IMG/VR virus record: IMGVR_UViG_3300048121_000680
Span: 1 to 31,991 of that record
Direction: 5' to 3' (one strand)
Origin: a virus
DNA: 31,991 nucleotides
How positions within the stretch are numbered: the stretch's first letter is position 1; the number at the start of each line of letters is the position of its first letter. The notes under the pieces are model-generated. The model did not search any database and had not been told where the DNA came from. It saw nothing but the letters and a program-made list of their open reading frames with translations. Both the position numbers and the translations under genes were made by a program. Shown piece after piece: positions 1 to 31,991 of the stretch.

Positions 1-99
1 TTAACATCTGCAACTGCTAAGTCAAAAAAACCTAAGAAAAAAATACAATCGCGTGGATTCAACGACAGCTATAAGCCTAATATTAAGGAAATTGATTGA
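1..99 (+). CDS. 3' end of the HNH endonuclease gene (partial copy)
   Basis: This frame gives the last 32 residues and TGA stop (97-99) of the HNH nuclease that is complete at 31595-31963. It is present only because the circular contig overlaps itself. The tail is lysine-rich and looks like a basic, probably flexible, DNA-binding extension. The TGA overlaps the ATG of the next gene (TGATG), as expected for translational coupling. Confidence 0.9.
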   Translation, partial: LTSATAKSKKPKKKIQSRGFNDSYKPNIKEID

Positions 100-127
100 T
101 GTATAAACGTAACAAATACAACGCCAT
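1..127. repeat. Left copy of the 127-bp terminal overlap
   Basis: These bases are identical to 31865-31991, so the contig closes into a circle of about 31,864 bp. A length of exactly 127 equals a common maximum k-mer size of de Bruijn assemblers. The repeat is therefore most likely an assembly overlap and not a biological direct terminal repeat. It contains the 3' end of the HNH nuclease gene and the start of the DUF1064 gene. Confidence 0.95.
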
Positions 128-428
128 CAAAGTTAAAGATGATGGCTACACATTTGACAGTAAGCGTGAACACGCAAGATATTTATATAACAAGCAAAGA
201 TTAAAGGATGGTGAGATAACAGAACTTGAGATACACCCGGTATATCAGATATTAGTTAATGATCAAAAGATATGTAGATATACTGCTGACAGCCAATATA
301 AGAATAAAGAAGGCACATTAATAGTGGAAGATGTTAAATCACCTATAACTGCTAGAATGCCTAGGTTTCGGCTTATAAAGAAGCTCATGAAGGCTGTGCA
401 TAATATAACAATTTTAGAGGTATACTAA
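99..428 (+). CDS. DUF1064 family protein, predicted phage endonuclease
   Basis: A 109-aa protein of the phage DUF1064 family, which is predicted to be a PD-(D/E)XK-type nuclease related in role to Holliday-junction resolvases. Visible family hallmarks are an N-terminal KYNAIKV...FDSKREHARY block, a central 'RYTADSQY' strand and a 'VEDVKS' motif that would supply the acidic and lysine active-site residues. The ATG at 99 overlaps the stop of the HNH gene; a TTG at 96 is an in-frame alternative. It ends one early block, next to a hairpin. A role in trimming recombination intermediates or packaging substrates is an inference from family and context. The assignment to DUF1064 is firm, the biochemical role less so. 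Confidence 0.85.
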   Translation: MYKRNKYNAIKVKDDGYTFDSKREHARYLYNKQRLKDGEITELEIHPVYQILVNDQKICRYTADSQYKNKEGTLIVEDVKSPITARMPRFRLIKKLMKAVHNITILEVY

Positions 429-465
429 AAAAAAGGGCAGTAGAAAGGATTAAAAACTACTGCCC
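427..465 (-). terminator. Intrinsic terminator read on the minus strand
   Basis: GGGCAGTAG (435-443) and CTACTGCCC (457-465) form a perfect 9-bp stem with a 13-nt loop. Eight A residues (427-434) lie on the left side, so the minus-strand transcript would end as stem plus U8, a textbook rho-independent terminator. Read rightward there is a strong hairpin but no U-tract. No minus-strand gene is recognised nearby, so it would stop leftward antisense transcription or an unseen leftward RNA. The rightward hairpin may still protect the 3' end of the DUF1064 transcript. Confidence 0.75.
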
Positions 466-521
466 AGTTGTCTGCGATCATAGGGGAGGAAAACAAGCAG
501 ACACACATATTAATAAAGATA

Positions 522-551
522 TTGACGTAATTGTCTATATGCGATTACAAT
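522..551 (+). promoter_or_regulatory. Strong sigma70-type promoter for the replication block
   Basis: TTGACG (522-527), an 18-bp spacer and TACAAT (546-551) each match the consensus at five of six positions. The predicted start is near 558, giving a leader of about 18 nt to the ATG at 576 that includes the A-rich AAGGA ribosome site. A perfect 7-bp inverted repeat, TAATTGT (528-534) and ACAATTA (547-553), covers the spacer and the -10 box and is a candidate operator. A second inverted repeat (TGTCTGC 469-475 / GCAGACA 497-503) lies upstream. Confidence 0.7.
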
Positions 552-575
552 TAAACTGTAAAAAAGGAAAACAAA

Positions 576-1331
576 ATGAGCTTACCATATTTTAATTACT
601 ACCCAAAAGACATGGGCTACAAAACAATGCACCTAACTTTAGCAGAGTTTGGCGCATACAACAGACTGCTATCACTTTGCTGGACTACACCGGGATGCAC
701 CATCCCAAAAGACATTGAATGGATTGCCAGAAAAATGCTTATTAGATCAGAGCAAGATAAAGCTGTGTTGTTGGCAATTTTAGATGAGTTTTTTATTGTT
801 ATAAAAGGGCAATATGCAAATAAGAGATTGCTAGAAGAATATAAGAAAAGTGACAGTAAGTATAAAATAAAAGTTAAAGCAGCTAAAAAAGGGGGAGCAG
901 CTACAGCATTGAAATATAAAGAAAAAGATAGCGCCAACAGGCTTGCAGATGATAAGGCCATAAGGCTTGCCAACCAGAACCAAGAACCAGAACCAGAACC
1001 AATTATTAATAATATACTATACAGAAAATGGAGGCCAAAAACATTAAATGCATCAACTAAGACAGCGCAGATGGTTCGTGATCATATGAGCAAAGATGTT
1101 TACGAGTTAGAGCTGGAAAAGTTTGTAGAATTTCACATAGACAATAAAACTGAGTCTACTGATTTTAACAGGCAGTGGCGTACTTGGTTAAAAAACCATT
1201 TCACATACAATGACAACAACAAAAAAGGAAAACAAAATGTCAGAAATAATAAAACTAACAAATACGCGCAAATCGGTGAGCAAAGACGTGCTAATCGGGG
1301 AAACTTGCTTAAAGAGTATCAACAGTCTTAA
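576..1331 (+). CDS. DUF1376/DnaT-like replication initiation protein
   Basis: A 251-aa protein. The N-terminal ~90 residues (SLPYFNYYPKDM, then a winged-helix-like 'LAEFGAYNRLL..CW') match the DUF1376/YdaU domain found in phage replication proteins. A lysine-rich linker and a repetitive 'NQNQEPEPEPI' hinge follow. The C-terminal part (about 145-205) has the pattern 'RKWRP...DFNRQWRTWLKNH', as in DnaT-like and other phage replication proteins that bring the host helicase to the phage origin. The start follows a clear A-rich AAGGA site 15 nt below the predicted transcription start. The gene itself carries iteron-like repeats followed by an AT-rich stretch (930-1020), which may be the origin. 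It overlaps the next gene, its likely partner, by 95 bp. Confidence 0.8.
   Translation: MSLPYFNYYPKDMGYKTMHLTLAEFGAYNRLLSLCWTTPGCTIPKDIEWIARKMLIRSEQDKAVLLAILDEFFIVIKGQYANKRLLEEYKKSDSKYKIKVKAAKKGGAATALKYKEKDSANRLADDKAIRLANQNQEPEPEPIINNILYRKWRPKTLNASTKTAQMVRDHMSKDVYELELEKFVEFHIDNKTESTDFNRQWRTWLKNHFTYNDNNKKGKQNVRNNKTNKYAQIGEQRRANRGNLLKEYQQS
930..1020. repeat. Iteron-like repeats with AT-rich tract inside the replication gene
   Basis: Direct repeats AGGCTTGC occur at 939-946 and 963-970, exactly 24 bp apart. A run of AACCAG/AACCAA hexamers follows at 972-1002, and then a nearly pure A/T tract at 1001-1020. Repeats beside an AT-rich unwinding element inside the initiator gene is the arrangement of the lambda origin within gene O. 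Here the repeats also encode the RLA and EPEPEP hinge residues, so the origin assignment is an inference. Confidence 0.35.
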
Positions 1332-1719
1332 AGGCTGGCCCAGAGATTTTGACTGTGCGCAAGATAAACAGATGGCAGCTGGGCAAAAGAAAAACATAGA
1401 GAAAGTCAAAGAGCATTATCTTACTACATTACAGCCAGCTAAAGCTAAAACTATATTAGGCTGCATTGAACTGCTTGAAAGCAGATACTATGAAGTTGCA
1501 AGACCGCCTGAGCTACAAAAGCAATTAGACCGCGAGTGGATTGCTGACATGAAAGACTATCCAGAAGATTTGATACATCAAGCTTGCGTGAATTGGCGAA
1601 ACTCAAGTCAAAGCTTTGCACCTAGATCAGCTGGCGTATTGATGGAGTCAGTCAAGCCTGAGTATGTTAGACGCAAAAGCTTATATTTAAAAGCTAAGTC
1701 AGTGCTGGAGTTGATATAA
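1237..1719 (+). CDS. Putative replication accessory protein (helicase-loader-like)
   Basis: A 160-aa protein encoded mostly downstream of, and partly inside, the replication initiator gene. The ATG at 1237 is preferred over the upstream ATG at 1210 because it follows an AAAAAAGGAAAACAAA leader identical to the one before the gene at 576. The C-terminal half, around 'LDREWIADMKDYP', 'ACVNWRNSSQSFAPRSAG' and 'LMESVKPEYVRRK', resembles small alpha-helical phage proteins (lambda P-like or other loaders) that follow the initiator gene. I cannot assign a family firmly. The overlap with the initiator and the TAATG link to the next gene indicate co-translation in a replication cassette. Confidence 0.6.
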   Translation: MSEIIKLTNTRKSVSKDVLIGETCLKSINSLKGWPRDFDCAQDKQMAAGQKKNIEKVKEHYLTTLQPAKAKTILGCIELLESRYYEVARPPELQKQLDREWIADMKDYPEDLIHQACVNWRNSSQSFAPRSAGVLMESVKPEYVRRKSLYLKAKSVLELI

Positions 1720-1952
1720 TGCTTATTAACAAAATACATGAAGAAGTACATAGAGCACCTTGGCTAGGTTTAAAGCAAATAGCGTTTGCTTGTAATACTA
1801 CCCCGGAAAGCGTCAGCTCGACACTATCCCGGTGCGGTACGTCATTTAATAAATTGAAGGCGCAAGAGATACGTAAGCTAAAGGATTTTGAGATAAACAG
1901 TAAAAGTTTTTTAGCTAAAGATGCTATAGAAGCTATGAGGTCTATAAAATAA
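1719..1952 (+). CDS. Small HTH-like DNA-binding protein
   Basis: A 77-aa basic protein whose ATG overlaps the previous stop (TAATG). Residues about 16-45 ('LGLKQIAFACNTTPESVSST' then 'LSRCGTSFNKL') read as a helix-turn-helix: a helix, a turn at NTTPE and a recognition helix. The rest is a charged helix. It is the last gene of the short replication cassette and is followed by an 83-bp gap with a near-palindromic site. A local regulatory role is possible, but no family was recognised. Confidence 0.55.
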   Translation: MLINKIHEEVHRAPWLGLKQIAFACNTTPESVSSTLSRCGTSFNKLKAQEIRKLKDFEINSKSFLAKDAIEAMRSIK

Positions 1953-1995
1953 ACGTAAAAAAAATACATTTAACACTTGTACATGTAAAAAAAAT

Positions 1996-2009
1996 AACAC
2001 ATATTGTGT
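1996..2009. promoter_or_regulatory. 14-bp near-palindromic operator candidate, copy 1
   Basis: AACACATATTGTGT is the exact reverse complement of the site at 4061-4074. Its core, ACACA-TAT-TGTGT, is an inverted repeat. It lies in the 83-bp gap between 1952 and 2036, over a possible weak -10 (TATTGT, 2002-2007) that has a TTGTAC (1977-1982) 19 bp upstream. Sharing the site with the late promoter region suggests one dimeric regulator controls both places. Confidence 0.5.
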
Positions 2010-2035
2010 AAATAGACAAAAACAAAGGATTTAAA

Positions 2036-2212
2036 ATGGACAAGCGTATAAAATATGAATTTATTTATTTAGATTTTGATCTAATGGATAAACAAGAAAA
2101 AGCAGAGGCACTTGCAGAGGGCAAAAAAGTATTGCGTGATTTATGTAATTTTGTAGTGCTTTCTACATTTGTTTTAACATTTACAGCAACAGCATTAGTG
2201 TGGGTAGGTTAG
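2036..2212 (+). CDS. Small membrane protein, 58 aa
   Basis: A short gene after the leader 'AAAGGATTTAAA' with ATG at 2036. The first ~35 residues are charged (MDKRIKYEFIYLDF, then a KQEKAEALAEG helix). The last ~22 (FVVLSTFVLTFTATALVWVG) form one hydrophobic span at the very C terminus, so it is probably tail-anchored with most of the protein in the cytoplasm. The stop is two bases before the next ATG. No homologue is recognised. The position in an early block of tiny genes fits a host-takeover or membrane-modifying role, which is an inference. Confidence 0.6.
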   Translation: MDKRIKYEFIYLDFDLMDKQEKAEALAEGKKVLRDLCNFVVLSTFVLTFTATALVWVG

Positions 2213-2213
2213 T

Positions 2214-2468
2214 ATGATGAGCACAGCAGCAATGACAGAAGAAGAGTTAAATAAGTATTATGATGTGTATGGTGAGTTTGAAAATTTGCCATTTGATATG
2301 GAAATTATGATGTATAGATTGCTTGATACATTGACAACTGAGCAAATAGAAGATGTGTTAGACCAAATAGATGCAGAAGGCTTACAAGAGCGAGAGTGGA
2401 AGATATTAGAGCGGAAACATGACAGGCAGTTTGGCGGTATGTACGCAACCGAAGAAACAGAGTATTAA
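2214..2468 (+). CDS. Small acidic protein of unknown function
   Basis: An 84-aa very acidic protein (ATG at 2214, with a second in-frame ATG at 2217) rich in Glu, Asp, Tyr and Met. It is predicted to be helical, with a segment 'LTTEQIEDVLDQIDAEGLQE' in the middle. The gene begins one base after the upstream stop and is followed two bases later by another tiny gene, so it sits in a tightly packed operon. Acidic phage proteins of this size often mimic DNA or bind host enzymes, but nothing in the sequence proves that here. Confidence 0.6.
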   Translation: MMSTAAMTEEELNKYYDVYGEFENLPFDMEIMMYRLLDTLTTEQIEDVLDQIDAEGLQEREWKILERKHDRQFGGMYATEETEY

Positions 2469-2470
2469 TC

Positions 2471-2581
2471 ATGAATAAAAGCAAGCATAGTTATAATAAA
2501 CCGAATAGTTTTTCGGGGTATTTTGCTAAAAAAGGCATAATAATTTTTATAGTAACTATCTTGCTTTATGGTTTAATTTAG
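2471..2581 (+). CDS. Very small membrane protein, 36 aa
   Basis: A 36-codon reading frame with ATG two bases after the preceding stop. Residues 1-21 are polar and basic (MNKSKHSYNKPNSF...AKK). Residues 22-36 (GIIIFIVTILLYGLI) are wholly hydrophobic and end the protein, giving one membrane span with the positive N terminus inside. Support comes from the tight spacing, the abrupt polar/hydrophobic division and the similar design of the gene at 2036. Its small size leaves real doubt about expression. Confidence 0.45.
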   Translation: MNKSKHSYNKPNSFSGYFAKKGIIIFIVTILLYGLI

Positions 2582-2594
2582 CTAGTCTTAGATT

Positions 2595-2834
2595 ATGGAT
2601 AACACTGTCAAAAGATATATACAGTATGTAGAGGTCACAGGAACTGATGCTGTTGTTGTATTAGACGACGGCAGTGTGTTAGGCGGTGTTTTTAGTGTGC
2701 AAGCTACAACTACTGCCCCGATAGAAGGTGAAGAAGAAACGCCATCACAAAGCTTTGCTAATATATTAGCCTACATACTACATGAAAATGTTACCTTTAC
2801 TGATATACAAACAGCAGACAAAACACAGCACTGA
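2595..2834 (+). CDS. Small protein of unknown function
   Basis: A 79-aa protein. The N-terminal half is beta-like ('YIQYVEVTGTDAVVVLDDGS', then VLGGVFSVQ), resembling a small SH3- or OB-like barrel. A Pro/Glu-rich turn and a helix (FANILAYILHE) follow. No family is recognised. It lies between a microprotein gene and the GcrA-like gene, with two bases to the latter, and no clear ribosome site precedes its ATG. Confidence 0.6.
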   Translation: MDNTVKRYIQYVEVTGTDAVVVLDDGSVLGGVFSVQATTTAPIEGEEETPSQSFANILAYILHENVTFTDIQTADKTQH

Positions 2835-2836
2835 TA

Positions 2837-3505
2837 ATGGCAAAGCATTGGTCAGATAGTAAAAAAGAGTTAGCTGCTAAGTTATGGGCTAATGCAGAAT
2901 TAAACACACATCAAATTGCTGAAAGATTAGGCTGTACTTATCATGCGTTGCAATTATTTGCATACAGAAACAGGCATATATTACCCAAACGCGGTTATGG
3001 TCAGATGCACAGACCTAATAATAAAAAAATAAAATTAGTAGCTGCAAAGCCTGTACAGATCACACGTTATAAAGATCCTGTTGCTATACACAAAGCGAGC
3101 AAGCTTTGGCATGATGGCTACGCTGTTGCGGCTATAATAAAAACACTAAAAATGGGCGACAAGACTTTCGTAAAAATGAGAAAGCACAGCCCTACAAGCT
3201 TCCCCAAACGTAATAAAAACAACAATGTGGTAAATATTGAATGGACAGATAAATTTATCAAAAGGCTAGGTTTTAACACAGTTACTGAATTAGAAGATAA
3301 TCTGGTCACAGCATCGTTTGCAAAACCCGGTAAAGGTTTTTATCTAAGAACAACAAGCGGTGATGGTTGGCTACATATGAGCGGTAAAACTGTGACAATA
3401 CAAAAACGCTACAGATACCGGGGCACATTGAGACAAGCGCTTAACATGAAAAAGACTTGTAGTTTTGAAGTAGATATAGTGCCAGAAGATAAAAGCAATG
3501 ACTAG
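2837..3505 (+). CDS. GcrA-like DNA-binding protein
   Basis: A 222-aa protein. The N-terminal ~50 residues ('HWSDSKKELAAKLWANAELN', 'THQIAERLGCTYHALQLFAYR') follow the N-terminal helix-turn-helix pattern of GcrA (WT.E....L..LW..G.S...IA..LG), the alphaproteobacterial cell-cycle transcription factor. A second HTH-like segment spans about 75-115. The C-terminal half (130-222) is basic and beta-rich and was not recognised; the C-terminal sigma70-binding part typical of GcrA was not seen. It overlaps the NusG-like gene by 8 bp, so two transcription regulators are made together just ahead of the late operon. A role in switching phage or host promoters is inferred. Confidence 0.65.
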   Translation: MAKHWSDSKKELAAKLWANAELNTHQIAERLGCTYHALQLFAYRNRHILPKRGYGQMHRPNNKKIKLVAAKPVQITRYKDPVAIHKASKLWHDGYAVAAIIKTLKMGDKTFVKMRKHSPTSFPKRNKNNNVVNIEWTDKFIKRLGFNTVTELEDNLVTASFAKPGKGFYLRTTSGDGWLHMSGKTVTIQKRYRYRGTLRQALNMKKTCSFEVDIVPEDKSND

Positions 3506-4055
3506 CTGGCACATACTCAAAACCAGAACTAACAGAGAGCTGTCTATACATGACTTTTTAGATAAAGAAGGCATCAGTTGTTACACACCATTTGACACAC
3601 GCATTTTAAGATCAAGTCATGTGCAAAGAAAGGCGCGGCAAAGAACAACATATATAGTCCCGGTGTTTACAGGTTATTTGTTTTTCAAGATAGATATACG
3701 CACAGACTTACCAAAGCTTTCTATAGCAACACAAAAGTGTAAAGATATTTATGGTATCATAATGAAAGACGATAGTGATTTGTATCGCATAAAAGATGAT
3801 GTCATTGATTCATTACGCGTTGCTTATCCTACAGGCTACATACCTAACGTACACATAGGCAAAAACAGGCAGCGCAAGATTGATTATAGTGCGCCAAGAT
3901 TTATTAAAGGCCAAAAGGTAAGGTTTAAAGCTGGGCCATTGCAAGGCATAGACTTAACAGTAGACAGGCAAATGAATGACCAGATAGACTTATTGATGGA
4001 GTTTTTGTCTAGTACCCGGAAGGTAACAGCTATGATTGATAGTATAAAGGTGTGA
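3498..4055 (+). CDS. NusG/RfaH-like transcription antitermination protein
   Basis: A 185-aa protein with NusG architecture. Residues 3-110 form an NGN domain: 'SWHILKTRTNRELSIHDFL', 'GISCYTPFDTRI', then 'YIVPVFTGYLFFKIDI', matching the W-x-V...P-L/V-F-x-G-Y-L/V-F pattern. Residues about 133-180 form a KOW domain ('FIKGQKVRFKAGPLQGIDLT' ... LLMEFLSSTRKV). NusG-family proteins clamp RNA polymerase at its clamp and gate and suppress pausing. Phage or operon-specific paralogues such as RfaH are recruited by a DNA element. The gene ends directly before the late promoter and a GC-rich leader with an ops-like GGTAGNNT core, so it is the likely late antiterminator. The family call is strong, the target is inferred. 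Confidence 0.85.
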   Translation: MTSWHILKTRTNRELSIHDFLDKEGISCYTPFDTRILRSSHVQRKARQRTTYIVPVFTGYLFFKIDIRTDLPKLSIATQKCKDIYGIIMKDDSDLYRIKDDVIDSLRVAYPTGYIPNVHIGKNRQRKIDYSAPRFIKGQKVRFKAGPLQGIDLTVDRQMNDQIDLLMEFLSSTRKVTAMIDSIKV

Positions 4056-4060
4056 TATAA

Positions 4061-4074
4061 ACACAATATGTGTT
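4061..4074. promoter_or_regulatory. 14-bp near-palindromic operator candidate, copy 2
   Basis: ACACAATATGTGTT is the exact reverse complement of 1996-2009. It starts five bases after the NusG-like stop codon and ends six bases before the -35 box of the predicted late promoter, a position suited to an activator or repressor. Candidate binders encoded nearby are the GcrA-like protein, the 77-aa HTH protein and the Cro-like protein. Confidence 0.5.
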
Positions 4075-4080
4075 GCCATA

Positions 4081-4109
4081 TTGACACAAAACCCCATATA
4101 TAGTAAATA
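4081..4109 (+). promoter_or_regulatory. Predicted late operon promoter
   Basis: A perfect -35 box TTGACA (4081-4086) is followed by a 17-bp spacer and a weak -10 TAAATA (4104-4109). A strong -35 with a poor -10 fits a regulated promoter. The predicted start near 4116 places the GC-rich leader at the very 5' end of the transcript of the 22-kb late operon. Confidence 0.55.
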
Positions 4110-4116
4110 TACGTTA

Positions 4117-4187
4117 GATCGGGCCGCGCGTACTTTGGTAGCCTCGCCCCCTAGCTGTACGCATTACAGCAGTAAGGCTTGCTATGC
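4117..4187 (+). promoter_or_regulatory. GC-rich structured late leader with ops-like core
   Basis: The 46 bases 4117-4162 are 67% GC, far above the genome. GCGTAC (4128-4133) pairs with GTACGC (4157-4162) around a 23-nt loop carrying GGTAGCCT (4137-4144). That loop element matches the GGTAGNNT core of ops/JUMPstart elements that recruit RfaH. A second bulged hairpin uses GCAT/AGCA (4161-4171) with TGCT/ATGC (4180-4187). An alternative GGGC/GCCC pairing (4121-4124 / 4146-4149) would compete with the first stem. It sits between the NusG-like gene and the operon that would need processive antitermination. Confidence 0.45.
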
Positions 4188-4213
4188 TTTTGAATAATAG
4201 GAGTTTTTAAAAA

Positions 4214-4321
4214 ATGGTTTTATGTAAATCCTGTACATCCCCGGTAACGTGTAAGAATAACAAACGCTGCATGAAAAAAGGCACATATAAACGCAAAACA
4301 GTAAAAAAGCGTAGATATTAA
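4214..4321 (+). CDS. Cys-rich basic microprotein, 35 aa
   Basis: A 35-aa protein with an excellent ribosome site, AGGAG (4199-4203), ten bases before the ATG. Four cysteines (C4, C7, C13, C19 in MVLCKSCTSPVTCK...RCMKK) suggest a small zinc knuckle. The rest is a Lys/Arg tail (YKRKTVKKRRY), so nucleic-acid binding is likely. It is the first gene of the late operon, 48 bp before the small terminase gene, where tiny Cys-rich proteins are found in other marine podophages. Function is unknown; a role in packaging or RNA binding is only a suggestion. Confidence 0.6.
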   Translation: MVLCKSCTSPVTCKNNKRCMKKGTYKRKTVKKRRY

Positions 4322-4369
4322 CCAACCATAAAACATAAGAAAAAGTCTAAAGTAGATAAAAGTAGAAAC

Positions 4370-4660
4370 ATGGCAGAAAAAGCTAAACGTAAAAAAACAG
4401 GTGGCCGCAAAAAAGGCGTACCTAACAAGCAAACTGCACTACTAAAAGATGCTATATTAACTGCTGCACAAAGAGCTGGTGGCAATGAAGAAGATGGTAT
4501 GGTTAAGTATTTAACAGATCGCGCATTAGACAATCCAACTGCATTTATGGGATTGCTAGGGAAAGTGCTACCGATGCAATTAGCTAATGATGATAGCGGT
4601 GAGCCATTTAAAGTTGTTACACGCATAGAGTTAGTAGCGCCAGAAAATGACGACACTTAA
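4370..4660 (+). CDS. terS: Terminase small subunit
   Basis: A 96-aa protein with the pattern 'GGRKKGVPNKQTALLKDAIL', then a GG-rich turn, 'YLTDRALDNPTAFMGLLGKV' and 'LPMQ', seen in small terminase-like proteins that precede terL in alphaproteobacterial and marine phages. The basic N terminus fits recognition of phage DNA, and the helical middle fits ring formation. It overlaps terL by 14 bp, the usual TerS-TerL arrangement. Small terminases diverge strongly, so the call rests on the motif and the position. Confidence 0.75.
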   Translation: MAEKAKRKKTGGRKKGVPNKQTALLKDAILTAAQRAGGNEEDGMVKYLTDRALDNPTAFMGLLGKVLPMQLANDDSGEPFKVVTRIELVAPENDDT

Positions 4661-5963
4661 CTTAGAGTTACCAGCAAAACTAATACCTGTATTTGAAGGT
4701 GACGCAGAAGTGCGCGGTGCTTATGGCGGCAGAGGTAGTGCTAAAACACGCAGCTTTGCGATGATGAGTGCGGTTAGAGGCGCTATCTGGGCTAGTGAAG
4801 GTAATAGTGGACAGATACTGTGTTGCCGGGAGCACTTAAACTCACTTGATGACTCATCACTTGCAGAGGTAAAAGCTGCAATACTTGGCAACGAATGGCT
4901 AACTAGCTGTTACGATGTTGGCGAAAAGTATGTAAGAACAGCAGACCATTTGCCCGGTAGGATAGATTACACGTTTGCTGGACTAAGGCATAATCTTGAA
5001 AGCATTAAGTCAAAAGCGCGTATTATGCTGTGTTGGGTAGATGAGGCTGAGCCTGTTAGCGAGTTAGCATGGGCAAAGTTATTGCCTACAATACGTGAAG
5101 TAGATTCAGAGGTTTGGGTAACATGGAACCCGGAACGTAAGAACAGCGCAACAGATAGACGTTTTAGACTAACACCGCCAGCTGGCAGTAAAATAGTTGA
5201 AATGAATTGGAAAGATAACCCTTGGTTTAATAGAACCCGGTTAGCCAGCCAAAGATTAGAAGATCAAGAAAAACGACCAGACAGCTATGAATGGATATGG
5301 GAAGGCGACTATGCCAGTGTGCATGAGGGTGCGTATTTTAGTAAGTTACTAGCTAATGCTAAACGTGAAGGCCGCATAGTTGATATGTTACCAATAGATC
5401 CAGCACTACCTGTTTATGGTTTTCACGATATTGGTGGCTCTGGTGCTAAAGCTGATAGTTATACTATTTGGTTGGCTCAATTTGTAGGTGATTGGATAAA
5501 CGTGCTAGATCATTACATAGCACAAGGTCAGGTGCTAAGTTATCACATCAATGAGATGCGTAGACGATGGCCTCACGCTATTATGCAGCTACCGCATGAT
5601 GGTGTTAATGAGAATAGCTGGACAGGTAAAAGAGTAGAAGATCATTGGAGAGATGGCGGGTTTGAGGTGTTAAAACCATTACCAAACCAAGGTAAAGGCG
5701 CAGCAATGCAACGTGTTGAGGCTGTAAGGCGCATATTGCCTAAATGTAAATTTGTAAAAGATAAGACTGAAGCTGGGCGTGCTGCATTAGGATGGTATCA
5801 CGAAAAAAGACCATCAGATGGTAGAGATGTAGGACTTGGCCCTAATCACGATTGGTCATCACATGATGCTGACAGCTTTGGCCTAATGGCGCTGATGTCA
5901 GATAAATTTAAAATAAAAAAGGCAAAGCCGTTGGTAATGCCTAATTATGGAAGTGCAATATAA
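4647..5963 (+). CDS. terL: Terminase large subunit (ATPase-nuclease)
   Basis: A 438-aa DNA packaging motor of the PBSX/Terminase_3-type family. Residues about 22-40 carry the Walker A loop 'GAYGGRGSAKTRSF'. 'IMLCWVDEAEPVS' (about 127-139) is Walker B with the catalytic Glu, and 'VWVTWNPE' is the coupling motif. The C-terminal RNase H-like nuclease shows 'YGFHDIGGSGAKADSYTIWL', 'LPHDGVNENSWTGKRVEDHW' and 'HDWSSHDADSFGL' for metal-binding Asp residues. Length and domains are complete. It works with the small subunit and portal to cut and pump DNA into proheads. The ATG lies inside terS and the gene runs 17 bp into the portal frame. Confidence 0.95.
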   Translation: MTTLNLELPAKLIPVFEGDAEVRGAYGGRGSAKTRSFAMMSAVRGAIWASEGNSGQILCCREHLNSLDDSSLAEVKAAILGNEWLTSCYDVGEKYVRTADHLPGRIDYTFAGLRHNLESIKSKARIMLCWVDEAEPVSELAWAKLLPTIREVDSEVWVTWNPERKNSATDRRFRLTPPAGSKIVEMNWKDNPWFNRTRLASQRLEDQEKRPDSYEWIWEGDYASVHEGAYFSKLLANAKREGRIVDMLPIDPALPVYGFHDIGGSGAKADSYTIWLAQFVGDWINVLDHYIAQGQVLSYHINEMRRRWPHAIMQLPHDGVNENSWTGKRVEDHWRDGGFEVLKPLPNQGKGAAMQRVEAVRRILPKCKFVKDKTEAGRAALGWYHEKRPSDGRDVGLGPNHDWSSHDADSFGLMALMSDKFKIKKAKPLVMPNYGSAI

Positions 5964-8010
5964 TATGCTAAAATATGATAATGATTTAGGCGTAGATGAT
6001 TCAAACAACACTGCAAGCGGTGTTGATGATGCTGGCAATGATGATTTGCTGTCAATGGTACGTGCTGAGTTTTCACAAAGCATTGGTATGTCACATGATA
6101 GCGATTTAACGTCATCAAGAGAAATAGCGCTGCGTTATTACAATGGCGATGTATTTGATGTATCTGTATTTGGACAGCGTAGTAAAACTGTAAGCACAGA
6201 CATAGCAGATAATATTGAGGCAGTGTTGCCTGACTTGGTTGATGTTTTATCCGGGGAAGATGTTGCTGTATTTCAACCTGTAGGTATTGAAGATGAGGAA
6301 GCTGCACAGCAAGAAACAGACTATATTAATCATGTTTTCTTTGAGCAAAACAACGGCTTTCAAATATTATATGATGGAATCAAAGAAGCGCTGTTATTAA
6401 AAACAGGTATATTTCGTTGGTACTGGGAAGAAGATACGTACACAGACACTAAAAACTTTGATCAACTAGATGGTCTTGGTTACATGACTTTGCTAGATCA
6501 GGGCTATCAATTAACGGAAGGCGTTGTAGAGGAAATTGGTGAAGATGAGATAACAATAACAAACGCTGTGTTTAGTAAAGAAATAACAAAAGGCTGCGTA
6601 AAAGTTGAAACAATACCAAGCGAGCGCTTTGCTGTTGGTAGAGATACAGTAAGACTTAGAGATGCAGCGTATTGCGTTGCCCAAATTGAAACACGTAAAC
6701 AGGATTTGCTAGATAAAGGTTATGACCCAGAAAAGGTAAACAACCTAACTAATGTTGACGCTATGGATAATGAAACCATAGCTGATGCTAGAGATGTTGA
6801 TACCATTGATGATAACTACAGCAACAGCATAGGGCCAATGCAGCAAGTCACAATACTTGAGCATTACATACGTGTTGAAGGTCAGATAAAACGACTAATT
6901 ACAGATTATGACAGCACTACAGTTTTAAGCGTAGAAGATGCGCAATATATACAATACTCAAGCATTTGCCCATATCCCATGCCGCACAGGTTTTATGGTT
7001 TATCGTTGGCTGACAAGCTTATTGAAGTGCAGCGTGTAAAAACAGGCATACAACGTCATATGCTAGATGAATTGTCATTTAGCCTAAATCAACGCATGGA
7101 AGTATCAGAAGATGGTGCAAATGAAAACACTATATCTGATTTGCTTAACAACACGCCCGGTGCGCCGATACGATCACGCAATGGCGGTGCCGTAAGACCA
7201 GTTCGGCTGGCTGGCAGTGGTTTTGATTATTTGTCTGCATTAGAAACAGCAAATGTCATGGCGGAGCGCCGCACAGGTATAATGCGCGGTGAAACAGGTA
7301 TGAAAGCTGACACACTGCACGATACTGCATCTGGAGCGCTAACAATGCTTTCTGAAGGCAAGAAGCGTACAAGATTAATGGCACGTATATTTGCTGAAGG
7401 CGGCATCAAGGACATGATGCTTGGCATACATTGCTTGATCAAAGAATATGCAACAGTAGCTGATTATGTAAGGCTTAGAGGTAAGTGGACACAAGTAGAC
7501 CCTACTAAATGGGGTAGACGTAACGATATGACTATTGAGATTGGTGTTGGCGCTGGTGGTAAACGACAAGAGGCTATGTTGGCGCGTGAAGTTATTAATT
7601 TACAGGCGCAAATTGTACAGCAACAAGGCGGTGCGCCAGAAGGATCACTAGCAACACCGCAGAGCATACACGCCGCGTTAGTTAGGTTTGCAGAGAAAGC
7701 TGGCATGAAAGCGCCAGAACTTTACTTCCCTGCACCACAAGAAATGCCTGAAGATGGGCCGCCGCCGCCAACTGATGCACAAGTAAAAGCACAGGCTGAT
7801 GCTCAATCTAAACAGCAAGAGATGGAGCTAAAGAAATACGAGATAGACAGCAAGATGCAGTTGGAGCGTGAAAAGTTAGCGCAAGCTGATGCAATTGAGC
7901 GTGACAAGCTCGAGCGTGAAACAGCACTAGCTATTGAGATGCGTAAATATGAACTACAAATGAAAGAAAAGATGTCATCATTTAGACCGGGAGGTAGCCT
8001 AATTACATGA
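5947..8010 (+). CDS. Portal protein (P22-like family)
   Basis: A 687-aa portal subunit, which forms the dodecameric gate at the capsid vertex through which DNA enters and leaves. The N-terminal part shows 'SREIALRYYNGDVFDV', typical of P22-like portals. The core has 'PHRFYGLSLADKLIEVQRVK' followed by TGIQRHMLDELSFSLNQRMEV, the conserved stem/wing region. Residues about 610-675 are a long Gln/Lys/Glu coiled coil like the P22 barrel. The start may be the ATG at 5947 or the one at 5965, which lies just after the terL stop; neither has a good ribosome site. The P22-type portal together with absent tail-tube genes supports a short-tailed virion. Confidence 0.92.
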   Translation: MEVQYNMLKYDNDLGVDDSNNTASGVDDAGNDDLLSMVRAEFSQSIGMSHDSDLTSSREIALRYYNGDVFDVSVFGQRSKTVSTDIADNIEAVLPDLVDVLSGEDVAVFQPVGIEDEEAAQQETDYINHVFFEQNNGFQILYDGIKEALLLKTGIFRWYWEEDTYTDTKNFDQLDGLGYMTLLDQGYQLTEGVVEEIGEDEITITNAVFSKEITKGCVKVETIPSERFAVGRDTVRLRDAAYCVAQIETRKQDLLDKGYDPEKVNNLTNVDAMDNETIADARDVDTIDDNYSNSIGPMQQVTILEHYIRVEGQIKRLITDYDSTTVLSVEDAQYIQYSSICPYPMPHRFYGLSLADKLIEVQRVKTGIQRHMLDELSFSLNQRMEVSEDGANENTISDLLNNTPGAPIRSRNGGAVRPVRLAGSGFDYLSALETANVMAERRTGIMRGETGMKADTLHDTASGALTMLSEGKKRTRLMARIFAEGGIKDMMLGIHCLIKEYATVADYVRLRGKWTQVDPTKWGRRNDMTIEIGVGAGGKRQEAMLAREVINLQAQIVQQQGGAPEGSLATPQSIHAALVRFAEKAGMKAPELYFPAPQEMPEDGPPPPTDAQVKAQADAQSKQQEMELKKYEIDSKMQLEREKLAQADAIERDKLERETALAIEMRKYELQMKEKMSSFRPGGSLIT

Positions 8011-8249
8011 CCAAAAAGGACAAAGCAGAAGCAAGTGCTGATGCAGTACAGGCAAAACGTGAATTGAAGCTGACAACCGCAGCACTAAAAAACATGGAAG
8101 AAACAGCAATGGAAAACTTGCTAAAAACTAAACCAGAGGAAGAACATAAAAGACGTGAACTCATAGCGCTTATCAATGTGTGCCGTGAGATTCCACGTAA
8201 ACTAAACAACTACATTGACACTCATAAGATCAACCAAGAAGGAGTCTAA
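8007..8249 (+). CDS. Small helical protein between portal and scaffold
   Basis: An 80-aa, strongly charged, fully helical protein (KKDKAEASADAVQAKRELK..., ending in 'INVCREIPRKLNNYIDTH'). The ATG overlaps the portal stop (ATGA), so translation is coupled. Small helical proteins are often found at this position in P22-like head modules. A role in assembling the portal or scaffold is possible, but no family was recognised. Confidence 0.65.
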   Translation: MTKKDKAEASADAVQAKRELKLTTAALKNMEETAMENLLKTKPEEEHKRRELIALINVCREIPRKLNNYIDTHKINQEGV

Positions 8250-8252
8250 GAA

Positions 8253-9224
8253 ATGAGTAATGAAGCCCCCTTAAGTATCGACCAAGCTGTAAGCGAGCTA
8301 ACACAGTTAGAACCGCCAAAGCCTGAAGAAGCAGAAACTACAAATGCTGTAGAGGAAGTAGAAGCAGAAGATACTGAACTAGATGGTGAACCAGAAACCA
8401 TCGACACTGATGAGGAGCCTGACGATAGCGAGGTCAACCTTGAAGATGAAGAAGTTGAGGAAGTTGAAGCGGAAGATGATGTTCCGTCAATCGATGCACC
8501 CCAATTCTGGACAGATGGCGCAAAAGATGTTTTCTCATCACTGCCTGCTGAAGCACAATCTGTTATTGCAGATGAAGTTAAGCGGTCACAAGCTGAAACA
8601 ACTAGAGCGCAACAAGCTGCGGCTGAAGCTACCAAGCAATCGGTACAGCGCATGGAAGAACTACACAATGTAATTGAGTCAGTGCACACTGAAACAGCTA
8701 CGTTGGATAGATTATTTGATCAGCGTTGGAAAGATGTAAACTGGGTAGAGATGTCACAAAGAAACCCATCTGAATACTTGCAAAATAAAGCGTTGTTTGA
8801 AGCTGAGTCGCAAGCCCTAGAGGTTCATAAAGAATCTGCGGTCACTGCACAAAAAGAATATGAACAACAGATATTGCAAGAAAACTTTGCAAATGCACCT
8901 AAGTTATTCCCAGATTTATTAGATGTTGTGAAAGGCCCGGAGATACAACAAACATTGACTAAGACGTTGTTATCACTTGGCGCGACACCTGAAGAACTCA
9001 GATTTGCAAAACCCGGAATGTTAGCTCTGGCATATGATGGTATTAAATACCGGGATAGTCAGAAGAAACTTTCAAAAACTAGCGCAAAACCTGTGCCCAA
9101 GGCAATCAAGTCAAAAGGCAAATCAGCAGGCAATGCAAATTCATTAAGAAAAGCTCGTGCTGCAAAGCGCTTCAACAAGTCTAATTCATTAGATGATGCT
9201 GTAGCGTTATTGTTATCGAGTTAG
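8253..9224 (+). CDS. Capsid scaffolding protein
   Basis: A 323-aa protein lying directly upstream of the major capsid gene. Residues 20-85 are extremely acidic (repeated EVEAED, DTDEEPDD, LEDEEVEEVEAED). Then comes 'PQFWTDGAKDVFSSLP', a long coiled-coil middle and a basic C terminus ('KALSSG'-free, Lys/Arg-rich, residues about 265-305) that would bind the inner coat surface. This composition and position are typical of scaffolds that template procapsids and leave before packaging. There is no protease motif. A ribosome site (AAGGAGTCTAAGAA) precedes the ATG. Confidence 0.8.
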   Translation: MSNEAPLSIDQAVSELTQLEPPKPEEAETTNAVEEVEAEDTELDGEPETIDTDEEPDDSEVNLEDEEVEEVEAEDDVPSIDAPQFWTDGAKDVFSSLPAEAQSVIADEVKRSQAETTRAQQAAAEATKQSVQRMEELHNVIESVHTETATLDRLFDQRWKDVNWVEMSQRNPSEYLQNKALFEAESQALEVHKESAVTAQKEYEQQILQENFANAPKLFPDLLDVVKGPEIQQTLTKTLLSLGATPEELRFAKPGMLALAYDGIKYRDSQKKLSKTSAKPVPKAIKSKGKSAGNANSLRKARAAKRFNKSNSLDDAVALLLSS

Positions 9225-9246
9225 CTATCAATAGGAGATTTTTAAG

Positions 9247-10206
9247 ATGGCTGCACCAACAAACACAATCGTACCAGCAGGTGTTGCTGGCAACAGAGAA
9301 GACCTCTCAAACCTCATTGAGCGCGTTGCTCCTGAGAAAACACCATTTTGCTCAAACATTAAAGGCGGCGGCGTAAAAGTTACTGCTACAAGACATGAGT
9401 GGCAAACAGAAACACTAGCAACTCCTGATGCTGCTTCAGCACAAGTTGATGGTGATGATACTACATCATTCGAAGCTAACACAAGAACACGTGTTGCTAA
9501 CCGCGTACAAACTAAAAAACGTGCGGTAGTTGTAGCTGGCATACAAGAAGCTGTTGACTCAGCTGGCGTAGCGTCAGAAATGGCTAGACAAAAGCTCATC
9601 AAAGGTATTGAGCTAAAGCGTGACTTTGAAGCTCGCTTCATTGGTAACTTTGCTTCATCAGAAGAATCAGGATCAACTGGGCGTAAAGCTGCTGGTGCAT
9701 TAGCATGGGCAACTTCAAACGTATCACGCGGATCAGGCGGTGCTAATGGTGGATACAGCGGAACAGATTGTGCTGCTGCTACAAATGGTACACAGCGTAC
9801 TTTCACTAAAACTATTATGGATTCCGTAATTCAATCTGGATTTAATAATGGCGCTACATTCTCACAAATCTACATGAGTGCTGCTCACAAAGCTACATTC
9901 TCTGGATTTGCTGGACTTGCAGCTAACCGCTATGAAATCAACGGATTAGATGAAGGTGTAGTTGTTGGCGGTGCAGACGTTTATCTGTCTAACCACGGCA
10001 AAATGACTATAATACCAGTACAGTATGGCCTAACACGCGATGCTCTATTTGTAGACCCATCCATGTGTACTTTAGGTACATTACGTTCACCACGTTATGA
10101 AGAACTATCCAAAACTGGTGACAACGAAAAAGGTCAAATCCTTGGTGATATGACGCTAATCGTTAAGAACGAAAAAGGTCTAGGCGTAGCCGCAGACTTA
10201 ACCTAG
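9247..10206 (+). CDS. Major capsid protein (DUF5309/SU10-like, HK97 fold)
   Basis: A 319-aa coat protein. The N terminus, MAAPTNTIVPAGVAGNREDL, then 'LIERVAPEKTPFCSNI' and 'ATRHEWQTETLATPD', matches the DUF5309 family, which includes the phage SU10-type major capsid protein. The C-terminal part has 'EINGLDEGVVVGGADVYLSN' and 'GTLRSPRYEELSKTGDNEKG', the usual P-domain end of this family. TAGGAG (9231-9236) precedes the ATG by ten bases, and codon use looks like that of a highly expressed gene. A strong hairpin lies immediately downstream. Confidence 0.92.
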   Translation: MAAPTNTIVPAGVAGNREDLSNLIERVAPEKTPFCSNIKGGGVKVTATRHEWQTETLATPDAASAQVDGDDTTSFEANTRTRVANRVQTKKRAVVVAGIQEAVDSAGVASEMARQKLIKGIELKRDFEARFIGNFASSEESGSTGRKAAGALAWATSNVSRGSGGANGGYSGTDCAAATNGTQRTFTKTIMDSVIQSGFNNGATFSQIYMSAAHKATFSGFAGLAANRYEINGLDEGVVVGGADVYLSNHGKMTIIPVQYGLTRDALFVDPSMCTLGTLRSPRYEELSKTGDNEKGQILGDMTLIVKNEKGLGVAADLT

Positions 10207-10222
10207 TATTAGGTAACTACCG

Positions 10223-10244
10223 GGGGTTGGCATTTGCCAGCCCC
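10223..10244 (+). terminator. Hairpin after the major capsid gene
   Basis: GGGGTTGGC (10223-10231) pairs with GCCAGCCCC (10236-10244) around an ATTT loop: nine pairs, one of them G-U. It is followed by TATATATA and not by a U-run. It is therefore more likely a partial terminator or a 3' stability and processing element that raises capsid mRNA relative to downstream genes. It lies in the only longer gap between head genes. Confidence 0.55.
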
Positions 10245-10264
10245 TATATATACAGGAGAAAGAT

Positions 10265-10483
10265 ATGCCAAAGGCAAAAGCAGCACCAAAAATTAAAGCT
10301 AAAGTAAAACATGATCGCGTTGAGTGTATAGTCACCAAAAAGGGCGGCATAGCACAAATAAGAACAGGCAAATTAAGCGCAGATGGTACTGAGTTATGCT
10401 ATAAAAAAGGCGATATCTTTAAAACAGACGCAAATCAGGCTAAACTGTTAGAGAATAACGACCTAGTTGTTGCAAGGGATTAA
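10265..10483 (+). CDS. Small basic virion-module protein
   Basis: A 72-aa protein starting with a Lys/Ala/Pro-rich arm (MPKAKAAPKIKAKVKHDR). A compact beta-like domain follows ('VECIVTKKGGIAQIRTGKL', 'LCYKKGDIF', then ANQAKLLENNDLV). CAGGAGA precedes the ATG. The position after the capsid gene, before the adaptor, suggests a capsid decoration or head completion protein. I did not recognise the family. Confidence 0.6.
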   Translation: MPKAKAAPKIKAKVKHDRVECIVTKKGGIAQIRTGKLSADGTELCYKKGDIFKTDANQAKLLENNDLVVARD

Positions 10484-10484
10484 C

Positions 10485-10814
10485 ATGAGTAGTTTTAAAC
10501 CATTTTCATATGATGCAGCTACAGGCATTAAGCACAGCCTTGCAGTTGATAACACAACTGATGAAATGTATGTAAAAACAGAACAAGATGTTACTAAAAT
10601 ACTAGATAGCAACAAGCGGCAACAATATGATGCTAAGGGCACATTAGGCAAAGCTGATTTAGTTAAAGTTGGCACAATACCATTAGGGCTAATACAGCAT
10701 TGGAAAGCAACAGAAGGCATTGATGTGTTTAATCAAGACCATTGGCCTAAAGTTGTAGAAAAATTAAACAGTAATGAATTTCAAGCATTGCGAGTAGCGC
10801 AGTTTAAGGTGTAG
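10485..10814 (+). CDS. Putative head completion/decoration protein
   Basis: A 109-aa protein. The ATG at 10485, one base after the previous stop, is preferred over an upstream TTG at 10467. It contains 'KHSLAVDNTTDEMYVKTEQD', then 'ILDSNKRQQYDAKGTLGKAD', and a C-terminal 'DVFNQDHWPKVVEKLNSNEF'. Proteins of this kind follow the capsid gene in several alphaproteobacterial podophages and are presumed virion proteins. Function is inferred from position only. Confidence 0.6.
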   Translation: MSSFKPFSYDAATGIKHSLAVDNTTDEMYVKTEQDVTKILDSNKRQQYDAKGTLGKADLVKVGTIPLGLIQHWKATEGIDVFNQDHWPKVVEKLNSNEFQALRVAQFKV

Positions 10815-10816
10815 TT

Positions 10817-11428
10817 ATGGCATTTGCAAATCTAGGCGAATTAAAGACAGTTATAAATGACACGTTAAATCGTACTGATTTGACTGCACAAATACCTAAT
10901 TTCATCAAAATGAATGAAGAAAGCGTAAACCGCAAAGTCAATGTATCTGAGATGGAAGAATACACCGAGTTTACTATAAACGTAGGTCAAACAACATTGC
11001 CTACAAACTTCTTAGAGATGCGTAATATACAGATGAAAAGCTCTGAATATCCATTGCAGTATGTACCGCATAACTCATTGGATGGCATAGGCGCTGACTC
11101 AGGTATACCAAGATTTTACTCAATACAAGGCACTAAACTATTATTCTATCCGTTTCCCCCAGATGCTACTATTGGCATTATGAGATACTTGGCTGAAGTA
11201 ACGCCTTTAGTAAATGATGTAGATACAAATTGGTTGTTAAGTAAATCACCGCAAATATACTTGTATGGTACATTATTACACGCTGCACCATTTTTAAATG
11301 ATGACAGCAGATTGCCTGTCTGGGCTAGTTTGTTTGAAGATGCTGTTAGAGCATTGAACGATCAAGACAAGCGGAGAATGTCAGGAACTAAACCACAAAT
11401 GATAAACGCAACAGCGGGATACTATTGA
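10817..11428 (+). CDS. Head-tail adaptor protein (P22 gp4-like/SU10-type)
   Basis: A 203-aa protein starting 'FANLGELKTVINDTLNRTDL' and continuing 'IPNFIKMNEESVNRKVNVSE', the helical N-terminal pattern of phage adaptor proteins that bind beneath the portal. The middle is beta-rich ('GIPRFYSIQGTKLLFYPFP'), and a helical end carries 'YLYGTLLHAAPFLNDDSRL'. Twelve copies would attach to the portal and accept the tail hub. Its place between the head and tail genes agrees. Confidence 0.8.
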   Translation: MAFANLGELKTVINDTLNRTDLTAQIPNFIKMNEESVNRKVNVSEMEEYTEFTINVGQTTLPTNFLEMRNIQMKSSEYPLQYVPHNSLDGIGADSGIPRFYSIQGTKLLFYPFPPDATIGIMRYLAEVTPLVNDVDTNWLLSKSPQIYLYGTLLHAAPFLNDDSRLPVWASLFEDAVRALNDQDKRRMSGTKPQMINATAGYY

Positions 11429-11429
11429 T

Positions 11430-11966
11430 ATGCCTACAACAACTAACTATGGTTGGACATACAACCTACCAAATACTGCACAAGATACATGGGGCGGTGA
11501 TTTAAACAACACGCAAATAGCGATTGATGCGCAAGTAAAAAGTAATGAAAACCTTGCTAATTCAAAAGCGCCAATAGCAAGCCCTACATTTACAGGCACT
11601 GTTACCGGGCCTACATTTGTTGGTAATCTTACAGGCAATGTTACAGGTAATGTTACAGGCAACGTGACTGGTGCAGTGACAGGCAATGCAACGTCAGCAG
11701 ATAAATGGTCTACTGCTAGAACAGTAACACTAACAGGAGTTGTTACAGGCAGTATAGCATTTGATGGTACAGGTGATTTTACACTAGCTACATCTGTTGG
11801 CACAATAGCAGATGATACACTAACAATAGCGCAAACAAGCGGTCTACAAGCTGCATTAGATAGCAAAGTAGCACACGCAAGCGGCAATGGTAGAACAATT
11901 ACTGTAGGCAATACAGCGCCTACAAGCCCATTAACAGATGACATTTGGTTTGATACAACGGCATAA
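11430..11966 (+). CDS. Tail fibre-like protein with NVTG repeats
   Basis: A 178-aa protein starting 'MPTTTNYGWTYNLPNTAQDT', a head-binding motif frequent in phage fibre proteins. Residues about 63-90 are a short tandem repeat of four-residue NVTG units, followed by 'ATSADKWSTARTVTLTGVV', a motif shared by many trimeric fibres. The C terminus, 'TAPTSPLTDDIWFDT', is a common fibre end. It is much shorter than usual fibres, so it may be a connector or a short side fibre. Stop and next ATG overlap by one base. Confidence 0.75.
   Translation: MPTTTNYGWTYNLPNTAQDTWGGDLNNTQIAIDAQVKSNENLANSKAPIASPTFTGTVTGPTFVGNLTGNVTGNVTGNVTGAVTGNATSADKWSTARTVTLTGVVTGSIAFDGTGDFTLATSVGTIADDTLTIAQTSGLQAALDSKVAHASGNGRTITVGNTAPTSPLTDDIWFDTTA
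11621..11692 (+). repeat. 12-bp tandem repeats encoding NVTG units
   Basis: About six degenerate 12-bp units of the form (A)CAGGCAATGTTA encode LTGNVTGNVTGNVTGAVTGN. The repeat lies within the fibre-like gene. Copy number could change by slippage and alter fibre length. Confidence 0.7.
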
Positions 11967-12430
11967 TGGCGATAAAAACTTATAACGGCACTGCATTTGC
12001 AGACGCAACAGCTAAGTATTACAATGGTAGTGCGTGGGTGGAGCCTAGTAGTGGTGTTAAGCGTTGGAATGGTAGTGCATGGGAAGTTGTTTCTACTGCA
12101 TTTGAAGCTACATTAACGCAAACAACATTGTTTGGCTCTACGTCATACAACTCAACTTTGGGTAGCTACACAGGCGTTACAAGTAGCCCCGGAACAGGTT
12201 ACACAGCAGTGACAGTCACAGGCGGTAAAGCGCCATTTACATATCAATGGTTTTATGTATCTGGCACTGTAAGTAATATCAATCTGTTTCCACAACTGCC
12301 TACTCAGTTCACTACAAGATTTAGTTTTAATTACGCATTATCAGCAGGCAATGCTGTTTATAGATGCCAAGTAACAGATGATGATGGCAACGTAATAAAT
12401 ACAGACACAGTTACAGTGAGTTTTAGTTAA
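11966..12430 (+). CDS. Ig-like domain virion protein
   Basis: A 154-aa protein. The first ~45 residues contain three 'YNG(S/T)A(W/F)' repeats (TYNGTAFADA, YYNGSAWVEP, RWNGSAWEVV), short beta hairpins often found in phage tail proteins. Residues about 70-154 look like an immunoglobulin/PKD-type sandwich ('GGKAPFTYQWFYVSGTVSN', 'AVYRCQVTDDDGNVINTDTV'), with a Trp and a Cys at the positions typical of Ig folds. Ig-like domains on virions are thought to give weak adhesion to cell surfaces or glycans. It overlaps both neighbours by one base. Confidence 0.75.
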   Translation: MAIKTYNGTAFADATAKYYNGSAWVEPSSGVKRWNGSAWEVVSTAFEATLTQTTLFGSTSYNSTLGSYTGVTSSPGTGYTAVTVTGGKAPFTYQWFYVSGTVSNINLFPQLPTQFTTRFSFNYALSAGNAVYRCQVTDDDGNVINTDTVTVSFS

Positions 12431-13908
12431 TGTTAGTACCATTAAACATACCGCCCGGTGTATACACTAACGGCACAGAGTATCAGTCTAAAGGCCGTAA
12501 CTTTGATGCTAATCTAGTGCGTTGGCAATTTGGTGCATTAGGGCCAATGGGCGGCTGGAGGCAAAGAACAACCACAACTGTAAGCGGTAAGGCAAGACGT
12601 GTTATATCTTGGCGTGATAACAACAATCAAGTGTGGGCTGCAATAGGAACAAATAGCCATTTATATGCTATGACAGCTGGCGGTGCTGTAACAGACATAA
12701 CGCCTAGTGGATTAACTGTTGGGCGTGCAGATGCAGATACAGGCGCTGGATTTGGTACAGGTTTATATGGACAAGGGCCGTATGGTGTAAGTAACCCAGC
12801 TGTAGTAAGCACTACAAATCCTGCAAGCATCTGGTCATTAGATACATTTGGTCAAATAATGTTAGGTGTATTGCCTGATGACGGCAAACTGTACGAATGG
12901 AATGTAAACGTCAATGTTGATGCTACACAAGTAACAAATGCGCCTGTAGATAATAGAGCTGTATTGGTAACGCCAGAACGTATTGTAATGTGCCTTGGAG
13001 CAGCAGGAGTACCAAGAGATGTTGCTTGGTCAGATCAAGAAGATAGAAACCAATGGACAGCCGCAGCTAACAACCAAGCTGGTAATTTTAGCTTACAAAC
13101 AGCTGGTACAATATTAAATGCTGTAAATGTCAAAGGCGGTAGTCTTATATTTACAGACAAAGATGTGTGGCGCGTTGTGTATTTAGGGCCGCCATTAGTG
13201 TACGGATTTCCACAAGATAATGCTGGTGGTGGTTTAGTATCCGCTGGCGCAGTAACAACGGCTGATGGCGCAGCTTATTGGATGTCACATGAAAACTTTT
13301 ATGTTTATACAGGTTACAGTCAACCTATAAAATGCGACGTACATGATGCAGTGTTTAAAGATATTAACAGGGCGCAAATTAGCAAAGTTACTGCTTGGCA
13401 TAACGCTTCATTTGGTGAGGTTTGGTGGTTTTACCCTAGTGCTGATAGCACTGAAAATGACAAATATGTGGTTTATGACTACAGAGAAGGACATTGGAAC
13501 AAAGGCAGTTTATCGCGATTATGCGCGACAGACAAAGCGCCATTACCATACCCAATAGCTGTAGATGCGAGTGGCAAAATATATGATCATGAATTTGGCT
13601 ATGATCACAATGGCGATGTTAGTTTTATTGAGCATGGGCCTGTTGAGCTTGGTGTTGGTGAAACTACAGCGAATGTGACGTTTATATACCCTGATGAAAG
13701 CGCACAGGGCGACGTGAGCATGACTTTTAAGACCAAGATATACCCTAACAGCGCAGAGCGTAGTTTTGGGCCTTATACGGCAACACAGCAGCCTGTACCT
13801 GTCAGAGTACATGGCAGACAAATGCTAGTAAAAGCGATAGGTGCAGAGTCAACTAACTGGCGTTTAGGTATACCTCGTATTGAAGTAATGCCGGGGAGTA
13901 AAAGATGA
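12430..13908 (+). CDS. Tail hub / DNA stabilisation protein (P22 gp10-like)
   Basis: A 492-aa protein. The N terminus 'MLVPLNIPPGVYTNGTEYQS', followed by KGRNFDANLVRWQFGALGP and 'GGWRQRT', is characteristic of a large family of podophage tail proteins related to the P22 gp10 hub. Repeated 'SWRDNNNQVWAAIGTNSHLY'-type strands suggest a beta-propeller. Other conserved-looking blocks are 'VAWSDQEDRNQWTAAANNQA' and GNFSL. It would close the portal channel below the adaptor and hold fibres. The C terminus overlaps the next gene by four bases. Confidence 0.8.
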   Translation: MLVPLNIPPGVYTNGTEYQSKGRNFDANLVRWQFGALGPMGGWRQRTTTTVSGKARRVISWRDNNNQVWAAIGTNSHLYAMTAGGAVTDITPSGLTVGRADADTGAGFGTGLYGQGPYGVSNPAVVSTTNPASIWSLDTFGQIMLGVLPDDGKLYEWNVNVNVDATQVTNAPVDNRAVLVTPERIVMCLGAAGVPRDVAWSDQEDRNQWTAAANNQAGNFSLQTAGTILNAVNVKGGSLIFTDKDVWRVVYLGPPLVYGFPQDNAGGGLVSAGAVTTADGAAYWMSHENFYVYTGYSQPIKCDVHDAVFKDINRAQISKVTAWHNASFGEVWWFYPSADSTENDKYVVYDYREGHWNKGSLSRLCATDKAPLPYPIAVDASGKIYDHEFGYDHNGDVSFIEHGPVELGVGETTANVTFIYPDESAQGDVSMTFKTKIYPNSAERSFGPYTATQQPVPVRVHGRQMLVKAIGAESTNWRLGIPRIEVMPGSKR

Positions 13909-14114
13909 GACTGCCTGACGCAATGCCAACGTATGATCTGATCAATGAAACAGAAACGCGCCGTAATATTACATATGAAATGACGCAAACACGTAAGATC
14001 AATGAAGATATAAATATAAACGCAAGCAATAGATTAATACTTACAAGCCCGAACGGAACACGCTATAGTGCAAGTATTGATAACTCTGGAGTATTAACAT
14101 GGACAGCTCTGTAA
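13905..14114 (+). CDS. Small tail-module protein
   Basis: A 69-aa protein. The beginning is helical ('TYDLINETETRRNITYEMTQ'). The end is beta-like, 'LTSPNGTRYSASIDNSGVLT' followed by WTAL, a motif resembling short tail-associated beta domains. It overlaps the hub gene (ATGA) and the next gene. No family was recognised; a virion component is likely from context. Confidence 0.6.
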   Translation: MRLPDAMPTYDLINETETRRNITYEMTQTRKINEDININASNRLILTSPNGTRYSASIDNSGVLTWTAL

Positions 14115-14470
14115 ATATAGAGAACCATAAAGAGCAAATTGTAAACGCATTGGCGCGATCAGGTCACAAGCATACGTTTGATGACGTTGTAAAGGCTGTA
14201 GCTAATGATGATGCACAGTATTGGCCAGCTAATAACAGCGCTGCAATAACGCAAGTAGCTAAAAAGTCTGATGGCACTGTTGGGTTGAATGTTTGGCTGT
14301 ATGGCGGTGATTTAAAAGACTTTTATCTTTTGGTTGATGCTGCAAAGAAACACGTAAAAGACTTAGGCGGTGACTTTATTATGACATTTGACCACCGCAA
14401 AGGCTGGAACAGATTATTAAAAAAACTTGGTTTTGTTGAGCATGGCAAAACTCTAATATGGAGGCTCTAA
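14099..14470 (+). CDS. GNAT-fold-like protein, possible internal virion protein
   Basis: A 123-aa protein. Its C-terminal half, 'LLVDAAKKHVKDLGGDFIMT', then 'FDHRKGWNRLLKKLGFVEHG' and KTLIWRL, matches the end of GNAT acetyltransferase folds (helix, strand, 'LGF', strand). The acetyl-CoA P-loop Q/RxxGxG/A is not evident, so it is probably not a working enzyme. T7 gp13-type internal virion proteins have a similar small GNAT-like form in the same gene position. The start lies inside the preceding gene. The stop overlaps the next ATG (TAATG). Confidence 0.6.
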   Translation: MDSSVNIENHKEQIVNALARSGHKHTFDDVVKAVANDDAQYWPANNSAAITQVAKKSDGTVGLNVWLYGGDLKDFYLLVDAAKKHVKDLGGDFIMTFDHRKGWNRLLKKLGFVEHGKTLIWRL

Positions 14471-15387
14471 TGGGCGGTAAGAAAAAAGTAGAAACAACGC
14501 AAGATAACAGCCTTGATGAGTTTTCAAGACAGCAATATAATACTATTAGTGGCAATATAAACCAGCTAATGGGCCAAGAGTTTACACCTTATTCCGGGCA
14601 AAGAGTGGCTGGAGTCAATGATTTAGAGCGCGACGCTATAAACACATATTTACAACAATCTGAAGGCACAAGAGGTTTGTTAGGTGATGCAACGGGTATG
14701 GTACAAACAGGCGCACAATACACGCCAGAGCAAGTACAAGCGCAGAACTTTGCTAATGCCGATTTGTCTGCATACACAAACCCATTCCAACAGCAAGTTA
14801 TTGATGCACAATTATCTGAGATAGAAAGACAACGTGGACAGACCGCAGAGCGCATTGATGCTGATGCCGCTAAGTCTGCTGCGTTTGGTGGTTCAAGGCA
14901 AGCAATACAGCAAGCTGAAAGTGACAGAAACTTTGGTGATATAGCGGCAAGAACAGGTGCTGATTTAAGATCACAAGGTTTTCAGCAAGCTTCTGCTATG
15001 TATCAGCAAGATGCTGCAAGGCAGATGCAAGCTGATTTAGCAAATCAACAAGCTGGACTAAGTGGAGCGCAGTTAAGATTGCGCGGCGCTGGATTATTAG
15101 GCGACATGGCCGGGCAAATGTCAGATGCCGATATGCGTGAAGCAGCTATGCGCGGAAGTTTAGGTCAACTTGAAAGAGGACAAGAGCAAGCTGAACTAGA
15201 TGCGCAATACCAAGCATATTTAATGGCCTATGATGACCCATATAAACGCGCACAATTACAGTTAGGCTTGTTAGGTAACACGCCAATGATACAAGACTCA
15301 AGAGGCACACAGACAACAAGCGGTGGTGGTTTAGGCAGCTTGCTTGGCGGTGTTGGTCAAGTTGTTGGAATGTTTAGAGGCAAATAA
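14470..15387 (+). CDS. Internal virion (DNA ejection) protein 1
   Basis: A 305-aa protein, helical and very rich in Gln and Ala. It has a conserved-looking block 'YTNPFQQQVIDAQLSEIERQ' and 'AAKSAAFGGSRQAIQQAESD', found in ejection proteins of many podophages. The C terminus is a glycine-rich hydrophobic tail ('GGGLGSLLGGVGQVVGMFRG') that could insert in a membrane. The ATG at 14470 is chosen over 14458 because GGAGG (14460-14464) sits correctly before it and the start overlaps the upstream stop. By analogy with P22 gp7/gp20/gp16 it would leave the capsid first to build a conduit through the cell envelope. Confidence 0.75.
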   Translation: MGGKKKVETTQDNSLDEFSRQQYNTISGNINQLMGQEFTPYSGQRVAGVNDLERDAINTYLQQSEGTRGLLGDATGMVQTGAQYTPEQVQAQNFANADLSAYTNPFQQQVIDAQLSEIERQRGQTAERIDADAAKSAAFGGSRQAIQQAESDRNFGDIAARTGADLRSQGFQQASAMYQQDAARQMQADLANQQAGLSGAQLRLRGAGLLGDMAGQMSDADMREAAMRGSLGQLERGQEQAELDAQYQAYLMAYDDPYKRAQLQLGLLGNTPMIQDSRGTQTTSGGGLGSLLGGVGQVVGMFRGK

Positions 15388-15406
15388 GTACAAGTAAGGT
15401 AAGGTT

Positions 15407-16894
15407 ATGGTATTTTTTAGAGGAATGATGAATCAGCAGCGTAGTTTGCCAAGGCGCAAAATGCCTGTGCGTACAGGTGGTAATTTTGGTGGTGCTTTTG
15501 CGTTAAATCCATCATTAAGTGGATTATCTACCATTACACAGCCAAGATTTAGAGGACAAGGCGACATTATAACAAACCCAGATATTATAGCGGCATTAGA
15601 AACACCGGGTGGCGGCACATTTAAAGGGGCAAATGGCCGTATTACAACTGTTGAGCCAGATTATATAGCCCCTCCATCCCCTGCAAACAACATGAGTTTT
15701 GCGCAAGGTATGATTAGTAATATAATACCAGAACAAGATGGTGCTGCAACAGGAAGTCAACAAATTAGCGATCCTAACATTGATGGCCAAAGAGTGTTAA
15801 GTGATGATGAGCAATCAACTATAGACAATGCGGCATTACAAGAGCGGTTAAAGGGTAGATATGATGCACCCGGTTACACTACTACAGATAAGATAGCTGC
15901 TATTGCTGGTGTATTAGGCGACGTATTCTCTGCACCGGGAGATAGAAACAAAACAGCGTCTATAATGCAAACTATAGAAGCTAGACGTGCTGGCGATATG
16001 CAAAGAAAGCAAGCAAGATTAGCAGATGAAAGTCACAGGAGCGTTGTTGGTAGTTTAATTAAAAATGGTGTAATATCAAAAGAATTAGCGCCAGCTGCAA
16101 TGGCTAACCCTGAGTTATTAAGTTCAATATTACAACTACGAGCGGAGGATACAAGTTTAAGTGGGCAGGCAGATATAGACCTTACAACAGCGCAAACTGA
16201 AAAAACCATAGCTGGAACTGATCTTACACGAACGCAAATAGAAGATATACATACCGAAAACGTCTTTAACGAAAAGCAATTTAATCGCGAGAATTTTGAA
16301 TCTGATAGAAAATATGAACTTGCGGTTAAAGACGAAGCTAATCAACGTGCATCTTTAGACATAAGGCACAGAACATTAGAAGAAAATATAAGGAAAAATG
16401 GCGTAGATGAAGAATTGGCAAGACAAAAAGCAACGCTAGAGCGTAGTAAATACAATGAAAAAAAGAAAGAGTACAAACCTGATGAGCTAAAAGGTGCTGT
16501 TTTTTACAATAAAGCTAATAATGCTTATACTGCTTTAGATATGATAGAAAAAGATGGATTTAGCACAGTTGCATTTGCTTTGAGTCCTCAGTTTTTAAAA
16601 TCAGATAAAGGTAGAGCATATTTAGCTGCAAAAGAAGAATACATTACTGCGGTATTGCGTAGAGAATCTGGTGCAGCAATAGGTGACCCAGAGTTTGAAA
16701 GATATAATAAAATTTACTTCCCTAGAGTCGGAGATAGTCCAAAAGTCATAGCAAACAAAGCTGCCAAACGCAAAGTTATGCTCCAAAACCTAGCCTTACA
16801 AACCAATGGTGCTTATCAAGATGAGAGATATTACGTTGCGCCTGAAACGCAAACTATAACTGATATTTTATCTTCAGAAGATCAGCCGTTATAA
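15407..16894 (+). CDS. Internal virion (DNA ejection) protein 2
   Basis: A 495-aa protein. The N-terminal ~130 residues are Gly/Pro/Asn-rich and probably unstructured. 'TTDKIAAIAGVLGDVFSAPG' starts a helical region. Residues about 240-330 form long charged coiled coils. The C-terminal block, 'YLAAKEEYITAVLRRESGAA' then 'IGDPEFERYNKIYFPRVGDS' and PKVIANKAAKRK, is a recurrent motif of phage DNA transfer proteins. TAAGGTAAGGTT precedes the ATG. It would be injected with DNA to form the trans-envelope channel. The motif makes the role likely; details are inferred. Confidence 0.75.
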   Translation: MVFFRGMMNQQRSLPRRKMPVRTGGNFGGAFALNPSLSGLSTITQPRFRGQGDIITNPDIIAALETPGGGTFKGANGRITTVEPDYIAPPSPANNMSFAQGMISNIIPEQDGAATGSQQISDPNIDGQRVLSDDEQSTIDNAALQERLKGRYDAPGYTTTDKIAAIAGVLGDVFSAPGDRNKTASIMQTIEARRAGDMQRKQARLADESHRSVVGSLIKNGVISKELAPAAMANPELLSSILQLRAEDTSLSGQADIDLTTAQTEKTIAGTDLTRTQIEDIHTENVFNEKQFNRENFESDRKYELAVKDEANQRASLDIRHRTLEENIRKNGVDEELARQKATLERSKYNEKKKEYKPDELKGAVFYNKANNAYTALDMIEKDGFSTVAFALSPQFLKSDKGRAYLAAKEEYITAVLRRESGAAIGDPEFERYNKIYFPRVGDSPKVIANKAAKRKVMLQNLALQTNGAYQDERYYVAPETQTITDILSSEDQPL

Positions 16895-16917
16895 TACAAT
16901 AAACACAAGAGATAAGT

Positions 16918-19329
16918 ATGGCATCAAAACTTGATATATTAGTAAATTTACTGCGTAAGGGTATAAAGCCTGACCCATCACTAATTGGAAGATATGGGCT
17001 ACCGCAGTATACTGACAGAAGCAGCGGTAACGTACTTGGTAGATCAACTGAGCAACCTACATATCAACAACAATTGTTTAAGCAACCTGTAAATACTGCA
17101 ATATTAAATGCTGTTACAAATTATGGTGCTGACATTATAGAAAATCCTGTGCAAACATTGGCTATAGACCCAGCAGTGGCAGTTGCAAACACACCAGCAA
17201 AAACTCTGCAAGCATTTGGTGATTTAACGTCAGCTAGATTGCAAGGGGCAACTGGCAGACCTAATCAGCAAAAATTAGAAAGCGGATTAACTAGTTTAGC
17301 AGAGGCGGCTGGCGGTGCTGCTGAAGTGGTAGGTGTAGGATTGCCAATAGCAAAAGCTGGTGCAAAACCATTGAGAGCATCACTTAATAATTTACTTTCA
17401 AAAAACCCTGATACATTACAACCAAAGCCTGATAACAGCATAACTAAAGAAATTGCAGAGCAAGTGGGTACTGATGCTAAAGTTAGCCCGGTAGTAGATG
17501 ACGCTGTTGATGCAACACAGGAACTAATGCCTCCAAGCCGTATTGCAGATGATGTAGCCACAACAACACCATTTGCAAATGAAACAACAAAAAGTATGCA
17601 AGAAACATATGGCTATCTGCAAAAGCAATCTGGCATGAAACCTAAAGAGTTTAAAGAATTTTTAGAAAACGCAAGAACTGACCCAGAATCAGCTGAAATG
17701 TTGTTTAATATAAATAACAGATTTACAGTAACTGCGCGTGGTTTAGGAGCAAAACCAGCATCAGAAGAAATAATAACTAGAGGTATAATTAAGCAATCAG
17801 CAGATCAAGCAAGGCGCATAAATAAGAGTTTTGATGCTGCTTTAGGAAATCCTGACACAGCGTTTCAAACTTTAAAGGGCATAAAATCTAAAATAAAAAG
17901 TGAGGCATCACCCTTATATAACAAAGCTTTCAGTCAAGAATTTGCAATGACACAAGGTTTACAAGATGTTATGAGCATACCTTTGCTAGGTAAATATGAA
18001 AAGTCTGCGGTTAAAAGACTCAAAGAACTAAAAAAACCAACAGGTAAGTTAAGGGTATTGCATCAAGTAAAAAGAAAGCTAGACGGCGATATAGGTAAAG
18101 CTATAAAAAGCGGTGATAACACCGAAGCTTCAGATTTGTTACAATTAAAAAACGACTTATTAACAGAAATTGATACAGCGTCACCAAAATATAAAGAAGC
18201 TAGGAAGATATATGCAAATCAAAAAGCAAATGAAAATGCTTTGAGCTTTGGTGAAAAAAATATTTTTAGCGGCAAAGTAAATGCGGAAGAATTTGCTGAA
18301 GAAATAAAAGACTATAGCAAATCGGAATTAGAGTCATTGAGAGTCGGAATTAAAAAGGCTATTAGTAAAGTTGAGGCTGGCAAACCAGTAACATACAACG
18401 CTGTTGACAAAAAGTTTATCATACCAAATACCCGCGCAAAGTTAGAAGTAGCAATAGGCAAAGATTCTGCTGACAAATTATACCAATCTGTTGACGCAGA
18501 GGCAGCTATGTTTAGGCAATCTTCATCTGTTGCACCTCTTAACAATTCACGCAGTCTTTTAAACGCTGAAGCAATACAGCAAGCTGAGTTAGGATTAAAA
18601 AACCCAGTGAAAATAGGTGTAGCAAAAGCTGGTAAAGCCGTTGTAGAGGCTAACGCAAACCCAGCGACATTGTTAGGGCGCGGTGTAAGTGGTGTAGTAA
18701 AAAAAGCAACAGATAGTGTGACAGCTAGTTATAATGAGCAACTTGCAAAGGCAGCGGCAGATGTTTTAACTAGACCAGCTAACGAGGGCATTGATATATT
18801 ATTGGCTGCCGCACCAAAAGAAAAAGTAGGAATAGCTAGGCAAATAATTGCTAAGACAGAAGGACAGCCATCTAATGAAGTAACGCTACAAGCTAACAAT
18901 GTTGTTGATGCAGCAGATATTATAAATGCACCACAAAAACAAGGTATTAATACACTTGAAAGTGTTGCACCACAAAAAAAAGTAGGAATAGCTAGAGAGA
19001 TAATAAGTCAGACACAAGGCAAACCAGTTACGCCATTGAAGCGCAAGGCTATAGAAGTATTATCTGCACAAGCGCTAAACCCGGAAATGCAAAACATAGC
19101 TAGGGGTTTAGGTGGTGCTGGTGCTGTTAGCGCCACAAGTAATGATGAGCCTAATGTTTTAAGCAATATACTTGCAGCGCCTAGTGCAGAAGGGCCAAAA
19201 ACTACTACAAATATACAGGATTTGCCAGCTGGCGCGGTTATATATCCAAACAATTACAATCAGTTAAAAAGTGGTGATATTTACTATAAAGAAGTAAATG
19301 GTGCATATGTTGGTTATAGAAAAAAATGA
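16918..19329 (+). CDS. Internal virion (DNA ejection) protein 3, large
   Basis: An 803-aa protein, the second largest in the genome. The N terminus ('LDILVNLLRKGIKPDPSLIG' and a TPAKTLQAFGDLTSARLQG segment) is followed by a Gly/Ala hydrophobic helix ('AAGGAAEVVGVGLPIAKAGA', about 125-150), a possible membrane segment. A long helical middle and two near-duplicate blocks follow near the C terminus: 'GIDILLAAAPKEKVGIARQI' and 'GINTLESVAPQKKVGIAREI'. It ends with a small beta domain ('LPAGAVIYPNNYNQLKSGDI'). No lysozyme or transglycosylase motif was recognised. Position and build fit the largest ejection protein of a podophage. Confidence 0.7.
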   Translation: MASKLDILVNLLRKGIKPDPSLIGRYGLPQYTDRSSGNVLGRSTEQPTYQQQLFKQPVNTAILNAVTNYGADIIENPVQTLAIDPAVAVANTPAKTLQAFGDLTSARLQGATGRPNQQKLESGLTSLAEAAGGAAEVVGVGLPIAKAGAKPLRASLNNLLSKNPDTLQPKPDNSITKEIAEQVGTDAKVSPVVDDAVDATQELMPPSRIADDVATTTPFANETTKSMQETYGYLQKQSGMKPKEFKEFLENARTDPESAEMLFNINNRFTVTARGLGAKPASEEIITRGIIKQSADQARRINKSFDAALGNPDTAFQTLKGIKSKIKSEASPLYNKAFSQEFAMTQGLQDVMSIPLLGKYEKSAVKRLKELKKPTGKLRVLHQVKRKLDGDIGKAIKSGDNTEASDLLQLKNDLLTEIDTASPKYKEARKIYANQKANENALSFGEKNIFSGKVNAEEFAEEIKDYSKSELESLRVGIKKAISKVEAGKPVTYNAVDKKFIIPNTRAKLEVAIGKDSADKLYQSVDAEAAMFRQSSSVAPLNNSRSLLNAEAIQQAELGLKNPVKIGVAKAGKAVVEANANPATLLGRGVSGVVKKATDSVTASYNEQLAKAAADVLTRPANEGIDILLAAAPKEKVGIARQIIAKTEGQPSNEVTLQANNVVDAADIINAPQKQGINTLESVAPQKKVGIAREIISQTQGKPVTPLKRKAIEVLSAQALNPEMQNIARGLGGAGAVSATSNDEPNVLSNILAAPSAEGPKTTTNIQDLPAGAVIYPNNYNQLKSGDIYYKEVNGAYVGYRKK

Positions 19330-19607
19330 TTAGCCGCAAACCCATATTAAAAGCTAAGATGAAGTGCAACAAGCCCAAACGTACACCGGGGCATAAAACA
19401 AAGTCGCACGTTGTAAAGTCGTGTTATGATGGCAAAGAAAAAATTATACGTTTTGGACAGCAAGGTGCTAGTACAGCAGGAAAGCCTAAGTCTGGTGAAA
19501 GCCAACGTATGAAAAAAAAGAGAGCTAGTTTTAAAGCGAGACATCGCAAGAACATAGCAAAAGGTAAATCAAGCGCAGCTTATTGGGCTGATCGCGTAAA
19601 ATGGTGA
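19326..19607 (+). CDS. Small basic protein of a marine-phage family (DUF6321-like)
   Basis: A 93-aa, highly basic protein overlapping the previous gene (ATGA). It has 'VVKSCYDGKEKIIRFGQQGA' and 'SFKARHRKNIAKGKSSAAYW', resembling small proteins of marine and cyanophages that normally read ...KACKDG..K.I.FG...FRARH.C...KDK..ARYWSC..W. The usual cysteines of the RARH and YW motifs are replaced here, leaving C13 and C38 only. DNA or RNA binding is likely from charge. Family membership is my recollection and should be checked. Confidence 0.6.
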   Translation: MISRKPILKAKMKCNKPKRTPGHKTKSHVVKSCYDGKEKIIRFGQQGASTAGKPKSGESQRMKKKRASFKARHRKNIAKGKSSAAYWADRVKW

Positions 19608-19618
19608 TGGAGAGTTAA

Positions 19619-22600
19619 ATGCCAATAGCTGAAGATAGTGCTGGTGGTTCACCCGTACCCATTCCTACAAACCTGACAACAAACCTTACCGGGGAAGCAA
19701 CAGGAAGTGGTACGTTAGATTACACGTCGGGCGATATAGATATTGCAGTAACTGTTGTAGATAATGGTCATAATCACATACTGAGCAACATTACAGATGT
19801 GCAAGTTAACAATGCCATTAGCGGTCAGATATTAGTTTACAATGGAACTGTATGGGCGAATGCAACTAATACATCTGGTATTACTGCTATTGTGCAGGAC
19901 TTAACACCTCAGCTTGGCGGAAATCTTGATTTAAACGGCAAAAATATTAATGGCAACGGCAATATAAATTTAGCTGATAATTATAAATTAACATTAGGTA
20001 CAGGTAATGACCTAGAGTTATCGCACGATGGTGTATCTAGTTACATACGTGATGTAGGTGCTGGTGACTTACAGATATTTGCTTCAGACGATGTTTATAT
20101 TAGGGGCCAAGGCACTAACAGTTATATGGCAAGATTTAATGAAAGCGGTGCTGTAACACTATATCACAACAATGTAGTTAGACTAATAACAACTGACAGC
20201 GGAATTACAGTTACAGATGAGGTGGAAGCTGCTGAATTTATAGGCAAATTGCGCGGCCCTACTAAATTTAAAGGTCAAGCTGGTGAGGCGTTATCTGCTG
20301 GTGACCCAGTTTATATATCTGGTATATCAGGTAATACTACTATTGTTTCTAAAGCCGATGCAAATGATGCAAGTAAGATGCCAGCCTTTGGTATTATAAA
20401 TGCATCTGTAAGCGCAAACGTATCTTGTGAGGTACTTACTTTTGGTGAAATGCACAATTTAGATACATCTGCATTTAGTGAAGGTGATGAACTGTATGTA
20501 TCAAATACAGGTACATTAACCACAGCAATACCATCAGGTGAGTCCTCACAAATACAGAAAATAGCTAAAGTAACACGATCACACGCAAGTGCTGGTGGTA
20601 TATTTATCATGGGTGCAGGGCGTAGCAATGCTGTACCTAACCTTGACAATGGTGATATATTTATTGGTGACGGCACTAATTATGCAACAACTACAAGTCT
20701 TAACACTGCTGTAAATGCACTAACATTGACAAACTATTTGCCATTATCTGGCGGTGCAATGACAGGCAACATAACTACGTCAGGCACGTTTGACGGCAGA
20801 GATGTAAGTGTTGATGGCGCAAAGTTAGATGGCATAGCTACAGGTGCAGATGTAACCTTAAATGAAATATCGGCTGGTACAAACGTAACTATATCTGCAG
20901 GGGGCGTTATTAGCGCAACAGGTGGTACTAGCGGTATAGCACACGTTGTAGACGACACTTCACCCGAGCTTGGCGGCAACTTAAGTCTTAATAGCCACGA
21001 TATCACAGGCACAGGTAACTTAAACTTTACCGGGAGCGTAACCCTATCAGGCACAGTAGATGGCCGCGACGTAGCTGCTGATGGTACTAAACTTGATGGC
21101 ATAGAAGCATCTGCTGATGTAACAGATACTGCTAATGTAACAGCCGCAGGAGCCTTGATGGATTCTGAGGTTACTAACCTAGCACAAGTCAAAGCATTTG
21201 ATTCATCTGATTATGCTACTGCCGCACAAGGCACTACTGCTGATGCTGCGCTACCTAAAGCTGGTGGCACAATGACAGGCGATATACTGTTTAACGACAG
21301 TGTTAAAGCTAAGTTTGGTGATTCAAGTGATTTACAAATATTTCACAACGGTACAGATAGCTATGTATATGACACAGGAGAAGGTGATTTAATATTAAGA
21401 GGTAGTAGTAATATAAAGTTACAATCAGCAGCTGGCACAGCTTTATCAACATTTACAGCCGCAGGAGCGTCAACGCTATATTATAGTGCGGCAGAAAAAC
21501 TTGCAACAACATCTTCAGGTATAGATATAACAGGTAATGTAAATGCTACTGCAAGTTTAACCTTTGGTTCAGGCGGTGCATATGAAGCGGGTTCTATTTA
21601 TTCTGATGCAAATTGGGGTATGATACATCGTGCCTACACAGCTAGTCCTGTACAAGCAGACCATTTGTTTGTAAACAGTGCGGGTACAGAACGTATGCGT
21701 ATTGATACTGCGGGTATGGATGTAACAGGTGGTATAGAGGTTGCTAATCCTACAAACTACACAGGTATTCATCTAAGGGGAAATGGTGCGCCAAATGTTA
21801 CGTTTGGACGAAACAATGTAACTACAGCAGAATGGAAAGCAGGTATATCAGGAAACTTAGGTACGTCTTTCACAATCAGTGAGGGGACTGCCGCCGCATC
21901 AGAAAGATTAACGATTGCTACAGGCGGTGACGTTAGTATACCATCAGGTAATCTAAATGCTACTAGAAGCGGTGGCTCTACACTAACACTAGAAAATTCT
22001 ATTACATCTATAAGCGCTAATGAGTTGATTGGCGGTATTGATTTTAAAGGAAATGATACATCTGAAGATGGTAATGAGGTGCTTGCATTTATTAGGGCAA
22101 ACGCATTAGACACAACGCCCGATAGTTGCATTAGATTTGGTACATTGCAAAACAATGGCGGTGTTGATGATGTTGTAACTGAACGTATGCGTCTTGATAA
22201 TTATGGGCGATTGGGCATAGGAACTACGTCACCATCTGTAAAGCTACAAACAACTGTTGCAAACTCCTCTACAGAGGCAATAAGAATTACTAACGATACA
22301 GATGCAGTCAGAACGCATATGTATCCTGCGGAGATACAAGCGCATAATTCTAATTTAACGTTAAATGCTAATGATGGTGGTTTTGCAACTGTTATTAAAG
22401 CAGCAGGCGCAGAACGTATGCGTATTGATAGCGGTGGCATAGATGTAACAGGTAATATAGATATTTCTGGTGCAGGTACACGTAGATTAAATATATCAAA
22501 TACTACATTAGCTGATACAGGTGAAATGGCTACATTTCAGTGGGATAACAATGCTAACTTAACTATACAAGGCAGAACAAGTGCAGGTGGCTTTGCCGCC

Positions 22601-23794
22601 AATTGGTATTCAATTCAAACAACTGATACTGATGGGCGTGCAGATGCACATATATTTTATACTGATGCTAGTACAGAGCGTATGCGTATTAATAGTACGG
22701 GTATAGATGTAACAGGTGCTATAGATGTTGCTAATGGTACAACCTATACAACCACAGGTGACTTCTTAGCTAAAGTACAACAAAACTCTAACGCATCAGG
22801 TAAGAACGGGTTATCCGTTATGAATGCTTGGGCAAGTAGCACTTCAACAATATTTGAAGCGGCTATGGGTTGGAATGGTGTAGCGGCAGGTTATTATCCA
22901 GTCTTTACAATAGACGGATTAGGTAAAACTACTTGGCAAGATAATGCAGGAAATGTTAGGGCTACTATAGATGGAAGTGGGTTAGATGTAACAGGTGACT
23001 TAACAGTCTCAAGTACAATAGAAGTTGGTTCGTTAACCCCTGCACAAGATGGTGCTATTGAAGTTGGTGTTATAGCGTTAGGTACACCCGCGATAGCATC
23101 TACAACAAGTAGTACAGGACTAATGAACCATATTATCTTTGATAATCCAAATGGTGCAGTTGGTAAAATAAATACACTAAATTCAAGCACTACCTATCTT
23201 ACAAGCTCAGACTATAGACTTAAAACTGATGTGCAAGCAATGACAGGCTCTATTGATAGAGTTAAAGCACTAAGACCAGTAAACTTTGAATGGGTTGTCG
23301 ATGGCACTAGAGTAGATGGTTTCTTAGCACATGAAGCACAAGAGGTTGTTCCAGAAGCAGTTGATGGCGAAAAAGATGCAATGCGTGACCAACAGTATGT
23401 TGAGAGCGAGGCAACAGGTGACATATACACTCCTGCTGTTGAAGCAACGTATGAAACAATACAGGTTGAGCTAACCCCTGCTGTTGAGGCAACTTATGAC
23501 GATGAAGGCAATGAACTAACTCCTGCCGTCAATGCTACATATGAGGAACAACAACAAGAGCTAACTCCTGCGATTGATGAAGTAATACATAGCTCAGATG
23601 TTGTAGAGCCAGATGAACTTGAGGAAGGTCAACTATGGCGAGAAACAACAGAGAAGGTTATGGCAACAAGGCAAGTGCCAGACTATCAAGGTATAGACCA
23701 AAGTAAGATTGTTCCATTGCTAACATCAGCACTGCAAGATGCCATTGCTAAAATAGAAGCATTAGAAACACGCTTAGAAGCGCTAGAAAGTTAA
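19619..23794 (+). CDS. Long tail fibre/spike with C-terminal S74 chaperone
   Basis: A 1391-aa fibre, the largest gene. The shaft is built of repeated beta elements: DGRDV..DG.KLDGI blocks (about 393 and 480), 'AALPKAGGTMTGDILF', and several 'ERMRIDxxGxDVTG' units (about 700, 930, 1020), all typical of trimeric marine phage fibres. Residues about 1190-1270 are a Peptidase_S74 intramolecular chaperone: 'YLTSSDYRLKTDVQAMTGSI', then RVKALRPVNFEW and 'GFLAHEAQEVVPEAVDGEKD'. The Ser of SDYRLK (about residue 1196) is the expected self-cleavage nucleophile. The chaperone should release after trimer folding. A ribosome site, GGAGAG, precedes the ATG. It would recognise the host surface. Confidence 0.88.
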   Translation: MPIAEDSAGGSPVPIPTNLTTNLTGEATGSGTLDYTSGDIDIAVTVVDNGHNHILSNITDVQVNNAISGQILVYNGTVWANATNTSGITAIVQDLTPQLGGNLDLNGKNINGNGNINLADNYKLTLGTGNDLELSHDGVSSYIRDVGAGDLQIFASDDVYIRGQGTNSYMARFNESGAVTLYHNNVVRLITTDSGITVTDEVEAAEFIGKLRGPTKFKGQAGEALSAGDPVYISGISGNTTIVSKADANDASKMPAFGIINASVSANVSCEVLTFGEMHNLDTSAFSEGDELYVSNTGTLTTAIPSGESSQIQKIAKVTRSHASAGGIFIMGAGRSNAVPNLDNGDIFIGDGTNYATTTSLNTAVNALTLTNYLPLSGGAMTGNITTSGTFDGRDVSVDGAKLDGIATGADVTLNEISAGTNVTISAGGVISATGGTSGIAHVVDDTSPELGGNLSLNSHDITGTGNLNFTGSVTLSGTVDGRDVAADGTKLDGIEASADVTDTANVTAAGALMDSEVTNLAQVKAFDSSDYATAAQGTTADAALPKAGGTMTGDILFNDSVKAKFGDSSDLQIFHNGTDSYVYDTGEGDLILRGSSNIKLQSAAGTALSTFTAAGASTLYYSAAEKLATTSSGIDITGNVNATASLTFGSGGAYEAGSIYSDANWGMIHRAYTASPVQADHLFVNSAGTERMRIDTAGMDVTGGIEVANPTNYTGIHLRGNGAPNVTFGRNNVTTAEWKAGISGNLGTSFTISEGTAAASERLTIATGGDVSIPSGNLNATRSGGSTLTLENSITSISANELIGGIDFKGNDTSEDGNEVLAFIRANALDTTPDSCIRFGTLQNNGGVDDVVTERMRLDNYGRLGIGTTSPSVKLQTTVANSSTEAIRITNDTDAVRTHMYPAEIQAHNSNLTLNANDGGFATVIKAAGAERMRIDSGGIDVTGNIDISGAGTRRLNISNTTLADTGEMATFQWDNNANLTIQGRTSAGGFAANWYSIQTTDTDGRADAHIFYTDASTERMRINSTGIDVTGAIDVANGTTYTTTGDFLAKVQQNSNASGKNGLSVMNAWASSTSTIFEAAMGWNGVAAGYYPVFTIDGLGKTTWQDNAGNVRATIDGSGLDVTGDLTVSSTIEVGSLTPAQDGAIEVGVIALGTPAIASTTSSTGLMNHIIFDNPNGAVGKINTLNSSTTYLTSSDYRLKTDVQAMTGSIDRVKALRPVNFEWVVDGTRVDGFLAHEAQEVVPEAVDGEKDAMRDQQYVESEATGDIYTPAVEATYETIQVELTPAVEATYDDEGNELTPAVNATYEEQQQELTPAIDEVIHSSDVVEPDELEEGQLWRETTEKVMATRQVPDYQGIDQSKIVPLLTSALQDAIAKIEALETRLEALES
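23424..23580 (+). repeat. Tandem (E)LTPAVEATYE repeats in the S74 domain
   Basis: Three to four related units encode YTPAVEATYE, ELTPAVEATYD, ELTPAVNATYE and ELTPAIDEV, separated by short acidic-Gln spacers. They form an insertion after the catalytic core of the chaperone domain. The DNA copies (CTAACYCCTGC...) are similar but not identical, indicating older duplication. Confidence 0.7.
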
Positions 23795-23798
23795 GAAC

Positions 23799-24098
23799 AT
23801 GGAAAACCCGGCAAACGTAGATGTTAAGACATTATTAACTTTTTGTGCATTATTAGTTACGTTTGTTGGCGGTGTTATTGCTAGGGATAGACAAGTGTCG
23901 GCTAAGATCAGCAATGACAATTCTAAAACGCATGGGCGTATAGATGACTTAAAAGATGATATGAATGAAAACTTCGCAAGGAAAGATGATGTACGTGAAT
24001 CGGTTAAAAGAGTTGAGCGCAGCATTGAGTCACTGGGCGTTGAAATGCGGCAAAACCATAAAGACCTCACTGCACTTATTATTAAGAATGAAAACTAA
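23799..24098 (+). CDS. Holin-like small membrane protein
   Basis: A 99-aa protein with one membrane span at about residues 9-28 ('VKTLLTFCALLVTFVGGVIA'). A long charged coiled coil follows (about 30-95, with DDLKDDMNENFARKDDVRES). This build resembles XhlA/haemolysin-like phage lysis proteins. It is immediately upstream of the endolysin and overlaps it, so it belongs to the lysis cassette. It could be a holin, an antiholin or a spanin-like partner; the protein at 24488 is the other holin candidate. Confidence 0.6.
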   Translation: MENPANVDVKTLLTFCALLVTFVGGVIARDRQVSAKISNDNSKTHGRIDDLKDDMNENFARKDDVRESVKRVERSIESLGVEMRQNHKDLTALIIKNEN

Positions 24099-24495
24099 AC
24101 ATTACATAAAAGTTGATTGGGATGGTGACAGATGGCCTAACTTTAGTGCCAAAGAGCTATCATGTAGACACTGCGGTCAATACTATCATGACCCGGAGTT
24201 TCTAGACAAGCTGCAATGGGTACGCACAAAGATAGAAAAGCCGTTGCATATAAACTCTGCACACAGATGCTTTAGGCATAACCTAGCTGTTGGCGGTGTG
24301 CCATTAAGTCAGCATAGAAAACTTGCTGTAGATATATCCTTGCGTAATCACAACAAAGAAGAATTAAACTTTATGTGTAAGTCTGCTGGTTTTACAGGCT
24401 TTGGTTATTATCAGACTTTTTTACACATAGATACAGGTCGCCGCAGACATTGGTTTGGCGGTGATAAGTCATTGGAGTTTTGGTCAAATGATTGA
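24088..24495 (+). CDS. Endolysin, peptidase M15 family (zinc D-Ala/L-Ala peptidase)
   Basis: A 135-aa enzyme starting at ATG 24088, which lies inside the upstream gene. It contains 'FSAKELSCRHCGQYYHDPEF', the N-terminal signature of M15A/DUF882-like peptidases, then 'INSAHRCFRHNLAVGGVPLS'. The zinc-binding set is SQH(x6)D ('SQHRKLAVDI') and the second His in 'TFLHIDTG'. Such enzymes cut the peptide bridges of peptidoglycan at the end of infection. Length is normal for a single-domain phage endolysin. There is no signal peptide, so a holin is required. All expected zinc ligands are present. Confidence 0.88.
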   Translation: MKTKHYIKVDWDGDRWPNFSAKELSCRHCGQYYHDPEFLDKLQWVRTKIEKPLHINSAHRCFRHNLAVGGVPLSQHRKLAVDISLRNHNKEELNFMCKSAGFTGFGYYQTFLHIDTGRRRHWFGGDKSLEFWSND

Positions 24496-25063
24496 TATTT
24501 TATCCCCTATCCTATCAACAGGCGTTGGTATCTTTGGCGCGTTCTTACAACGTAAACATGAGCGCAATATGTTTAAACATGAAACAGAGCGTATGCGTCT
24601 GGAGTTTGAGCAAGAGTTAGCACTGACTGAAATGTCAATGAAAGCAAAGCGTGAAGAAACTGAGCAAGAGATTGCACTAACCGAAATAGCTGGCAACATA
24701 TCTGCGTTTACCAACTCTCAAGACGCTGAAAACAATCTGAGTAAGATTAGATGGGGTAAGTCAATGTTAGGCGACATTGCGAACTTTATGCGATCAATAA
24801 CACGCCCCGGCATTACTTGGTATTTAGTCTTAATGACAAGTATACGCACTAGCGAATACTACGCTATTACAGATAAGCTAACGCAAGATGTAACTAACTT
24901 GAATGACCAAGTAGCATTGATTGGCACAGCGTTTGACCAGATGCTTGCAAATCCCTTTGACTTGGCGCTTGTTAACATGACGGCAATGGTAATTGGCTGG
25001 TGGTTTGGTAGCAGAGGTCAAAATACTAGCTATGAAGATGAGCATTACAAAAGAACTGCGTAA
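24488..25063 (+). CDS. Putative 3-TM holin-like protein
   Basis: A 191-aa protein overlapping the endolysin stop by eight bases. It has a hydrophobic N-terminal segment ('MIDILSPILSTGVGIFGAFL'), a long Glu-rich coiled coil (about 22-70) and 'MRSITRPGITWYLVLMTSI', the motif usual before the second span of Holin_3TM-type phage proteins. A third span lies near 160-177 ('LALVNMTAMVIGWWFG'). Together with the endolysin and the upstream membrane protein it completes a lysis module. A holin or a regulator of the holin is the likely role. Confidence 0.6.
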   Translation: MIDILSPILSTGVGIFGAFLQRKHERNMFKHETERMRLEFEQELALTEMSMKAKREETEQEIALTEIAGNISAFTNSQDAENNLSKIRWGKSMLGDIANFMRSITRPGITWYLVLMTSIRTSEYYAITDKLTQDVTNLNDQVALIGTAFDQMLANPFDLALVNMTAMVIGWWFGSRGQNTSYEDEHYKRTA

Positions 25064-26604
25064 TGAAAACACACACCAGTATTGAACGCGCTAAAAAGAT
25101 AGCAGAAGTTTGGCCTAACAGCACATCACTTGCTGATGCTATGCGTAAGGCTGGTATTAGCACAAATACAGAACGTGCGATGCGGCAACATAAAAGCAAC
25201 ACACAAAGTATTCTTGGTATAAAACTAGAGCCGCATAATCCCAAATACAAAACGAATGACGTAGAGTGTCCCAGCAACTTAGATATAAAAGCTGCAAAGA
25301 AGTATAAGTCATTTTTAATAACATCTGCAACAAATAACAGCACATTAAATCAAAAGTTTTTCGACACGCTAGAGTTGTTTAGTAAACACCACAAAAGTCA
25401 GCTGTTAATCATTCCCTTAAAATACAGACATAATACACTGATTGCAAAAAAAGACTATCAGTGGCCTGTGGCTATACATAACTATGCATTGCTTGATGAT
25501 TTGATACTTAGCAAGTCATTCATGGTGTCTGGTCTACGCCTAACAGCTACTGCTGTAGACCCTCTATCTGGTATGCAAGCACATAGCGGACAGAGGTCTG
25601 TTGTTTATGGTGCTACATCACTGCACTTGCGGTTAGCGGCAACACCGGGTGATGAACTACCTAAAATGCTACAAACCACAGGTAGCTGTACCAGCAAAAC
25701 TTACACTAGGACAAAGGCTGGTGGTAAGGCTAAATTCAATCATGTATTTGCCGCAACATACGTCAAACTTGTTGGTGATAAGTTTTATCATACGCAAATA
25801 ATTTGGGATGGTAAAGGTTTTTACTTTTTAGATCAGTATTGGACACCAGAAGGATTACAACCCGGTGAAAACGCAGCGGCTATTGTTAGAGGTGATGACC
25901 ACGCGGCTATGCACGATAGAGTTATACTAAAAGCTAGAGCTAGTCTGTGCGATAGACTTAAACCAGATATACACGTTTTCCATGACGTGTTTGATGGCGT
26001 ATCTATATCACATCACCATAAGTTACTTGATAAGATAAAAGTGTTTAATATGCGTATGAACAGTCTGGCGTGGGAGTTAAAGCACACTGCGGCACATATA
26101 GTGCAAACAGGCGGTAAAGAGAATTGGATAGTAGACAGTAACCACGACAGGCATATTGAGCGTTACTTAAATGAAGGCAGACACCTTAAAGAGCCGCATA
26201 ACGCAGCGATAGGTTCAGAGTTACTTGCTGAGATATCCTACAAAAATAAATCAGCATTAGAGTGTGCGTTTCAAAAATATATACCGGGCTGTTATAAATT
26301 TGTTAATGCAAACAAGCGTGCCAATATAAAAGGCATAGACGTATCACAACATGGTGATAGAGGTGCTAATGGTTCAAGAGGCAGTATTAAAGGTTTTGCC
26401 AATGCTATGTATAAAACTGTTATAGGCCACAGCCATTCGCCCGGTATTAGCGGAGGTGCATGGCAAACAGGTGTATCTACTTTAAAACAGCCTTACAAGG
26501 TTGGTTTATCTACATGGGCCTGCGCTGATGTAATCATTAATGCTAACGGCAAGCGATCAATGTTCTTTTATATTAATGGCAAAAGCCTAGCCGACGTTAT
26601 TTGA
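25063..26604 (+). CDS. T5 A1-like protein with calcineurin-type metallophosphoesterase domain
   Basis: A 513-aa protein resembling the DNA transfer/host takeover protein A1 of phage T5, homologues of which occur in marine podophages. The N-terminal ~40 residues look like an HTH ('AKKIAEVWPNSTSLADAMRK'). Metallophosphoesterase motifs are present in order: 'FHDVFDGVSISHHH' (about 305, metal-binding D and H), 'VDSNHDRHIERYL' (about 356, the NHD motif) and 'GHSHSPG' (about 454, HxH). In T5, A1 is needed for host DNA breakdown and second-step transfer. Here it is the last late gene, beginning one base inside the holin-like gene, which is unusual for a takeover protein. Domain call is firm, A1 orthology likely. 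Confidence 0.75.
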   Translation: MKTHTSIERAKKIAEVWPNSTSLADAMRKAGISTNTERAMRQHKSNTQSILGIKLEPHNPKYKTNDVECPSNLDIKAAKKYKSFLITSATNNSTLNQKFFDTLELFSKHHKSQLLIIPLKYRHNTLIAKKDYQWPVAIHNYALLDDLILSKSFMVSGLRLTATAVDPLSGMQAHSGQRSVVYGATSLHLRLAATPGDELPKMLQTTGSCTSKTYTRTKAGGKAKFNHVFAATYVKLVGDKFYHTQIIWDGKGFYFLDQYWTPEGLQPGENAAAIVRGDDHAAMHDRVILKARASLCDRLKPDIHVFHDVFDGVSISHHHKLLDKIKVFNMRMNSLAWELKHTAAHIVQTGGKENWIVDSNHDRHIERYLNEGRHLKEPHNAAIGSELLAEISYKNKSALECAFQKYIPGCYKFVNANKRANIKGIDVSQHGDRGANGSRGSIKGFANAMYKTVIGHSHSPGISGGAWQTGVSTLKQPYKVGLSTWACADVIINANGKRSMFFYINGKSLADVI

Positions 26605-26863
26605 TTTTATTTACACCGGGCTTGCCATCATGGTATCGATGCAACATATCAAGCATCTGATTATGTATGTTTCTAATCTGCAATGACTTAGCCCATAAAT
26701 CTCTAAAATTACCTTCGGGATAATCAACGCCATTGTGTTTAGAGTTTACATATTCTGGCTCATCAAAAAACAATGTGTGTTGCCTCCATTGCTCATGCAA
26801 AAGTACAACTTCTCTAAATAAACGCCAGTATTTATCGTCAAAATTTTCTTTATGTTTAGCCAT
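26597..26863 (-). CDS. Small protein of unknown function, end of leftward operon
   Basis: An 88-aa, charged, helical protein rich in aromatic and His residues ('YWRLFREVVLLHEQWRQHTL', 'IRNIHNQMLDMLHRYHDGKP'). It shares one base with the upstream gene, and its 3' end overlaps the 3' end of the convergent late operon by eight bases, with no terminator between. No family was recognised. Its company suggests a nucleotide or recombination role, but this is only context. Confidence 0.6.
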   Translation of the reverse strand: MAKHKENFDDKYWRLFREVVLLHEQWRQHTLFFDEPEYVNSKHNGVDYPEGNFRDLWAKSLQIRNIHNQMLDMLHRYHDGKPGVNKIK

Positions 26864-27195
26864 TATGTGTCAAGCCTAGTTGTCTTTAAATTTCTGTCAT
26901 CAACAACAGAGTCATTTAACATTGCATCTCGCAACACAACTAGACCAGCTATAGCTTTAGTTATATGTGACAAGCCTGATTCTTGATCAATATCTTCACC
27001 ATCATACCAAGCTAAAAGATGACGCAATGTGCTGCTGTAGTAATCGCTGTAGTGCAAACGCTCAAATCGCCAATTGTATGTGCCATACTTGTCAGCACCT
27101 TCCGACAGCGAGTCAGCTATTTCATTTAAAACTTGCACAGGCGTATGTTGATATTGACGCTTTTTAAGACCAGCAACTCTTTTATAATTTTTCAT
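26863..27195 (-). CDS. dATP/dGTP diphosphohydrolase-like protein (DUF5664)
   Basis: A 110-aa member of the all-alpha MazG-like family formerly called DUF5664. It has 'SEGADKYGTYNWRFERLHYS', then 'YYSSTLRHLLAWYDGEDIDQ' and ESGLSHITKAIAGLVVLRD, with the acidic and His residues expected to hold the metals (E/D of GED..QESG, H of SGLSH). Family members hydrolyse dATP or dGTP to the monophosphate. The cyanophage S-2L relative MazZ works in the diaminopurine pathway. Start: ATG 27195 follows GAGGAAG in the NinB gene; a TTG at 27213 is the alternative. It overlaps NinB by 14 bp. Confidence 0.8.
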   Translation of the reverse strand: MKNYKRVAGLKKRQYQHTPVQVLNEIADSLSEGADKYGTYNWRFERLHYSDYYSSTLRHLLAWYDGEDIDQESGLSHITKAIAGLVVLRDAMLNDSVVDDRNLKTTRLDT

Positions 27196-27604
27196 TTTGC
27201 TCAACTTCCTCAATATTTATACCCCATTTAGCACACTGCGTTATAATTAACTCACATAGATCAGAGTGCTCTTTCACAGACATAGTTGATGTACGCGGAT
27301 GTAGTGGCAACATACCGCCGTCTAAATCTGGCATAAACTGTGTTTTAAATAAAGCAGCGGCAAACACTTGTTTCCAATCTTCTGTGCTATATTTACCGCC
27401 TATGTTGCTTATTTGCCACGCATTGCCATTCCAACGCATTTTTTCGCTAACTATCGTTAATAAGGCCCACATAAGCGAGTTTTGGTCTGTGCTACGTTTA
27501 TTGCGTTTAAATGTAACAAACGTGCCAGCTGGCGCTAAATCAATCAGACGCTTACATTCAAGCTTATCTTTATCCCTAGTTATATGTATAGTGTGCTGAC
27601 CCAT
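27182..27604 (-). CDS. ninB: NinB/Orf-family recombination mediator
   Basis: A 140-aa protein with the NinB (lambda Orf) signature: 'FKRNKRSTDQNSLMWALLTI' near residues 33-52, an insertion with 'STEDWKQVFAAALF', then 'LHPRTSTMSVKEHSDLCELI'. Lambda Orf binds ssDNA and SSB and helps load the annealing protein in place of RecFOR. It lies in the same operon as SSB, exonuclease and Erf, which is the expected partner set. The ATG follows the MTase gene directly. Confidence 0.88.
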   Translation of the reverse strand: MGQHTIHITRDKDKLECKRLIDLAPAGTFVTFKRNKRSTDQNSLMWALLTIVSEKMRWNGNAWQISNIGGKYSTEDWKQVFAAALFKTQFMPDLDGGMLPLHPRTSTMSVKEHSDLCELIITQCAKWGINIEEVEQNEKL

Positions 27605-28291
27605 TTAAAACATCTCTAACTGATTAGCAGCTTCATCTACTCGCTCACACGCAATGTTATAATACTTTTCACTGATTTCTATACCAACGCCACGCCTGCC
27701 AAGCTTCTCACACGCAACAAGCGTTGTACCTGTACCCATAAAAGGGTCTAATATAGACCCAGTAGCATTAGTCACTACTTTTTGCATTAAGCCTAAAGGT
27801 TTTACAGTTGGGTGGTCATAATCAGATTTACCAACACTATGTGTAAATATTCTTTTCTTATCACTAAGATCGCCTTGTGGGTGGTAGCCTTTATTCCAAG
27901 CATGAACATATATCTCCAACTCTGGCTGATAATGTTTGTTAGCAACAGGCATAGGATTTGTTTTTTGCCAAGCGCACATAGCATATCTTTTATATTTGCT
28001 TGCAAGGTCTGGCAATAATTTAGCTAATTGGTCATTATGACAAAATACTATTGCGCTACTATATAAATATGGATTTATTATATTGTAATCAAACCCCTTA
28101 TCTATCTTTGCTTTTTTTACATCTTTTAAGTATTTACGTTTGGCGTTCATACCACCACCGCTTGTCTGTATTTCATATGGTGGGTCACTAACTAGTGTAT
28201 CAAAATTACCAAGCTCTTGAGCAACACTTTGGCAGTCACCAAGTATTAATCGCTGACCACCTATAGTTATATCTTTTATTATAGCTGTCAT
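27605..28291 (-). CDS. Beta-class DNA methyltransferase (N6-adenine or N4-cytosine)
   Basis: A 228-aa methyltransferase. 'LVSDPPYEI' (about 34-42) is catalytic motif IV (DPPY). 'ILDPFMGTGTTLVACEKLGR' near 190 is the SAM-binding motif I. This IV-before-I order defines the beta class, to which alphaproteobacterial CcrM (GANTC) belongs. The target region lies between ('WQKTNPMPVANKHYQPELEI'). The extra C-terminal domain of CcrM is absent. There is no matching restriction enzyme, so it is an orphan enzyme for protecting phage DNA or altering methylation-dependent expression. Recognition sequence cannot be read from the protein. Confidence 0.88.
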   Translation of the reverse strand: MTAIIKDITIGGQRLILGDCQSVAQELGNFDTLVSDPPYEIQTSGGGMNAKRKYLKDVKKAKIDKGFDYNIINPYLYSSAIVFCHNDQLAKLLPDLASKYKRYAMCAWQKTNPMPVANKHYQPELEIYVHAWNKGYHPQGDLSDKKRIFTHSVGKSDYDHPTVKPLGLMQKVVTNATGSILDPFMGTGTTLVACEKLGRRGVGIEISEKYYNIACERVDEAANQLEMF

Positions 28292-28726
28292 TTAAAACGG
28301 AATCTCATCATCTAAACCGGGTACTACATTTTTATTATAACCGCCAACATCTAAACGTGGTTTATCTGCACCAGCAAAGCTACCATCAAGCAAGACTAAT
28401 GTGCCTCCATAGCCCTTTAAAACAACTTCGGTTACATACTTATCATTGCCAGAGTTGTCAGTCCATTTACGTGTCTGCAGCCTACCCTCAATATAAAGCT
28501 TAACACCTTTTTTAACATAGCGCTCTATTACAGATACTAGACCTTCAGAAAAGACACTTATTTTTGACCATTCGGTTTTGCTAACATACTCTTGTGTTTT
28601 TTTATCACGCCATTTTTCCGTAGTTGCTAATGAAAAGTTAGCAACTTTGCCTCCATTGTTAAATGTTTTAATTTCTGGATCACTGCCAACATTACCAACT
28701 AAAATAACTTTATTTACACTAGACAT
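28292..28726 (-). CDS. ssb: Single-stranded DNA-binding protein
   Basis: A 144-aa SSB of bacterial type. The OB fold begins 'SSVNKVILVGNVGSDPEIKT' and continues 'VANFSLATTEKWRDKKTQEY', then 'GVKLYIEGRLQTRKWTDNSG'. The linker is short, and the C terminus is the acidic tip DDEIPF that binds partner enzymes in host replication and repair. It coats ssDNA during phage replication and works with Erf, Exo and NinB. It overlaps the exonuclease gene by eight bases. Confidence 0.95.
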   Translation of the reverse strand: MSSVNKVILVGNVGSDPEIKTFNNGGKVANFSLATTEKWRDKKTQEYVSKTEWSKISVFSEGLVSVIERYVKKGVKLYIEGRLQTRKWTDNSGNDKYVTEVVLKGYGGTLVLLDGSFAGADKPRLDVGGYNKNVVPGLDDEIPF

Positions 28727-29360
28727 TTTTACTCTCTTTCATTTTGTTAAGTTTTTCGATTAATTGATTTATCTCAGTATTTGCTTTAAGCATTTCTGAT
28801 AATAATTCTTCTTGATACTCTTTATCTGCTTCAACTCTGCAAACTGCCATTTTTAGTCCATCAGGAAATCGAGGGTCATAGCCAACTACGTCAACATATT
28901 GTCTATTTGTAACTAACAGCTGCATTTGTAGTTGAACGCGATATTCTTTTGCGTGAGCATCTTTCTCTAAATAGCTAACCATTTTTGCCATAGAAAAAGG
29001 GCATTTGATTTCAACTAAACCATCGTCATCAATAAGGCCATCTGGACTGCAAGTAATAAAGTCATATTCCGGGTGGATAACCATACCAACTTCTGTAATA
29101 GCAACATCACGTTCAAAAGCATAATAATCACGCGCTTCAACCTCTAAGTCTGTACCGCGCTGCATAGCTGCGTTGCTATACGTTGGCTCAACTACACCAG
29201 TCATGCGCTCTAATGCGAGCTGAGTAATCATATTAGCTCGGCTTGTGCTGTAACCTGATTTGGTTTTAGCGACTAAAGCTTTGACGCGTGAAGCTGTTAA
29301 TTTGCCTGCACGCGCCGCAAACCAAGCATCTGAGCCTTGTTCAACATCTATAATATTCAT
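28719..29360 (-). CDS. Lambda-exonuclease/YqaJ-type recombinase nuclease
   Basis: A 213-aa nuclease. 'GSDAWFAARAGKLTASRVKA' is the N-terminal signature of the YqaJ/lambda Exo family. 'FITCSPDGLIDDDGLVEIKC' (about 100-120) holds the PD-(D/E)XK active site (D of SPDG, E and K of EIK). 'YRVQLQMQLLVTNRQYVDVV' is the conserved Q-containing helix. The enzyme resects 5' ends of dsDNA to leave 3' tails for the annealing protein encoded next to it. The gene shares one base with erf and overlaps ssb. Confidence 0.93.
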   Translation of the reverse strand: MNIIDVEQGSDAWFAARAGKLTASRVKALVAKTKSGYSTSRANMITQLALERMTGVVEPTYSNAAMQRGTDLEVEARDYYAFERDVAITEVGMVIHPEYDFITCSPDGLIDDDGLVEIKCPFSMAKMVSYLEKDAHAKEYRVQLQMQLLVTNRQYVDVVGYDPRFPDGLKMAVCRVEADKEYQEELLSEMLKANTEINQLIEKLNKMKESKNV

Positions 29361-29983
29361 TACTCTGCCTCCGCTTTTTCTGCGGCTACAATAGCGGCTT
29401 TTTGCTCAGACCAAGCTTTTTTAAGGGTAGCTAAGTCTGCATTATTGCACTTTAGTTTTCGTATTTTTTTAGCAACAGCTTTTAAATCATCATCTTGCAT
29501 AGATTCTGATATTTCTATAAGCAATGGCTCTAAGTCTATTGATTTTATTTGTTTAGCCTGTGACGCGACATTACCATCATCGTCTTCTTGTGACATATTA
29601 AGTGCGCCAGCTAAACCGCCGCGACGGCAGTATGTCATTGTAGACATAAGTACGTGTATATCTGCATTTTTTACATCTGATTCAAAATATGTTTCATACC
29701 ATTCCCCGGATGTGTGCAATATTCTTGTGCTTAGTACCATTGTGCGACGCTCAGTAATACCACCTTGATTTTGCATTATTGTTATATCGTTTTCTGCTAA
29801 ATGTGGCCTAGCAGCCTCAATTAGTGAGCTAATAGTTGTATATTTGGATTTAAAGTGCGGATTGCTGCCATCTTTACTTGCTGGCTGTATAGAATTAATA
29901 GCTTTAACAAGAGCTGGTGCAATTTTAGCTGTGCTTGCAGAATGTTGTATTGGTAAGTGTTGTATAGTCACGTTTTCCTCCAT
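29360..29983 (-). CDS. erf: Erf-family single-strand annealing protein
   Basis: A 207-aa protein of the ERF superfamily (P22 Erf). Conserved blocks are 'ASKDGSNPHFKSKYTTISSL', 'IEAARPHLAENDITIMQ' and 'DVLMSTMTYCRRGGLAGAL'-like text near residue 130, followed by the D-rich turn 'NMSQEDDDG'. It anneals complementary strands made by the exonuclease and circularises or recombines phage DNA. Start choice: ATG at 29983 has no ribosome site, while a GTG at 29971 sits four bases after GGAGGA (29981-29976), so the protein may begin there (203 aa). It is the first gene of the leftward operon. Confidence 0.85.
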   Translation of the reverse strand: MEENVTIQHLPIQHSASTAKIAPALVKAINSIQPASKDGSNPHFKSKYTTISSLIEAARPHLAENDITIMQNQGGITERRTMVLSTRILHTSGEWYETYFESDVKNADIHVLMSTMTYCRRGGLAGALNMSQEDDDGNVASQAKQIKSIDLEPLLIEISESMQDDDLKAVAKKIRKLKCNNADLATLKKAWSEQKAAIVAAEKAEAE

Positions 29984-30117
29984 TTTTAAACTGTGATGAC
30001 TTAGCCATAAAGTAATACGCAAGCCTTTGCAATAGCTAATCTGTTATTATTTTTACTAGACATTGTAAAAAATATACTTATAGAATAGTGCTATGTACTT
30101 TAAAAAAGGAGTTTGTA
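29984..30117. promoter_or_regulatory. Divergent early control region
   Basis: This 134-bp non-coding, AT-rich gap separates the leftward recombination operon from the rightward Cro-like gene, the usual place of an immunity or early switch. Rightward, TAGACA (30057-30062), a 16-bp spacer and TATAGA (30079-30084) form a likely promoter, followed by AGGAG (30107-30111). Leftward, candidates such as TTTACA around 30069 down to 30064, or TTGCAA near 30032, are weaker and I cannot choose. No clear repeated operator was seen. Confidence 0.5.
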
Positions 30118-30330
30118 ATGAAACATACTGTACAATCTATAATTGATAAATCAGGCGGCAAAGATGCTGTCTGCGAGATAATACCAAGTTTAAAGCCTGA
30201 TACACTGCGCAGCTGGAAGCGAATTGGTATCCCGGAGAAATATTGGGATAGACTCATTGATATGCACAAAACACGATTAACGGTTAATGAGTTGCATAAG
30301 TTAAATACTGTTGTGCGCGGAGGATGGTAA
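30118..30330 (+). CDS. Cro-like HTH regulator (carph-isopro type)
   Basis: A 70-aa basic protein. 'TVQSIIDKSGGKDAVCEIIP' and 'LKPDTLRSWKRIGIPEKYWD' fit the small phage regulator domain called carph-isopro (a GG-A helix-turn-helix with the IPxxYW ending), common in alphaproteobacterial prophages in the Cro position. AGGAG is six bases ahead of the ATG at 30118. Lying beside the divergent promoter region it probably represses or tunes early transcription. No CI-like partner was found. Confidence 0.75.
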   Translation: MKHTVQSIIDKSGGKDAVCEIIPSLKPDTLRSWKRIGIPEKYWDRLIDMHKTRLTVNELHKLNTVVRGGW

Positions 30331-31421
30331 TGTGGGTGCTACCGAAAAATTACCAACTGTCGTCAGTTTTTGCAGCGGATATGGTGGAATCGAAAGAGGA
30401 CTTGATCTTGCAGGGCTTGAACATAGAACAATCTGTTATGTGGAGATCGAAGCCTTCGCCATTGAAAACTTGGTGCAGAAGATGGAAAAAGGACTCATTC
30501 GTGCAGCACCTATTTACACGAATCTTATGTGTTTCCCAGCACAAATCTTTCGAAACAAAGTTGACATTATTACTGGAGGATATCCCTGTCAGCCGTTTTC
30601 ACAGGCAGGTAAAAGACAAGGAAAAGACGATTCCAGACACTTGTGGCCTGTCATCAGAAAACACATGGAAGCAATTAGACCTAATAGAGTTATGTTCGAA
30701 AACGTCGAAGGTCACATATCGCTTGGACTCTCCACAGTTATTAGCGACTTGGAAGAAGATGGTTACAATGCAACGTGGGGAATATTCAGCGCGCGTGAAG
30801 TTGGCGCACAGCACCAGAGAAAAAGAGTCTTTATCATGGCCGACAGTGATGGCATCTGATTGGAAAAATATGGATACTTGTAACCAAATGCAATTAGCTA
30901 AAGCCGTCAAAATTAATTGGCCGACAGCTACAGTATTTGACGCGACAGGCGGTGGCTATCCAACTGAAATAGTTAATGGTCAATACAAATCAAAACACAG
31001 CAAAGACCCAGACAGCGCTTGGTATGGCGCTAAATTAGCAGATGCAGTCAAAGTTAATTGGCCTACACCAGCTGCTAGAGATTATAAAGGTAAATCAGGA
31101 AAAGGCAGACAACAGAGAAAAAATAATCCATTAGATACATTACCAAACGCTGTAATGATAGATAATGGTGGCCCCTGCTATCTCAATCCAGATTGGGTAG
31201 AGAAACTAATGGGTGTACCAACTGGCTGGACTGCACTAGATGGCAATAGCAATGAATGGCAAAATAATTGGTCAGGCGATTGGGAAGGTAATACACCAAG
31301 AACAACTGATGTTAAAAAAGATAGAGTTGACCGCATCCGTATGCTTGGAAATGGCGTTGTTCCTGCGACAGCGGCTAAAGCTTGGACAGTGTTAAGCGCT
31401 AGATTAAATAAAGGAGAGTAA
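30330..31421 (+). CDS. 5-cytosine DNA methyltransferase, C-terminal part (TRD, motifs IX-X), start uncertain
   Basis: The conserved portion lies at about 30835-31421: 'SLSWPTVMASDWKN', repeated WPT/AV units ('KAVKINWPTATVFD', 'DAVKVNWPTPAARDYKG'), then 'YLNPDWVEKLMGVPTGWTAL' and 'RMLGNGVVPATAAKAW' (motifs IX and X). The frame has no stop back to ATG 30330, which overlaps the preceding stop (TAATG) six bases after GGAGG, so a 363-aa product is possible. Its first ~165 residues do not look like any domain, so they may be only the shadow of the overlapping catalytic half. Internal ATGs at 30849 and 30867 lack clear ribosome sites. Codons here (TTA, GGC/GGT) match the genome. Confidence 0.65.
   Translation: MWVLPKNYQLSSVFAADMVESKEDLILQGLNIEQSVMWRSKPSPLKTWCRRWKKDSFVQHLFTRILCVSQHKSFETKLTLLLEDIPVSRFHRQVKDKEKTIPDTCGLSSENTWKQLDLIELCSKTSKVTYRLDSPQLLATWKKMVTMQRGEYSARVKLAHSTREKESLSWPTVMASDWKNMDTCNQMQLAKAVKINWPTATVFDATGGGYPTEIVNGQYKSKHSKDPDSAWYGAKLADAVKVNWPTPAARDYKGKSGKGRQQRKNNPLDTLPNAVMIDNGGPCYLNPDWVEKLMGVPTGWTALDGNSNEWQNNWSGDWEGNTPRTTDVKKDRVDRIRMLGNGVVPATAAKAWTVLSARLNKGE
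30332..30859 (+). CDS. 5-cytosine DNA methyltransferase, N-terminal part (motifs I-VIII)
   Basis: A 175-aa reading frame with the catalytic half of a Dcm-type enzyme. Motif I is 'VSFCSGYGGIERGLDLAG', motif IV 'GGYPCQPFSQAG' with the nucleophile Cys, motif VI 'MFENVEG', and motif VIII 'QHQRKRVFIMA'. The target recognition domain and motifs IX-X are missing: the frame stops at TGA 30857, and the missing part continues in the +1 frame. GTG 30332 lies eight bases after GGAGG (30319-30323). Codon choice (CTT/TTG for Leu, ATC/ATT for Ile, GGA for Gly) differs from the rest of the genome. It is either the alpha part of a two-chain enzyme, as in M.AquI, or a broken gene. Confidence 0.8.
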   Translation: MGATEKLPTVVSFCSGYGGIERGLDLAGLEHRTICYVEIEAFAIENLVQKMEKGLIRAAPIYTNLMCFPAQIFRNKVDIITGGYPCQPFSQAGKRQGKDDSRHLWPVIRKHMEAIRPNRVMFENVEGHISLGLSTVISDLEEDGYNATWGIFSAREVGAQHQRKRVFIMADSDGI

Positions 31422-31422
31422 A

Positions 31423-31605
31423 ATGAAAATACAGAAATACAATAAGAATGGGGTAGAGTCTTTTTATACAGAGCATCCGTATTTCAAAAGAATGATGCTG
31501 CACCGGGCAAAGCGCAGAAAAGATACAAGATCACAACATCATTGGCAGAACCTTGTGAATAAAGAAACAACAGATGCACTTAGGAGATTGTTAGATGAAG
31601 TTTAG
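31423..31605 (+). CDS. Small basic protein of unknown function
   Basis: A 60-aa protein rich in Lys, Arg and His ('YFKRMMLHRAKRRKDTRSQH', then HWQNLVNKETTDALRRLLDE). AAGGAGAG (31411-31418) precedes the ATG at good distance, one base after the methyltransferase stop. It overlaps the HNH gene by 11 bases. Charge suggests nucleic-acid binding. No family was recognised. Confidence 0.6.
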   Translation: MKIQKYNKNGVESFYTEHPYFKRMMLHRAKRRKDTRSQHHWQNLVNKETTDALRRLLDEV

Positions 31606-31963
31606 TGAGCACCCGGATTACGTCAAATATAGAACGATTCCTAATTATCTTTATGCAAAAATTGCATTAGAGCAGTGTGGCAAGTGTGGCTGTGGATGTG
31701 GGAGGGACTTGGAATTTAAACAGCGGAGTATAAGAATTGAACACTTGGTGCAAAGGGCATTTCTGGGCAAACATGAGGAAGGTAATATAGCGCTCTGGTG
31801 CGTTAAGCCTTGCGCCCTCGCTAAAGACAAAAAAGATGCGCGTGCTAGAGCTAAGGTCAGAAGTTTAACATCTGCAACTGCTAAGTCAAAAAAACCTAAG
31901 AAAAAAATACAATCGCGTGGATTCAACGACAGCTATAAGCCTAATATTAAGGAAATTGATTGA
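31595..31963 (+). CDS. HNH endonuclease
   Basis: A 122-aa nuclease. Cysteines in 'QCGKCGCGCGRDL' and in 'LWCVKPCALAKDKKDA' would bind the structural zinc. 'IEHLVQRAFLGKHEEGNIAL' provides the first H (as EH in place of DH) and the N of the H-N-H core, with the final element in CALAKDK. The C-terminal ~35 residues are Lys-rich. HNH proteins of this size either act with terminases or home as mobile nucleases. Here it is coupled to DUF1064 (TGATG) and far from terL in this map. The gene spans the contig end. Confidence 0.8.
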   Translation: MKFSEHPDYVKYRTIPNYLYAKIALEQCGKCGCGCGRDLEFKQRSIRIEHLVQRAFLGKHEEGNIALWCVKPCALAKDKKDARARAKVRSLTSATAKSKKPKKKIQSRGFNDSYKPNIKEID

Positions 31964-31991
31964 TGTATAAACGTAACAAATACAACGCCAT
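31865..31991. repeat. Right copy of the 127-bp terminal overlap
   Basis: Identical to bases 1-127. It includes the end of the HNH gene and the first codons of the DUF1064 gene (ATG at 31963), whose full copy is at 99-428. Confidence 0.95.

Follow-up and report, generated by a model that had tools for sequence, protein, structure and literature searches.

The window, that is, the whole 31,991-base stretch of IMGVR_UViG_3300048121_000680 analyzed here, is the circular genome of an SU10-like marine podophage. A direct terminal repeat of 127 bases at positions 1–127 (+ strand) recurs as an identical copy at 31865–31991, as expected of a circular genome. On the + strand lie the genes of the terminase large subunit (4647–5963; PF04466), the SU10-type portal protein (5947–8010; PF23899, E 5.7e-144), and the SU10-type major capsid protein (9247–10206; PF17236, E 4.3e-76). 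A search with the portal protein provided about 60 relatives for comparison. The relatives in phage databases are mostly phages of Proteobacteria at less than 60% identity. Scans of 84,980 genomes with the portal and capsid proteins revealed no host or close prophage relative, the sole match being a Xanthobacteraceae MAG at 30%, and no tRNA genes were found in the phage.

The window contains 48 CCGG sites, with the first C at 237, 690, 1803, 1829, 3327, 3418, 3660, 4016, 4241, 4826, 4954, 5130, 5237, 6251, 7157, 7987, 8937, 9013, 9050, 10220, 11605, 12189, 12455, 13891, 14594, 15110, 15605, 15870, 15935, 17488, 19081, 19386, 19689, 21030, 23808, 24193, 24807, 25645, 25862, 26284, 26441, 26616, 28317, 29069, 29706, 30232, 31503, and 31613. 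Since the terminal repeat carries no CCGG, the count for the circular genome is also 48. Every site is embedded in CCCGG (26) or CCGGG (22), and the flank pairs are A_G (16), C_T (13), C_A (11), G_G (3), T_G (3), and C_C (2). An earlier sequence-only reading had arrived by eye at the same 48 sites and the same restriction to one flanking C or G, and the computed count agrees with it exactly, including the zeros for bare CCGG (CCGG without a left C or a right G), CCCGGG, CCAGG, and CCTGG.

Base composition alone predicts 50.1 CCGG, 30.1 CCWGG, and 20.0 CCSGG. As a stricter null, we shuffled synonymous codons within the genome (300 replicates), which keeps the proteins and the codon usage. The shuffled genomes hold 27.5 ± 4.4 bare CCGG (minimum 16) against none in the window, 25.3 ± 3.4 CCWGG (minimum 16) against none, and 12.1 ± 2.9 CCSGG (maximum 20) against 48. 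Therefore, the pattern is due neither to chance nor to codon usage. The absence of CCCGGG is measured against an expectation of 0.4, too low to show separate avoidance. GGWCC, which the sequence-only reading had overlooked, is also absent (0 versus 13.7, minimum 7), and GATC is lowered (52 versus 81.6). The avoided motifs, namely CCGG, CCWGG, GGWCC, GATC, and 6-base palindromes, are orthodox Type II sites, and the counts lie as far below the codon-preserving null as restriction-site avoidance requires.

Across the whole family of about 60 relatives, bare CCGG is nearly absent and GGWCC is absent; the former holds alike for all four groups that we distinguish (A to D). The remaining motifs differ among the groups. 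Group A, to which the window belongs, avoids CCWGG and tolerates CCSGG as well as GATC; in group B, CCWGG is used, CCSGG and GATC are absent, and almost no CCGG remains whatever its flanks; group C tolerates both types of CCNGG. These motif contents show that the window writes one of several restriction "dialects" in the family. The dialect changes over short evolutionary distances. The relative G026 has a capsid protein 98% identical to that of the window, and its genome contains no GATC (73 expected by synonymous shuffling) and no CCGG (28 expected). Loss of all CCGG is what unprotected CCGG restriction would be expected to cause, so the exemption of flanked sites is the variable part. In accordance, none of the window sites is kept at homologous positions in group B (GATC, 0 of 150; CCSGG, 0 of 112), compared with 0.41–0.67 of control four-base palindromes.

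The dialect is readable at single codons. A Pro-Gly dipeptide must be encoded as CCNGG; therefore, the dialect sets its spelling, CCSGG in the window (20 of 20 dipeptides) and CCWGG in group B (32 of 32 in G026), and the third base of homologous Pro-Gly codons switches between S and W accordingly. Part of the CCSGG excess in the window, 20 of the 48 sites, is thus forced by Pro-Gly. The rest is not. A junction-preserving shuffle predicts 3.7 CCSGG outside Pro-Gly, where 24 are found, and when CCWGG, bare CCGG, and CCCGGG are barred from the shuffled sequences, about 4 are predicted in the other two codon phases, where 25 are found. The same excess outside Pro-Gly is present in G002, G017, and G027.

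Near the right end of the window lies a split C5 cytosine methyltransferase gene. The alpha part (30311–30859, + strand; PF00145, E 1.6e-30) carries motifs I to VIII (FCSGYGG, PCQPFS, ENVEGH, QHQRKRVF), matches the structures of the HaeIII and HhaI methyltransferases, and is 64% identical to the catalytic ORF of L067. The beta frame (30324–31421, + strand; +1 relative to alpha; phrog_1008, E 3.6e-29) encodes variable WPT target-recognition blocks followed by LNPDWVEKLMG and GNGVVP (motifs IX and X), as seen in a 14-sequence alignment in which the C5 homologs vary in the number and kind of these blocks. The features expected of PF00145 are divided accordingly, with motifs I, IV, VI, and VIII in alpha and the target-recognition region and motif X in beta. 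The two parts overlap by about 535 nt, and the beta frame is open (0 stops versus 14.6 expected).

Among the contigs that cover this locus, all 14 C5 carriers tolerate CCSGG, compared with 7 of 12 contigs without the gene (Fisher p 0.012, uncorrected for kinship and with one contig counted twice). GATC-free contigs without the gene contain 0–2 CCSGG, and L060, a GATC-free contig with the gene, contains 5 in 6 kb. The gene does not occur wherever CCSGG is tolerated: seven tolerant contigs lack it at the covered locus (G002, G027, L119, L127, L129, L137, and L138), and two of these, G002 and G027, are full-length or near full-length. Because of such contigs, another source of CCSGG protection must exist, probably the host. 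Protection encoded by the phage is not necessary, as G002, G027, and L119 are tolerant without a C5 gene and a scan of early and accessory proteins of G027, L119, and G042 revealed no methyltransferase.

Three other genes were considered as determinants of tolerance. An N6/N4 DNA methyltransferase with a DPPY motif (27605–28291, − strand; PF01555, E 7.2e-21) was rejected as the protector of CCSGG, as the tolerant G010, G017, and G027 have no match to it and phages lacking nearly all CCNGG possess it. GATC is a candidate target of this enzyme, judging from its close homologs, all of which are in GATC-keeping contigs. A protein with a dATP/dGTP diphosphohydrolase domain (26863–27213, − strand; PF18909, E 2e-23) is encoded in all four tolerant complete or near-complete genomes and is missing from G026, but contigs that lack both GATC and CCSGG, L120 among them, encode it as well. 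The 72-residue gene that follows the capsid gene looks dialect-specific in the ORF table, but tblastn finds it in all genomes.

The best explanation, and a probable one, is host Type II restriction from which CCSGG is shielded by methylation. The hosts of the phage lineage would carry several Type II systems, including enzymes that cut CCGG, CCWGG, and GGWCC and others for GATC and further palindromes, and selection would have purged all unprotected sites, mostly through synonymous change. A CCSGG-specific methyltransferase would methylate CCCGG and CCGGG during the phage life cycle and thereby block the CCGG enzyme. We infer that this methyltransferase is supplied by the host or, in carriers, by the split C5 enzyme of the phage itself (30311–31421). 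Group B would represent relatives without protection, from which CCGG has been lost in nearly every context, and GATC too. The sequence-only reading had put forward restriction that acts on bare CCGG and CCWGG and spares protected CCSGG; this stands as the best reading, backed by the relatives that drop or keep sites at homologous positions. Its suggestion that the phage cytosine methyltransferase is the protector stands less well: the gene is real, has all C5 motifs, and goes with tolerance in every carrier that covers the locus, but it is split over two frames and missing from seven tolerant contigs, so that this role is at most tentative.

One finding counts against this explanation: outside Pro-Gly, CCSGG exceeds the constrained null roughly sixfold, an excess not expected at equilibrium from avoidance and protection together. 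CCSGG might itself be selected in addition to the other motifs being avoided; it could, for instance, serve as a methylated self mark required by some host defence. The 24–25 sites in the window and the shared excess in the three relatives speak for such selection, but the nulls use the codon usage of the genome, which the dialect has already distorted, and no function is known; we consider it improbable. The excess would also fit a host Vsr-type repair or mutation bias that writes CCSGG and erases its neighbors, the second mechanism offered by the sequence-only reading. Many alternatives at polymorphic sites are indeed CTSGG or CCSAG, and group A has little CTCGG/CCGAG (10 versus 20.9). However, the depletion of CTSGG that this bias predicts is not seen overall, as CTGGG/CCCAG is undepleted in group A (55 versus 51.6) and CTWGG is undepleted in group B. 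Moreover, the inner transitions fall on synonymous codon positions, and such a bias cannot yield exact zeros for CCWGG, GGWCC, bare CCGG, or the GATC of group B, making it very unlikely.

Methylation could be dispensed with altogether if groups A and C met an enzyme that cuts CCGG only without a left C or right G, and group B met another that cuts all contexts. This would accommodate the tolerance of CCSGG in contigs without any detected methyltransferase, but it calls for a second enzyme and for a negative flank preference, which would be unusual, and a single CCGG pressure is a simpler account of the near absence of bare CCGG in all four groups; we regard it as unlikely, if the least so of the alternatives. 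Codon usage and amino-acid content alone force the Pro-Gly sites noted above, but the observed values are never reached by synonymous or junction-preserving shuffles, and the chance that they are the cause is negligible.

In group D, composed of siphophages that share modules with the family, avoidance of both CCNGG and GGNCC is strict to the point that the dipeptides Pro-Gly and Gly-Pro are almost gone. Restriction pressure thus seems rather likely to edit proteins: phages facing CCNGG and GGNCC cutters would have nearly purged these dipeptides from all sampled proteins, whereas relatives with shielded CCSGG, such as the window, or with tolerated CCWGG keep Pro-Gly and only respell it. The literature searched contained no account of avoidance that depends on flanks in this way, nor of restriction causing the loss of dipeptides. 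The case is one in which DNA restriction appears to strip specific dipeptides from a viral proteome. In this way, metagenomic phage sequences record which restriction and methylation systems uncultured hosts possess, and the CCSGG exemption directs attention to a specific methyltransferase that can be tested.

The motifs avoided or spared here are the recognition sequences of known Type II systems, namely HpaII (CCGG), EcoRII (CCWGG), AvaII (GGWCC), MboI (GATC), and BcnI/NciI (CCSGG), although none of these systems was found here. Bacillus phages SPR, phi3T, and rho11s encode multispecific C5 methyltransferases, and M.SPRI targets GGCC, CCGG, and CCWGG. The phage C5 enzyme of the window may likewise possess, between motifs VIII and IX, more than one target-recognition block that can be exchanged. 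Unlike enzymes of the M.SPRI type, it is split over two frames, and bare CCGG is avoided even by phages that carry it, as is CCWGG by those of group A. M.AquI and M.BsuMI (YdiO/YdiP) are split C5 methyltransferases, and as in these, motifs I–VIII are in one chain and target recognition and motifs IX–X in a second, here in an overlapping frame. Unlike in M.AquI and M.BsuMI, the two frames share about 535 nt, and most of the catalytic domain is spanned by the open second frame. Avoidance of restriction sites by phages is known (Rusinov et al. 2018, PMC6286503), and as in that work, certain orthodox Type II palindromes are missing entirely from the window, beyond what base composition explains. 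In contrast to that work, the set of avoided sites here hinges on one flanking base, switches between close relatives with nearly identical capsid genes, is readable at single codons, and in the module-sharing group reaches the amino-acid sequence.

A direct count of CCGG in the window gives 48 sites, 26 as CCCGG and 22 as CCGGG, and none with neither or both flanks. CCAGG and CCTGG are likewise absent, all as the sequence-only reading had claimed. Base composition predicts 50.1 CCGG and 30.1 CCWGG (CCAGG or CCTGG). In 300 replicates of a synonymous codon shuffle, the null proposed with that reading, all proteins and codon usage are preserved; the means are 27.5 for bare CCGG (no C before, no G after), 25.3 for CCWGG, and 12.1 for CCSGG (CCCGG or CCGGG), and the observed 0, 0, and 48 are never approached. 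The avoidance is real, extreme, and flank-dependent. GGWCC is also missing (0 versus 13.7 expected), and many 6-base palindromes are low. Such a site profile marks a phage exposed to several Type II restriction systems, and host restriction is the probable cause of the avoidance. ACCGT/ACGGT, though non-palindromic, is strongly low in coding sequence as well (2 versus 24).

The window spans an entire record and carries a direct terminal repeat of 127 bases. Its portal, capsid, and adaptor place it in the SU10 group, and its terminase is a Terminase_3. It also encodes SSB, a YqaJ exonuclease, an Erf annealing protein, and two methyltransferases, one of the N6/N4 type and a second one. A search for a close cultured phage found none. 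A related portal is encoded by 34 IMG/VR contigs, most of them 98-100% or about 80% identical, and further searches using the capsid, methyltransferase, and YqaJ genes enlarge the family to about 60 contigs.

Comparison of these relatives, another check proposed with the reading, reveals no single site pattern common to the family; close relatives instead use different dialects. In group A (the window and the 98-100% portal group), CCGG is nearly confined to CCSGG, CCWGG is rare or absent, and GATC is kept. CCSGG and GATC are both missing from group B (G022, G023, G024, G026, G028, G031, and others), in which CCWGG is normal or raised and TGCGCA absent or almost so; the 36.7-kb contig G026 has 0 CCGG (28 expected) and 0 GATC (73 expected). 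TGCGCA is missing from the GATC-free group B contigs G026, G023, and G024 and is found in group A. In group C (G017, G027, G013, and G021), bare CCGG is lacking, both CCSGG and CCWGG are tolerated, and GATC is reduced. Across the 461 kb of groups A, B, and C, GGWCC is 0 and bare CCGG totals five (one each in G006, G008, and G009, two in G023). The dialects are genome-wide despite mosaic genomes, in which many genes are common at 93-99% protein identity. In contig G036 (L149-L150), the dialect changes at about 10,913, inside a 1331-aa tail-fibre-like ORF; CCNGG, GATC, and GGNCC are all absent from 1-10,912 and abundant beyond. G036 is either a natural recombinant or a chimeric assembly.

When relatives are compared with the window site by site, group A retains 71% of GATC and 70% of CCSGG, group C 18% and 24%, and group B none of either (0/150 and 0/112 comparisons). 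Ordinary four-base palindromes are retained at 0.41-0.67 in group B. The third proline base toggles between dialects at the same homologous codons. Pro-Gly can be spelled only as CCNGG, and is CCSGG in 20/20 cases in the window, CCWGG in 32/32 in G026, and 11 CCSGG and 19 CCWGG in G027. Much of the doubled CCSGG noted in the reading arises because Pro-Gly has CCSGG alone once CCWGG is forbidden.

The window has 25 CCSGG in the other two codon phases, where about 4 are expected from a synonymous shuffle in which CCWGG, bare CCGG, and CCCGGG are forbidden. A junction-preserving shuffle gives 3.7 outside Pro-Gly, compared with 24 observed, and G002, G017, and G027 show a similar excess. By our own equilibrium argument, which assumes a reversible mutation process, allowed sites should not become more frequent when forbidden ones are removed; therefore, a directional force behind this excess is implied. 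Vsr-like repair as its source would deplete CTSGG. The rarer form, CTCGG, is depleted, but the commoner form, CTGGG, is not.

As to what spares CCSGG under restriction, methylation is the probable shield, and the reading proposed the phage cytosine methyltransferase as its possible source. This enzyme is of the C5 type. Among locus-covering contigs, CCSGG is tolerated by 14/14 with the C5 gene and 7/12 without it (p 0.012, uncorrected for kinship, with L068 and L126 being the same contig). The gene was found in a single GATC-free contig, L060, which is also the one GATC-free contig that clearly tolerates CCSGG. But several contigs that lack the gene, G002, G027, and L119 among them, are CCSGG-tolerant as well, and when 31 proteins of G027, L119, and G042 were searched against Pfam, no methyltransferase was among the 25 of 31 matched families listed. 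Therefore, the C5 gene is probably no more than one source of protection among others, and host methylation would be the simplest other. In G027, CCSGG-tolerant with no detected methyltransferase, a PAPS-reductase-like gene (L051:5858-6610) adjoins the HNH gene; PAPS-reductase-like genes also occur in L056, L057, and L060. In other phages (L101-L107) whose methyltransferase is closely homologous to the N6/N4 one, CCNGG is nearly absent and GATC is kept.

The C5 methyltransferase gene is split. The ORF called methyltransferase (30324-31421, plus strand) lacks catalytic motifs. The catalytic part lies in an overlapping frame (30311-30859, plus strand), with FCSGYGG, PCQPFS, ENVEGH, and QHQRKRVF (PF00145, E 1.6e-30), and its solved relatives are the HaeIII and HhaI methyltransferases. 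Motifs IX and X lie in the second frame, together with variable WPT blocks. Over the catalytic part this second frame has 0 stops, compared with 14.6 under random synonymous recoding; shuffling the gene's own codons gives 3.6, with zero in 0.5% of trials. The L067 homolog shares this two-frame layout, and two overlapping methyltransferase CDSs are annotated in Paenibacillus phage Tadhana. The parts may be produced either as separate chains or as one protein linked through a frameshift. The WPT blocks vary in number and kind between homologs, which suggests that the targets are exchangeable.

The most surprising result is a dipeptide loss in group D, siphophages sharing the SSB/YqaJ/Erf module with the window's family (L151-L154, comprising G037 and G038; L155, G039; and L140-L145). 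Group D avoids CCNGG and GGNCC near-totally and GATC in part. Pro-Gly and Gly-Pro are both 0 in G038 (23.4 kb; 14.1 of each expected from amino-acid composition) and G039 (20 kb; 11.4 expected), and 0 and 1 in G037 (22.5 kb; 13.4 expected). Six group D contigs, with partly redundant sequence, have 1 Pro-Gly and 0 Gly-Pro (39.8 of each expected). Pro-Gly is near expectation in groups A (78/92), B (88/85), and C (101/96, observed/expected), and Gly-Pro is about half of expectation. At homologous positions, the Pro-Gly of the window's family is replaced in group D by Val-Gly, Ala-Gly, Asn-Gly, or Pro-Asn. This loss, which lies outside the window, is probably a consequence of the same avoidance pressure.

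Restriction-site avoidance as such is already known (PMC6286503). The literature searched gave no precedent for flank dependence, dialect switching, or dipeptide loss, though one may exist, and these three features are apparently new.

Follow-up and report, generated by a model that had tools for sequence, protein, structure and literature searches.

A NusG-family paralogue and a conserved leader hairpin ahead of the late operon of a podovirus-type phage: a candidate antitermination cassette

Does a NusG-family gene that lies just ahead of the late genes of a phage act on those genes, and if so through which signal? The question is raised by the window studied here, a 31,991-base IMG/VR virus record with a podovirus-type structural cluster, for which a preliminary description proposed a self-contained late antitermination module, that is, a phage NusG with its own loading site of the ops type read by RfaH. 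Known phage antitermination mostly relies on small unrelated proteins or on RNA, with host NusG or without it, and our literature search found no paper on a phage-encoded NusG acting on late genes. Part of the proposal stands, namely a specialised NusG beside the late operon and a conserved leader, whereas the ops assignment is weak.

The NusG-family gene and its helix-turn-helix neighbour

Two overlapping genes precede the late operon:

2837-3505, + strand: 222-residue protein with two helix-turn-helix (HTH) domains, a likely DNA-binding partner (HTH_23 match, gene linkage, AF2 model)
3498-4055, + strand: specialised NusG-family paralogue of 185 residues, NGN plus KOW (Pfam, PHROG, NCBIfam, AF2/Foldseek)

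The NGN domain of the second product is recognized by PF02357 above the Pfam cut-off (residues 3-107, E 1.5e-10), and nearly the whole chain (residues 2-184) matches phrog_6386, annotated as transcription antiterminator, with an E-value of 1.1e-10. Pfam yields no separate KOW match for this product; the KOW half is identified from a profile alignment that covers the NGN and KOW parts of Aquifex NusG (i-Evalue 0.19 over that stretch) together with the strands that the structural model places at residues 140-179. The AF2 model is of medium confidence (pLDDT 68), and Foldseek places it closest to NusG and RfaH structures from transcription complexes. Its C-terminal domain consists of β-strands 140-143, 152-158, 162-169 and 172-179, with a local pLDDT of only 53-74 and, unlike RfaH, no sign of a helical form. 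The agreement of PF02357, phrog_6386, the Aquifex KOW alignment and the model matches bears out the initial identification of a phage-encoded NusG/RfaH-like protein.

Comparison with the NCBIfam models gives E-values of 3e-14 for UpxY, 2e-9 for LoaP, 2e-7 for RfaH and 0.035 for NusG. The corresponding scores for the first three (53, 38 and 31 bits) all exceed that for NusG (13.9 bits) and lie below the curated cut-offs of 100, 125 and 144.5, none of the four subfamily cut-offs, NusG included, being reached. As judged from these profile scores, the protein is closer to the specialised paralogues than to housekeeping NusG, and it therefore appears to be a specialised paralogue without a named subfamily.

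The HTH gene overlaps the NusG-family gene by 8 bases. The HTH_23 match is weak in the window protein and clear in a homologue (L077, E 4.9e-8) from a sister clade, defined as contigs with TerL 84-85% and NusG 32-40% identical to those of the window; the AF2 model of the 222-residue protein shows two three-helix bundles, at residues 7-44 and 81-117. The linkage is invariable, a NusG paralogue lying directly 3' of the HTH gene in all 25 viral contigs that carry the latter. In the sister clade, the HTH partner of NusG gives a weak GcrA match (E 0.012), and Rhizobium phage RHph_Y1_10 has a gene for a GcrA-like protein (PF07750, E 4e-9; L212:1874-2380) upstream of its terminase region. These matches hint that the HTH protein paired with NusG may be a late activator of a related kind.

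Scans of bacterial genomes found no relatives of the phage NusG. Among other records related through TerL, many of them short fragments, Pfam detected NusG in none of 37, and it was likewise absent from the flanks of those Rhizobium, Microcystis, Paracoccus and Bradyrhizobium phages that were searched.

Promoter, late operon and leader

Downstream of the NusG-family gene, the following features can be distinguished:

4081-4109, + strand: promoter-like sequence, TTGACA at 4081-4086, 17-nt spacer, weak -10 TAAATA at 4104-4109 (sequence and conservation)
4123-4147, + strand: leader element GCCGCGCGT-loop-AGCCTCGC, arms 4128-4133 (G4130 bulged) and 4138-4142, loop 4134-4137 (conservation and predicted pairing)
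4137-4144, + strand: GGTAGCCT, ops-like core (sequence; invariant in close relatives)
4155-4169, + strand: possible second hairpin CTGTA-CGCAT-TACAG, weak
4214-4321, + strand: 35-residue CxxC peptide (MVLCKSCTSPVTCKNNKRC...), first ORF of the late operon (translation; homologous ORF MKPCKSCTSPKTC in the sister clade)
4370-26604, + strand: late operon, comprising a phrog_11043 protein in the small-terminase position, TerL, SU10-type portal, scaffold, major head protein, other virion proteins and a DNA transfer protein

The TTGACA box lies 26 bases past the stop codon of the NusG-family gene, so that the box of the promoter placed within 160 bp of that gene is indeed present, although a consensus scan omits the promoter because its -10 element is weak. 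The promoter-like sequence is kept in the nine close relatives (NusG 94-100% identical to that of the window) and has the counterpart TTGAAT-N16-TAATTA in the sister clade. From 4214 to 26604 the genes run on the plus strand without a switch, in keeping with a 22-kb operon that follows the leader. The accompanying statement that no other promoter is seen in the operon is not confirmed: consensus-like sites do occur inside it, on the scan at a frequency near chance (45 against 32 expected over positions 1-12000, and 47 against 56 over 12000-31991). The reported GC content of 67% applies to the first 41 bases of the leader (68% over 4120-4160) but not to its whole length (48% over 4120-4213).

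The CxxC peptide, which has no Pfam match, opens the late operon in both clades. Three of the close relatives (L009, L010 and L012) carry about 1.4 kb of additional sequence between this peptide and TerL; their small-terminase position is occupied by a different gene, but NusG, promoter and leader are retained. Near the end of the record, following a block of minus-strand ORFs, lies a plus-strand gene for a DNA methyltransferase-like protein (30324-31421; phrog_1008, E 3.6e-29).

The leader is almost unchanged among the close relatives. Within 4113-4148 only positions 4134-4136 vary (TTT, CAA, TTA or TAA), and these fall exactly inside the loop of a predicted hairpin, UAC-NNNG-GUA. As RNA, the stem is predicted to form with a probability of ~0.9 (0.7 in one full-length variant), and as DNA with 0.1-0.75 across the four variants. 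In the window the predicted loop is UUUG and GGUAGC would constitute the 3' arm, paired except for its first G; since GUAGC is thus predicted to be paired, the proposed display of GGTAGCCT in a hairpin loop is unsupported.

The window leader folds with no better energy than shuffled sequences, and the sister leaders are likewise unremarkable. No Rfam family matches the leaders of the window or of L025, L211 and L217, the window leader shows no clear terminator, and the leader element is present in a single copy in the window. GGTAGNNT shows no enrichment across the window (13 sites against 10.7 expected); a copy on the plus strand of the 158-bp leader would arise by chance in about 3% of cases. 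The candidate second hairpin at 4155-4169 is weak, one of its pairs being broken in a close relative (L007, 4166 A to T).

The leader in more distant phages

In sister-clade contigs 3-5 kb separate the NusG gene from the late operon downstream of it, so that adjacency is not strict. The late leader of this clade reads GATGCCGCGCGTTCAAACAATATTGAAGCCTCGCACC and again stands ahead of the CxxC peptide gene. The flanks GCCGCGCGT and AGCCTCGC are identical to those of the window, whereas the stem is UUCAA/UUGAA in place of UAC/GUA and the loop is ACAAUA, CCAAUA or CCAGUA. The sister stem can still pair, one pair having changed on both sides (A-U to U-A) and two further pairs having been gained. The position of GGTAGCCT reads TTGAAGCCT, GGTAG being absent from the sister leader and replaced by TTGAAG. 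Conservation in this clade is far higher in the leader than ahead of the promoter, and one member (L025) has a strong terminator-like hairpin upstream of the promoter; late transcription in the sister clade therefore probably begins at the leader promoter. In the same contig (L025:1900-2240) an 8-bp closing stem (GAUGAUGC/GCGUCAUU) is followed by 9-10 T just before the first ORF. It looks terminator-like, and a leader terminator is possible there, but the energy of the stem is unremarkable and we have discounted the stem with its T9 tract as evidence.

A third lineage is formed by the Sulfitobacter phages pCB2047-A, pCB2047-C, NYA-2014a and phiGT1, whose TerL is 41-53% identical to that of the window. 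All four encode a divergent NusG-family protein at the same place, before the terminase genes, which is missed by PF02357 and found by phrog_6386 (2e-7) and by the UpxY model (8e-7). The phiGT1 gene, phiGT1_67 (MT584811), is already annotated 'RfaH/NusG transcription antitermination protein', its function being undiscussed in two phiGT1 papers; the genes of pCB2047-A, pCB2047-C and NYA-2014a are annotated 'hypothetical'. The divergent genes, for instance at L211:3142-3762 and L217:3004-3621, adjoin a non-coding leader of ~500 nt followed by the terminase genes, with a small ORF in between in phiGT1. These leaders open with GGCGCTACAT(A/C)TGGTAGCCT, an opening kept between phages whose NusG proteins are 75% identical and also across the extra small ORF of phiGT1. 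They contain GCUAC-loop-GUAGC (GCTAC-loop-GTAGC as DNA) in the context of GGTAGCCT, a stem predicted with a probability of 0.77 in a 45-nt transcript and of ~0.1 in 100 nt. The similarity between the window and Sulfitobacter leaders is equalled by ~10% of shuffles when position is ignored, and the Sulfitobacter GGTAGCCT could alternatively belong to a promoter, TTGCGT-N17-TAGCCT.

By comparison of the leaders, the element that appears common to the three lineages is GC(G)-stem-loop-stem-GCCU. Searches of viral contigs with broad leader patterns gave extra matches that were nearly all due to chance and lay in GC-rich contigs or coding sequence, and a permissive fuzzy scan returned only noise. 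Conservation of the leader in relatives that carry the NusG gene, one of the tests set beforehand, is thus found almost throughout the leader among the close relatives, for the flanks in the sister clade and distantly in the Sulfitobacter phages, with GGTAG lost in the sister clade. Covariation, the other, is seen insofar as pairing is kept through changes in both arms; it is thin, as no more than three lineages are at hand and a single stem pair has changed on both sides.

Possible modes of action

We tentatively favour, with a little less than even confidence, the reading in which the phage NusG paralogue is a late processive antiterminator loaded through RNA at the promoter-proximal hairpin, in the manner of LoaP more than of RfaH with ops. 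The precedent is that LoaP, itself a NusG paralogue, requires a small RNA hairpin in the 5' leader for antitermination (PMC12691694). In such a cassette, the HTH protein and the NusG paralogue would be encoded just upstream of the structural-gene operon, and the HTH protein would assist initiation at the weak late promoter. The late RNA would then fold, within its first 30-40 nt, into the GC(G)-stem-loop-stem-GCCU hairpin as a loading signal, by which the NusG paralogue would be brought, soon after promoter exit, onto the elongating host RNA polymerase, displacing or mimicking host NusG. The polymerase would thereby become processive, by antitermination or an anti-Rho effect, and might cross the 22-kb operon despite Rho or terminators.

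The ops reading first proposed, in which the NusG paralogue recognizes GGTAGCCT as exposed non-template DNA in a complex paused ~28 nt past the start site, is unlikely. GGTAGCCT shares 7 of 8 bases with the ops core GGTAGCGT, is invariant in the close relatives and recurs in the Sulfitobacter phages with a NusG-family protein. However, ops needs a C3:G8 pair around G4, G5, T6 and A7 and a TG pause motif at positions 11-12 (PMC5995543). All variants have T or A at position 3, which makes this pair impossible, and TC stands at 4144-4145 in place of TG. Moreover, GGTAG gives way to TTGAAG in a clade that retains the NusG gene, and in the window GGTAGC is predicted to be paired and not displayed in a loop. 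On these grounds the window sequence is not assigned to ops, although the system, which has the NusG fold in common with RfaH and a leader with a GGTAG core, could work similarly. The retention of the hairpin through changes in both arms is easier to reconcile with RNA folding than with a DNA loop of the ops type.

Alternatively, the hairpin might be a stabiliser of the mRNA 5' end or a translation element, the NusG protein being unrelated to it and acting without a specific site. Stabilising hairpins at mRNA 5' termini sit close to the start site, and the present one begins ~5-12 nt from the start site predicted from the sequence; but the element is seen only in phages with a NusG-family gene, wherever the contig is long enough, and its unpaired flanks are conserved too, which makes this explanation rather improbable. 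Quite improbable in our estimate is a DNA site, either an operator for the HTH protein or a packaging (cos/pac) site beside the terminase genes. An inverted repeat ahead of terminase genes and an HTH gene linked to NusG in 25 of 25 cases would suit it, as would the gene transfer agent (GTA) cluster of Caulobacter, where a promoter palindrome recruits the antiterminator (PMC11150451); yet the arms differ between the clades and still pair, a property of no use to a DNA operator, and the conserved flanks lack symmetry. A put-type RNA, which by itself would modify RNA polymerase while the NusG paralogue works elsewhere, recalls HK022 putL (PMC9378689) in its place just after the promoter and its possible two-hairpin layout, but is very improbable given the unsupported second hairpin, the single copy, the lack of Rfam matches and the dedicated NusG paralogue nearby.

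Returning to the RNA-loaded antiterminator, NusG paralogues with leader elements are already known in RfaH, LoaP and UpxY (PMC7819879). The arrangement of LoaP with the dfn/mln hairpin of Bacillus velezensis resembles that of the window in combining a NusG paralogue, a long operon and a small 5'-leader hairpin (here predicted); LoaP is also among the better-matching NCBIfam models, and the window-type loops UUUG, CAAG, UUAG and UAAG resemble YNNG-type loops. LoaP differs in serving Firmicute antibiotic operons, with a UNCG hairpin and a leader terminator, whereas the window has a phage late operon, a different, non-UNCG predicted hairpin and no clear leader terminator. UpxY, which acts through 5' leaders (PMC7819879), is the best NCBIfam match and its gene likewise adjoins the target operon, but its targets are capsule genes of Bacteroides and the window protein reaches only 53 bits against its cut-off of 100. 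A phage counterpart, phiGT1_67, also lies upstream of a terminase operon, and the leader that follows it contains a GGTAGCCT hairpin; its protein is very divergent and no linked HTH gene of the window kind was seen. HK022 put, lambda Q and GafZ likewise involve loading near the promoter of a long operon, in a phage or a GTA, but put acts as RNA alone, and lambda Q and GafZ are not NusG paralogues.

The broader proposal of a two-gene late switch in a lytic-type lineage, with the HTH protein for the promoter and a NusG paralogue loaded by an RNA hairpin, forming a class apart from lambda N, lambda Q, put and RfaH/ops, is possible, if somewhat doubtful. If true, phages would have taken over the universal elongation factor itself, and the cassette would offer a compact system for how NusG paralogues choose between RNA and DNA signals. 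It would also explain the expression of a 22-kb structural operon in marine podoviruses.
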